The position numbers were made by a program, and so were the translations under genes. Positions 1-64,000 of a stretch of 64,000 nucleotides of DNA are shown here, piece after piece. This DNA is from Ischnura elegans (Eukaryota; Arthropoda; Insecta; Odonata; Coenagrionidae): NCBI RefSeq assembly GCF_921293095.1, contig NC_060246.1, forward strand, positions 109,658,941 through 109,722,940, in the 5' to 3' direction. The notes beneath the pieces were generated by a model, which searched no databases, was not told the origin of the DNA, and saw nothing but the letters and a program-made list of their open reading frames with translations. Position 1 is the first letter of the stretch. Every line of letters begins with the position of its first letter.

Positions 1-3000
1 TCCTTCGTGGAAAGACTTGAGTTATTCTTTCTCATAAATGGCACCGAAGACAGACTCAAGAAAGGTCATTTCTGTGTGAATCTGAATCCGGGCGTTTATG
101 CGGAGTTAAAAATTTTATTAGCTCCAGTAGATTTCGCTAAGGCTACATATGATCAGTGTGTGCAGGCTTTGAGTACTAGGTATAAAAAGATAAGTAAGGT
201 TATACCTGAGCGTTACAAGTTCAATTCTCGTAAGCAACAATCAGGGGAATCCTTACAAGACTACGTTTCTGAGATCAAGCGTTTATCAACGAAGTGCAAC
301 TATGGCTCGTTCCTGGATCAAGCATTGCGTGACAGGCTGGTGTCGGGTCTACGGAACACGTCTATGGTGAGTCGTCTATTATCAGAGAAGGACACAATGT
401 CATTCGACGAGGCTTGCAGTATTATTTTCGAGATGGAAGCGGTAGAGCAGTCAACATTGGTGATGGCCGGTTCGAGTTCTGACTCTTTTATGGTTTCCTC
501 CAAGTCTGAGGGTTCGCCTTCATTTGAACGTGTTGCCGCGAGGAAGAGTTTTCGTTCTCCCGTGAGGTCGACGTCATACCAGTCGAGGAGGGGGTCATCG
601 CCGAGGCGAGGGTCTCCATTCCGGGGGCGTTCGCCATCACCTAGTCTACGCTCGGAAGGAGGTCAGAAGAAGAGGTGCCGGTATTGCTATTCCAGACATA
701 CTCCAGATAAGTGTCCAGCTAATAAGTGGTTGTGTTACAATTGTGAATGTCAAGGTCATACAGCTGAATTCTGTGGCAAGCAACAAGTGAATTTTGTTGT
801 TACTGGAGTCAATGTATCTGTGAATGTGTTAAAGTCTCAGTCTGATTCATTATTTGTGAATATTGTTATTAACGGTAAATCTGTGCGGTTCCTTGTTGAT
901 ACTGGGAGCTCTATTTCGATTTTGAGTTATGATGTTGCAAAGGAATTGCAGTTATTGTCGAAAATTTTGCCCTACTATGGTACTATAAAAGGTGTTGGGA
1001 ATCACTTATTAGATGTGATTGGAAAGTGTGAGGTTAGTATTTGTTACGGCAAGTTGAGTACAATATTTTCCGCTGTAATTATAAGAAATGTATCATGTCC
1101 TGCTATACTGGGTCGCGATTGGCTGTCAGTATTAGCACCAAATTGGGGTATTACGTTATTACCTCATTTGTATAATGAGGGTGAGGTTGGTCTAATAAGT
1201 AGACAGGAAACTTGTATGTCCGTGCGGTCTAGCATAGAAGAGTACGTTCAGTCCTTGTCAGTGAAATTTCCTAAAGTATTTTCTAAACAGAGTAATGATA
1301 AACCAATTGAAAATATTAAGGTTAATCTAAATTTGAAAGAAAATGTTCCTCCTGTTTTTCATAAAGCATATACGGTTCCTTATGCATTGAGAAATGAAGT
1401 AGGCCTTGAGTTAGATAGATTAGAGTCTAAAGGCATAATTACTAAGGTGAAAACGTCTGATTGGGCAAGCCCTTTGGTTCTTGTTCCTAAAGGTAATGGA
1501 AAGATAAGATTGTGTGCCGATTTCAAGGCAACTTTGAATAAGTTTTTGAAGGTGGATCAACACCCTATGCCTATACCTGAGGATATTTTTAATCAGTTTA
1601 CTGGCTGTACGGTGTTTTGTAGGCTAGACTTAACTGAGGCTTACTTGCAATTAGAAGTGCATGAAGCTAGTAAGGATTTTCTAGTTGTTAACACAATACG
1701 AGGTTTGTACAGATTTAATCGTTTGTGTTTTGGTCTGTCTCCTGCATGTGCAATTTTTCAGTCTGTTATTGACTCCATTTTAGTAGGAATTGATCATGTG
1801 GCACCATACTTAGATGATATTTTAATTGGTGGTAAAGATCTGGCTACTTGTAAGGAAGTTTTGAATAAGGTCATGATAAGATTAGAGGAATATAATGTCA
1901 AACTGAACGTACAGAAATCTGAATTTTTTGTCAACTCTCTATTGTTTTTGGGTTTTGAGCTGTCAAGTAAGGGTAAAGTTCCTTCTGCCACCAAGATTGA
2001 GAAAATTTTGTCAATGCCACCACCTGAGAATTTGACACAGTTAAAAGCCTTTGTTTCTATGTTCAATTACTACAGAAATTTTGTTCACATGTGTCCTGAC
2101 ATTTTGGAACCATTCCATAAACTTATGAGGAAAGATGAACCATGGGTATGGTCTTCGGAGTGTATGATTGCCTTTTCCAAATGTAAAACAGCTTTATCTG
2201 AAGCTTCTATGCTTGTTCTGTATGATCCAAGCAAAGAGTTAATTTTGTCGGTTGATTCCAGCTCCTTTGGGGTTGGTGCCATCCTAAGTCAAATTGAAAA
2301 TGGTGAGGAGCGGCCTATTGCTTTTGAGTCAGCTACCTTAAATCAGTCCCAGAGGAACTATTCTCAGTTAGATAAGGAAGCATTGGCGATAATTTTTGGT
2401 GTAAAAAAGTTTCATAAGTATTTGTGGGGGAGGAAATTTACAATTTTCAGTGATCACTTGCCACTGAAAACAATTTTTGGGGAACAAAAAAAAATTCCAG
2501 TTATGGCTTCTTCTCGATTAATAAGATGGGCTACCACTTTATCGGCTTATAACTACTCTCTGGTACATAAAAAAGGAACTTTGATTCCTCATGCAGATGT
2601 ATTGTCGCGTTTACCATCTTCAGATAGCATAAATGATAAGGAAGTGTTGTTTACATACTTGTCCACTCCCATGTTAGATTTAGATGAAGTGAGTGAGCAC
2701 ACTCGCAATGATAAGTTGATGAGCAGAGTCTTGGAGTATGTTTTAAAAGGTTTTCCAAATTCTTGTGCAGATGAATTGAAGGTTTATGAACGAAATAAGT
2801 GCGCCTTATCTGTAAGTAACAATTGTTTATTTTTTGGTGACCGAATTATTGTGCCTAAGAGTTTAAGACAGAAAGTATTAGAGATAATGCATTTTAATCA
2901 TGCGGGTGTTGTACGATCCAAATTATTGGCACGTTCATATGTGTGGTGGCCTGGATTAGATAATGATATTTATAACAAAATAGCAACCTGTGACATTTGT

Positions 3001-3963
3001 CAGTCAACAAGGAATAGAGCAAATAACAAGTACCGTCAATCGTGGCCATTGGCTCATTTTCCTTGGGAAAGGGTTCATGTGGATCTATTTGATTTTTGTG
3101 GAAATAAATATTTGATAGTGTGTGATGCATATTCAAAATGGATCGAATGCTTTATTTTGAGGTATAGGTGTGATTTCAATGCGGTATTGTCCAAGTTGGC
3201 TGAAGTTTTTTCAAGATTTTCCTTTCCAAAGACTATTGTATGTGATAATGGACCACCATTCAGTTCTCATTGCATGAAGAATTTTTGCTACAATAAGGGG
3301 ATTAAACTGATTTTCACTCCTCCATATTCTCCGCAATCAAATGGGCTGGCTGAGCGTAGTGTCCAGACCTTCAAAAATTTGTTATCAAAATTTCATTTAC
3401 AAAAGAGACACAGAAACGAAAATGTTATCACTGAAGAACTGTTACTTGACTGTCTATTTGCTTATAGGTCTACACCGTCCTCGGTGACGGGAAAATCACC
3501 GATGTCGATGTTGTTAACATATGAGCCAAATGTTCCTTTGTCGGGTCTCAAAAAAAAAGTTACATTTAAGAGTGGTTTAATTGATGAAAAGGTCACAGAA
3601 CACAGGAAATCATTCAAAATATTTGAGGTAGGCCAAGTAGTATGGGTTAACCCTAATAAAAAGCAAGAATTTGGTGTCAAATTCGAATTGGGAAAGGTTA
3701 TAGAGAAGGTTAGCAATTTTGTTTATATAGTAAAATTGTCCAATGATGTTGTGGTTAAAGTACATGTAAATCAGCTCAGAGAATTTTATGATAATGCCCA
3801 GCTACGCAATTCTCTGGCGGCCAAAGTTCGCAATTTGCAAACTAGTGGTGGTGAGAGTGAGCAATGTGAGGTGAATGATTATAAGGAGACACAAAACGAA
3901 TTGCGGAGGTCTGGACGAGTCATAAGGAAACCGAATAGGTATTCCGACTCGAACTTTGCTTAA
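1..3963 (+). CDS. Gypsy Gag-Pol polyprotein, 5' end outside window
   Basis: This frame encodes a capsid-protease-RT-RNase H-integrase polyprotein used for reverse transcription and genomic integration of the element. It is open from base 1, so the true start is upstream; residues here are counted from the GTG at base 7. Gag capsid-like sequence fills about residues 1-150 and a basic Ser/Arg-rich linker 175-220. A CCHC-like knuckle lies at C224-C236 (one residue short in its spacing) and a canonical CX2CX4HX4C knuckle at C243-C256. The aspartic protease active site is LVDTGSS at about 296, with ILGRDWL downstream. The RT motif YLDD is at 601-604 and RNase H begins near D750. The integrase zinc site is H962, H965, C995, C998 and its catalytic triad is D1026, D1080, E1116, which is exact DD35E spacing. 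The tail ends with an RRSGRVIRKP-type basic motif. There are no internal stops or frameshifts over more than 1300 codons. Confidence 0.95.
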   Translation, partial: SFVERLELFFLINGTEDRLKKGHFCVNLNPGVYAELKILLAPVDFAKATYDQCVQALSTRYKKISKVIPERYKFNSRKQQSGESLQDYVSEIKRLSTKCNYGSFLDQALRDRLVSGLRNTSMVSRLLSEKDTMSFDEACSIIFEMEAVEQSTLVMAGSSSDSFMVSSKSEGSPSFERVAARKSFRSPVRSTSYQSRRGSSPRRGSPFRGRSPSPSLRSEGGQKKRCRYCYSRHTPDKCPANKWLCYNCECQGHTAEFCGKQQVNFVVTGVNVSVNVLKSQSDSLFVNIVINGKSVRFLVDTGSSISILSYDVAKELQLLSKILPYYGTIKGVGNHLLDVIGKCEVSICYGKLSTIFSAVIIRNVSCPAILGRDWLSVLAPNWGITLLPHLYNEGEVGLISRQETCMSVRSSIEEYVQSLSVKFPKVFSKQSNDKPIENIKVNLNLKENVPPVFHKAYTVPYALRNEVGLELDRLESKGIITKVKTSDWASPLVLVPKGNGKIRLCADFKATLNKFLKVDQHPMPIPEDIFNQFTGCTVFCRLDLTEAYLQLEVHEASKDFLVVNTIRGLYRFNRLCFGLSPACAIFQSVIDSILVGIDHVAPYLDDILIGGKDLATCKEVLNKVMIRLEEYNVKLNVQKSEFFVNSLLFLGFELSSKGKVPSATKIEKILSMPPPENLTQLKAFVSMFNYYRNFVHMCPDILEPFHKLMRKDEPWVWSSECMIAFSKCKTALSEASMLVLYDPSKELILSVDSSSFGVGAILSQIENGEERPIAFESATLNQSQRNYSQLDKEALAIIFGVKKFHKYLWGRKFTIFSDHLPLKTIFGEQKKIPVMASSRLIRWATTLSAYNYSLVHKKGTLIPHADVLSRLPSSDSINDKEVLFTYLSTPMLDLDEVSEHTRNDKLMSRVLEYVLKGFPNSCADELKVYERNKCALSVSNNCLFFGDRIIVPKSLRQKVLEIMHFNHAGVVRSKLLARSYVWWPGLDNDIYNKIATCDICQSTRNRANNKYRQSWPLAHFPWERVHVDLFDFCGNKYLIVCDAYSKWIECFILRYRCDFNAVLSKLAEVFSRFSFPKTIVCDNGPPFSSHCMKNFCYNKGIKLIFTPPYSPQSNGLAERSVQTFKNLLSKFHLQKRHRNENVITEELLLDCLFAYRSTPSSVTGKSPMSMLLTYEPNVPLSGLKKKVTFKSGLIDEKVTEHRKSFKIFEVGQVVWVNPNKKQEFGVKFELGKVIEKVSNFVYIVKLSNDVVVKVHVNQLREFYDNAQLRNSLAAKVRNLQTSGGESEQCEVNDYKETQNELRRSGRVIRKPNRYSDSNFA

Positions 3964-4165
3964 ATTTGTATTAGCTTGAATCTGGGATATGCCCATTATT
4001 ATTGTAGTAATGTCTTTTGTTAAGTATTCGGTGTTAAGTCATTTCTTATCTAGTCAGTCTGTTAAAATATAAACCAATCTTGTCATTTGTTTTATTGTAT
4101 CTTTTGTCAGGTCGACAGTTATCATGTCGATTGTCATTTTGCTATTGTTTTATTATTTATCAACT

Positions 4166-4178
4166 AAGAGGGGAGAGT
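4166..4178 (+). promoter_or_regulatory. polypurine tract (plus-strand primer site)
   Basis: A purine run AAGAGGGGAGAG lies immediately before the 3' LTR, about 200 bp after the pol stop codon. In LTR retrotransposons this RNase H-resistant tract primes plus-strand DNA synthesis, and its end fixes the first base of the LTR. Its position agrees with the LTR boundary inferred independently from the terminal inverted repeat. Confidence 0.8.
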
Positions 4179-4271
4179 AGTGTTATGTTGGCAGCCTGCG
4201 TGCTGTGAGTAGTGTTATGTTGGCAGCCTGCGCGCTGTGAGTCATGTGGGCAGCCTGCGCGCTGCTGAGTG
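4179..4271 (+). repeat. 32-bp tandem repeat inside the LTR, about 2.9 copies
   Basis: Units start at 4179 and 4211 (32 bp, one base different). A third, shorter and diverged unit runs from about 4243 to 4271. Each carries GGCAGCCTGCG. Tandem repeats in the U3 part of LTRs often act as enhancers or come from replication slippage. Here the first unit includes the LTR terminus itself, so the terminal motif TGTTATGTTGG is duplicated. Confidence 0.85.
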
Positions 4272-4426
4272 TTACGTCCGGGCAGAGATCTGTTCGGGCG
4301 GTTGACGAGTTGAGAGAGGTCGCAGTCATTCGTTACTCATGTCTGTGAGACCCAAAGTGAAATAAAGTCTAAAAGCCAAAGAGTAAGATTGTTCTTCTTG
4401 TAGACAGCTTCCTTCGACATAATACT
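4179..4426 (+). repeat. 3' LTR of the Gypsy element
   Basis: The LTR starts with AGTGTTATG directly after the polypurine tract and ends with CATAATACT. These ends are inverted repeats matching at 8 of 9 positions. An AATAAA poly(A) signal lies at 4361-4366. Terminal AGT...ACT ends are known in some Gypsy-group LTRs. The 248-bp length is at the short end for the group. The exact outer edge depends on the missing 5' LTR, so it may be off by a few bases. Confidence 0.8.
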
Positions 4427-7149
4427 TCAAACGACAACCCTTTCCCTGTCCCCATGGCGACTCAGAAATTATTCATACATACATACGTATAAAAATACGT
4501 ATATAGTTACATACGTATTTTTTCCCCTCCACCTCCCTTCCTCACCCTCCTTTTATACAGTCCTTCTCCCGTGCCGAAAGGGTGAACTTGCTTCCTCTTT
4601 CCTCCTTATCCTACCATCGTTTAAGCACCCCCTTTCTAATGTGAAATTTACGTGAAGCGAGTGTTTCCTCATCATTGTTACGTTAATGTTAGCTACGTTT
4701 TTCCTCCCTCAAGTGCCTCCCTATAACAGCCTTATCCTGTTTGCAAATGAAAAAATACGAAAGTGCAAATTGCATGACATCTGCTTGGTCTATTTGCAGA
4801 TACAAGGATGAAAAATATGAGGGAATATTTTGATGAATACTATTTATAGTTGGGAGCAATTAACCAAAAAGCGGCGGTTACTTTTGACAGTTAAAACGAA
4901 GAATAATTTTCTTAGATTTTGCTCAAAGAACTTTCAGGTAATATAAATTAACAGAAGCTAAGATTTGAAAAATTTGTTTTAGATTTGGAGTTTTTGACGT
5001 TGATTTTTGCAAAACATAATAAAGTTTTATTCAAACGGTATCATTATATTTGCATACCAATTATCAGGCACTGCAACCTTTCAAAGTTTCAACCTTACTA
5101 TTAAAAATTATTTGCTTTAGAATGAGGTGATACATCTTCTCCTTACCTGGCTCAGGTCTGGGTGTAAATTTTCAAAGCGTTTTATTTTTAGAATAGCTGT
5201 CACAAATTAAAAAGTGATTATGACAGGTAAAATTTGCACTTCCCTCCTTGGCTCATCTGCATTGTACAAATGTTTCCTGCCTGACAGTGAGTGGATATTA
5301 CATAAAAACGCCTTTCACAAGATTCCATCTCGTGACAATGGTGTGAGCGCACATGTCAATTCGTCCAATCGTCAAAACACAGTTCCTCGCCCAAACGCTC
5401 GAGGGTTGGGAGTGTGATGGTATCTCATGAAAAATTGATCCGATCTTTATTGAAAATCACGCAAAATTAGTGACTGAACATTGTATTATCACGTTCAAAC
5501 TATGATAAGCAGGAAATCCTGCCATTGAGGTGCATGGTTTGAGTGCGAATAGCATTTGAATCAAATACTTGAAAATACTGAACCGGAGGCCAGTCGGAGA
5601 GAATGAAATTATCTCCCTGATCAGCAAGTTTTATCTAAATGATGCATAATTAACCACCATTATTTTCAAGCGCTACATCAAAGCACCTATCATGACGGTA
5701 GTATGAAGACATTTTCATTTTTGTAGGCAGTCGACAATGATACCATCATAATGAAATATCACAGCTCATTTCATGAGTATATTTGTATGATATGTTTATT
5801 TTTGCTGGCAAAATAAAAAAGTAAAATTTTAGAAATTCATTATTGGAGATATGGATACATCATACTAATAATTCATAACAATTTACATCGTACATGAAAC
5901 AAAAAAACGGGCAAGAGAATATTAATAGCATTAGAAGAGTGTTTATTATGGATGATGCTTTCATTTTCATAAGTGTCTTTTTGAGGAATAAGAATGCAGG
6001 GTGTACCAAGATGATCACATTTCTTTCCTCTTTTATTTCCTGCCTGCAAAAAATTCCACTTTTCATGTCTCCGAAGGGAAGCCACAATGCCGTCAGTAAC
6101 ACGCGTTTCGCATCCCTCGGCCCACTCCACATCGGAGGGGGAGAGTGGGGGATGTAATAAGCTTCTCGTCACTCTTTTACGGGATATTGTGCAGATAGTT
6201 ATTCCGTGCGTCCTCGTTGCGTCGCTGCAATCACACTTTTCTTCACTTTCCGAGGATCCTACGAAATCGCCCTACACACACCAAATACGAAAACTCCCGC
6301 GCTTGGGTCTCATCACTTATTCATCCAGACCTCGAGTAGGTGGTCTACCCGCTGGGAGAAGGCCGTGCGTCGGAGACAGAGGAATCTGCTTTGGAGGTTT
6401 TGATTTTAGCGGGAGGCAACGTTGGAGCATAGCAGTCGGAGGATGGAACCTCGGAAGGACGGAAAAGTTACGCCCTCTCTCATATAGGATGCGGTGAACA
6501 TATGAAGAGTATCGCACGGGGTAGGGACGGGACGTGAAGGGATTTCGTCCCTGCTGCAATAACCGCTCTTGTCTTTCTCTCGAGGAGGTCATCGATAATT
6601 CAGGGGGGACCAAGGGGTATAGGGAAAGACAGACAACGGGGGTGGGGGAAACGCCAGGAAAAACTTTGGGAGGGACAAGGGGTAATGGGATGGACCGGCG
6701 GTAGTTGTAAATTCAGGAAAGTACAGTGGGTTGGGTGTAGTTGTTCTGGCTAAAAGACACTACACACGTCGGCGGTCGGGTGGTTGCTCCTAACTGACCA
6801 TCCAACCGCCCTACCCCGATTTGTATGTCGTTGCAACGTTTGTACCGTTATCGGCAATTTATTCCATGAAATTGAGCTTTTATTTTGCCAAGCAACTTCA
6901 TGAAACACACTTCGTCCATCCTCAAGTAATTTCGGAAATCATTTCCACCCAATTCTCGAAGTAAATATGTAAGGGTGAAACTGCAACTTTGCTGTCTATA
7001 CTCTTCTTTTTTTGATGCTATCAATGAGAACTTCCTTCATTGGATAAATCCAATTTCATTCTTTGATTTTTCCAAAATTGCGTAGCCATTGCTAACACAA
7101 GCCGGAACCAACTTCATTCTACGCGATCACGTTGTGCACTGAAGAACAT
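4427..7149. other. non-coding, no gene recognised
   Basis: AT-rich sequence with pyrimidine-rich patches near 4520-4640 and a G-rich patch at 6590-6730. Open frames in 5860-6610 overlap on both strands, have skewed composition and match nothing I know. A small hairpin, GGTGGTTG against CAACCGCC, lies at about 6775-6815. Confidence 0.5.
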
Positions 7150-7690
7150 TCGTCTAAATCTACGTAATATCCCTCAAGCCGCCTAAAAGGCGCTGGGCAA
7201 GGAATGTTAGGACACCAGCCGTTTACAGATAAAAAAATGAAGTGCTCTAAAGAAGTTGGGGCTAGCATTTATTAAAGTCCTTTATGGTTCGGGGGAAAAG
7301 CGAATTCCTATATCTATCCTTTCGGCAAAACATCTCTTTTAATTTATCGCTTCTATCAGACCTGGAAATATAGTGTGGCTCTTATATTATGTTCTCTGTG
7401 ACGCTCTTAAAAGATATCCATTCTCAATTATTCAATCAATCAAAGCCTAGCGCGCAGCATCCGAGTCTCCAGTGGCTCACAGCCTAATTCACTTAACATC
7501 TGCGTAACGCTGTCTGTACGCCCGTAGCAGTTTTTGACGAAACGCGCAGCCTTCCTTTGTATTTTACTAATTTCGCGGATTAAGTCTTTCTGCACCGGAT
7601 GCCATACGCTCGCTTCATATTCAAGATGCGGTCGGACGAGTGCGAAATAACACCTTTCTTTTACTTTCTCATCCAAAAATCTTTCTACAA
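7150..7690 (-). mobile_element. CR1/Jockey-superfamily LINE, 5'-truncated 3' end
   Basis: The minus strand carries the C-terminal end of a non-LTR retrotransposon reverse transcriptase followed by a 3' untranslated region. The UTR runs to about 7150 and includes the GGCGGCTTGAGGGATATTAC block. Extreme 5' truncation is normal for LINE copies made by target-primed reverse transcription. The 5' breakpoint is near 7690, where similarity to the family stops. I did not find a clear target duplication. The clade call is from memory of the family. Confidence 0.75.
7262..7690 (-). pseudogene. LINE reverse transcriptase C-terminal remnant
   Basis: This relic encodes the post-RT C-terminal domain of a CR1/Jockey-type ORF2. 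Recognisable parts are RFLDEKVKERCY, LVRPHLEY, VWHP, IQRKAARFV and LSELGCEPLE. Further downstream, in other frames or after stops, come SDRSDKLKEMF and NSLFPRTIKDFNKC before the family stop codon at 7262. The first 237 bases (7440-7676) are open. After ARL the frame is broken by stops and a frame change. The catalytic YADD part of the RT is absent. The piece is therefore not functional. Confidence 0.8.
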
Positions 7691-8050
7691 TATGAATGTA
7701 TCAATATGTAAAAAACATTTGGTAAGTTGGTCGCGTCGGGGGATTGGCTCAGACGTCTGTAGAGCTGGCCCCGACGGGGATGGTCGGTGAGTTCGGTCGT
7801 GTCAGATGATGGAGTCGGAACGTGTGTAGCGCCTTTAAGAGGACCAAAGAAGGTGAGGGAGAGGGAGGCTTACGTGTAACAAAAGAACAGGCTATTTTCC
7901 TATCACTTCATCTTGTAATCTCTGAGCAGTTTATGAGCTGTGTTTCTTCGCGGTAAACACTCTGCATTGTTCTAACCTTCTATGGATATAATGCATTAAT
8001 TAATAACGGTTGGCAAGTTTTAGTTTTCCATGTCAGATAATTTTTGCTGC
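7691..8050. other. non-coding spacer
   Basis: This spacer between the LINE fragment and palindromic insertion a is GC-richer around 7730-7860. I see no coding or repeat structure. Confidence 0.4.
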
Positions 8051-8279
8051 AAAGAAGGATCTAAGGTTTTCCCGGCGAATGGACTGGAGGAAGAGTTCTC
8101 GGGTTCCCAGCCGGGTCCAAGGGTTTTTCGGCACCGACGTTTCGAGGGCGAAGTCTGCCATCGTCTTCAGGGTGAATGAAGCTGGCGTGGATGGATGGCA
8201 GACCTCGCCCTCGGAACGCCGCGGCGTTGCTGAAAAACTTGTGGACCCGGCTGGAAACCCGAGAACTCTTCCTCCAGTT
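8051..8279. mobile_element. palindromic insertion a, with hammerhead-like core
   Basis: This is an imperfect fold-back sequence. The left arm (from about 8080, CTGGAGGAAGAG...) pairs with the right arm ending at about 8279 (...CTCTTCCTCCAG). The left arm carries, on the minus strand, the core shared with four other palindromes in this window (8132-8174). The right arm has a decayed copy. The head at 8051-8083 matches about 27 of 33 bases of the head of insertion b at 8606-8638. No convincing target duplication was found; T-rich segments flanking both ends are only weakly alike. The element encodes no protein that I would defend. Confidence 0.75.
8132..8174 (-). ncRNA. hammerhead-ribozyme-like core motif (insertion a)
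   Basis: On the minus strand the order is CACC (stem I, 5' side), CTGAAGA, a stem-loop of 20 nt with GGC/GCC and flanking GA/TC pairs, GAAA, CGTC, then GGTG (stem I, 3' side). CUGANGA and GAAA are the invariant single-stranded blocks of the hammerhead ribozyme, and position 7 is free to vary. CACC and GGTG pair perfectly. Against function: only two bases (CG) separate the A that should open stem III from the U that should close it, so stem III cannot form. Self-cleavage is not claimed. Confidence 0.4.
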
Positions 8280-8359
8280 ATTTGTGTTGTGGTCTCCAGT
8301 TGCATTCAAACTCGGAGAAAGCTCGCGCCTTTTGCGTGAATGTGATAGCATTGTTTATA

Positions 8360-8490
8360 TTTTTTATGAATGTTTTATACGTTGCGGTGTGCATGTGGGG
8401 GTTCTGCTTCTGGGGGTTCATGCTGGTTTTTAGTCACCCCCGGCCCAACATCTTAGGGGCGGCTTACAGGGTGTTATGTAGAAGTACTTA
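8360..8490 (+). mobile_element. possible LINE 3' UTR relic
   Basis: The sequence GGCGGCTTACAGGGTGTTATGTAGA, preceded by a CCCGGCCCAACATCTTAGG-like block, resembles the minus-strand 3' end at 7150-7230 (CCTTTTAGGCGGCTTGAGGGATATTACGTAGA). It may be the tail of a second LINE of the same superfamily, on the plus strand and without coding sequence. Similarity is short and judged by eye. Confidence 0.35.
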
Positions 8491-8592
8491 TTCCACGCAT
8501 CCATCCAACGACACACCCCTTATCCTTAAGCCGGACTTAACATGCAGAAGGAGGGGTGGTTTTGAGAAATTCTGCTGAAGATCCCCTCGAAC

Positions 8593-8845
8593 GTCAGGGA
8601 ATCGTAAAGAATGATCGTAGGCTTTCCCGGCGTATTGAATTGTGGAAGGCTACACGGGATTTCCACCGGGTCAGGTTCTCCAACTCTATCTCGGCCGACG
8701 TTTCGATGAGCGAGTTGTCCATCGTCTTCAGGGCATGAAGACGATGGACAACTCGCTCATCGAAACGTCGCGTCGGCCGAGATGGAGTTGGAGAACCTGC
8801 CCCGGTGGAAATCCCGTGTAGTCTTCCACAAGTCAGGGAATCGTA
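8593..8845. mobile_element. palindromic insertion b with 14-bp target duplication
   Basis: The 14-bp direct repeat GTCAGGGAATCGTA lies at 8593-8606 and 8832-8845. Between them a nearly perfect palindrome folds on a loop of about 5 bases at 8733. Both arms carry the shared core: 8697-8733 on the minus strand, and 8735-8769 on the plus strand. In the core CTGAAGAC is followed by a GATG/CATC stem, then GAAACGTC. The left end begins with the same head as insertion a. Target duplications of this length and variable size are typical of target-primed retrotransposition rather than cut-and-paste DNA transposons. Confidence 0.88.
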
Positions 8846-10979
8846 TTCTCCCGAGTGAAAATGAAAGTGGTCTGTGGCTTACGTGTAATGATGTCATCTC
8901 TCTCTCGAATGTCATTTCTGGAGTGCACTGATTTACAGTATGTTGCATAAATTCCATATTGCGCCGGTCTCAAAAAAGATTTTTCATTGAAATATAAATT
9001 TATAGGAGAGAATAAAAGTGTTTCAGTGAAGCGGTCTCGAATTCGACTGACATGAAATACTTATTCGAAGTAGATGGCCCAATAGAATTGCTGTAAAAAA
9101 TTAAGTTGAAAATAATTTAGCAATGAAATCAGAGTGTTGACTATGGTGGCGACTATTGTAGACCAATTTAAGTACACGGTGTCAGCATGAGCAGTATTCG
9201 ACCGGCGAAGTATTAAATGCAATATTTGAGGCATTATTTGCGTGAGGCTGTTGCCCGAGGCTCCAAATGATGGTGTGCAGTGATGAGGAAACCTTCTGAA
9301 GAAGATGATCAAATCTAGCTTGCTTATTCTAAAAAATTAAAATTTGAAACTTTTGAGGCGTATTATCTGTTTAATTTTTTAATATTTGAGTAAGTAGGAT
9401 ATTTTGAAAACGATACACTCTAGTGCCATGAAAATTAGAAGATTCTTTCTCAACGAGTAAGACAAAATACGACCGGTCGAGAGGGTGGTTTACGTCCTCT
9501 TAACTTTACACCGAGTTTCCACCTCACGTGACTAAATGACCACGCCTATAGATGTGAAGGTTCACCCACAACATCGCGATGCAACTGAGCCTCCCGGTGC
9601 ATTTCAATGGCGGAGCATTAGCGTGTTAGATCCTCGCCCACTCAGCCTGTTTCCCTTCCGATCCAACGCCTCTCGCCATTTTGACAACCCTCTGAATACC
9701 GCGTGAGAGCTCTGATACCACTGCAAAGTCATAGATCCCCGGTCATCGTTCTGCCCCCTTGGGTCCCCTTCCAAGCGTCCGAATTTCCACCCTTTCCATC
9801 TTCCTGCACCCCCCTCTATCCCCTCCAGTCTCTTAATTTCCGCAAACGTACAATCTGCTTTCCCTACTCCATCCCATACACCCCACCCACCCTTCTCCCT
9901 TGAAAGGCCTCTCTCATGGGGAAACTATGTCCTTCCCTAAACCTCTCCGTCCACACCCCACTCATTGCAAACCCTCCACCCTCGACCACACCCTCCCTCC
10001 CTCCGCCTTAACCCGACTGTCCAGCCACAGCACCCTCATCTCTCCTTCCCCTCCATCCATCACGCGGTTTATCGCCCAGAAATCTGCTCACCTTCGCTCC
10101 GCCGATTTCTCTCTAACCCCGCCTCAAACTAGGGAGTTACCTAGAAACCCTCTCCCCTTCTCCTCAGCGAGATAATATTACCCGTTTCCATGGCCACTCA
10201 TTTGGATTACGCCCATCGCCTATTGTGCCCTCTCCTCTTCCACGAAACCATCTCCTCCTCCTATATTTCCTTTTTTTCTTGGTTTCCTTGCCCTTGGCTA
10301 ACCTTTACCGCATCGAGTGAAAACTTTTATGCACGATAAAAATCAATGGATCGTATAATTGGACGTAATCAGAAGCCAGATGGTTCGAGACTGGTATGAA
10401 ATATATTAAGGTCCATTCCTTGAGCTAGAAATTTTTCCTTTCTACCTTTTTTTCCACCAAATCCAGTCACTTGCCTGCTTGCCTGCAGGAAAAAAATTAG
10501 TTCACATCGTCTGATTCAGATATTCACGAAGAACCTTCTATTATCGTTTAGCAAGGCAATGGCTATCATTAATACGGATCAAATGATCATCTCATCAACC
10601 GATTTCATTTCTTAAATAATCTGGGATGTTTTCCCCCTTTGTCAGAATAGTTCAAACAATGCTGCTAAATCATTCGCCAAAGAGGTTTTAAATTGAATGT
10701 CTTTTCTTTTTTAGAACAGACTCACGATAGCGTTTCAAAAAACTGAGTTATTTATTAAGTAATGAAGAGGAATTTAACACATTTTATCTTTCTTGTGTTT
10801 TATAATGCATCTTCACAAAGTGATGTTTGATATTTTACCTTATGCAACTCTAACTTTGTACCCTCGCCCAGGTATAGTGTCTCAAAATACCATAGGAAAC
10901 TTCATTGACTGTGTTGATTGCATAGAACCTGATTTCATTCCTATTTGAGCTAAAAATTCACAAAGAAAAAAATAAATCG
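8846..10979. other. non-coding, with pyrimidine-rich tract
   Basis: No gene is recognised. From about 9700 to 10280 the plus strand is a C+T-rich tract (runs such as CTCCCTCCCTCCGCC). It gives long spurious open frames rich in Pro, Ser and Leu. The rest is AT-rich unique-looking sequence. Confidence 0.5.
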
Positions 10980-10982
10980 CTT

Positions 10983-11056
10983 TGACCGGGAGGCGAACTC
11001 GAATCCCGGATTTTCAGTAGAGTACTTAAGCCAGTTAAGCTATAACCGAGGCGTCA
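10983..11056 (-). repeat. tRNA-like SINE head or tRNA pseudogene
   Basis: The minus strand has TAGCTTAACTGG (plus-strand positions 11031-11042), a perfect match to the Pol III A-box consensus. About 25 bases downstream, GATTCGAGTTC (10995-11005) matches the B box at 9 of 11 positions. The sequence does not fold as a proper tRNA in the anticodon arm. A tRNA-derived SINE head is therefore more likely than a working tRNA gene. The SINE tail and target duplication were not delimited. Confidence 0.4.
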
Positions 11057-11196
11057 TTCTCTCTTGTGAAAATTTGTGGGCTATACCGCACAAGGTGGTA
11101 TGGACTGCTGAGCATATTATGCAATAAGTACTCCAAATCGTGCGCACAGCGCCACCAAACTTTGACCACATAGAGGCGGTCGCCCTTGACTAATTG

Positions 11197-11322
11197 AAGT
11201 ATACCGGGACTAGCCAGGTATCCCGGTCTAGGCGAATGATTTTTTCTCTATGGAATTTTCGCGCAATTTATGTATTGCGGTTGACGGGTAAAGTTATCAC
11301 CGTGGCTAGTCCCGGTATACTT
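11197..11322. mobile_element. tiny inverted-repeat element (MITE-like)
   Basis: AAGTATACCGGGACTAGCCA at 11197-11216 is the exact reverse complement of 11303-11322. The 86 bases between them contain no gene. A perfect 20-bp inverted repeat around a short core is the form of a very small MITE. Each arm contains TATAC, so a TA-type target duplication absorbed into the repeat is possible but cannot be proved. Confidence 0.65.
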
Positions 11323-13267
11323 AAAAAAAATTAAAAATAAATAAATTAATTAATTCCTATTTCAGTGAGTGCCGTGCATCTCAGGTAACCATTCTATCCC
11401 TGACAGCACACAACACATTACGCACAATTTTTTTCTACCGTTGCCGATATTCGTAGATTGAAAAAAAGCAACGGCAAATGGAGGGAATTCAAAGAGCCAG
11501 AGACCAAGGCACGAGAAACACTGAAAGCTCTCCTCTTTCCACGAAGAGCCAAGGATCGGGTAATGCCAAGGAACCTTATGGGATAGATTTCTGGGGGGTT
11601 GGGGTGCGACCGTCGACCCTAAACAACGCGACCGTTGCAGATAATAAAAGAAGATCGAGGGATGAACGACACTGGGATCCCAATTGAACGAATGGCGTCG
11701 TGTAAGGAGAGAGAGACAGAGAAAGGGAGATTTAATCGAGGGGCAGAAACGTGGGTGGGCTTAAAAGGAAGGAAGTTGCTGACTTCGACGCCGTGAGGGT
11801 GGAAATCGCTGAGTTAGGGCTTCTTTTTTGCCGGTGGCGTAGTATAGCATAGTTGTAACGAATACAACACTTACGCAAATATTAATTGAACTGCCTAAAG
11901 AACGCTCTATGAAATATTTAAACGGCAATTCTTTACCCCATTCCCAATTAATTCCACTATATTGATTATGTTACTTCGAGAAAACAAAAGAACATTAAAT
12001 ATACCTATATGATTGAAATTCCCAGAAATTCAATTAGATTGGCAAAAATTGCCATATGGGAGAGTGGTGGGCTAGTTAATAAGGCATGTCGCCTGTTGAC
12101 CGATTGATCCACGCAAAATTTACGGAGGGATTATAGAGAATTATTGTGCACCTCAAAGATAAACCTTCGCCTAATTCTTTGGCAAGGATCCGATACTATT
12201 AATTCTATTTATACACCTGGGACTATAAATGAGGCGAGCGCAACACTCACCTAACTAAACCAACCCTTTTTGCATCGCTAGGATTGCGGGAAACGATCTC
12301 AAATCATATACGACAAATATATTTAAATGATAGCTGGCAAAATCCAATATGCCAAATTAAAATAGTTTATGCTCAAGCAAAAAGTAGAAATAAAATATCT
12401 CATTTTCCTCATTGTACTTAACTCTGTATCAAGATGGGTTCTTTCGAAAATATCTCATATATTAAATTTAACTTGTTTAAATTTAATTGATTTTCAATGA
12501 GGATTACAATTGGAACAAGAAAAGGTTTAAATCGGATAAGCAAGCAAATAGCACATACCTCCGTGGTGTAAAACGTTTTCCAGTGCAAAAGTTTCGGCAC
12601 ACTGAATTCCTCCAATTAGCAGCTCGATTATGTAAAAAGTCTGATTTTCTGAAAACCCATGAGGATATTAAAGCCAAATAATGAGAGTTTACCCATAAAA
12701 AACTCTCCCTTGTATCGAATCTCTAGAAAGTTCTACGACTATGTACTCAAAAAGTAAATATGTGAAGAGATAACGAACTAAGTGATTGGATCGGCGATAA
12801 GGAAACAAATCGAAGCATTATTCTTCGCCAAGGAAGTCGCGAGCACACACGCTAGTTAGAGGAACTGCATAAGTAGGGATGGGGGATGTAGGAGAGGAAA
12901 GGAAGAGGGGGGATGAGGTGAATATGTCCCAAGGAGGAGGAACGGCAGAGGGAAGATTGCGCGCAGCCTCGAAGTCATTCTCAAGAGCACTCAAATATTC
13001 GCCAAAGTTTCCCTCCCAGTCTCAATTAGGGTAATGATATCCACGAGTTTCAATTAAGTATTCCGTTTCCGTATTGATAAATACGGAGAATCAGCATCCG
13101 AAAGCGTTTTCATTTTGAATTAAGCAGTTTCAAAAGATCTCTGGAGGTGGTGTGTTCTTCGTAATAAGAATTTTCCTGCTTTTCCTAAGTGTTGCCACAA
13201 TTTGCTAGTATCCGGAAATGGTACGACTTTTGTGATAGAGATTACAGATTCGCAAGAATGGGGGAAG
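11323..13267. other. non-coding, no gene recognised
   Basis: Mixed AT-rich DNA. A degenerate A-box-like string, TGGGCTAGTTAA, occurs near 12069 with a poor B box after it, which is too weak to call. A purine-rich patch lies at about 12860-12950. Confidence 0.45.
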
Positions 13268-13892
13268 AAGACCTTAGGTTGATAATGGCTTCCGGGTGCA
13301 GCTGCGTGTTGCGCTTTGTCGTGCAAGCTTTCGCGACCGTTGCAGGACGCATCATCAGGCGATGAATGAAATTACGGAAATCGGTGGTCAATTAATATAC
13401 TCGTCCACCTCCCCCATCCACCGGAGTAGTGGGGGAGGGGGGCGGAGTTGACGTCAGCAGAACTCTCACCCCTGTCCTTGAGCGACGAGCGGACTCTTCT
13501 TGTCTAGCGCATAACCTTGTTGGTAACATATTCGTCGTCTTCTCTTTCGGAAAATCGTTTTCCACGTCTGGCTGAGTTTAACGCCGTCCACTCTGTTGAA
13601 ATTTTGGGGGCATTTTTCAATTTCAATAGCCGGGAGTGCGCTCGTCGCTCAAGGACAGGGGTGAGAGTTCTGCTGACGTCAACTCCGCCCCCCTCCCCCA
13701 CTACTCCGGTGGATGGGGGAGGTGGACGAGTATATTAATTGACCACCGATTTCCGTAATTTCATTCATCGCCTGATGATACGTCCTGCAACGGTCGCGAA
13801 AGCTTGCACGACAAAGCGCAACACGCAGCTGCACCCGGAAGCCATTATCAACGATGCCCCTCGCTGCGAAAACCGACGTTCAAGACCTTAGG
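13268..13892. mobile_element. palindromic insertion c with 11-bp flanking repeat
   Basis: Two arms of about 215 bp (13279-13497 and 13634-13852) are nearly perfect inverted repeats around a unique spacer of about 137 bp. The direct repeat AAGACCTTAGG occurs at 13268-13278 and 13882-13892 and is a candidate target duplication. It leaves 29 bp at the right end outside the arms. Each arm carries the shared core with CTGATGA, a GCG.CC/GG.CGC stem and GAAA (13325-13359 minus, 13771-13805 plus). The head TTGATAATGGCTTCCGGGTG resembles the heads of insertions a and b. Open frames across it are by-products of the palindrome. Confidence 0.85.
13771..13805 (+). ncRNA. hammerhead-ribozyme-like core motif (insertion c, right arm)
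   Basis: CTGATGA is an exact match to the standard hammerhead block. It is followed by a short stem-loop (in the left-arm copy GCGTCC pairs with GGTCGC around TGCAAC, with one T-T mismatch) and then GAAAGCTT. The left-arm copy on the minus strand (13325-13359) is the same except for one changed base before the stem. Stem I can form only two G-C pairs and stem III is not evident. This is motif-level evidence only. Confidence 0.35.
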
Positions 13893-16800
13893 AATTAGTG
13901 TTCACAGTCCTGAGTTTAGAATATTTTGTGCTATATTTAATGTTCGTAATATTTTTGCGAATGGAATGATAATTATAAAATAATGAAATGATTCAACGCG
14001 AAGAATATTTATAGGGCTAAGGCACGGGCGTGTGAATTTCTCAAAAATTGGATAGATTATAGTTCCTCGCTAGTGGCCACCTCGGGTATAAAAGATGTTT
14101 ATTTGGGGATATTTGAAGGCTCGACTGGGGTTGAACCCAAGGTCCTAATGTAATATTTACATTGCATTCAATACTTTGAATAAAGAATTATAGACTTTTA
14201 AATTTTGTACCCTCTCTTAAAATATATATTAATAAAAATAAATTTATATTTAAAAAATAATTACGGTATTATTTCACTTTAAAACATTGCTGGAGATAGA
14301 TACTTAAATAGATTTTAACTGCATAATATTCAGCTGTAACAATCACGCCATGTTACAATGATTACCTCCTCTTCGAAAATCACGTAAATTTGAGGTGGCA
14401 AACTTACTTTTCAATTTTTCGAAATAACGTACTCCAAACTAATGATACAATAGGTGGAATCATATGAATCAAACCGCTGTTGATATTATGATAAGTTTTT
14501 TTTACATCAGTTTACTGTTTCGACATAAATTTCTATCTTTAGAGATTTTATCACTACGAATCCATGCTATTTTCGGAAAAAATATGCTTTCTGGTATGCT
14601 TTGCAACTTGTGTTTCCTCCGAAAATTCGTGGGGGCCAGACTCAATGGGATTGAAGCATGAAGTGGCTGGTTTCAACACGCGCTCGGAGTGCAAGCCAGT
14701 TACTATGTCAACAGAGTGATTCACACACTCACAGCCAAGCCGCGGCCTCATGACGCATTCAGTCCTTGCCTCCTGTCTAATACCTCGTAGCGACTCACGG
14801 CACATCTCATGTGTCATTCATGAGCAAGCAACCTTAGGAACGGGGGAACCCAAAGGGATCTGATCCGAGAGATGGAAAAGAAGTGTAGGTATGATTCACC
14901 TTGCTCCAACTCCCGCAATCGTCAGACCGGGAAAATGGAGATAGTGAGTACGTACAAAAATGTACAAAGAAGATGGAGGACCATAACCAGCGCTAAGTCT
15001 TTTTAATATGATTAATTGTATGCCTTAGTTTGAGAATGCCGAGTCACCAAAGCACGGCTGTTAACATATTAAAAGGAGCAAGTCTGCTGAATATCACAGG
15101 GTAAATCTTCTACTTATTACCCCGGTTTCAACAATTCACCGGAAGATGGCTAAGAAACCGACGCAACTCGATTGTTGAATGACCTTTGAGTTTTATTTCC
15201 TAACTCGGAATATACGGTAAATAACAAATTACATACTCTGAGTGAACATGAGTAACGTGAAAAGCTATCAGGAACTTTTATTTATGATAACTGTTGCTCA
15301 TACAGATTGTCCCAGACATGTCATCGAAATAGCTTCAGCTGAACACATCTCTCAGCTGAGCTCTCACGCTGTATTTAGCTTGTGATGCCACTGATGGTAT
15401 GCTAATCTATGCTCCTCAGTGATTGTTATCTATCCTAGGGTTAACATGTGTCTTATTTTTTGGTAATATACGAAATATCTATGCGTAAAAGTTCAAAGTA
15501 ATGGTGAATAATAGAATTAATAGCTTCGTCGCTCCCATTGGAGCCACTCCTGCATATTTGCATACCTAAGCCTCCCATAAATAAACACCAATTCGAAATC
15601 TCCAGCGAACTGCCGCCTTCACGCAGAGGAAATCCGACATGATCAGATTTTTCTGCGACGACGCAGCGAGCTGGCGACATCATCAATTCTCAAAGACGGG
15701 CTCTGATTGGCTCACAAGCCGCGGCGTCAACGCAACGCCTAACTTGAAGGTACCCTTACCAATAGCTTGAGTGAGCTAGTATTTTTCACCTTTGAAAATG
15801 TGTCTTGTGTACCATCAGAGATCTTCGTATCATGAAATGTATTTCCGCTTAAACGGTGTGTGACGTTCAAATTATATAATTAAAATTAGCTGCATTTCCG
15901 TTATTCTTCTCTGATATTCCATATTTTTATTGCCTTACTACCACTGACTCATCGTGTCATCTAAATTTGTATAAAATTACTTGGTAAACAAAACATGTGT
16001 GGAGAGATAAATAAGTTCACGCTGACTACTTGATTTTTGATTCTACCGTGATTTAACTATGCAGTTAAGGTTGACAAAAAGTTTCGTTCCTCCCAAACAT
16101 AGGTTTGATTGAGCTGTGTCGCTGGAGGGGGTACTCTGAAAAACGGACTTTTTCACGAGCCATTGCTTTAAGGATTTGATGATTAGAGGAAAATATATAC
16201 TGAGTTATGGTGGTGTCCAATTCCATTTGTACATGTAAATAGCACGTAATGGGGCCAGAAGTGAAGGGATATTGTCAATACCATGTACTTATTTAAGAAA
16301 AAATACACAAAGGAATTGCTTGCCATTTCTAAGGATTCTTTAGGTCGAAGAAGCAGCTCGCTACAACAAATCATTAGCTACCCGCAGAGAAAGAAAATTC
16401 ACTTAGGCAGCACTTTGTAGACCCTTGGAAAATGGTATGAAAATTACAGTTCGTCCTAAATAGGAGCTCATCTTTGGAAAAATAAAAAAACATCAGTAAA
16501 AACAAATGGGAAACTGCACGTGTTAAAGTCTACTCATTCGTCACTGTTCACAATTATATTAATTTAATCGACATGAAATATTTCTCCTCACTGAGATCCA
16601 CGGGCAGCCTGAGAGCCTACCGCTACCTCCATGACAAACAGCGCAAATTTTATGGCACTTCGTAGATGCAGGCGTGATTTTCATCACTTTAATCAAAATA
16701 CCGATGCAATGAAATGTGGGCGAAAGGTATTTACTCAAAAAGAATTCCAGCTCAAAGTCAAGGAAGCTTTTCCTGAAAATAAGTAGCCATGCACCTTAAG

Positions 16801-17409
16801 GCCAAAGACGATTACTCTCCTTCTCTCCATTACTTGAGAAATGTACAGCGGCGAAAAAAAATTATAGTGAAGCTCATTGGCGTCTGAATGCCAGCAGATT
16901 AATAACTATTTCAAAACATACTTCTTCCAAACAATTGTCTTATCAGTGTTCTCAAATAACCGGGAATTTTCTATAGCTATATACCTCTTGTACCTTGGGT
17001 ATAAATCATGTCTGTCGGAGAATGACAACTTGTTAAAGACCAACTACGAATTATTTCTCACATTCTTCGAAGTGTGAGCGCAAAACCCCTGATCTCCAAT
17101 CTGTTAAATTGGATTAATCAGATATAATTATTGCTAAAATTTGAAAGAAAGTGTAAGTTTTAGATAAATAAAAATTCCAAAAATTTTAATTCAATTTTAC
17201 AGGTAGTAAAGTTATTGGTTCAAATATTAATAGATGTGGGTATGAGGCCTACACAGCCAAATGCAAATTTTACCATGAGATTGCACGGAAAACATAGTGT
17301 GTGCAAGTGACCTGACTGGTTGAGGGATCCAGGGTTATCATTCACCGCTAATAAAAGATTAAGATTTACTTATTGATCACAATGTATAAAAAATGTAAAA
17401 GAATCCTGA
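13893..17409. other. non-coding, no gene recognised
   Basis: AT-rich DNA. GGGTTGAACCC near 14120 resembles a Pol III B box on the minus strand, without an A box. No open frame stands out on both length and composition. Confidence 0.45.
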
Positions 17410-17600
17410 AATGCATTTTTTGCATTTGCTCTTCGTCCACTTTCCATCCCTTCCCGTATTTCCCGCGATCATTTCCGCATCCATTCAACCTTTCCTTCGG
17501 ATGGATTTTTCTTTTTCCCCTCCTCCTTTTCCTCAGGGATTCCCTTCCTCAAATCCCCCCTCAAATCCTTTCTCCACCCCCAACGAAAAACCCATTCCTC
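17410..17600. other. pyrimidine-rich tract
   Basis: The plus strand is dominated by C and T (CTCCTCCTTTTCCTC, CCCTTCCTCAAATCCCCCC). Two overlapping open frames rich in Phe, Pro and Ser arise from the composition alone and are not called genes. Confidence 0.6.
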
Positions 17601-17639
17601 GGCAATGTTTCTATTCTTTACATATCACGTATCCGTAAC

Positions 17640-17830
17640 CGACGCCTCGCCGCCACCCCAAATGCTATTCCCCGCTTAGTGCTCTTCATTTTTCATTTGC
17701 ATACAGCATGCATTTATCATGGCGTTAACACCATCCGCCACGATTTGATGGAACGAATTTCTGAAGGAACGCGGTTATGGGAGGGGGGACGGAAGGAGGC
17801 ATGCGGAGGGAAGAGCGGGTAAAGAGGGGT
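17640..17830 (+). repeat. diverged local duplication, copy 1 (partner near 19.12 kb)
   Basis: Matching landmarks in the same order: AAATGCTATTCCCCGCTTAGTGCTC here against GAATGCTTTTGCCCGCTTGTTGCTC; GCATTTATCATGGCGTT against GCATTTATCATGGAGTT; then AATTTCTG and a G-rich segment. The copies are about 1480 bp apart in direct orientation. The function is unknown. Confidence 0.6.
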
Positions 17831-19109
17831 GGCCGATGGAAGTTTGGAGAGTGAAGGGCTGGAATCACAAATATTACAACGGAGTGTGCATTTCAATCGT
17901 CCTTTAGATGTGTTATCACTCATCCTGCAGATAAATGGGTTTACCTAAGTCGCCACTCGCCTCTCTGATAGTTGAAGGAAACCGAATTTCACGTAGAAAT
18001 ACCTAACCTATGGTTAGAGATGTAACCCGAAATTTCCATTTTAGACTATATAATCTACCAAATACATATCTTATCAAAGCTATAGGTACATGATGGTCGT
18101 AATTCCTACATGTATAGTAAATGTTAAAAATGAATTGATCACTAAAACTACATCGCACAGAGGTCGAAAATGCCAGAGAGTTGAAAAAAACTCGGAATAT
18201 TTCATTTAAATACACTGAAATTCTAGAATTGCTGTTCGAAAGAGTGGATTCCCGAAGTACGACAAAGTTACTCGTCTAATTGTACTTCATTTCCATCTAT
18301 AAAGTACGATGATAGTCTTAATAATTTCATTACATGCTTTGTATTGGCTATTTATTCGTGATGGAAAATATCTATCGCACCGTTCTGATTATGATTCCTC
18401 GCAAGCGTGTTCTCTCTCTCATGCTATACTGGCGAGCTTTGGTTGGCATCGTGTCATGCATGAAAAATCAAGCCGTTATTTTGTGACGATTGTAGTGTTT
18501 TAAACAGCTCCGCATCAAAAATTCTCTCGAGATCACACGAATTGGTTACATGCAAGTGATAATCCAAGAGCCAAACTTCAACCATAACAAAAGTTTAGTT
18601 TCCCCCACCAGCCACCCAGGCTGCAGCGCGCTTGCAAAAATGGCAACGAATGCACTTAGGTAGTAAATCGACTGGTGACGGGCGCACAGCAGCTGGCCAT
18701 GCGATGGTGGCAAAGACTATAGTGTTTTGCAACTGAGGTTTTTGATGCTGTCATCTTGAATATTGTTAATGCGCGAGCGAAGTGTCCTGAATAGTACTTA
18801 TCAATCCCATGAGCCATTGTTAATATATATACATCGCGGAAGACCTTCGCAAATTTGCGTGTTAAAAACTCTTTGCATATTAAATGCGTCCGCCACTGGT
18901 GCCTTCTTCGACTATCAAAATATGTTTATGAAAAAAGCGTCCTGTGATAATTTTCAATAATGCCGTAATGGTCCAAATTGAAAATAACATACGTCCCTGA
19001 CGCAATCTGCGGCATTTTTGTAAATTAATTAAGATACTTCCAGAGTGTAAACAAAAAAAAGCTTAAAAATGAGGACGGATTGGGGATTCATCTATTCATC
19101 CCCCTTGCA
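17831..19109. other. non-coding, no gene recognised
   Basis: AT-rich DNA between the two copies of the local duplication. No repeat or coding signal was recognised. Confidence 0.4.
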
Positions 19110-19310
19110 AATCGTGTAAAACTAACCGAAGGCTCATTGCCTCACCGAATGCTTTTGCCCGCTTGTTGCTCGTAAATGTTTTTCTATGCATGCATGATGC
19201 ATTTATCATGGAGTTTTCACGGTCTTCCACGAGGTGGCGGGGAGAATTTCTGGATGGAGGCGGCAGGGAGGGGGTTTGAGGAGAGGGTGTGTGGAGCAGG
19301 GGGTGGGGAT
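19110..19310 (+). repeat. diverged local duplication, copy 2 (partner near 17.64 kb)
   Basis: This is the second copy of the segment at 17640-17830, recognisable by GCATTTATCATGG at about 19197-19209 and the preceding CCCGCTTGTTGCTC. It is followed by a purine-rich stretch, as in copy 1. Many substitutions and small indels suggest an old duplication. Confidence 0.6.
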
Positions 19311-22300
19311 AGAGAGGGAGGGTTGGAATGAAGAAACGCGCCCCCTGGGGGGTTTTTCCCTTTCACACTTTCCCTTTTTTCCCGGAGGCGGCGCCACCTC
19401 GGTGGTCCGGGGATGAGCGTGTTTCCGCCAATGACGTAACGAAATAGGGCATGAAAACAAAATAGGAGTTGACATAGTCATGAGCCTCACCATGAATTAT
19501 AAACGCGCTTTGCCGAAAGAAATCGGATAACCGAAAACAAGCCAGAGAAATAATATTTTTACCGCGTAACCGAAGACTTTCCCTGGAGATGATATAAATG
19601 ATGTTTTCCCTTATTAGGGCTCTTAGGCTATATTTTTAATGGCCGACGTTTAAACGAGAAATTCATTTATTGGCGTCCAAACTACTTTAGCAAATATTTA
19701 TTTACGTGATGGACATAAAAATAATGCAATTGAACTGGATTCACGCAACCACAAAAACACAGGAATAATAGTGAGTTGAAATGCGATTATAATTGCAATT
19801 TAAGGGGATATCTTGTCAAGATTATCACGCTATTCAGTTTTTGGCAATCGAACAGATTTTTTTAAAGAAGTTATTTCACTTTGCGTGAATTTTCCAAACT
19901 GAAAGTTAAGCCCAAGCTAGTAGTTTATTCTGATCGATTAAATTTTACACTTCGGTTTATGAATCTATAATAGTCTATCCAACCTCAATATCAACAGCAA
20001 AAATAATAATATTTTAATACCAAGCATAGATTACATTAAAATGAACTACTCAAAGTAATGACACGCGGAAATAAAGGCAGAAATTATTTTTCAATGAAAC
20101 CTCAATTTATCGACGGATTCTGATCAAACAAGGACCGTAGCGAGTTTTATCACCTTGACGCCGATTGTGTATAATCGAAACTAATAACCGTATTGCACTG
20201 ACTCAAATGTAATGTAGCATCGAAATTTCGCAGTCCAATTTTCTATTAAATGGCCGATTCAGGAGACAATAACAACCTATGCTTTAACGTAATAATTGTT
20301 TTGCTTCAATGATGACATTTTAATATTGAAGACCGTATTGAATTTTAATCTCAATAGTCAATATATTTGCTTCAATGAAATCGCAGTCCATGACCGCATT
20401 GACGATCCTTGCCCAATATATTAAATTCAATAATTGAAATTCAGCCAAAAGGCAAACGGAAATAAAATCTCGAAATAAATCGTCACGATTTATTCCGCGT
20501 CCTTCTCATTTCGGTTCAAAATATCCACAGTCATTCCAGCGACTCGAACATTGAGTCTTCCTTCTACCACCATTCACAGGCTTCAGGTTAAATTGGCGCA
20601 CTTTACAAGGCCATGCTTTGCTGTAACGAGGATGGAGAGCGAGGGACGAAGCGACATGACGAGGAGGAAGAGACTAGAGGAGAGAGGTGGGGGAAAGACG
20701 GGCTAGGATCCAAACACCACCACAAAAAGGAATGGTCGCCTCGGGAAGAGAGGCGAGGGGGACTGGCATGCAAACAAACAAGGCCACCATAAATGAAATA
20801 GCCACTCCCAAATGCGAGACGACAATACAATCCGTCATGACGATGATGTGTGTATAGTATAAGGTGTCTTGCAGACATTCCACCCACGACCACTGCGCCC
20901 CCTCTGGAGACACCTTCCCTTCCCATTCCTCCATCACTCACCCTCAAAAAATTCTCTCCCCATTTCACTCTTCCTTCCACTGTCTTCCACCCTCTTTCTC
21001 TCTCTCCACGGGCAACCTTATAAACTCATCTCTCGGTGGCCCACAAATTGAGTCACTCGCCGAGAAGCTCAAATTTTCAAATGTCGAGAAAGTGAAGTGT
21101 CTTGAGGGAAGGGGAATATGTTGAGAGAGGTGTTTAAAAACATTAATTAGGACCTGAATTTGGAATGCAAACACCGCACAGGATGAGTTTTATATCCTAT
21201 AATGAAATTTATAAATTAAAACACGGAATATAGTCTCACGAAATGATACTATTCGATTGCTTCTGTACTAAGAATTCGATAGAAATTTATGGGAATTTCA
21301 AGTTTACTTTTTTATTCTGCTAAAATTAAATCGCTTCGTTTTAGAGATGATGGGAGAGTCTGAGGCAAGTACCTTAGCGCACTTCTTCTTTCGCCATTTT
21401 CTTCACTTACGTAATTCGTCCACATTCCATATCCCCTTTTATCTTCTTCCATTTTTCCAGTCTAGGCCTTCCTCAATTTTTTCTACCACCACTATTCATT
21501 CAAAGATTATCTTTTTTAATCCATCATCTCGCGGTATACGCCAATCCATTCATCCCACATTCTTTTTAAATGGTTAAAGATCGTTCACAGTGGCGTAATA
21601 TGGGTACCTTGGTGTATTTCTGTCTATTGAAGGCCAAATCCGCAAAAAAATCATTTTTCATTGCTAATTCGCGTTTAATTCTAATTTTACCTTGGACCAA
21701 TATTAAAAAGTTAAAAATTGTTCCATTTTTTCGGCGAGACTTCGAACATTGATTGCCTTTAAATCGGACATTCCAACACCAAATTCAACTAACCGTTTTA
21801 AATATAAGACACGGTCTCCGGCGTTACTTTGTAGAACGGCTTCATCATTTAAAATAAAAATACTTTGTTCAATGACCTGATGTTAGCATGATATGCAGAA
21901 ACCGGGTCGTACTATTGAAAATAAAGTGTGGAATAGAACAAAGTATTTTTTTATGGTTACCATTTTTTTTCGTGGGTGCTTTTTATTATATCTCGAAAGT
22001 GAAATTGCCAAAATATTGTGAATACGATCGTCCCCGCATTCAAATTCGCTTAACCAAAGTGTGAAAGTCAGCGGAAGTATTCGAAGGATCTGGAGGAGTG
22101 GCGATGTATTCGCATAAATCTCTCGAGGCCTCATCTCAAATCGTCGCCGCATCCTTCTTCACACACACACCACAATGAAACCCACGCACCTTCCAGCCCA
22201 TTCCCTCAACACCCAAAATCCTCTCGCCTACAGATTCGCGTGATTCGGTTCGAAAAGTGCCTTTCCCTCTTCCCACACACTTTTCAGGGTCACCCACCCC

Positions 22301-24479
22301 CAGAGAGACGATCTCTCCTCTACCCCCTGCTTCGTAGCTCAGGCGCCGAGATGGCGCAGGAGAGAGAGAGAGGCAAGTCAGTGCTGCGTCGTGGAGGTTT
22401 TTTACGGCACAAAACGATTTGATGGATCAAACTGGGTTTTTTCTTAAAATTGATATTTTACTGATTTTGAACCAAAATCAATTAATCTTTCTATGGCTGT
22501 GAATTGAAGTCCAGGTGAAGTGCCCTTTGCAAATTCTGTCGTCTTTTAGAAAATATGGAAAAGAATGTGTGGCTTCTCTGAACAGTAGCCGAAATCTGGA
22601 GTAGACTATCAGATCAACAGATGACATTTTTATTGATTCGGAAATAAATTGCTGCTTCCCAAATAGGTGCAGCTACTTGACACAGATTGTTCACTCAATA
22701 GTCTTGAACTCGTTGCAATTAAGTTTCAACTAGAAACGATTGAACACAGTCGTAGGTCGCAAATAATGATTGCTTTTTTACCCATTACCTAGTTATTACA
22801 AAGCAAAACAAGTCACATCAAAGTCCCGCCACTTATTATCAGCAAAATCAGTGGCGGTTCGGCATCAAATAAATATTAATTCTGAATCTTTTCGTAATAT
22901 GTACGACTTAGGTTACTTCATTCTCTTATCTCAAAATAAGTTCACGATTATTCTCAAAATAATGCCAGCAAACGGACGTTTTCGGTTGGCCACGTCATTG
23001 GAAGTGTTTTAACGCTAAGTAAGCTTTCGCATCTCTGTCTGCTCATGTATTCTGTTTGCCTGATAGATATTGGAATCTTTCCTAATATGTTGACTAGAAA
23101 TCACAAGTTGCATGCGCAGCGAATGAATTTGATTCAGTCATGTATTCCAAAATGGAAGCTCGCGAACGCTCATTCAAACTCGCAGGCCACTTTTGCAGCC
23201 CAGTAGAATTTTCACGAGTCCCACCGATTAAAAAAAAACAGCTAGAGTCTTTCAGAACTGCTGGAGACGGGAGAGTTTTCCACACCCTTCCTCGATCGTC
23301 ACCCACTCGCCGGCGCAATTCAACCGCGACTCTCATCGAAGTCGTTCGCAGCCTCGCTATCTTGAGTGTATATCCTGGTGAGGAATGAATGGGCGACTGA
23401 GGAAGGAAGAGCTAGAGAGCATGCAGGGGCAAGTGGGAAGGGGGAAGTGGGAGGCGACCCTCCCTCCCTCCCCCTCCTCCCATTTCCAATTTCATTCCGA
23501 GTACCCTCCCTCCCCACCTGAGACAACCCTCACCCTCTCTCCCCGACCTGCTCTGCCAAACGAATCACTCCCCCATCGACTTCTGTGTCTCGCCAGGAAT
23601 ACCCTAAACCGCCTCGCCTAATGCGGGAAACTCAGTTCACTCTTGACACACGCTCCATTTTTTCGCTAGATTCTGGTGCGAAGTTTTGAGGTTATATCAT
23701 CGCACCAAGAGTGTCCATTAGTCACTAGAGGATATTTAACGCCAGCTTTGAAGAAATTTATGCGAAATAGTTGCTATGGTAAGATACATTTATTTTGAGG
23801 GGGACCTATTTATGAAGCCGAATATTTAGTACCTAAACTCCTGATTTATTCATTATTAACTCTTGCTCATTTCAGGTAGTTTGGAGCTAGCTAAATACTA
23901 AAAGAGATGGCCCTTTTCAAATAGGTTTTCTACAAAACTTGTGAAGAAGTACTCTCTCTTTTTCGTTAACTCAGGATGTCCTTCCACCATATCTCGACTG
24001 CCTCGGTAGTTTTGATGGGGGTAGTTTTGTCACCTTCAGCCAAAATTTGGAGCAAATGTTAATCCAAAAATGAAATGAAAAAAGTATTCAGGTTGTGCAT
24101 ATGGAAACATTTTCTCCAGTCGACGAAGAGACGCAAGTACTTATTCACTGCAAGAAAAAGCAGGTAGTGGAAGCAAATATTCATTCGTCTCAGGATCGCC
24201 ATACGTTAACTTGTACAATTTTTTTTTCATGAGACGAAACCGAGATTATAATATCACCAACCCCGATGCATGCCTTCATGTACCCCTTGCGATGCCCTTA
24301 ACTCCCGTGACGCCGTGCTTTCCCCGCCCTATCGCCCCCGTGGAAGTGCCTGGATTAATTCTCTAGCCGTCAAAAGGGAAGCAGACGCCGTCACACAGGC
24401 GGAGGCGAAGTAGGAGGAAAGAAGGGAGCGGCCTTTCCTTTTGGAATCACTATTCCCACCTCTCTAGAGGGACACCGCA
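19311..24479. other. non-coding, mixed composition
   Basis: Purine-rich on the plus strand at 20640-20760, then C+T-rich at 20880-21010. Further C+T-rich patches lie at 22170-22330 and 23455-23560, with short (CA)n and (GA)n runs near 22160 and 22355. Open frames here follow composition and overlap on both strands. No gene recognised. Confidence 0.5.
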
Positions 24480-24790
24480 ATGCAAACACCTCCTCCCTTC
24501 CCTATCCCCTCTCGAAAACTGAAAAAAAACTACTCCAAACACATGCATCAACACTCCTTACTCCATCAACATTCGCCCTTTAGCACCAAAAAAGAAATAG
24601 GGAAAGAAGACTTTCTCAGAAGTTCACCGCTCGCACCACACACACGTCTCCAATTCTATCGCATCCGCACTTTTTATCTTCCTCTTTCTCGCAGTCAACC
24701 GTCAGCAAGTTTCTCTCTCTTAACCATTTTCAGGGGGTGAGTTCCGTTTCCTTTCTCCTCGCGTCCTACGGGTGTCACGATAACCCGTGC
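24480..24790 (+). repeat. diverged local duplication, copy 1 (partner near 25.43 kb)
   Basis: Shared landmarks in order with 25430-25790: CATTCGCCCT, AGGGAAAGA, CACGTCTCC/CCCGTCTCT, ATCGCATCCGCACT, TTTATC, AGCAAGTTTC, GACCATT/ACCATTTTCAGGGGG, then GGTGTCACGATAACCCGTG against GGGTCACGATAACTCGTG. The offset is about 950 bp in direct orientation. The intervening DNA is AT-rich. Confidence 0.75.
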
Positions 24791-25429
24791 AAAAAGCAAA
24801 AAAGATGTGGATCTCTCTGGATACACTCAATAAGTAATAATTTCGTTGAATTTCAATTTTTTTTTAATTTTCAAGAAATTATTGTCCCATGAAGTAAATT
24901 GTATAGATACTTCTCATGTTCGATTAATCACGTCTATGAGGCTTTTGTGTTTCAATGTATTCGTGCTAAAATTACGTTGTTTCAACCCACTAAATATATA
25001 CTATGAGGGTTTGAGATGCCAATGGATTTACATGGCTACAAGGATCTACATATAATGGATACAAGTGATTTTTTCTCAACGGAGTCAGGTAAAGTTAATT
25101 GTTAGAAAAAATACACAAAAACTTGGTTTCCAAGGGATACGAATGAGTCTCTGTTCTGTGCTGACATCGAGTAGAAAATCAAATGCACTACTAAACATTA
25201 AATTGATCTCGTTTGTTTTCTATGTCTAATTTCATACCTATCTCTGTGTAGAAAAAATAAATCACTTGTACCCCATGGCTTCTCACCGATTCATAAATAA
25301 TCCGGATTCGGGTAGTAGGTTATCGTAATCTGACCCTGATGATAAGATTGTGTGAATATACGTAACTCCGATTAGTCAGGGAAGAGATAACTTAAGTATA
25401 AAATTAACGAGAGAAACCGCATTGAAAAC

Positions 25430-25790
25430 ACTGTCCCTGCTTACGCTCTCTTCTAAAAAAAACAGCATACCCATTCCCAGCCACTCTCGCCTCCTCAGTC
25501 CGTTAGCATTCGCCCTCTCGCGCCAGAGTAGAAAAAGGGAAAGACCAAATCTCACGCCTCCTGCCATCTTTCCCCTCTCCCCCGCCCTCGCAAGCTCACC
25601 CCTCACGCCACTCACGCACACCCGTCTCTGATTCGATCGCATCCGCACTCTTTATCTCTCTCTCTCGCTGTCACTCCTCTCTAGCAAGTTTCACTCTTCT
25701 TGACCATTCTCAGGGGGATTTTCCCTTTTGCTCTCTCCTTGAAACGTCTCGGGTCACGATAACTCGTGAAAATTGAGAAGAAAACTTGGC
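25430..25790 (+). repeat. diverged local duplication, copy 2 (partner near 24.48 kb)
   Basis: Second copy of the segment at 24480-24790. The most conserved part is at the 3' side (ATCGCATCCGCACTCTTTATC, then TCAGGGGG and TCACGATAACTCGTG). C+T-rich composition makes part of the match cheap, but the non-repetitive blocks recur in the same order. Confidence 0.75.
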
Positions 25791-27179
25791 TCTCTTCATC
25801 AATGCTGTATCAGGAATTTTAATCATGGAATCGATATTAAATTCGCTAAATAATATGTCATAAAAATAGCTAGTTATTACATATTCAATTTTAAATTTTA
25901 ATAGAGATTGATAATCTCTGAGCACCTAGAAAATATATTGTACCTTTATCATATACAAGATTTGGAAATGACTCATTCATTGTGCTATTTCCTAAATAAT
26001 TTAATCAGCTATCACATATTTTAAGTAAAATTTCGACTAAAAACGATTAACCGGAAAAAATCATTAAGTGGTTGACTGAAAAATGATATTTAAAAAAAGA
26101 GGAAATTGTAGTCTGTTGAAATACGGATGAATTGGAATTGGGTACTGTATATGAAATTGGAAAATGTTGTTAAATAATCACGCATTTAAATTATGTCAGC
26201 TGCTGACAAGTCCTCGAATAATTGTTATTAACAGAGAAGTACTGATTCTTTTTATATTATGTGTATGAATATTTTGTATTTTGGTGCTTTAGAGACATCT
26301 CATTTTAATTAATCTCGTTTTAATTTATCTCGTACATTACGCTAAAATGTTTCCATGTATTAGTGGAAAATATATTAGCTTCGTTACGGCTAAATTATTT
26401 GATACAACTAGGGCTCAGGTACTTATGCGTTGTGGTCATGCCCTGATAATAATACATTTTACTGAACTAAAATGTAGGCTTTTACCATGGATATTCAGAA
26501 CTCCCATTGAAACAAGTCAGAGATGACATACGCATATAATGATTGGAAGATCAATGACGCCAAGTAAGTGTTTCTTATTTCCGACAAAAGCCATTAAATC
26601 CAAATAATTGGTACTTCAACATTCAAATTTATTCATGCCTCAAATTAATTTTGTTTTACTCCGACCAATTTACATGTTAAAACCCGTTTCCCAGAAGTTA
26701 CGTCGGACTCTGATTCGAAAAACTTGTGTCTTATGAAAAAAATACCTTTAGCTCTGGGTACATTGAGCTTCAACGAAGTTAATCCAAATGTAATTACTTA
26801 GATAAACAGTGATCGGTTGGCCCATATGTGGTGTGCAATACCTCAGAGAGATAATTTCCTTGAGACCTGATTTGCGTAGCCAACTGCCTATTAGGCTTTC
26901 ATGATTTTTTAAGGGGGCTGTCATCCTCCAATACGTAACTCCATAAACGGCTTATTATGAATAAGTATAGATAAATAACTATTAAATAAGTGTCACCTAA
27001 ATTGTGACTTAGATATAAAAGAACCAGTGCCTAGCATTAAATTCATAAGTGCTTAGTAATGCAGGATCGGTGGGTTTAAAATTAAGTACACCGAGGATTT
27101 TTCAACTAAATTAAATGCAAAGCGTTAGAAAAAATAAAATGGAAACTGAATACGACGTAGGTACTATTAAAGTGTTCCT
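25791..27179. other. non-coding, AT-rich
   Basis: Long AT-rich stretch without open frames of note or recognisable repeats. Confidence 0.5.
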
Positions 27180-27475
27180 CACTGTGAACTTTGCTTCCGT
27201 ATCAAGATCAAATTTCATGACATTGTCTTTTCCAGGTTCACACAAATTACATTTATTGCGACGAATTATTTTTTACGTTAAAATCCATTCTTAATGCTAT
27301 AACAGGAAGGAAATTGTTTGAAGGCATCGCTTCAAGCACCGACTATTTCCTGGAGAAAAACAACTCATGCATGCTTTAATGCTTGCAAATTGAAGTCCAA
27401 GTGTCATTCTTTTATAAGAATTCTAAGTTTTTCAAATCATGAGTGATTAGAGTTTTGGCGCTGACTTCAATCCAG
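27180..27475 (+). repeat. diverged local duplication, copy 1 (partner near 28.02 kb)
   Basis: Shared order with 28020-28290: ATCAAATTTCATGACATTG/ATCAAATTCCATGCCATTA, CTTTTCCAG, TTCACACAAATTACATTTATTGCG/ATCACGCAAAGTATATTTTTGCG, AGGCATCGCTTCAAGCACC/AGGCATTGCATTAAGCACC, CAACTCATGCATG, TTCTTTT.TAAGA, ATCATGA. The offset is about 830 bp in direct orientation. Confidence 0.75.
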
Positions 27476-28019
27476 ACTATAACTATAACACATAAAATAT
27501 ACTTTATAATTTTGACTTACTTCCGTTGGAACTCACTAAATATCTATATCTGGTATACATACAGTAGACTTTTCTATAAAATTAAATCTCAGATCCTCTC
27601 TCTTTTCAACGAGAATGATAAATATGAACTCCTATTAATCAATAAAAATAATTAAATTAAGCCCAAGCTCCAGATGAGAAGTCAGACATTGATAATAAAT
27701 TAAAGCAATTGAATAATTGTCATATTCCCAACTTTTACTGAAGCAAGTGATTATGCTCAACTTTATATTGTTCAGATTATAATAAAATGGCAGCTAGGGA
27801 AAATGCAAGCAGCATGAAAATCCTACACAGGATGCCCCTGATCTAAACTAGCCCCCTGATGCCCCTGCCCAGGGATCTCTGAGTATGAAAAATACCTTCA
27901 TGAAGCATTAAATAAAAAAGCCCTAATTGAGAGAGATATCGTTTTTCATTGAATTTTGGGTTTGCGTAAAAAGTGGAATGCAAATGAGCGCTTACAGCAA
28001 ATACAACTCACTACTGAAA

Positions 28020-28300
28020 CATTCCAGGAAGAAATTTTTTGTTTTCCCCTGGGGAAATCAAATTCCATGCCATTACCTTTTCCAGTATCACGCAAAGTAT
28101 ATTTTTGCGTTACAATTCAACCACAATAGGAAACAGTTTGTGAACAGGCATTGCATTAAGCACCAAGTTTTTGCTACAGCATAGCAACTCATGCATGGAT
28201 TAGTGATTGACAAATTAAACTACATGTGTTCTTTTGTAAGAGTTCAAAGAAGTGTTCATAATCATGAAGGACTAGAATTTGGATGATAACTAAATTCTAG
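28020..28300 (+). repeat. diverged local duplication, copy 2 (partner near 27.18 kb)
   Basis: Second copy of the segment at 27180-27475. An 85-codon open frame crosses it but is not conserved in the partner, so the segment is not protein-coding. Confidence 0.75.
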
Positions 28301-28407
28301 ATATCGCTTTACGGAACTTCCTCCAATAACGCAAAGCCGCTAAATGTAGCCACTCAGCGTATATGGATTCTCGGGATTCTAAAAAAGAAGAAAAGCATAT
28401 ACCCGAC

Positions 28408-28763
28408 TCATTGGGCGTAAAAAATTGGCGTTAACGATCTAGGAGGCAGAGCACCAGCGGACGGTTCGGGAAAAAATGTGTTTAGCCACTCGAAACGGTC
28501 GCGGCTCGACGTTTTTTTGTTTTTCCTCCCCCTCTTCCTTTCTCCCGGTGACCACGAGGGAGATCCCATTGATCCTCCAGACAACTGGACGTTAAGCCTC
28601 ATATCCTGGACCACCGATTTGTACACGCCGCGTAGGTATCGAACCGTGCGCTCTCCGTCAGAATAAAATACGGCCTGGTTAATTACCGTGGTCAAATTGA
28701 CGGGGTTGCTAAGGGATAGATGAGGCAATGCGCTGGGGGTCACAGTCAGACAGAGGCAGTGCG
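28408..28763 (-). CDS. possible host coding exon, unrecognised
   Basis: A minus-strand frame ends in a stop at 28408. It has a balanced, non-repetitive protein composition unlike the surrounding AT-rich DNA. The segment NPVNLTTVINQAVFYSDG then RTVRYLRGVYKSVV looks like folded-domain sequence; a basic linker and WLNTFFPEP follow. A candidate splice acceptor (TGTGACCCCCAG) lies just before the coding-like part, near 28733. The upstream Met-starting extension (to 28815) is low quality and probably intronic. I do not recognise the family. It could equally be a decayed fragment. No upstream exon was identified. Confidence 0.3.
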
Positions 28764-28829
28764 ATACAGCAATGGAATTACCAGCATGTTGTTTGTGCTG
28801 CCACCGTAGACACAACGGCCGTGGAGAAC

Positions 28830-31800
28830 TATGATCGGACGATCACATGAGATGAAGCTAATCCATTATTTGTATGATATAACGGAGTGCCGCAGGGAGA
28901 GTGACCCAGAGCTCCGATACGCAGCTATATTTATATGGAACATGGAGGCAAGAAGTAAGATATGCTAAAAGTTGTTACGATAGATATGAAAGTGAGCATG
29001 TATATGCCATGTGGTTAGACAGATTACATAAGAGAGACGCAACAAGAGCATAGTTCTGATCAAGATGAATACAATTGCACAGCAGAGCGTTTTATTGTAT
29101 CTGTGGGAACAGAAATTACATGAACACAAACTGTGTGCCTCAAAATCCGACGGCATGCTTGAAATTATTGATTGGGAACGTGTTAATACTGGATAAATTT
29201 CACCTCATTTGTTACCAACATCCCACAAAATTTATTTCACCCCAAAATGACTGCTTAACTTCAGGAAAAAATAATATCACATAAAAAGGAGGAATTTGGT
29301 CACAGATTTTAGACTTGTGTTTGCTGGAAACTTGTTTAAGGTGGGAGTAAGATCTACTTTCCTTAATTTCCTAAGTAAACGATGAAAATGTATTGTAAAA
29401 TGACCGTTGAGATAAAAAATTGCTAACTTCAGATTATCTGCAAAACAATAGGACAGCATTTGACACAAGTGACAGTATCATGACTAATATAAGTAATTTT
29501 ATAAAAGATTGTTGATAAGAAAGTTTTTGAAAGATTAGTATTCAATGAGAGTCTTAAGGGGAAGTGACTCTGCAATGCCACGATTTGGAAGAGATCGCTG
29601 TTCACTAATCACCAAAGAGATGGCGATAGTTGAGTTCAAAGATTGTGAACCTTTGCTGAGCGTTTTTTAAGTCTCTTATTTTCTTGTTCAAACAAAAACA
29701 AAATTTTTAGATAGCATAAATACAGTGAAGCTTAAGAGTATCGCATATCATGCATTCTTTCGAAGCAAATAAAATTATTTAGTGCCAATATATGAAGGGA
29801 AAGTAATAAAAATATCAAAATTAGGGAGATTACATCGATTAAATTTAGTACGAACTCTAATGTCACAATAATAATTTAAGCTGTACACTAAATAATACCG
29901 ATCCTTCAATCTCCTGAAAGTTAATACAGTAAAACGGCTATAAAATAACTCTCGACCATTTCGTTATTTAAGATCGAAGCACTTCGTGTTTTCTATCATT
30001 TTTCTTGGCTCTTAAAATGCTAATTAGATTGATATATTATGAGAAAGTAAAAAAATATACTAATTCAATTAGAGGTGCTAGTTACCTTCATCAGGGGGAG
30101 GAAAGGGACGGGCGAACGGACCCGCCAGCTATCTGTGCCGGTCCCAAACAGGTTTTTTTTTGGCGGTCCTTTCCTCCCCTCTTTTGCTCGCGGCTCAGGT
30201 ACTTCGTGGGCCCATGCGCCAACTTACGGTATACACACTATAGTGACAACACCTCGGAAGAAAAGATATTTATATAAATAATTATGACGAATAAAACGGT
30301 TTCTTTACTTATTTTTCAATAGTTTCTTTACTTCTTTTTTGATAGTTGAGGCCCATGATTAGTGCATGGGCCCGTTTGGATTTTGATAATGCTGTCATAA
30401 AGATTTGTTTTGATGAAAATTTTTTTACATGGGTTCCTGCGACTCAAACCATTGGTATTGCGTGTCATGGTCCTGCAGCAAAATATATTTGATGTTAAGA
30501 TGTTGTCTATTTTAAAATCGCCCGAAATCATGCTTGTTTCTGATGGCGCGTGCATTTCACACAATCATTTCCAGAGAGGAATAAAAAAATAATCTTCTTA
30601 CAGATTATTATACATGCAGTGCAGGTTTTTTAAATGCATCAAAGTGAAACGGTTTTTATAAATGATTAACAAAGCATGATTTGAATAATTATCAACACAA
30701 AAGGCTGTCAATATTCTCTTGTACGTGAATTACATTTTTTTTTACTTATTTTAAATAAAATTTCGGTCTTACATGAAATGTCGGTAAGCAAAGACACTCC
30801 CGAACCAAATTGAATTAAATCAACTGAACTATTCTCTCTTGTAAACCATAGCGAAAACATTACATTCAGAAAAGATTTCATGTAAAAACGTAAGAGAATG
30901 ATAATAATTCTAAGAAACACCCGGTAATTCTTTGTAATGCATTGTAAAAATATACATATATATTATGCGGCTTTTCGAAAAAAGACCAAAATAACGCAAA
31001 AGCGCATTTAATTTTTGATTTCTTTATCACCCAGCATAGCCGAACTGAAAGTATATTACTAATTTTATTTCACTGCAGATTTACCACCTTTTGAAGAATA
31101 GCATTTAAAACTGCACTCATACTATTGGGAGCCCTAGAAATTGTAGCAGCCAATGAACGTGAGATCAATTTCACTGCAGCTGCTTCCCTAGCAAAAACAT
31201 GATTTTCGGCAACCACTGAGGAAAAACCAGGCTCTATTTAGTTTATTTCTTAGGATAAAATCTAAAGGCTACGCATTTGTCTGAGGATTAATAGCAATAG
31301 TTTCCATATTTGTGTACAATGAAATTATGAAAACAATGAAAGAGCTAAATTCTCCTAAGAGACAATCAAGATCGTTAGTTATCTTCTGGATTTGGAAATT
31401 TCAGTGGTACTTTTTCCAATGTCCTATCAGGTGAACACTATTAAAATATTTAAACACACAGAGTATTAAATTAGAGCAAACTTCTCAGAAAAATCTAAGG
31501 AAGCATATCGTTTTTAATCCTTCGTGTTTGATTTAGTGACTGAAACTGAAAGCAATACCTGTTCTGAACTTGTCGATGCGTAATGCATAACCTTAAGACC
31601 ACCGCATAACTCGTTACCTGATGGCTTTCGAAGAACCTAATATAATTAACAACCACAAGGTCACCTGGAATCATTCAAAAGGAGCTTACCATACTTTCTT
31701 CTTCTTTCATTGTCATTTTCCGGAGTGAAAAACTTTACCAAAAATTAAATAAGATAACCGTTACCATCGCTGCGGGAGCAAATACGAGGTGGAGAAAAGG

Positions 31801-32473
31801 CGCTGAAAAGGGAATTATTGACACGTTGTACTTGGAAAAGTCTTGCAAAAACCTTCAATCGTAAAAGAGAAAGGTGACGCCGAAGCGCGGAAAATGGAAT
31901 GGACGAAGAAAAAGAGACGATGTGTTGAATGGCGGGAAAGACCGGAAAAGTAAGTCTTCTTTTTCTTCCTCACTTCATGTCATATCCTTTTTCTATCTTG
32001 TTAACTGTACGAGCTATCAAACCGTCTTGGTCTCACAGTTATACATCCGCTATTTTAAAAACAGCATGCTCCATCCCTGAGGCAAATAAACCTTTCCTCA
32101 TTGCCGATATTCTCAGTTGAACTGCACTCAAATTTGTAGCATGGGGTGAACTTAAGTCTCAGTTATACTCACCAACCCGTGGCTTAAAACACAAAGTGGG
32201 TGAAAGGGGGCTTAAAGTCTCCATAGTTCTACACTGAACTTATATCCTTACTTTATCTCTGAGGTAACATCACTCCACTTCCCTCTGGAGATTCATTTTG
32301 GACAATATTATTTTTTGGTGTCATTCATAGAGGCTCAGTTACTTAATACAATATATACTCATTCTGATGGTTAAAATATAACCGATATAATATTCCATAC
32401 AGTTTAGTTTACTCACATGGAGTTGCACACCTAATTATCGCATAGTAAACGCCAAAATCGGCTCTGTGATAAA
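28830..32473. other. non-coding, no gene recognised
   Basis: AT-rich DNA. A GC-richer island at 30090-30250 gives overlapping frames in two phases that I do not recognise. It may be an unrecognised short interspersed element. Confidence 0.45.
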
Positions 32474-32508
32474 AATTGTAGGGAATTTTTTAAAAATTCC
32501 CTACAATT
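32474..32508. repeat. perfect 17-bp palindrome
   Basis: AATTGTAGGGAATTTTT at 32474-32490 is the exact reverse complement of 32492-32508, with one base between. It is followed by a doubled TCTGGCTTATTTT (about 32510-32536). Its position in non-coding DNA and the short T/A run give no clear role as a terminator. Confidence 0.85.
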
Positions 32509-32536
32509 ATCTGGCTTATTTTCTGGCTTATTTTCC

Positions 32537-33246
32537 CATCTAGTATACTTTGGTAATGTAACTTCCCGAATGATCCGCATACATGTTTTAACTTATTAAA
32601 TTATTATGTATCTCATTTAGAGAGAATCCCTACCTCGCTACTATATTGCAAAGGAGACATATGTAATTTTTAAATATCTTTAAGGAAGCTTCTTTCCCCA
32701 TTTGATTTTTTGTGACTCTATTTTTTGTCACCATTGAGTTTACTGTTGATAACCCTCACACTTCTATGGATGGAGAAGGACTATTGGAAAAATTTTTGGA
32801 TTGAAAGATGATGAGATATGAAGAGACAGAGAGAGATATTCGAAGATTGAGTGCGTGGGAGAGGGAGTAGCTTTTCAAAGAGAGGGTGGAGGTGAGGGGA
32901 GGTCATTGGAGCGGTTGAGGAGAAAGCGGCGGTGGTTAAAGGGCGTAGCCCGCGGGCATCATTCTAGACATCGGAGAATGAGCTCCCTCTTGAATCAATT
33001 AGTGTAATGATATCCATGGACCCATTTTAATCATTCCTCTGAAAACCCTTGAAATGGTTGGATATCTTCATCACCCTTGAGGGTGAAAGTATACTGTTCC
33101 GTATTCAAAACTTCACGCCGCAGAAGTCAAAAATGAAAATTATAATTTATCCAGTGAAAATATTTTCCTGCATCACTACCCACTTTGTATAACCTCCCTC
33201 TTGTCTTCTGTATTCACCCTCCAGCTCTCAGAAAGTATTTTTTTTT
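32537..33246. other. non-coding, no gene recognised
   Basis: AT-rich, with a purine-rich segment at 32820-32950. Nothing else identified. Confidence 0.4.
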
Positions 33247-33281
33247 AACGTTTCGCTTTGAGCTTGCGTTCTAGGAACAAT
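33247..33281 (-). repeat. probable single-arm relic of the palindrome core
   Basis: On the minus strand, CCTAGAACGC, a nine-base loop, GCG and GAAACGTT follow the plan of the cores in insertions a-e (CGC pairs with GCG). No palindrome or target duplication is visible around it, so it would be an eroded copy. Short match, so chance is possible. Confidence 0.35.
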
Positions 33282-36200
33282 GGAAAATTAGGGCCATCAC
33301 GAAGTGAGTGGAAAGCTTAATTAATTAATAGGTCTAGGTAATGGAAGACTACCCGTAATTATTTGAACAAGAATATTTGTCAAAATAAATGGAATTTTAA
33401 TGTAACCATATAGTTAACAGCCATCTTAAATTATCTATGTTTTCTTAATGTCATCCTGCAGTCGGTCATAACCTAATAGTCACTGCCTCATTTTCTTTGA
33501 AGCAATAGTTAATTTATTTACAATGATTAAAAAGTGTTGCTCTTCAAACTCGTTGGCTGTTACATTAACCTGCATAATGAAGTAGTCCCTAAAATTGAAT
33601 CATGAATATTTTAGTTTTCGTAGCTTTTCTTAGTAACTCTCGCACTCTTCAGCATTTCTCTATCAACGTTTCTTTGGTCAAACATAACATATGATAGGCA
33701 GATAAATTTTTCTATCATTGTGAAACAAGTGTAGCATATATTTATTTCATTAAGGATTTCCTTTTTATTTGTAATATAAAAATTGGCTGTAACGAGGTTA
33801 AATGCCGTTTCATCCGGTAGCCGGCAATATCGTGGCAGTAATACCGGGGGCGTTAGCAAATGTGTTCTTCTGACTCTCGTGCACCGTATTTTCCGAAAGT
33901 ATGACGTTACCTCATTTACAATAATTCTTTGGCGGTTCTATTTTCATCCACAAGGCGTTGGTCTTGAAATTCACGTCGTGGATATTTAAGTTTCCGTATC
34001 TTTCCCTGGTAACTGTTCAATTTCTCTTTTACCAACCATTCCAAATTTGGCGAATATGAGAGACCATTGTTTATTTTCTTAATCATAGCCCGACAATAGA
34101 AGGTTACTCGATAGTAGAACAAGGATATATTGGTTCAATGATGATCAGTTTTTTTTATATTTTTAATAGCAACTGGTTTTTATGGAGTTCAATGTCATTT
34201 TTCTTCCGGAAGCCCCCAAGTTTGCGAAGCTATACTTGGGACATATGTGATTCGGTTAGTTAGACGTCCGTGCATCGTATTTCCCGGAAGGAGGAGACGT
34301 TATTCACGGCGACTCTCTTCAAATACGCGGGGTGCAAACAAAGCTTCCCCTATGTTCCCCTCACTGCGGCGGCGGCATCGCCTTGGGCCGCTGCCAGAGG
34401 AAAACCTTCGTCCTTCGTCAACGCCTTCAACGAAGAATATCCGATGAAATCCCAACGCTCTTCTCTCAACACGCAGCCACCGTGTCGAAGGGAAATGGGA
34501 GCACAGCAGCGTTTACGTAGGTACGCCACGAAGGGATAATAAAGTCGCACGAACAAGGGTGAGGATACATGAGGTCGTTGGAGGAGAAAATTGGAGGGGC
34601 GGGGCTGGCTGGGGTGGAATGGAAGAATATGGAGACGGAGAAGATGAGTGCAAGGATGCTGGGGAGAGGGGTTCCTTCGCATGGAGTGGTCCATCGCGAG
34701 ATTAGGAGAGCTGTTTCACGGCGTAGGAGGGCCCCTGTGGAGCGGTTATGTAGGGCATTAGCGTGCGAAGGTATGTTATCAGAGAGTACCGTGAGGGGTA
34801 AATGTGGGGAGCCGAAAGAGGAAGGTGATATTTGGCAGGAAAATAAAAGTTAGTTTTTGTTTAATAACATGTATTATATCGCGGTCCATATATATCAGAA
34901 TGTAATCACTGCATTCACATAAGTTATTATTACTAAAAAATGATGCAAAAAGTGTGCTTAAGTTCAAAATTCTAATCTTCATGGATCAAATAACTGATTG
35001 TGAGTGATTCCGCAATATCATCGGAGAAACATTGAGCAAAACAACTTGCCTGTTTTTTCTACCTTGATGCTACAGCTACAATTAAAAGAACAGTTATATA
35101 GGCGTAGTAAAATTACGAGGAATATTATGAAATAACAAACTCAAGTGCCAGGCGCTACGGAAAACAAATTTTAGATCAATTTCTTTAAGCATTAATGTTG
35201 TTTATGAGGTATTCAGTGCGCTAAATGGATACGCTAAACGCCACGGTTAAAGAAAAAATAAACGCTCATCTGTTCTGGTTATTAATTAGATCAAATGAAA
35301 TTAAATATCAATTTCCTCCATCACTCATTCATGTCAAGGAAAAATATTTACTTCCTTCCTCATCATGGTCATGAATAGACGGTGAAGTTTTTATGGGCCT
35401 CCGGCTGATTATCTCCACCAATCAAGCTGTGCTTTCATCCAAAAGTGTCTCTTATATATCATATAGAGTCTAAATCAAGGATATTTAAGGGGAGAAGCGA
35501 ATGGATGACTGTAACGATCGCATTCCTGTGTTATAATAGATTTTATTTTGCCTATTCCTATAATATAAATCATAAAATGATTCATGCGTAGGAATGCAAC
35601 GGAAACGTGTTTAAAAGTAGAGAATGTAATTTGGCCTTGGTCGTTATGGATGGGATAAAAAATCGACCAAAAAAGTTAAAATTGAGAAGGAGGAAGAATA
35701 AAGACTGCAACGGAAAGGATTTGTCCAGTGCGAGCGATTTAGCTCTCCAGCAGGCGCTCACTTTTCTGTTCCACTTAATCTCTCAAAAAAGCGATGCGAA
35801 ACAAAGTGCGTTAATTGGACTCGTAGCCTCCAGCACGGTCGCCAGCCTTCCTTTTTCTACCGAACCGCTTTTATTTAACGTGGGAGGGAGAGAGTTTGGG
35901 CAAGTAGCAGTTTTTCTCATTTCAATACGTCCGGAGCGAAAACAGAAAGAAAAAATATTACTGAGAATAGTTCTTTGGGTTTATTCCAAATAAGAGATTA
36001 TTTTTATCAAAGTTATAATGCTAACATACCTTTCGCAGAAATACATTGGCTTTACCAGGGCTCTTACGCATCAAACAAAAAACAGCTAAAATTGACTACA
36101 TCTATAATTGTAATCATTGAAACTCATGCGCTAAAATCTGAAATATTTTAAATGCAATTTAAGCATTATTATTAAAATATTAAGTCATAGTAATTATGTT

Positions 36201-36379
36201 GATAACCTAATAAATACGGTAATTTTAATTTTGGTGCATTGAATTCGTGTAAAATCTCTTATTTGGACCAAACCTCGAGAGATATCCACCATAAAACTAC
36301 TTAAATAGTCAAGAAAGATTCCTCATACGAAAATAACATCTAGAATAGAGGGCGGATGGATTTCTTTGGCTGCGCAGTG
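33282..36379. other. non-coding, no gene recognised
   Basis: An open frame of 128 codons at 35607-35993 is basic at the start and hydrophobic later, with no recognised domain and no splice or promoter support. The 34200-34850 section is GC-richer with frames on both strands. Neither is called. Confidence 0.4.
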
Positions 36380-36895
36380 TATCACGTTCCCCACCCCTCT
36401 TTCCTCCGTCCCACGCCTTGCTCGCAATCACTCGCTACATCTTTACCCTCCCCCCACCTGCGCACCTCCCCTCGCCTCCGCCCAATGACTTTCTCATACC
36501 AGTCATATTAACGTGCATCCATCATCTTCCTCTTTTACCCCCCAGATGTCCTCCGCCCTCCTTTCCCCTCATCCACACTATTCAACGGTGGACCAATCCC
36601 TTCCAACCCCCAACGCTTCTCCCTTTCCCCCACACCATCAAGGAGAAACTCTGCGAAAGAAAACATTGATTCTCACCAGTGGAAGTAATACGTCCAGACC
36701 TTCCTCCTCCATCCTTCTTCTTTTTCCAATTCCATTCTCTTCGCCTTTCACTGTCTCCCCTTTCCATCTCCTACCCCGACCTATCTCTCTTTTATTCCCC
36801 CTACCTATCTCTCCCCCACCTTCATCCCTTCCTCTGCGACTCTTTCCTAAAATTTCATGCCTCTCTTTTCGTGAGAGACCCTTTTTTTCTTGAAA
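36380..36895. other. pyrimidine-rich tract
   Basis: About 500 bp of C+T-rich plus strand (CCTCCCCCCACCTG, CTTCCTCCTCCATCC). Three overlapping open frames arise from it. They are composition artefacts. Confidence 0.6.
36590..36700 (+). repeat. diverged local duplication, copy 1 (partner near 37.19 kb)
   Basis: ACTCTGCGAAAGAAAACATTGAT then CACCAGTGGAAGTA matches CCTCTGCGAAAGAAAATGTTGAT then CACTTGTGGTAGTA at 37190-37270, about 580 bp away in direct orientation. The second copy is where insertion d landed. Confidence 0.6.
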
Positions 36896-37189
36896 ATCAG
36901 AGAATCATGGCATGGAACTCATTCCCAACTTCTACCTATGGACAGATGCGCGTCTCTGCGTACGTTTGACCATATTTTAACTGCTTCAATGTTAAGCCGA
37001 CAAAAATTAGTTTGAATGAAAAATCGACCGCGTGAGAACTCATTAATTTATGACATTCTGTGAAGAACTTTAAGGCATGCGCATTGCTTTGATTGTCGTT
37101 CTGCACATATTAGTTATTTAATTGAAATTTCGATTCCTTCAGTTTTGTTCGATACTAAGAGGAGCGGTGTTATGATTCATAAAATCCTC

Positions 37190-37276
37190 GCCCCCACATT
37201 TCCCATCACACACCGTAAAAGACAACCTCTGCGAAAGAAAATGTTGATACCCACTTGTGGTAGTATCCTCTCTTTT
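37190..37276 (+). repeat. diverged local duplication, copy 2, next to insertion d
   Basis: Second copy of the 36590-36700 segment. It runs directly into AGTATCCTCTCTTTT, the left copy of the 15-bp repeat that flanks insertion d. Confidence 0.6.
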
Positions 37277-37647
37277 TTTTCGTATGAAGATTTTCACAGC
37301 TTCTTTTATCAATGCTGGTGGTGGTTCTCGGGTATTGCTATGTAGGTAACATTTTCACTCAACGTTTCACTCCTCCTACTGGGAGCGTTATCAAGGGAAT
37401 CAAACGCTCTCAACGCTTCTTGATAACGCTCCCAGTAGGAGGAGTGAAACGTTGAGTGAAAATGTTACGTACACAGCAATACGCGAGAACCACCACCAAT
37501 CATAATTCTGGTGACACGCACTCACAGTTAGAGGATGATCCATACCAAACAAAAGATGATAATCAGCAAATCTTTTTCTTTGAAGAAAGTTCACTCTTAA
37601 TTGAGCAAGAAGTAACTTTAATTGAAAATGAAAGTATCCTCTCTTTT
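37262..37647. mobile_element. palindromic insertion d with 15-bp flanking repeat
   Basis: Two 79-bp arms (37317-37395 and 37419-37497) are nearly perfect inverted repeats around a 23-base loop. Each arm has the shared core: CTTGATAACG, a CTCC/GGAG stem, then GAAACGTTG (37360-37395 minus, 37419-37454 plus). The direct repeat AGTATCCTCTCTTTT occurs at 37262-37276 and 37633-37647. If it is the target duplication, the insert is 356 bp and extends well beyond the palindrome on both sides. The pyrimidine-rich repeat is less decisive than those of insertions b and e. Confidence 0.78.
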
Positions 37648-40600
37648 CTACTTTTGATCACTCGCACCGCGTCACCCCTTCGCCCGTCTCCTCACATTCC
37701 ACACTATCCTTTTCTTGAGCGAGTACCCTTGGATCGGAGAGAATCAAGGTACGGAAATCATTTCTAAAGACCATTGAATGAAAGATTCAGATCTGTCACT
37801 TACTTGGACAATGCTGTGTCTTATACATATCAGCATAGCTGAGCCATTAATGGAAATATGAAGTCAAATTTATGACTTGATAGACGACAAGTTGCTTCAT
37901 TGTCGCCAAAACAAAATCAATAAATTGTCGTATTGACTGGCAGATTCGAATTCGGATAAATTTCTTCGACAAAAATGCTAGTTAGAAGCTAACCAAAATA
38001 ACCGGGTGAACTCGGACCTTCGACCAAATTTAGAATTCAAGACGATAAAATTACTAAGTATAAAATACAAATATTTCCTAACAATGTAACAGACCAAGTG
38101 CATAAATCTTATCGATCATTTTTTATTTGAAATTGTTTGAAATTAGGTTCTGGCGTCTCCTTCAGGAGAGTTGGCATTCTTGATTAAACAAACACTTCTG
38201 CACGTCCGCAACTGCAAGAAAAAAAGAAGCCAATTTTGTGTTAAATAATTTTCGAGTGCCAATTTTTTTACTTAATGACATGACTGCTCCGTAAAAGCTG
38301 CCTGACTGCACACTCCGCGTATTCTGAAGTCGTCAAATTAACGGACTCATCTCCTTGAATAATTATTACGTGCCATGATTACGTATTATAATGCGCACGC
38401 CGTCCGTTTGTACCCCGGTGACGATGAAAAATATGTCTTCTACATATACCAAATGCGGACAAGTGTTTTCCGGATGAGATCGATCGGTATGTTTGCTCGT
38501 AACTTGTTGAATTTTTACAGTTTAAAAATCTCAAAATATGGAGTCTTTAATTACATTGATTATCGATAGCTAACCTGGAAATTATGTGTCCAACGCTCCC
38601 TCAAGTATTCGAAGAATAAATCATGAAGAAATAACTATTGGAATCAGTTCTTCCTTTGCTTCATAAATAAATATTAAACACAGTATTAATATAAATAATA
38701 ATCTTATTCATCTCAAGTTATACACGTCGATTTTGTCTCTTTGACAGATTGATATTATCCTGTAAATAATCAACAAATTTTAACCATTGACAATCTCTTT
38801 GCTTATTTCTTTTAATTTAAAGTAGCAATTGATTAAATCATTTACTTCAACTAGAATCAATCTCCCATCCTTTGACACAAATACACCATCTTATTTTATA
38901 ATAAATTCATAGAGCAAATTTTGTTGGAGGTAAAACCCAACTACTGAAAAATTCAGTTGCGATAAGGATTGTTTGAAAAAAAGAACAGCAGAAAATTATT
39001 GATTTAAGACTACTAAGACATTTTTAGATTTAAGATTTAAGACTAAGATATTAAGAACTCACTTCGACAATTGACATTAGTAATTTTTACAGAGTACAAA
39101 TTTTGCAGTCCCTTCAATATTAAATAAGACGTATAAACTAGATTCGCGATATAATTTTGGCAATACGAAACTTACTGCTACTTTTAAAATGATACATAAA
39201 CCAGTTCCTACGATATTACCGCTTGGACGTACGTAAGTGCTGGTGACCGCATGGGTACACATTATTAATTCACTGTGTGTAAGTATACGGCGTTATGACA
39301 TGATATTGCGTTTTATTAAAAATTTAATTGATCCTATGGTCACTTAATAATTAAAATTTCTATTCCTAAAAGTCCTTTAGAAAATCTTCCTCCACGCACC
39401 TCCGCATGGTTTTACAGGCGGACTCTAATTTCAGCATGGAAAAAGCTAATTATTGGACTTAAAAATGTTAAAGCCCGATCGTAATTATTCGCATATTATT
39501 CAGAGTAATGCTACTCGATCGGTAAACCAAAATAATAGGATATATTATGATAAATAAATGCATGAAAAAGTTGTTATTTGTATGTAAAAACATACAAAAT
39601 GAAGGAGGTTTCAGGCACAGTGCACACACGGTTCAATGCTCTTCGAGTACGCCTAAGGAAGTCCTTTTCGCAGACCCCTGCTCCACTTTGGCTCTTACTC
39701 ATCCCTCCCACCCCCAACTGCCCACCCTCCCCTACTCGATCGGCGTCCATTACTCCCCCCATTTCCCTCCATTTTCATACAGCTCTCTGTCGCCAGCATC
39801 GTTGCTCATCTGTTTCTCTCCTTGGGGCCATCGATCTCTTCGATTTCTCCTCGTTTCCCCTTGCCTTTTCCTCTCTTTTTCTCACGACGGACGTCCATTC
39901 TTTCCTCTCCCCTTCTCTTTCTCCTTTCTTATTGTCAATGGGGAACGATGGATCTTGAAATTACGACGGGATACCCGTGGCGTACAGATTTTTCCAATCT
40001 TCTTTCCTCTCTTCCTCTGATGTATTATATGTGCGCCCCTTTGCAGTTGCCTCAAGCAGCGCAACAATTTATATTGCATTGAGAGGTTATATTACATGAA
40101 TGTAGTACAATGGTGACCTTGTGATATAGAGAACTGATGAAAACAAAGATGTAATTCGACAAATGGAACTCTAGTTTAAAATTTAAGACCAAGGCATCAA
40201 AAAATTTCAGAATTTGATTCTGGGCTTATCAATTATTTTCATTACCCTCGTAGGATACAAGACGTATTCCTGATTTTTAGCATTCATTTTTTTCACTCTA
40301 TTGGTTGTTTATCTAATCATCTAACTACATAATTTGGCATTAAATATTTAATATCACAAGATGCATTCAGAGAAAGTAATCGTTACAGTCACCGCAAGTA
40401 ATTTGAAATAGAATTAAGTACAACTATTCAAACAATTAATTGATTACATGTTGCCATGGAAATGAAGGAGATTTTATTGTATTTGTTGCCATAAAATACT
40501 GCTCATGAATTTCCCAGCATATCACATTAACTTAGGTGATAACTAGAAACTTTAAAATTTTACTGATTTGGTCTAGCAACAAATGGTGAGATATACATAC

Positions 40601-42162
40601 TCTATGAATAAAACATTTTTTCCAGAATCTTCTTGTTATTTTTCTCAATTCCTGAGTACTGCGAATGATCGTAACTTTTCCAGATTCATTACCGAGAAAA
40701 ACCAACTAGAATGGTATGCATCATATTTTATCAAGGTAAATATCGGAAATATTCTAAATCTCAATTGCTGAATATCACTCATAACACGTCTATGGTCAAC
40801 ATTGAAATTATCTGTAGTTTGAAAAAATATTGAAAACTATATATATATAGATGCATGATGTGGAATAATGAACCCATCTCTGGAATTGTATGTACCTACA
40901 ATAAAAATAAGCTATGATATCTCATACAGAGGGTAGCGTTGGCTAGAAATATTTCTTCTGAACAAATATTCGTACAAAAATAAGATAACATTTCCCTTTG
41001 CTGTCCAATTACGATAAAGTTCCAGAATTTCTCTAATAATTTCATTTTTGTACCATGGTATACTTACGATTTATGATAAAATGATGGGGTAAAAACATGG
41101 TATTATTATTTATTGGGTATGCGAGATATTGAAATATACATATTTCCTCTTTATATGGCCTCCAAACTCCAAATTCTAATGAGAAATATACATAACGCTT
41201 CCGCTTAATATTCTTATTCCCTTTATTGTAAATGCCAATATAAATGCAGTCGCGGTAAAGAACTAGGGTGTGCTAAAATTTACGGTATCTTTATATTTTT
41301 TCCTGAAAGCCCCACATAAACTATGAATCGTTGAATCAGCTCCTCGTAATCAGCCTCAAACTGTGTGCCTTCTCTCGGGAAATCTTGACGTCATTCATAA
41401 CGTTAAGAATCCCACGAGGGAAAAATTTAAAACGCGTGAGGTGATTTATATGAAGAAGCTCATTTTCCTTCCAGATAACCCACTTCAATCTCCTCTCTGT
41501 ATGTTTCATTTTTCTGCCTCCACCATGGCTTGAGGTGCCCATGAATAGGGCTTGGACTGTCTGCCGCGCAAAATATTGGGAACATAAAGTTGAAGATGCT
41601 GGACCATATTGGTTTGGGGGAGCTCGGACAGAGCCTCTTCGGGTGGAGGAGCAGCTCATTTGAAGGGGAACGATTCGCTGGGGTTTTTTTCGGTCGGAGA
41701 TTTGCGCTGAATTCCCATTGGACAGTTCTCCACTCCTCTCCCACTCCTCCTGAGCCCACTACGGTAACAAAAGGTCCTTATCGGCTGCTTCTCTCTCTTT
41801 CTCTCAACCCAACCACTTCTTCCTCATCTCAAGCTCACTCCCCTCTTTCTCACTGCGACTGCTTCCACCTCAAGTCCCAGATGCATTCCCGCTCCTTCTG
41901 AAGGCGCATACTTTACCCAACCACTCACCTACTCTACCATATATTTAAACCTAAGAAGTCATTGAGCCGACACTATGCGCGGTATATGTCGATTTCCATT
42001 CCATTGCAGAAAGTTAGCAGGATTCATTTCCTACAGAAGGCTGCTCAGCTTATGATACATATCAATGGCAATTCCAAGTTCACTCATGGCAAAATTAAAA
42101 AGTCTAATCCTTGGCATATTATCATCATTTATTAGTTATTTCAAGGAGTACCTACCCCTCCT
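37648..42162. other. non-coding, AT-rich, with pyrimidine tracts
   Basis: A C+T-rich tract at 39660-39955 gives long spurious frames in two phases. Another pyrimidine-rich patch is at 41735-41900. Elsewhere the DNA is AT-rich. No gene, RNA or repeat family was recognised. Confidence 0.5.
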
Positions 42163-42221
42163 GGCTTTCGAAATTATTATTATTAGTATTCTACCGATTA
42201 AGGTAGGTTTCCATGGAGTGT

Positions 42222-45003
42222 TCAAGAAGTGATGTAGAAGCCTCCCTTTCCTTCCAGCACTGCCTTCTTCAATTCACTGTAAGGCCTAATCCCTTTCAAT
42301 CTATCTAAAAATCCTATTCTTTTCCTTCCCCTCCCACGCTTCCCTAACATTCTACCCTCTAACACCATTTTCAACATCCCCTCCCCGCTAAGCATTAACT
42401 CCATCCATACCTTCTGTCTCTTCCGTATCTCATCTAAAAGCTGCCTCTCCTCACCCGCCATGTCCAGCACTTCGTCGTTCCTTTTCCTCTCCGTCCATTT
42501 CACCCTCTTCATTCTTCTCCATACCCACATCTCGAATGCCTCCAATCTTCTCTCGTCCTTCTTCCTCAGTGTCCACGTTTCCGCACCGTAGAGAGCTACA
42601 TTCCAAATCCAACTCTTCACTAACCTTTTCTTTAAACTCTTACATAACGATCCTCTCAGGAGCTCCTTCCTGTTCATGAACGCCTCCTTTGCTAGCGCAA
42701 TTCACTTCCTGATGTCCTTGCTACTGTGTCCGTTTTTCTCTAATGTGCTGCCCAAATAGTTAAACTGCTCTACTTGTTCAAGTTTTTCCCCGCCTACTTT
42801 TATCTTGAGTCTCACATTCCTCGCTCACGATACTTTACAAAACCGCATTGCCTTACTCTTCTTGTGATTAGCCCTCATCCCATACTCCTCGCACCGCTCG
42901 TCTAACGCATCCACTAGAGCCTGTAGTCCCCGCGCTGACTGGCTAATCAGCGCCGGATCATCCGCGAGCCTTACCGATTTCAACATCATTCCACCCACTT
43001 TCACTCCAGCTTCCAACTTGTCCCACGCTTCTCTTACCATCTCCTCAGCGTATACGTTAGAAAGCAGCGGTGGTAGAGGACAGCCTTGCCTCACACCTCG
43101 GCCAATGCTTGCCCACCCAGATTCTCCGTCCGCTACCCTCACTTGCGCATCTGGGCCATATAAAGATTACGTATCAGTTGTCTATCCCTCCAATCTACAC
43201 CTATTCTCTTGAGAATATCCATTAACATAACCCAGTTCACCATATCAAACGCATTCTCAAAATCCACGAAACAGGCATGGTCATATTCTAGGTCCCTCTC
43301 CACGAGGGATCTCATTATTGCTATTGCATCACCAGTTGACTTCCCTTTTCTGAAACCAAATTGATCTTCACCCAAATACTCGTTTGCCCTCGCCTCCATT
43401 CGTCTGTTCAATATCCTCAGTACCACTTTTGCCGCATGCGATATTAGGGTGGTAGTTCTTTAATCTCCGCATTCCACAGCTTTCTTCTTTTTCGGAAGCG
43501 GAATTGAAACCGTCTTCACGAAATCCTCCGGCCAAAATCCCTCCTAATAGATTCTGCGCACTTGTTCGAAAAACCTTTTCTTACCTTCCTTCTCTAGATT
43601 CTTCAGAAGCTCACACGGGATATTGTCCAAGCCTACTGCTTTCCTAGCCTTCATATCACGAAGTGCTCTCTCAATTTCCGAATCTAATATCCCCGGCCCA
43701 AGATTATCCTCCTCCACTGCACTTTCCTCCTCTAAACTTAATCTCTCCGGCCTGTTTCTTTCGTCATACAGATCCTCCACGTATTCCTTCCATCCACTCT
43801 GTGCCTCTTCTCGCTTGGTTAGCATCCTCCCATCTTTAGCCTTAATTTTAGTCATAGCTTATCCTCTTTTGCCGCCCGATAGCTACTTCACTTTGGCGTA
43901 CAACGCGCCTACTTCTCCATCCTTCTGGAACTTTTCCATTTCCTCACACTGTCTTTTCCTCCAAGCCTCCCTTGCCCACTTAGTTTCACGTCGTAATCGA
44001 TTATTCAATTCCCTATACATTCTCTTGCCCTGCTCTGTGTCCACGTTCTTCCACTTCCTTCTCTCCTCCATTACTTTTACCATTGCCTCCGTAACCCAAG
44101 GCTTCTTTATCCTTCTACTGTCAACGTAGCCAATTGACTTTTCCACCGCATTGGCTATTCCAGTTTTAATCTTATCCCATCTTTCCTCAACAGTCTACGT
44201 AATTTCAATCTCCCGTATACTAATGTCCACTAGTTCCTGATATTTTCTCCTCATACTCCCCTTCAGCGCTTCTGCATTCCATTGTGATGAATAACTTGTT
44301 TCTCTTGCAAAATTATGCTGCTTTCTCACCTCTGTCGTTCCGAATTCCTAATCCAAATTCTCCTATTTCGTTTCCATCCCTCCCTTCCCCGACTGAAGCG
44401 TTCCAGTCCCCCATCTCTACCAGATTTTTCTTACCCGGTGTGTCTCTAATTATTTCCTCGAGCTGTTCATACACCTCATCTAATTCTTCCTCCCTATGGT
44501 TGCTAGTGGGCATGAAAACTTGGACCACCACAAGGTTGGTGGGCCGCGCCGCAATTTATACCACCAGAATCCTATCGCTTACCTGGTCTATACCTACCAC
44601 ACGCTTACCCATCTTCCCGTTTAATACTAAAGCTACCCCTCGCTGGCTTTCCTGCCCTCCACTATATATAACCCTATACCCATCACTCCAGTAGTCACCC
44701 CCATCCCTCCACCTCACCTCGCATAATCCTAAGATATCTATCCTCCCTTTATCCATTTCCCTTTTGATATTTTCTAACTTCCCCGCCCTCACCATAGTCC
44801 TTACATTCCACGTCCCTACATTTATAGCCGACTTCTTCTTCTCCATCTTCTTCGTCTTCTTTTCTTCTCTCTTCATTGATGCTGTTGCTGCTGATGAATG
44901 ATAAGTCTCTGCAAGGATTTCGCATGTTGACGACGTCGACCTCGCTGACATTATCACGTGGACTACCTTTCGTCTGGCTCCTACCCTTCGACCTATCTGG
45001 CAT
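42222..45003 (-). pseudogene. RTE-like endonuclease-reverse transcriptase, multiply broken
   Basis: This relic once encoded the LINE endonuclease and reverse transcriptase for target-primed insertion. Minus-strand pieces in order: an acidic leader; an AP-type endonuclease with GTWNVRT, the catalytic-region CEVRW and GDWNAS (44957-44313); a linker (44146-43544); RT fingers and palm with GFRKGKST, FVDFENAFD and GVRQGCPLPPLLSN (43426-42950). The palm motif is LADD where YADD is expected. Last comes a C-terminal region with YGAETWTLRKKDERRLEAFE (42677-42222). It has at least five in-frame stops (for example at 44556 and 43883) and at least two frame changes. It cannot encode a working enzyme. The complementary plus-strand frames are shadows. 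Confidence 0.9.
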
Positions 45004-45009
45004 GGGTGT

Positions 45010-45378
45010 TAGGGTGGTGCGAAAAAACTCAAGTTACAAATTGAATGTCGCTATAGCGCGGAAAAGTTGCGATACGTTTGTACAAGAAAAACAAGAAAGA
45101 ATTATTAAAATCGGACGTCATCTTCAGATCCCGCAAAGCACCTGAAAAAATGGCAAAAATGAAAAAAATTGTTTTTTTTTCATGGTAAAAAAATAAAATA
45201 AACTTTATATTTTTAACTCTATAGCAAATTCTTATTCCAAACGGCATATGTTATAATTAATAATAATAATAATAAATAGATGGTTTTAAACAGTTATATC
45301 CGATCGTGCAAGATCATTCAAAATGTATAAATTTTGCAATTAGGCCGATTTTTCAGAGTTGTGTAATAATTACTTGAG
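45010..45378 (+). repeat. left terminal inverted repeat of the nested transposon
   Basis: The outer 210 bp are very similar to the reverse complement of the right end, with blocks such as AAGTTGCGATACGTTTGTACAA shared exactly. The inner 90-370 bp section diverges, then matches again at CAGTTATATCCGATCGTGCA and CCGATTTTTCAGAG. The inner (AAT)n run at 45259-45281 has no counterpart in the right repeat. Confidence 0.9.
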
Positions 45379-45599
45379 GTAATATTTTAGTCTAAAATAC
45401 ATTTTTGATTATGCAGCTCTTCCTTTGTTAAGATATGATTTCATAATATATAAACATCCCGGAACTCGCCGCTGGTCTTACTTCGGGTTCCACCCACACC
45501 CTTCCCTCAATCCAACCAATGAGGGTTAGTGCTACTTACAATATTTACATTTTTTGTCCTACTTTTAACTTTCAGTTTTTGAACGCTACTTTGTACTAC

Positions 45600-47077
45600 G
45601 ATTTGGTGGTGAAGTCTGACATAATGGACCTTGATTTGAATATAGCCCTAATAAATCCATCTCTGGATCGATAACCACAAAGCTTGGGATGCCTCTGTTA
45701 CCAATTTCACTCACGGCTCCATTGCTTGCGTGTAACATGGGAAGTGTTTAATATCCCAATCTGGTTTATCGTCTGATTCAATGATGGAAGCTATTTCTTC
45801 ATTGGTAATGCTCCGAAGAAGAGTTGGAGTAGATAGTTTTACTACATTCCAGTCAATCAATTCTATATAGTCTGTTGATTTGAAGTTCATGGTAGGAGTT
45901 TCCGAGTTTTAAGTTTCCGATAGGTTTGCCTTTCGGTCTGTGGCTTTTAATACTCCTTTTAGGCCTTGCTCTCTAATGTGCTTTCTGTAATCAAAAACCA
46001 TCGCCATCAATACGTTCTCTGGGTGAGCAAAGTTAGAGCTCTGTTCAATAACCGGGAAAACTACTTTATTTTAATATTCAGTCACGTATCGAGAGGTTTC
46101 TATTGCTCTGTAGAACAACGAACAAGCATGTAAGATTTAAAACAAAAGTAACTATGTCTTTAAAATTATCTGAAGCGTTTTCGGTACTTACGTAAAGTCT
46201 GCGAACTCGATTAGCATAGGTAAGCCATCTAGCATGTGAAATTGGTTCAGGATCACGGTTTGCTAAGTCATTTGGAAAGTAACCACGTGTGTTTGCTTGT
46301 CTTATGTCAATAAGGTATCTTTGGCCCTTGCTCAAAATTTGTCCATATACTTGTAGAATTTCACATTCAATCGTTTGGAAATGCAGTATTTGGAAGATTT
46401 CCATAACCATTCAGTTTATGTCTGAATTCCCACTTAAAGATTTTGGCCACTTGTTTCACCATCTAAATACTGAAAAAGATGGCGGAAAAGTAATTAAATT
46501 AAATGAAGTAAACAAACTGCCCACTGCAGTGGACGTCCAATGTGTTCTACGATCTCTCTCATAGTGCCACCTTTCCATCCAATGTTGGTGTTCGTGCCAT
46601 CACAGCAAACTAAATCTAAGTACTTTAACGATACTCCTTGATCAGAGAAATGAGATAATATGTAGGCCAAATGTCTTTAGCAGACCCGGAGCTTGGAGAA
46701 ACATGACTTACATACACAGAGGACGGTTCTTTTATCAGAGAATGGTGTTCCTCTTTAACTGTCCAACGGTACTCCTTCGATTCAATCATCTCTATTACTA
46801 GGGAATCGTCTATCCTTCCGTCAAAGTAAAACCCGTGTAGTTCACCTAAATCAAGGTGGATTTGCTGTAAATCGCTTATAGTATTTCTCCTTTCCCTTCT
46901 AATTTCACATCAGTCACTAAACTTAGAAGTATCTCCTTCAGTTATATCGCCAATGTCTTCAAATGCACTTGATGCTATAACAGCATCTGCACGGTCACAA
47001 TCACAATGCAAAGCTGTAGTTTGTAATTTTACCCTCATTTGCCGTGCTGACAAATTTTTCTTGGATATACTAGACAT
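45600..47077 (-). pseudogene. decayed transposase-like gene of an unplaced family
   Basis: Reading the minus strand across frames gives an ordered set of conserved-looking motifs: ALHCD...AFEDIGDIT, HGFYFDGRID, EEHHSLI, SHVSPSSGS, VCCDGTNTNIGWKGG, HIGRPLQW and CLLH, RHLFQYLDGETSGQN, then an open 110-codon stretch (46410-46078) with DLANRDPEPISHARWLT and RLYVSTEN, and finally FPCYTQAMEP and KLVTEAS near 45740-45700. I recall this motif series from uncharacterised arthropod and cnidarian proteins, but I cannot name the family with certainty. Its place between the inverted repeats makes it the transposon's own gene. Several stops and frame changes make it non-functional. Confidence 0.7.
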
Positions 47078-47274
47078 TTAATCTTCAAAGTCATCAAATT
47101 GCTTCTTGATTGTTAAATTTTGCGTGGCGTCATTTAAAACCTCAACATCTTCACTCTCGATTTCAACAGGGTTAACATGCTGCCTTTCTAAAGTGCAATT
47201 TTGCCTTTCAAGTCTAGCAGTCAGCTATATTGCCTCTTTTTCATCTACTGGGCGAACTAAAACTTCACTAAAAT

Positions 47275-47644
47275 TTGCCTTAAGTTATTATTACACAGCT
47301 CTGAAAAATCGGCTAATGTGGAATATTTATACATTTTTAATGATCTTGCACGATCGGATATAACTGTTTAAAGCCATGTATATGTATATATTAATAATAG
47401 CCTATACTATTTGTAATCATTTTTAGCTAAAGTGTTAAAAAATATAAAGTTTATTTTATTTTTTTACCACGAAAAAAAACAATTTTTTTTTCATTTTTGT
47501 CATTTTTTCAGGTGCTTTGCGGGGTCGGAAGATGACGTCCGATTTTAATAATTCTTTTTTTGTTTTCCTTGTACAAACGTATCGCAACTTTTCCGCACTA
47601 TAGCGACACTGAGTTTGTAACTTGAGTTTTTTCACACCACCCTA
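47275..47644 (-). repeat. right terminal inverted repeat of the nested transposon
   Basis: Reverse complement of the left repeat at 45010-45378, with scattered substitutions and small indels that indicate an old insertion. It ends in CACCACCCTA at the target duplication. Confidence 0.9.
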
Positions 47645-47767
47645 ATGGGTGGCCCTACCGGGAATAATTTAGAATTAATCCCGCCAGTGCAGCTCTAGGG
47701 GTCATAGGAACGCGCAAGCCTTTCCACCGCGACAAGGTTTTAGCCGAAGGTGAAGGGCTTTCGAAAT

Positions 47768-48673
47768 ATGGTTTATAATTTCAATACGTATAGGGACTTA
47801 ATCATCAATCTATTCAGTAAAACTCCAAGATATAGCTGTAGTTTAATATGCATTTGTAACCCGTGTTTCTTCTATGATTCAGCACCCCAAGTGCGAATAT
47901 ATACGTGGAGATCTCTTATACTAGCCAGATTGAATGGTGCAAAACACGAGGTGCATTGGCCAATAATTTATTAAGAAGCAATTTAAATAGTATTTTCCCC
48001 TAGATCCGAATTTTTCGCATCCTTTTACAAGTTGGTAGCCGATCATATTGTGACGTAGAACTCCTTCAACTGATCCCTTTGAGTTGGGTATAGCAACCAA
48101 TATTCCACCAGTTCGAGTTCAGGGGTTCAAAATTCCAAAAATCAAATGAACCCACTCCGATAAGCTCCTTTTACCATTTTCCTTCCTCTCAAATTCCACC
48201 GTTTCTTCATTCCACTCCCGCTCCCCTGCCCCCACCGCCTTCCACCGTCTCCCTTGGAAATGTCATGGCAGCAATTGAAGTATTTTTAGGGAACAATGGT
48301 GTGCACTCCTCAATAGAGGGGATTGGAAAAATTGTTTTTTTTTGCGAGAATTGGCTTTGTGAACCCAACTCCGACTGCCTCCTCTTCCTATTTTCCTTCA
48401 TCTCTTTCTCCAATTTCTCAGTAGTCAAAATTAGCCTCAATACAAATGATACCTCTAGGTAAACCATTGTCCCTGTCTCCATGACCAATTGTGGGGAGAT
48501 GGGTTGAACATTTTAAATCCAACTTCACTTCGTTATTATTCTTCTTTTCCTCTTCCCCTCTCTCAATGTTCTTCCTCAAGTTCTCTCTCCTCCTCTTCCA
48601 TCTCCCATCCTCCTCTCCCTTTCTCTCGCAATCGATTCATTCGCTCTATCCCTTCTATTGTTGGCTCGTAGTC
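47768..48673. other. non-coding, no gene recognised
   Basis: AT-rich with a C+T-rich segment at 48180-48250 and 48530-48630. Open frames are compositional. Confidence 0.45.
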
Positions 48674-49102
48674 TTCCGTGGTATTTATTAGTTAAAACTT
48701 TCGCGGATACTCGTCATGTTGGATAAAAACTTTTGGGCTTTGTCGCCGCGTCAAATTTTGGGTGGCCCCAACGTTTCCCACCGATGCAGGTCGCTTTCTC
48801 AAGGGATTCTGGAGAGTGGGAATTTTAATTCATATGTATATATAAAGGTATCCGTCTCAGGAGATTGGGGAGGGGAGCGGGAGGTTATAGTAATCAGCAA
48901 AACAATCAACAACCTACTACTCCAACCTCCCGCTCCTCTCTCCCCACCACCCGGGACGGATACCTATATATTTGAATTTAAATTCCCACCTCGTCAGATT
49001 CCCTTGAGAAAACGACCAGTATCGGTCGGGAAACGTTGGGGCCACCCAAAAATTGACGCTGCGACATAGTCCAAAAGTTTTTATTCGGCATTCCGTGGTA
49101 TT
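48674..49102. mobile_element. palindromic insertion e with 12-bp target duplication
   Basis: The direct repeat TTCCGTGGTATT lies at 48674-48685 and 49091-49102. Between them two arms of about 170 bp (48719-48890 and 48915-49090) pair almost throughout. Each arm carries the shared core: CTTGAGAAA, a CGACC/GGTCG stem with a 6-base loop, then GGAAACGTTGG (48767-48805 minus, 49001-49040 plus). In the left arm one stem pair is disrupted (GGTGG for GGTCG). The left end after the duplication (AAACTTTCGCGGATACTC) is a loose match to the heads of insertions a, b and d. Confidence 0.88.
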
Positions 49103-49162
49103 CTAGATTCGTGCTCAATCCATCTTCCGAATTTTCGCCGCGTTGGTTGCCAGAGGATGACG

Positions 49163-49196
49163 GCTGTTTCGCCGCGATTCCACCAGGCGTCTTCGG
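49163..49196 (-). repeat. probable single-arm relic of the palindrome core
   Basis: On the minus strand CCGAAGAC is followed by GCC, a loop, GGC and GAAACAGCC. This is the same plan as the cores in insertions a-e, with GCC/GGC as the stem. It lies only 60 bp from insertion e, so e may have landed inside an older member of the family. No second arm is visible. Confidence 0.45.
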
Positions 49197-50350
49197 ATCG
49201 AAGTTGATGAACTTACTTTTATTCAATACACCTCACACAGTCGGAATCCCTGAGAGGCTTTCATCAACCTCTGACAACCGACGCGACGCGGCAAAAACCT
49301 GGAAGGTGGAGGGATACACATGCCCTTCCTTTGTTTCACTGCTTTCCGAAGTCCGAATTTTGTTCTATTTCCTCCTTTCACCCGAGCACACTGTCCTTTT
49401 CGCACTTATCACCTCGTATGATTCAAAAGAAAACGCTCTTACATTCGAATTATCTAAGCATTTCCCAATTCAAAATACTTTGCACTCGACCACGTTGACA
49501 GGCGTGAACTGGCTTCAGACTGACTAGAACTAGTCCGGCGCGTTGCGGATGGCGACCAGCATTCTAATTATAGGAGTTTCAGGATTAATTCATCTCAAAT
49601 ATCGAACAAGCCTGCTCCGACAGCCACCTTTTCTTATTTTCCTTCATCTCTTTCTCCAGTTTCTCATTAATCTTCTCCCGCTGTCCTAATCACGTCGTAC
49701 TCGGCCGTCGCCCTTGACAATGCCACGGCAACAATGGCAGAATCTTTCTCCGCATGCTGGCGTATACTCCCGCACTCATCAGGACCCTTTCTTCTCCTCA
49801 TTCTCTCTCTTCCAATTTTCTTCTTCACGTCGGCGCATACTCTCTCCATCTCCTTCTTCTGTCTTGTCTTTTCCTCAGTCCACTCACTTTCTTCCTTGAA
49901 GTGCCCTTCCCTTCTTTCGCTCCTCCATGTCCGATTTTCTATCTATTTCAGCCTTGCCCCCAAGCGCACACTCTCCTTTTCACCACTTTTCTCCTCCCTG
50001 CGCCCTCCTTCCATCCGAGTTACGTCTCTCTTTCATCTCGCGAACAATATCTGAGTCTTATGTTTGGAATCTTTGAGGTGGGGACACTTCCCCGGCGGCT
50101 ATTGAGAAAAGTAAGAAAGCAATCAACTCGCCGATCCCCCTTTGAATGTTTGGGGACGACATGACAATCCCGTCCTACCTGCTCAGACACACTCATCCAA
50201 AGCATTCGCGTACTCATTTACATCAATTTTATGCATCATTCCATGGGACACAAAGATTAACCATCACAACAAAATCGTAACTATATCGTATCACATAAAT
50301 CATTTATTTTATATATAGTTGAAAAGTAAAGTTAGAACTAAGCAGTGTCA
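49197..50350. other. non-coding, with pyrimidine-rich tract
   Basis: A C+T-rich plus strand at 49740-50040 gives frames in three phases of more than 60 codons each. These are composition artefacts. Nothing else recognised. Confidence 0.5.
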
Positions 50351-50358
50351 TATACAGG

Positions 50359-50378
50359 CAGGGATGGGCATGATTCGT
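50359..50378 (+). repeat. hAT left terminal inverted repeat
   Basis: Starts CAGGGATGGGCATGATTCGT, immediately after the target duplication. It pairs with 54292-54311. Confidence 0.92.
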
Positions 50379-50560
50379 CTTCATGAATCACGAATCATGA
50401 TTCGCGAATCACAAACTGTGATTTGTGATTCGTGATTCGGATCATTTTTTTTTCGTGATTCGTGAACCGTGAGTCGACTCTTTTTTTACTAGTTGAGGTG
50501 ATTCGTGAGTCGAATATTTGTGATGCAGCTCACGATTCACTGACGAATCACGAATTAATT
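50370..50560. repeat. hAT left subterminal repeat cluster
   Basis: About ten short direct and inverted copies of GTGATTCGTGATTCG / GAATCACGAATCA variants lie within 190 bp of the left end. In characterised hAT elements such subterminal clusters bind the transposase BED finger. The matching cluster at the right end supports that role here. Confidence 0.85.
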
Positions 50561-50718
50561 TCACTGCTGTATACGTACAAGTCAGAAGTGCAGCCACTCG
50601 GATAATTCAAAAATATATTTTGCACTGTAAATTCGTTCAAATGTGACTTTCAATTGTTTTGAACAAGATGACAAGATAGAAATGAAATTTGAAAATAGCA
50701 AGACACAAGTCAAAGAAA

Positions 50719-53284
50719 ATGTCAAGAAGGCAGTCTGGAGAAATGGCCAGTACCAGTAAGTTGTTATTGCAGTTTATGCTTACCTATAATTCTTACTCTA
50801 CTTTTATTAATCATTTCATTAATTCAAATTCGTAAACACTACAAAGTGATTTTTATAATAGAATTCGTGTCATTTCAGGTGAGGTAAATCATGGTCTTAG
50901 TGATAACGTTGCTGAAGGTGGTACCAATTACCGTGCCCCATCGAATTTAATTTTTGATGGTAAATTTTTCCAAATTGTAAGTCAATCTGAGAAATATATT
51001 TCTGCCCAATGTCAGCTTTGCTTGCCTGTAAACAAAGTGGTTAAAGGAGTGGTAGGCAGCACTTCAAATTTTACTCGGCATCTTAAAGTACGAAAAAATG
51101 ATCAACTTTTTATTGACAACAATATGATTGATTCCAAATTTATTAAAATAATGCATCATCATTGCTTTTTAGTTGGTTCACAACGCATTACAAAGTTATA
51201 ACAAATATAAATCACAGAAGAATGCCAAACGGACTGGTGAAATTCAGCAGAAGAAAATTACTAACTTTGTTTCTTCCAAATGCATGAGAGTGAAAATCAA
51301 TAATGAAATGCTGAACAAAGATATAATGCACTACATTATTCATAGCATGAAGCCTGTCCGCACTGTGGAAGATGAAAATTTTATGCGAATGTTTCAACGT
51401 AAGTTTTCTCAGGCCAGCAAGTGGTTAAGGGAATTTATTGATAATACGATGAACTCTGTGATGGTATTTCTCACATTTCTAATGACGTCCTACATCAACT
51501 TTTTTCTAATACACTCTGTTTTTACTTTATGTGCTGATGTATTTTATCCTTTGATAGATATTGATCCTTCGGTTCAGATCATGTCAAGGAGAACAATGGG
51601 TCGAAAATTAAACCTCATGTTTGAAAATGTAAACCAAAATTTGGCAAGCAAATTTACAGAAATTCAATTTATGACTTCTACTGCAGATATTTGGTCCACG
51701 AAACATAGAAGCTTCCTTGGTGTCACAGCTCATTGGGTAAATTGTAAAATAATATTATATAAAGCCTTTTGTGGCCTTAGCGTTATTTATTCATTGATCA
51801 AATATGCTAACTGATTTATGTTTCCAGATAAATGATGAAACATTGACTCGTGAAAGTGCTGTTTTATCATGTGTTCGATTTAAAGGTACACATGATTACA
51901 AGAATATAGCAGACACTCTACACAATATTTTCATCAGTTTTGGGTTAAACAATGAGAAAGTTGCCACAATGATTACGGATAATGGGTCTAACTTCGTAAA
52001 GGCATTCAAAGAGTTTGGCTGCAGTGAAATAATAAATATAGACAGCGATGGTAATAACTTAAGACAATAATATGATACTATTATTGACGAATTTCTTACA
52101 GTACAATTTATGCATAAAAATTCAATGTCTTTGCTGAATCAGTCGTATTGTTTACAGATTTGCCCATGCATGAAGACGATAGCGACATTGAAGAGCTTTG
52201 CATTGATCTGAATTTTGGCTCAATAAATATGGCATGTGAAGATCTAGAAGAAGACAGGTTTTTACCCAAACATTTGCGGTGTTTTTCTCATACATTATCC
52301 TTAATTGCAACAACAGATTTAACAAAAATTCTCAAGAACTCTCCATCTTTGGTTAATCGCTTGCACAAATCTGTAATGGCAAAGTGTAGTTATATCTGGA
52401 ATGCATCACGTAGGCCTAAATCTTCAGAAATTATTACTGAAATTCTTGATTGTAGTCTCGTATACCCTTGCCCTACTCGGTGGAATTCACTGTTTGATGC
52501 AGTTTCTCAAATTGTAAAATTGAGGCCAAAAATGAATGATGTGTTACGGAAACTGGACATGAAGCAATTATTCTCTGATACAGAATTTGACTATATGGAA
52601 GAATTCATTGCTTGCTTGCGACCAATTGCACAAGCCATTGATGTGCTTCAAAGTGGGAACAGCTGTTTCTATGGACAACTTCTACCCACATTATTTTCAA
52701 TACGCAAGAAACTTGCGGATCAGCTGGAGAAGCCACTGCTCTATACCTTATATTTAATTCCTGAGTTGTTGACCGCTCTGAACACTCGTTTTGGCAAATA
52801 TTATAATCTATCTCCAGAAGTGAATGATGCAATACTGGCAGCAGCATTCCACCCTCAGTTCAAAATGCTTTGGTTGCCAAATAATGTGAGTGATATTGAT
52901 AGTAAGCGAATTACTAACCTGTGCCTAAATTGTTTGGAAGAAGTCAAGAATAATGGCACACCATCTATCCACAGTAATAGTGAAGAGGACTCAGATTTTT
53001 ATGTTTTAGCCTCACCAAGTAAAAGCAAGACATCTCGAAGTCAGTTAGAGTTTGCTTCTTTTATGGCTGATTCAGATAAAACCTTCAAATGTTTTACTCA
53101 GGGCTATCCTAATATTCGTAAACTTTTTATTAAATACAATACCCCAATATGTTCTTCTGGTCCAGTGGAGAGACTATTTTCATGGGGTAACTTTATTTTG
53201 AAACCAGAAAGATCAAAAATGTCCGACAAGGTGTTTGAGAAGTTAATATTTCTGAAAGGCAATCAACCATATTGCTGTCTCTAA
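50719..53284 (+). CDS. hAT transposase, five exons, 719 codons, apparently intact
   Basis: This is a cut-and-paste transposase with an N-terminal BED zinc finger and RNase H-like catalytic core. Proposed exons: 50719-50755, 50879-51087, 51173-51736, 51828-52050, 52158-53284. All four introns (85-123 bp) are GT-AG and all junctions keep frame; the total is 2160 nt. Splicing intron 2 restores the BED finger, C57-C60-H80-H85, which is broken if the intron is read through. Catalytic acids follow the hAT pattern: D254 in TADIWS, D321 in ITDNGSNF, E682 in GPVERLFSWG. RCFSHTLSL (C386, H389) and CPTRWNSLFD are further family landmarks. The C-terminal dimerisation region is present. The start is the first ATG; a second in-frame ATG lies eight codons on. 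One odd hydrophobic stretch at 51460-51557 is intron-like but removing it would shift frame. Confidence 0.88.
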
Positions 53285-54124
53285 TAAGTTTTTTTATATG
53301 ATATTGTTTTTTCTTGGGTTTCCAGCCGAGTGAGAAAATTCGTGGCTAATGTTTTTCGTAATGTACTCGTTACTTAATGTAACACTCTTCCATCGTCCTC
53401 TGAGCAGAAATGAACTGCAGGCCTTCCCTTCTGCGCTTATATAGCTGTTCAATCCGGGGGGCATTGTTGTCATCTTCTGTCCATTATTTTTTAAATTAAT
53501 GGTTTCTATGAAGAGAATGGAAACAACCATTTCCAGGCCATGTTTATAAAATTATTTGAAGTTTTTAATTTCATATCCCGAGGCAGTATGCTGAATGCCT
53601 TGATAGCAACGTTTGTAATTTTTTTTAATAATAAAAAAATAGATGAATTGATCGCCAACCTATGATTCTAAATTCCTTTTTTCCTCTTACAATTAGGGAT
53701 ATTAATAGAGGTTAATATGTCCAATACGAATGAATCAATGTATATCATAGGTAGCTCCATGTTGGTTTAAGGACGTGAAGGTAACCCAACTAACGGCATA
53801 TTTTTGCATTCTTACTTTGCTAGATTTATTTTTTTAATAGTGCGGTTTAGACTAGTACATTATTGCCAACTCTTTTTCATGCATGATATGTAGTGCATGT
53901 TTGGTAAGAATTCACCCCCTACCACACACCTTTATTTTGGCTTGCAGGATGTTGATGTACAGAAATTCTGGTAATTTATGATATCCCGTTGATTCACACT
54001 GCATCTTCACAAGTTTTAATTAACAGGCGAAAAAATTGGTATAGGTTCCCAATTATGGGACCAATGTTCATAATGTGACCATTACTTAGTGTTATTGTCA
54101 ATCTGAAATGGCACAATGATTTTC

Positions 54125-54305
54125 CTTAAAATATGATTCGTGATTCGTGAACCGCACGAATCATATTTCAAGGAAAAATCACATGATTCATGATTCGAGA
54201 TTTGAATCAAATTTCCAGGCGTGAATCGTGATTCGTGCGTCGAATCTAATTTCTTCCATGATTCGTGATTCGCGACTCGAATCAATATTAGGTGATTCGT
54301 GCCCA
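54125..54305. repeat. hAT right subterminal repeat cluster
   Basis: Repeated CATGATTCGTGATTCG, CACGAATCAT and GGCGTGAATCGTGATTCG variants lie in both orientations near the right end, mirroring the left cluster. The 3' untranslated region lies between the stop codon at 53284 and this cluster. Confidence 0.85.
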
Positions 54306-54311
54306 ACCCTG
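54292..54311 (-). repeat. hAT right terminal inverted repeat
   Basis: Ends ...GTGCCCAACCCTG directly before the second TATACAGG. In reverse complement it matches the left end at 15 of the first 18 bases. Confidence 0.92.
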
Positions 54312-54319
54312 TATACAGG

Positions 54320-55296
54320 TATACATTTCTTTCTATAATAACTGCTGCGTAGTAAATCTGTAGCCGTAAAATAAAAACAAAATTGCAAGTTTAATTTCGC
54401 CTTTGCTATTCAGAATTGAGAAATCAATGTGTCAACTGTGCTATTTATCCATTATTACCTTGCAGTACGATCTGAAAAAGGTTATATTAGGGATGAAAGG
54501 GGCCAATGCTTTTTTCTAAGTAACAGTATCTACAAAGTGAATACCTCGAAAATTAAATAAGAACAACGCAAAAAAACAAATTCACAGCATCTTTATCGTT
54601 TTGATCTATCTTGCAATCATGGATGAACACCTGCAGATCCCACACTATCATTTATGCTTTCATTTTCAGGAGGTGCCAAGTAATATAAAACGCTTGCTAA
54701 ATCTTGATTAATGGCCCCATAAGTTGAGGAAAGCTCAGCATCCGTCACATTACATATTTAAGTCGTTACAAAATTTCCTCTAGGCAAATGTATAAAAATT
54801 GCGACAAATTATGTTTTCGTTTAATAATAAGGCCACTTGGACCCCACTACACTCTTTGTTGCCCCGCGCCCCGAGGGGCTTATCCTTTCTGAAACGCTCC
54901 AGCCCGTGCTTAGAGTAAGGCCGGTGTAATGCAGGATTAAGGAGTGATTTATCTCATTCACTGCGGCAGTAGTTATCTCCTTTGTCTGCCTACACAGCCC
55001 ACGGCCTCCATCTGCACAACTCCCTTCTCTTCCAGCCACCTTAAATCCTAGAGCAGCGGCCACCCTCTTCCTTCCGCCTCCATGCATCCCAGGAAACCCT
55101 CGTTCTTTCTTTCTTCCCCAAAACCTTAAATGCCCTCTCCTCACTTTCTTTCCCTTCTACACCCCCATCCTACCCCTATAATTCCCCACCATCTCAATCT
55201 CTTGCTCATTTGCATTTCCCTCCTCTCCTCAAACCAACCAAATCTCTTCCTGCTAGTTTTTCCTCTGAAGACTTTGTCTATTTCTTTTTTTTCCAG
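54320..55296. other. non-coding, ends in a pyrimidine-rich tract
   Basis: AT-rich to about 54840, then C+T-rich from 55020 to 55296, ending in TTTCTTTTTTTTCCAG. The last part has the form of a splice acceptor for the candidate exon that follows. Confidence 0.45.
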
Positions 55297-55420
55297 CAAA
55301 GCTCAGGAGAAAGTTCTTTCGCGAAGACTTCTGCACGAGTTGAAGAAACACAAAGTCGCGAACCTCTCTCCCGACAATGCCGCTCCGTGGAGGCTGTTCA
55401 AGGCATACGGATGGTCGTAA
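55297..55420 (+). CDS. possible terminal host exon, unrecognised
   Basis: Directly after a strong acceptor (polypyrimidine run plus CAG at 55294-55296) a frame reads KAQEKVLSRRLLHELKKHKV, then LSPDNAAPWRLFKAYGWS and a TAA at 55418. Composition changes abruptly at the acceptor, from C+T-rich to balanced coding-like codons, with paired basic residues. I do not recognise the protein. It could be the C-terminal exon of a host gene with upstream exons outside the part I could read, or chance. Possible poly(A) signals (AATAAA) lie far downstream near 55804. Confidence 0.4.
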
Positions 55421-56189
55421 ACTTCTGGACTCGATCTTAAGAGTTATATTCCATTATGTCCGTGCCATCGTGACTTGTAACAGGTGCAAATGTAGTTAAC
55501 TCGTTCCATTAATCACCAGCGCGTCTTTAACACCGATTTCTCAAACGCTGCCTCTCTTCCCCGCTCTATTCCGATAAATCTTTCTCATAGTCACCCTTAT
55601 TTTCCTTGTTAACACGCTTCTCACGTTAGAAACCTACAGACATTTGTCTTTTCTGAGGTAGGAACATGAATGCTTCTATATTTTATTTCCGTGGAAGTTA
55701 GAAGGGGGAGTCTAATTGGCTACTAATCTCTTCTCTGGGAGTTACGTTGCGGACTGGTGGCTACTCTATCCGTTAATAATTAAAAGTCTGTCCTAATAAG
55801 TCAATAAAAATTAATCATTCAGCAAAGTATCATCTAATATTTTTAAATAAAAATCGCTTCGGAAGATTCTTTAACAAAACGGAGATTCAAATTCTTCCTT
55901 CCCCGAGGAAAGCTGCATACGGCCTTAGCTACTAACACACAGTGCAACGTATTTAATAAACATTGTTAATAATCATTTAGCTTATCCACCATAGAATTAT
56001 AATACATCGACAGCGTCTCAGAAAGTGAAAATATAGACGACAAATACCTATATAAATTTTGATACAGTGAGTAAGTAATGAGTATAGTGCGAATATATTT
56101 GCGTAATTTTTCGAAATGTTTGTGTCTTCGCATCTTTAATTTGACGGTTTTTCCATGTTTTCTATACAGGTAAATTCTTGTTGTAAAAA
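55421..56189. other. non-coding, AT-rich
   Basis: No repeat or coding feature recognised. It would hold the 3' UTR if the preceding exon is real. Confidence 0.4.
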
Positions 56190-56190
56190 A

Positions 56191-56246
56191 TTATAAATTC
56201 TAAGTAATGTGTATTATAAATTCTAAATAATGTGTATTATAAATTC
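56191..56246 (+). repeat. 23-bp tandem repeat, 2.4 copies
   Basis: TTATAAATTCTAAGTAATGT plus GTA starts at 56191. It repeats at 56214 with one change (G to A) and partially at 56237. Short AT-rich minisatellite. Confidence 0.9.
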
Positions 56247-56289
56247 AATTTTCACAAAATAGCATCCTTAGAACTAGCGTCTGCTTTAC

Positions 56290-58170
56290 CATAGCGATTG
56301 CAGCTTCGGAATGCGAAATTAAGAAATTTCTGACAAAATATTGTTAATTTATCGCTTTCAAATACAATATACATTTTAAGAAATTAAATTTAAGAAAGAT
56401 TTCTTTTTAAATTTCGTAAAATAGTCGTCATTGCATAAAAGACGAAAATTTTGTTTTTAATTTTTGAAATTAAATATTAGGTTCAACCCCGATAGCCTAT
56501 GTAAAACACCTGCGGAGCCTCACATTATAGTAGTTTGTGCCTACTTGACAAATTCTTAACTAAAGGTCGATGCACTGAGTGAATGTAGACTTATTTTAAA
56601 ACGTTGCTTTGTTGTCATTGCGGATTTTACTTCATACCTTTGCTTGGAGGCGTTTTGCAAAATTCCATAAATTACTTTAACATAATACGTTTGAAAATCA
56701 TACCATGTCGCTCCAAGGTATAGTTTCTGCTTTAATACAACGACTAAATTTCAGAATGCAAAATTAAGAATTTTCGTTGACATAACGATATTGTATTCAT
56801 TTCTAAGAAATCATTAAGGATAAAAAAAGAAACGCTTTGTTCTGCGTGCCGATCTTATGGCAGGTTTTTAGCATCCACTGAATAGCTATCTGAGAATTCA
56901 TTAATATTAACTTCATAAAAGAAAAACTTTTTCATTAAAAATGTTGTTACACCCGCTTCTAAAATTACATTTTTGAGTCACGAGAATTTAAAATTATCTC
57001 CCGGAAGAAAACAAAACTACTAGATATTAATGTGATGCTTCCTGCGAGAAGGAAGTTGGGTAAAATTATCTTTGTAATTTGTTAAAAACATTCAAAACCA
57101 TTCAATGTCCCTGTGATTCAAGTTAGTGGGAATGTGGTTCATATCTTTCGACATAAGGTTATTTTATCAGTTTCGAAGAAATTGTAAGGAATGAATTTGA
57201 AGAAAGTTTTGTTGAGCGTTCTAAACTCCGAACAGATTTTTTTCTTCCACAGAATAACTATCAAAGAATTCATTAATATTAATTTTTATCTTAGAAAACA
57301 TTCATTGCTTTGATTAAAAGTTTCTTAACACGCGCCTCTTGCATTACATTTTTGCGTCTCATGAGAACTCAAAATTAACTTCTGAAAATGGAAAACCAAC
57401 TACCATGGCTTAATGAAATTTTGGGAGGCTGACAAAAGTTTCTTTCCTTTCATTATTTGCTAAAATATCCATGACCTCCATGTCCCTGGTCTACAAGTTT
57501 GGTGGAAATGTGTTTCAAACCTTTATGACTTGAGTTTGGACAGTACGTGTTAATTTACTTCTACGCTGTTTGTAAGTGACATCTTGCATTGACTTGGCAG
57601 CAAGAGAATTTAATTTCCGCCGCCAGCACAGGCGTCTCTCGAATTTTAGAGATTTGATAAACGAAGGAGAAATGACATGTTCGAGACAAATGTTGGCGCA
57701 AGGAGCTAATGATTACTTGACGATTACCAAAAACGTGCGTAGTTTCAAAGCAACGTAACGACGCTGAATTCTATATCACTTAGGAATGCGATGCGTGAGA
57801 AGTTTTGAGAGATTTTCACGTGATATGTTTATGTTAATCGGAGGTTGCAAAGGCTCAGATTTTTACTCTTGCAGGAATTCCCCATTTGCAAGAACTTCCT
57901 TTGCTGAGTCAGAACGACAAATAACCAAAGGAAACCAAATATCAATTTAACTGTCTGGAATTTGTGCCGATTCTGGATAAATTTACCAAATATTAATACC
58001 ACACTTTTTGCGCTTGGAGTCGGAAGAAAAATTATCTTTGGAATTCGTTAAAAACATTTATAGCCATATAATATTGGGAAATAGAAATCTAAGAGAAATC
58101 GAAATTTGCTGGGAAGTATCAAATTTCCAGAGTTGCGAAATTTCAGCAACTACCAGTAACAATGACCATA
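56290..58170 (+). repeat. array of about four diverged tandem units
   Basis: Units recur in direct orientation with a period near 400 bp. Shared marks: GGAATGCGAAATTAAGAAATT / AGAATGCAAAATTAAGAATT (56310, 56755); AGAATTCATTAATATTAA (56893, 57265); CTTCTAAAATTACATTTTTGAGTC / CTCTTGCATTACATTTTTGCGTC (56958, 57337); AAAATTATCTTTGTAATTTGTTAAAAACAT / AAAATTATCTTTGGAATTCGTTAAAAACAT (57062, 58030). Copies are strongly diverged and have no common open frame. The period and boundaries are approximate. Confidence 0.7.
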
Positions 58171-58629
58171 TCCATGGAAAGATAAGTTCTGCAGTGATTT
58201 TATGCCTGAAATTGCATAATTTTCAGCATATGAACTGAGAAGCAAGAAAAAGTGCATGGTGCAAAGTGACGGATGACGAACATAAATTGTCAGAAACAGG
58301 AGAGCGAGTAGTGGAGGTTGACTAATGTTTTACTTAGTACTCCCCGGAGTACTGCTTTGTTATATCGTAATGGCGCTATTGAAGCAGAATATTGTTACGT
58401 CACGGCCCACAACGCGAATCGCACGTTAAAAGGGTGGGTTCTCGCATGGTGTCGGGAAGCGAATAATCGCACGAAATTATTTAAATTTTTTGCCAAATTT
58501 TATTTCCCTTGAAATTCTCAAGGAAACAGTAAAATGAAAAAAAAACATCAAGTAATAATGAACTTTTGCGTCTAGAATAGCCAAAATTAGGATAATACCA
58601 AAGTCTCGGGAGGGAGAGAAGCTGCTGGT
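58171..58629. other. non-coding spacer
   Basis: Sequence between the tandem array and the SINE-like head. Nothing recognised. Confidence 0.4.
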
Positions 58630-58701
58630 GATGGCACAGGTGGATATCAAGGAACTTAGGCCGCACGGATCATACGGCCCGCGCTTCGATTCCCGCCGAC
58701 G
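58630..58701 (+). repeat. tRNA-like SINE head
   Basis: TGGCACAGGTGG at 58632-58643 matches the Pol III A box at 11 of 12 positions. GCTTCGATTCC at 58683-58693 matches the B box at 10 of 11. The spacing is tRNA-like. The T-arm and acceptor stem do not pair as in a working tRNA, so a tRNA-derived SINE is the better reading. The DNA transposon starts just after the B box and probably interrupts it. Confidence 0.45.
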
Positions 58702-58920
58702 CACAGTAGGCTGAAATCGAAAAAAGCTGGACAAAACCTCAAAATCGATTTTTCTGATTGCGGAATTTGAAACTTTGCACAGTTGTAGTCAATATATTAG
58801 TGCATTGGAGCTGCCGCGGACTTGACGGCAAAACATCGATTTTTATTTTACTTGTTGCTAACGGACGTTGTTGATTTTTTGGGATGGGCACTCTAAAACG
58901 TTTATTGCAACTTTAACATA

Positions 58921-59030
58921 AATATCTTGAGGTAACTCGGCGATCCTTTTTTTATAATCGTACATGAACACAAAATTTCGACGATAAAAAGGGTCCACCA
59001 TTTTGTATCGTATTGACGATAAATATCGCA
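58921..59030 (+). repeat. internal direct repeat of the 58.7-kb transposon, copy 1
   Basis: AATATCTTGAGGTAACTCGG, a CGATCC block, then CACAAAATTTCGACGA and CCATTTTGTATCGTAT recur at 59283-59393 in the same orientation with scattered changes. Confidence 0.9.
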
Positions 59031-59282
59031 AGAAAGTGAAGAAATTATGTTGTATGAAATGGAAATCAAATGTGGTACTAATATATTATAGCTTGTATAC
59101 AATTAATCTGCTTTTAAAGATTCAAGGCCTAACATCTCTCGAGTACGATATTCCCCGTAGCCAACAGCGAGCTGCGAACTGTGCCGCACGTCCGAAAAAT
59201 CGATCTTAATTTCGGCGTCGCAGGTGGTCGCAGCTGTCCTTCTGGTATCACACTCTATATGTTTTTTTTGTATAAGCGGTGT

Positions 59283-59393
59283 AAATATCTCGAGGTAACT
59301 CGGTGATCCTTTTTTTATATTCCTACACGAACACAAAATTTCGACGAAAAACAGGGTCCGCCATTTTGTATCGTATCGGCCAAAAATAATACA
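59283..59393 (+). repeat. internal direct repeat of the 58.7-kb transposon, copy 2
   Basis: Second copy of 58921-59030, 362 bp further on. Differences are about one in eight bases by eye. It suggests internal tandem duplication of a segment of about 360 bp, later diverged. Confidence 0.9.
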
Positions 59394-59716
59394 ACGCGTC
59401 GTGAAAGTTGCAAAGCATTAACAATAATAAACCGCATAATAATATTGCAAATCTTTGTTTATTTTTTGACTTATTACAGAAGGTGTGGCATTAGTTTTCA
59501 CATGCTGAATTTCGAAAAAAATTCAATGAGGGCAATTTTTGCGAAATTTGTTCAATTTGAGAAATAATTTGTTCAAAAATTTACCCATGAAAAACGATTT
59601 GTGTCAAAATATACACTAATGTATTGAAAACAACTGTGCAAAGTTTCAAATTCCGCACTCAAAGAAATCGATTTTGAGGTTTTGTCCAGCTTTTTTCGAT
59701 TTCAGCCCACTGTGCG

Positions 59717-62700
59717 ATGGCTACATTGTGACTAATGACGAGAGACGAGTGACCAGTGACTGAGTATAAGCAACTGAGTGCCATAGTGTCTTCACTGTGC
59801 CATTATATGGGGATGGTTGAAAAAGGATATTGACGACAAAAAGGAATAGGAAAAGTAAGGTTTAGTCGTTTTTTAAATTGAAGAGTAAAGATTCCGAGGC
59901 ATAGTTTAACATTGCTGGCTATTCTGAGACGTCACACAACAATATATTTATGCATATTTTGGGAATGGAAATCTTCCATTTCCGGATCGCTACAATATGA
60001 TAGAGCTTTACGTCAGAAATAAGAACTATCCAATCCCATGCATTCTAATCGTGTGGCCATGAAAAAGGTATTCTCGTTACCAATAACTACACCTTGACCT
60101 GTCAGCAACCCCAATGCTTTGAATAGTTACCCTCCGCTACCTCCATGAATGGCAACGCATCTATCATGAACATGCAAGTAGTATAAATGCGATCATCAAA
60201 TCGTAGGTAAGGGCTTGAAATGTTATAAAAGAAATCACATTTTTATAATATTGAAAGGTGTTTTTCCATTATACGTAATCATATGAAGTAGAATGGAGCA
60301 CTTCTATGCACATTTATACCATTAATATACGCCAATTTCTAATAACTTTTCTTGTTATTTTAAACGATTAAATGCCTCCAACGTAATTTAAATAAGACAG
60401 TCATTCCCAGGTATAATACACGCTACTTCCGAGGGTCGTTTTAAATCGCGAGAAAGTCATTCATCTTTCTAGTAGCCTGAGCTTCTAATCCATAGCATTA
60501 TAAATATATCAAGATCCGCGGTAAAAACTGTAACTACCCATAAAACAACACTTTTTTATACATTTATTTTAATTTTATTTTCCCTTCTGAGGTAGTTAAT
60601 AATTTCATTTACGTGTCATGCGTGTCATTTAATGCCTTTACAGAACTCTCCATAAGAACTGCCGTCCTAATATCTCACCTTTAAGATAGCGTGTGTTAAG
60701 GCAAGTCCTCATTTCCCTCCTTAACCCCGACAACAACCTACAGGGATCGCTCACCCTCCCTCCCATGCCAATGTGCTACGCTGCCGTCCGATGGACCATT
60801 TTCTCATTGAGAGGGAGCCACATTCACTGCTATTGAAGGGGGTGTGTTGGGCATTTCCCCGCCTATCCTGGCCCCTCACCATCAGCGCCCCAAGGAGATG
60901 CTTTGGTTTGCGAGGGATGAAATCACGGTCACCGGCTGAAAGCGGGCAGAGTGGGTATTATGCCGCAGTTGATAAGAGACCACCGCGGACGCGCTCTCAT
61001 TCATTAGGCCCACAATGGCCTGCGTCCCTCGCCGAAGTAGCAAGGGCAGATTGGGAGGAATGGGAGGAGAGAACGGCAGGATTTGAGGAAAAGGCGCGGT
61101 GTGTTAACTGATGAGAAAAAAAAATAACCGGAGTATCGGCCATGGAAGCGGATGTACCTATTAATGAAAGAACGAGGATGGTTCCACTAACAATCACACG
61201 TCGCGACGGATCTTTTTTCACTCCCGTTTCGTATTTTTTTTCGTCAAAAACATTTTGTCGTCGTATGGACCGCACTCTCATTAGCGGTTGTCTCAAAATA
61301 CGGATCAGGAGAGAGAGAGAGAGAGAGGACTTCGCATTGAGCGAGTTTCGCTATCCAAATTTCGACCGCTAAGAATTAGACGGTGAACCAAGAATAAATT
61401 TTTACTAAGCACGACCGAGGAGTAATTCAATGCATAAATGCATAAAGCTGATATTTTACTTGCCAAAACTTCATCCATCGCACTTGTGATTAGTCTAGTT
61501 TAAATCTCAATTCGTTGTCGGGTTTTCACAAATCTCCCCAAATATTGAAACGAAAGTGGTTCTACTTGAGGAACTTGTTTTACTCCAGAAAATAAATGCG
61601 AGATAAATAATAATAATTAAGAAGTTGAAATCCTGGTGTTAAAGGAGCATCCTTATGCTTTCAACTAATAGGAAAAATTGACAATCGGAAATATATTCTC
61701 TCTTTCTTAGTTCTTTTTCATCAATTACCTTTCGTGAAAATTAAAATAAGATTTATTATCACCGTAATCAGTGGGCTAAGAACGAAGTAATACAGATTGA
61801 TTATGGTATTTTGGTAGACTGGAGTGTCTCGAGTTCTGAAATATGACCAGTTTCTTCACGTCTTTACCTTATTCCAGTTTACCCTCTGCATATGCTTATG
61901 ACACACTTAAGTGATAAATGCTACAGGAGCATACAAACTTCCTCGATCATGCGTTCTATTAAATTCAATGTTATCAATGCTATTTTTCACGATTATAAAT
62001 ATTATATGTGGTAAGTATGGAGAATTAATGGATGGCTTGCACCTTATTGTCGCGCCACGGATGTTTTTAAAAGCAGATTGGAGTGCGCGATAAGTGGCAA
62101 CAAAGTAGCCTAAACGGGACAGACTAGTGCCTCCTATGAGTAGTCCCCTGGAGTAAAAACTTTGATGTACCATTCCAATGGGTGTTTTGCTTGACTAAAA
62201 GTTTCCTTCCCAAAATACGTAAATGCCTGGGACCAATGTAAATATTACCTCACACCCTATTTCATATCATTTTTTCATGCTCTTCTCTAACACCGGTGCT
62301 CTCTTCTTGAAGTGTCTGTCTCTAGAGATCTTTCGGTTTTACGCCCGAAGGACCTCAGTCATTTGCCGCATTCTCACGGACCTCCCTGCCTTATTCTTCA
62401 GCCACTTTTATTTATGACCACCTTGCATCAACGGTAACAAAAACATGGTTACCTTCATAGTAGCGGGTCTTAGTGAGTTCAGATCCCTGCAGCGCCGAGT
62501 TTTAACCGCAAGGACATAAACGCATGCTTCAAACTGCGGATAAAAGCCCCGGCCCTGATTGGTCCAGAGCCCACGATCCCCAAGGGAGAGGTGGGCTTGT
62601 GTGTGTGGCGAACATGAGGGGCGGAACGAAGGACCAAAATCCTCTCCGGCGCCAAGTGCTTGACGAACAAAGGTTTTAAGGATTGCGCAGGGGCTTACAA

Positions 62701-64000
62701 TTAAGGAGGGAACGTGTGTCCATGGGATTAAACGCGTAAGTAAGGCCAATGGGGGAAGTGGTGCCAGTAAGTAGCTTAGGGATGACGTTAGTGGTGAGGA
62801 TAAATTCTCTCTATTGACTGCTTAAGGGAAGGGGAATGTGCTAATATTTTGCGCCCGCTCAGGACAGGAAAAGATGAACTGGAGCCCTCCGAAGAGGAGT
62901 CAAACTTCACGCGAATGGTGGTTGATCACTTTTAGTGGTAAAGGGTAGGGAGTCATGAAAATTTAGAGGTAATACCGTGTCCCCATATCAAACGGGGTGC
63001 AATTGCACGCTAATGCTCTCATAATAATAACTTTTGATAATAAATGCGACCGCTCGTCACCTATAACACAGGCTTAAGAGAATTCATCACTAACGCTCAA
63101 TCGGTCATTTGTCTTTTTATTATTATTTTCCTGACGCATTAATGACGAATTTAAATATTACGTCATCGTCTTAAACTTTTCAGGGGAATAGAAGATTCAT
63201 TTCAACTACAACCATAATGAATGAAAAAATATGAAAATTATGCTACAGTAAAAATGCTGCCGTAAAATTTCATTTTGATTACTAATTGTAAGGCTCAATT
63301 GTTTACACCTTTCGAATTTAATGTTGATAGGTTGATAGCGAACGTTATAACTGATGAAAATATAATAATATCCAGATCTGATAAGACCGGTTGTGCAGGA
63401 AGCTTTTAAATGTCCAGGTGATGGCATTTATCCTAAAAATACATATGAGAAATATGTAAAATCAACCAATCTCTGAAAAAATACTAAATTCATTGTAAAC
63501 CTAACTAACAAAAAAAATTGTTGGTTCGAAATCATCATCGATGCAGATTTTTCATTTTTACATCTCTTTAAAGAATTTTTCTCAGACAAAGTCGATGAAC
63601 TTCGCAGCAAAGAGCCTGATTAGTGAACGGAAAGGTCTTTGGAGAACAAAATGGTCGGACTCGAATAAGAAAAAATGTAAAAAAAAATTATATGTTTGCA
63701 ATTAATACAGAGACCTCGACTTTAAAATAATGGCCGGGGACTTTAATAGGCAATTCCATTAATTGGGCCTACGACGCTATTCCTTTGTGCGTGAACCTAT
63801 TTATGGTCTGGAAATCTGGAAGGGTGAGATAACTTGGGGAAAAGTTTTGGGAGAGGAAAAGATTAATGTCGACGGAGTGGGTAAACGGGCGAGTTTTAGT
63901 TGAACTTATTTAAAAATTTTCATCCATTTCCTCTCTGACTTCAGAAAGAACCGTTTCCTTTCAGTGGACCGCATTCATTCTTCCCGACTCCCCTCTTCAG
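59717..64000. other. non-coding, no gene recognised
   Basis: AT-rich DNA with a GC-richer section at 60770-61110. Its 112-codon plus-strand frame has no recognised domain. A (GA)n run lies at 61310-61327. A GC-richer stretch at 62480-62760 has frames in two minus-strand phases, and a B-box-like GTTCAGATCCC near 62478 lacks an A box. None is supported as a gene. Confidence 0.45.

Follow-up and report, generated by a model that had tools for sequence, protein, structure and literature searches.

A 64,000-nucleotide stretch of the Ischnura elegans genome (the window) contains five fold-back insertions, designated a to e, which raise the question of what kind of element leaves palindromes built around one short structured core. 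All five, proposed in a first-pass annotation between 8051 and 49102, were found at the positions given, with arms that are 73-100% identical. The arms pair over 57 nt in a (88%), over 65 nt at 94% and 35 nt at 100% in b, over 219 nt in c (99%), over 80 nt in d (96%), and over 64 nt at 89% and 73 nt at 73% in e. Exact direct repeats flank b (14 bp), c (11 bp), d (15 bp) and e (12 bp), and the best repeat flanking a has 7 bp with one mismatch. The features, with the terms explained below, are:

8051..8279, no strand: palindrome a (whole), fold-back
about 8049-8176, antisense: a, left arm with tail
about 8194-8282: a, right arm without tail, decayed
8128..8176, minus: hammerhead-type core of the a left arm, C3-G8 pair (covariance model)
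8593..8606, plus: b target-site duplication, left copy, 14 bp exact
8607..8831, no strand: palindrome b, only the left arm being tailed, as judged by inspection
8689..8737, minus: hammerhead-type core of the b left arm (covariance model)
8729..8777, plus: hammerhead-type core of the b right arm, position 3 is A, decayed (covariance model)
8832..8845, plus: b target-site duplication, right copy
13268..13278, plus: c target-site duplication, left copy, 11 bp exact
13278..13631, minus: c arm without tail, 354 nt, antisense, matching the pLTR/ORF-start region of an ORF-bearing PLE
13317..13364, minus: hammerhead-type core of the c left arm, overlapping the presumptive PLE ORF start CTG ATG ATG CGT
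13634..13883, plus: c arm with tail, 250 nt, sense, the final 31 nt being the tail
13766..13813, plus: hammerhead-type core of the c right arm (covariance model)
13882..13892, plus: c target-site duplication, right copy
37262..37276, plus: d target-site duplication, left copy, 15 bp exact
37277..37405, minus: d arm with tail
37353..37400, minus: hammerhead-type core of the d left arm, U3-A8
37414..37461, plus: hammerhead-type core of the d right arm, U3-A8
37419..37498, plus: d arm without tail
37499..37632, plus: extra stretch of about 130 nt within the d target duplication; the other scored copies align inside query 7-249 only
37633..37647, plus: d target-site duplication, right copy
48674..48685, plus: e target-site duplication, left copy, 12 bp exact
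48686..48886, minus: e arm with tail
48762..48808, minus: hammerhead-type core of the e left arm, U3-A8, stem II broken
48924..49084, plus: e arm without tail
48998..49045, plus: hammerhead-type core of the e right arm, U3-A8
49091..49102, plus: e target-site duplication, right copy

The core had been described as present in every arm in a fixed orientation relative to the loop. This held for nine of the ten arms, while in the right arm of a only a decayed version, GGAACGCC, is left. Covariance models were built from the MAFFT alignments A2 and A3; A1 and A4 were excluded, c being misplaced in them. When the window was scanned with the model of the nine arms, these scored 42.9-52.6 bits and nothing in the rest of the window exceeded 12.7 bits, so that two probable single-arm relics, claimed earlier without coordinates, could not be confirmed. 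In a weak test with a held-out model made from c, d and e only, the left arm of b was the top non-training place (17.4 bits, E 0.019), the left arm of a reached 9.3 bits (E 3.5), and the right arm of b was absent from the places at E<=5. A strict core descriptor matched four times in the window, versus a mean of 0.085 and a maximum of 2 in 200 order-2 Markov sequences. Genome-wide, the exact core pattern gave 6,806 matches against 259 for the reversed control. These counts bear out the proposal that the core unifies the palindromes into a large and diverse family, and do not agree with a core at background frequency, the outcome named beforehand as speaking against it. Among 100 places listed, core neighbours within 5 kb were head-to-head in 14 cases, in the same direction in 3 and tail-to-tail in none.

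The invariant columns of the core coincide with those of the hammerhead (C2.1, UGA 4-6, A9, GAA, A15.1, U16.1 and G1.1), arranged as CUGANGA - stem II - GAA with a cleavage triplet. We predict the core to be a minimal hammerhead ribozyme of the type found in Penelope-like elements (PLEs), with helix III cut to a 4-mer that is self-complementary in 9/9 arms. The 3-8 pair is retained in 8/9 arms, and stem II has a run of at least three pairs in 7/9, being broken in the right arm of c and the left arm of e. CUGANGA is found in a, in the left arm of b and in c, whereas the right arm of b has A3, and both d and e show U3 with A8. A canonical hammerhead descriptor gave zero matches, which is how one additional nucleotide preceding stem II came to be noticed. 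The replacement of C3-G8 by U3-A8 in families d and e is kept in 21 of 22 d arms, and the single change C3/A8 occurs genome-wide at background (802 matches versus 947 for the reversed control); the case for a U3-A8 variant draws on the d and e copies together with this background count. Small PLE hammerhead variants with a reduced helix III, as here, have reportedly been described by Lunse et al. in 2017 and by Cervera and de la Pena in 2014; the cores studied here may differ from them in the U3-A8 of d and e and in the additional nucleotide before stem II. The hammerhead motif occurs in the pLTRs of PLEs and scattered through animal genomes, as described in PMC7761336 and PMC6155905.

Judging from its sequence, the core would be active as a ribozyme. 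It might instead be a hammerhead-like hairpin that binds RNA or protein and does not work as a ribozyme, and an Rfam scan without any family above threshold (33 matches at E<=10, none from a hammerhead family), the additional nucleotide and the two broken stems II would fit such a hairpin. The same can be said of the in vitro data reported in PMC11167929, where insertion was insensitive to ribozyme mutations and the ribozyme did not cleave without protein. However, this hairpin reading is unlikely in view of the invariant columns, the constancy of the stem III 4-mer and of the 3-8 pair, the C3/A8 change being at genome background only, and the location of the core over an ORF start, as described for the PLE PAc. 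On the palindromes themselves, the Rfam matches were microRNA-like only.

The ORF in question belongs to c, whose unit runs on into an 838-aa ORF stretch with an RVT_1 match in Pfam (E 2.5e-12), and the presumptive PLE ORF start falls within the c hammerhead core, i.e. at the pLTR-ORF junction. At E<=0.001 this ORF has 1,665 relatives, of which 120 were listed; these include an Anolis carolinensis protein with 48% identity and three (P0074, P0076 and P0078) named or typed as GIY-YIG. Pfam returned no GIY-YIG match on the c ORF, in which a stretch picked by eye is presumably GIY-YIG-like, and a comparison with solved structures gave no close relative (best E 0.0081). A. carolinensis is the host of PAc (PMC11167929). 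With pLTR-like units, a tail and target duplications that vary in length, as are typical of PLEs, the palindromes are very probably insertions of PLEs and their short non-autonomous relatives, each a head-to-head pair of 5'-truncated cDNAs. For a, b, d and e, membership is suggested by the layout they have in common with c, the ORF evidence coming from c only. The first-pass annotation knew of no named class with this combination; it was mistaken, since the core corresponds to the PLE-type minimal hammerhead and the palindromes to PLE insertions with inverted pLTRs. Retrozymes, whose units are bounded by ribozyme cut sites, were considered and rejected, as c arms extend beyond the predicted cut: all 38 arms of the 19 two-armed c loci end more than 7 nt away from that cut, which lies 47 nt from the inner start.

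The build of the insertions was followed in family c, with 27 out of 29 genomic places examined. Nineteen of the 27 are two-armed and combine two stretches of one PLE, one antisense and one sense, with unequal 5' truncation points; two of these contain an extra internal piece and one a 22-nt filler. In 19/19, a direct repeat of 11-17 bp (arm-end overlap counted) encloses both arms. The truncation points vary among loci, and the length of one arm shows no correlation with that of the other (rho -0.02). No c arm above roughly 90 nt lacks the core, because reverse transcripts would begin just downstream of the PLE hammerhead. Four of the 27 loci hold a single arm within a target duplication, which indicates that two-ended priming is not obligatory; since two are tailed and two untailed, they do not support the idea that the tailed cDNA always comes first. 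No target duplication was found at L057 and L059, L062 and L063 extend past the sequence stretch examined, and L078 derives from a tandem template RNA.

In 74/74 distinct two-armed insertions of the five families, one arm starts from an outer site and thereby carries a tail, about 30-38 nt beyond the inner start (31 nt in the c of the window), and the other starts from the inner site. This was the case in 19/19 insertions of c, 40/40 copies of a (38 distinct), 11/11 of d, 5/5 of e and the one b copy, that of the window. The a copies were scored out of 1,438 genome candidates, and tail-less copies of a and d may be under-sampled because the search query was itself tailed; in c, the tail makes up 31 of 625 query nt. 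Arms of the same locus diverge by 0.60% in c versus 1.26% for shuffled partners (16 of 18 pairs long enough), and by 6.1% versus 8.3% in a (38 pairs), and shuffles as close as the true partners were obtained in 0/10,000 trials for each family. Both arms of an insertion thus derive from one source. Gene conversion between arms is another possible cause of arm likeness.

These data bear on three other origins of the palindromes. A single cDNA, or an antisense RNA as in PMC3846280, might fold back and template the second arm, a self-priming put forward there for the Penelope of Adineta vaga and in keeping with head-to-head arms and palindromic junctions. The six of 19 c loci with the tail on the longer arm are by themselves insufficient to exclude it. 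In the other 13, however, it is the shorter arm that bears the tail and the longer one that lacks it, so the shorter arm is no copy of the longer; two of these 13 differ by just 11 nt. Since, in addition, both arms terminate where reverse transcription starts, and the whole lies within a direct target duplication, we regard self-priming as highly improbable. Even less credible is a second PLE copy inserted into a first one: insertion of PLEs into PLE DNA is described in PMC3846280 and PMC11167929, but a single target duplication surrounds both arms in all 19 c loci, and two successive events leave the single tail per pair, the common source and the direct junction unexplained.

Short inverted-repeat elements in many copies would also suit a MITE-like DNA transposon or fold-back element moved as a unit by a transposase, and the possibility of unrelated MITE families had been named at the outset. 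The direct repeats, however, range from 8 to 17 bp across families instead of having a fixed length, junctions and arm lengths are unlike between most copies, and family c continues into a PLE ORF. Moreover, divergences in family a (T-T 7.8%, n-n 9.0%, T-n 8.4%) reveal no separate tailed and untailed lineages, and a transposase-borne palindrome is extremely improbable. In eight of the 40 a copies, including that of the window, no repeat reached 8 bp when exact or 11 bp when one mismatch was allowed. Among 20 typed junction fillers of this family, two are plainly copied from an arm (12/12 and 16/17 nt), six more were matched as well by 0.7-4.3% of shuffles, and twelve are unremarkable.

Starting from the observed anatomy, target duplications, independent truncation, single tail, shared source and PLE ORF, we propose the following route. 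The PLE reverse transcriptase/endonuclease would cut the two target strands about 13 nt apart, and PLE RNA from a single source would be reverse-transcribed with each of the two DNA 3' ends as primer. One cDNA would begin at the inner site, which in c lies 47 nt beyond the predicted ribozyme cut, and the other at the outer site, about 31-35 nt farther, which yields the tail. Both cDNAs would extend toward the RNA 5' end, terminate independently and probably be fused at their 5' ends by end joining, giving a head-to-head pair within the target duplication and, where neither arm is long, a palindrome. Cutting and priming of both strands is suggested by analogy with PAc, for which cleavage and extension on both strands and two internal reverse transcription start sites were shown in vitro (PMC11167929). 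As truncation points vary by locus and family a has no tailed or untailed lineages, the palindrome itself is not the replicating unit; every copy is made afresh by joining two cDNAs. Tentatively, and with somewhat less than even confidence, PLE insertion may use two primers on one and the same RNA, the cut ends filling two adjacent start sites. With one end per site, every two-armed insertion would have a single tailed arm and a single untailed one, both of the same source, and sites usable only once would give neither tail-tail nor untailed-untailed products.

The proposed route resembles twin priming of LINE-1, in which two primed cDNAs of one RNA are joined in inverted orientation; there, the second primer is internal and an inversion results, whereas here the two starts are neighbouring sites on the RNA. 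PAc (Poseidon, A. carolinensis) is similar, according to PMC11167929, in its single RT ORF beginning at the hammerhead core, its two internal start sites with the interval between them as tail, and its tandem template RNA. This interval corresponds in PAc to an AC-rich stem loop, 111-118 into the ORF; measured from the first ATG, the c start sites lie at 78 and about 109-113 nt. Section 3 of that paper derives neither head-to-head insertions nor a one-tail rule, both of which are read here from 74 genomic insertions. The A. vaga Penelope, as presented in PMC3846280, shares inverted head-to-head pLTRs, target duplications and palindromic junctions; its 31-bp tail on one pLTR is optional, while exactly one tail is found in every two-armed case here, and the tail asymmetry speaks against the self-priming on an antisense template proposed there.

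PLE insertion is described as poorly understood in PMC11167929, and the origin of the inverted structures of PLEs has so far been left open. The U3-A8 pair of d and e is a natural double change of the hammerhead core from C3-G8, testable in vitro. The regular build of the palindromes is a pointer to the route of PLE insertion, and tail asymmetry, independent truncation and a shared source together make two-ended priming distinguishable from self-priming. With thousands of motifs, many of them young and with duplications intact, the genome of Ischnura elegans makes PLE insertion countable.

The first-pass annotation had reported five fold-back insertions in the window, and all five were confirmed, with the following extents and exact flanking direct repeats:

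8051-8279, palindrome a, no convincing flanking repeat found
8593-8845, palindrome b, 14-bp repeat
13268-13892, palindrome c, 11-bp repeat
37262-37647, palindrome d, 15-bp repeat
48674-49102, palindrome e, 12-bp repeat

Within the target duplication of d, about 130 nt (37499-37632) are missing from the other scored copies of its family, and one reading frame is uninterrupted there and runs on into the duplication; the stretch may derive from captured RNA or represent an atypical end. A further inverted repeat of the window (58695-58805 and 59611-59721; 111 nt, 91%, arms separated by 805 nt) had no core match with the nine-arm covariance model and is perhaps a DNA transposon. Judged by eye, open stretches at 42222-45008 resemble a LINE-type endonuclease and reverse transcriptase, and long open stretches at 51173-53284 a hAT-type transposase.

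In a core-anchored alignment of nine arms, C2.1, UGA (4-6), A9, GAA, A15.1, U16.1 and G1.1 were invariant. The 4-mer 3' of GAA was self-complementary in all nine, reading ACGU except in c, where AGCU accounts for the deviant string noted there by the first reading. At least two pairs of stem I adjoined the core in 8/9 arms, and stem II formed a run of at least three pairs in 7/9, being broken in the right arm of c and the left arm of e. Helix-III-less hammerhead ribozymes reported from Penelope-like elements (PLEs) have the same layout (PMC7761336, PMC6155905). Positions 3 and 8 covaried, with C-G in a, in c and in the left arm of b, U-A in both d and e, and A-G in the right arm of b. Window arms included, the form UUGAUAA occurred in 21 of 22 arms of family d (11 loci) and UUGANAA in 10 of 11 arms of family e. 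Across the 1.72-Gb genome, the canonical core pattern was found 6,806 times versus 259 in the reversed control, a 26-fold excess, while the single change C3/A8 was at background (802 versus 947).

We then considered 100 listed core places, comprising 69 distinct strings, which are the first ones on contig C1, spread over 28 Mb of it, and not a random sample. In 70 of these places and in 41 of the 69 strings, stem II (at least three pairs, G-U allowed) formed with a single additional nucleotide behind A9, versus a chance level of 15.8% when halves of distinct strings were re-dealt; only one place had the stem with no extra nucleotide. The canonical hammerhead has none at this point. Adjacent cores within 5 kb numbered 17 pairs versus 1.7 expected, 14 of them head-to-head, three same-direction and none tail-to-tail. 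Since this head-to-head excess occurs among 69 distinct strings, the arrangement is not limited to the five palindromes of the window. Elsewhere, another hammerhead-type match (L008:2596-2644, 31.4 bits) lies in the flank of a family a copy, about 0.9 kb from it, and three CTGATAA...GAAACGT copies with 152-nt spacing on one strand (G000:C1:99355243-99355578) make up a small core-like tandem array.

Scoring of 40 of 1,152 candidates placed family c at 29 genomic places, 27 of which were examined. Most have two long inverted arms rather than a short palindrome. Mapped on one PLE unit, a two-armed locus comprises two stretches of one and the same PLE, one antisense and one sense, with 5' ends joined and 3' ends outward; two loci (L079, L081) have an additional internal piece, and a 22-nt filler is present in L087. 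The c of the window, with arms of 352 and 217 nt on a common scale, is near the short end of a series in which other loci reach 2.7 and 3.7 kb (L071, L078). One arm of L078 spans two tandem units, and therefore tandem RNA was the template there. The unit contains an ORF with RVT_1, whose presumptive start codons lie inside the core (CTG ATG ATG CGT in L071 and in the c of the window), as described for PAc, a PLE of Anolis carolinensis (PMC11167929). A direct repeat of 11-17 bp encloses both arms in 19/27 loci. Four are single-armed with a direct repeat (L088 and L090 with the outer tail described below, L054 and L058 lacking it), two (L057, L059) gave none when searched for a repeat, and two (L062, L063) extend past the stretch examined.

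In a two-armed insertion, the arms have different outer ends: an inner site for one and, for its partner, a site about 30-38 nt farther out, this outer part being the tail. Exactly one tail was present in 19/19 two-armed loci of family c (where the tail made up a minor share of the query, 31 of 625 nt), in 40/40 copies of family a (left in 20, right in 20), in d (11/11), in e (5/5) and in the window copy of b (n=1). With two a copies dropped for sharing a target duplication with a third, which leaves 38 distinct a insertions, the total is 74/74, although tailless copies could be under-represented in the a and d samples; free choice by each arm would give this kind in at most half of insertions. 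An exact direct repeat of at least 8 bp was present in 25/40 copies of family a, another 7/40 had one of 11 bp or more containing one mismatch, and 8/40 had none at either threshold. In the genomic copies found of a and d, arms start no more than about 10 nt upstream of the core, which would fit a template RNA starting at that point, and query choice may favour such starts.

Truncation points of the two arms of c loci were uncorrelated (rho -0.02). In family a, junction fillers differed in most copies, with 2 of 20 tested plainly copied from an arm, and divergence was similar among tailed arms (7.8%), among tailless arms (9.0%) and between both kinds (8.4%), showing no separate arm lineages. 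Two-armed copies are made anew at each insertion. Arms of one locus differed by 0.60% versus 1.26% for shuffled partners in c (16 of 18 pairs long enough) and by 6.1% versus 8.3% in a (38 pairs), with 0/10,000 shuffles as close in either family. This likeness indicates that both cDNAs derive either from a single RNA or from RNAs with a common source; alternatively, gene conversion after insertion may have made the arms alike. Of 41 within-locus differences in c, 35 were private and the other six were confined to three sites, of which two are CpG.

For head-to-head Penelope copies, an origin by self-priming from an antisense template has been suggested (PMC3846280), the second arm being copied from the first cDNA or an antisense template. 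We consider this very improbable here: in 13/19 c loci it is the shorter arm that bears the tail (in two of these the arms differ by only 11 nt), and therefore the longer arm cannot have been its template, while the other six do not discriminate. Of the 38 c arms of two-armed loci, none ended near the predicted ribozyme cut, which lies 47 nt away from the inner start site, so ribozyme action appears dispensable, in agreement with PAc, for which cleavage is reported to be unnecessary in vitro (PMC11167929). The same paper reports that PAc protein cleaved and extended both strands in vitro, with internal starts at two sites, the interval between which is the tail, and that the start site did not differ between strands. 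Two-strand priming alone therefore predicts no one-tail rule. In the accessible full-text literature on hammerheads and Penelope, inverted or head-to-head Penelope, twin priming, PLE both-strand priming, Ischnura and Odonata, a coverage that leaves out most subscription journals, no listed entry stated this rule or two-ended priming for PLEs. Two-ended target-primed reverse transcription, in which both cut target strands would prime on PLE RNA, explains the orientation, duplications, truncation and single source of these insertions, and the one-tail rule would reflect either both primers on one RNA, each start site being used once, or an asymmetrically built complex.
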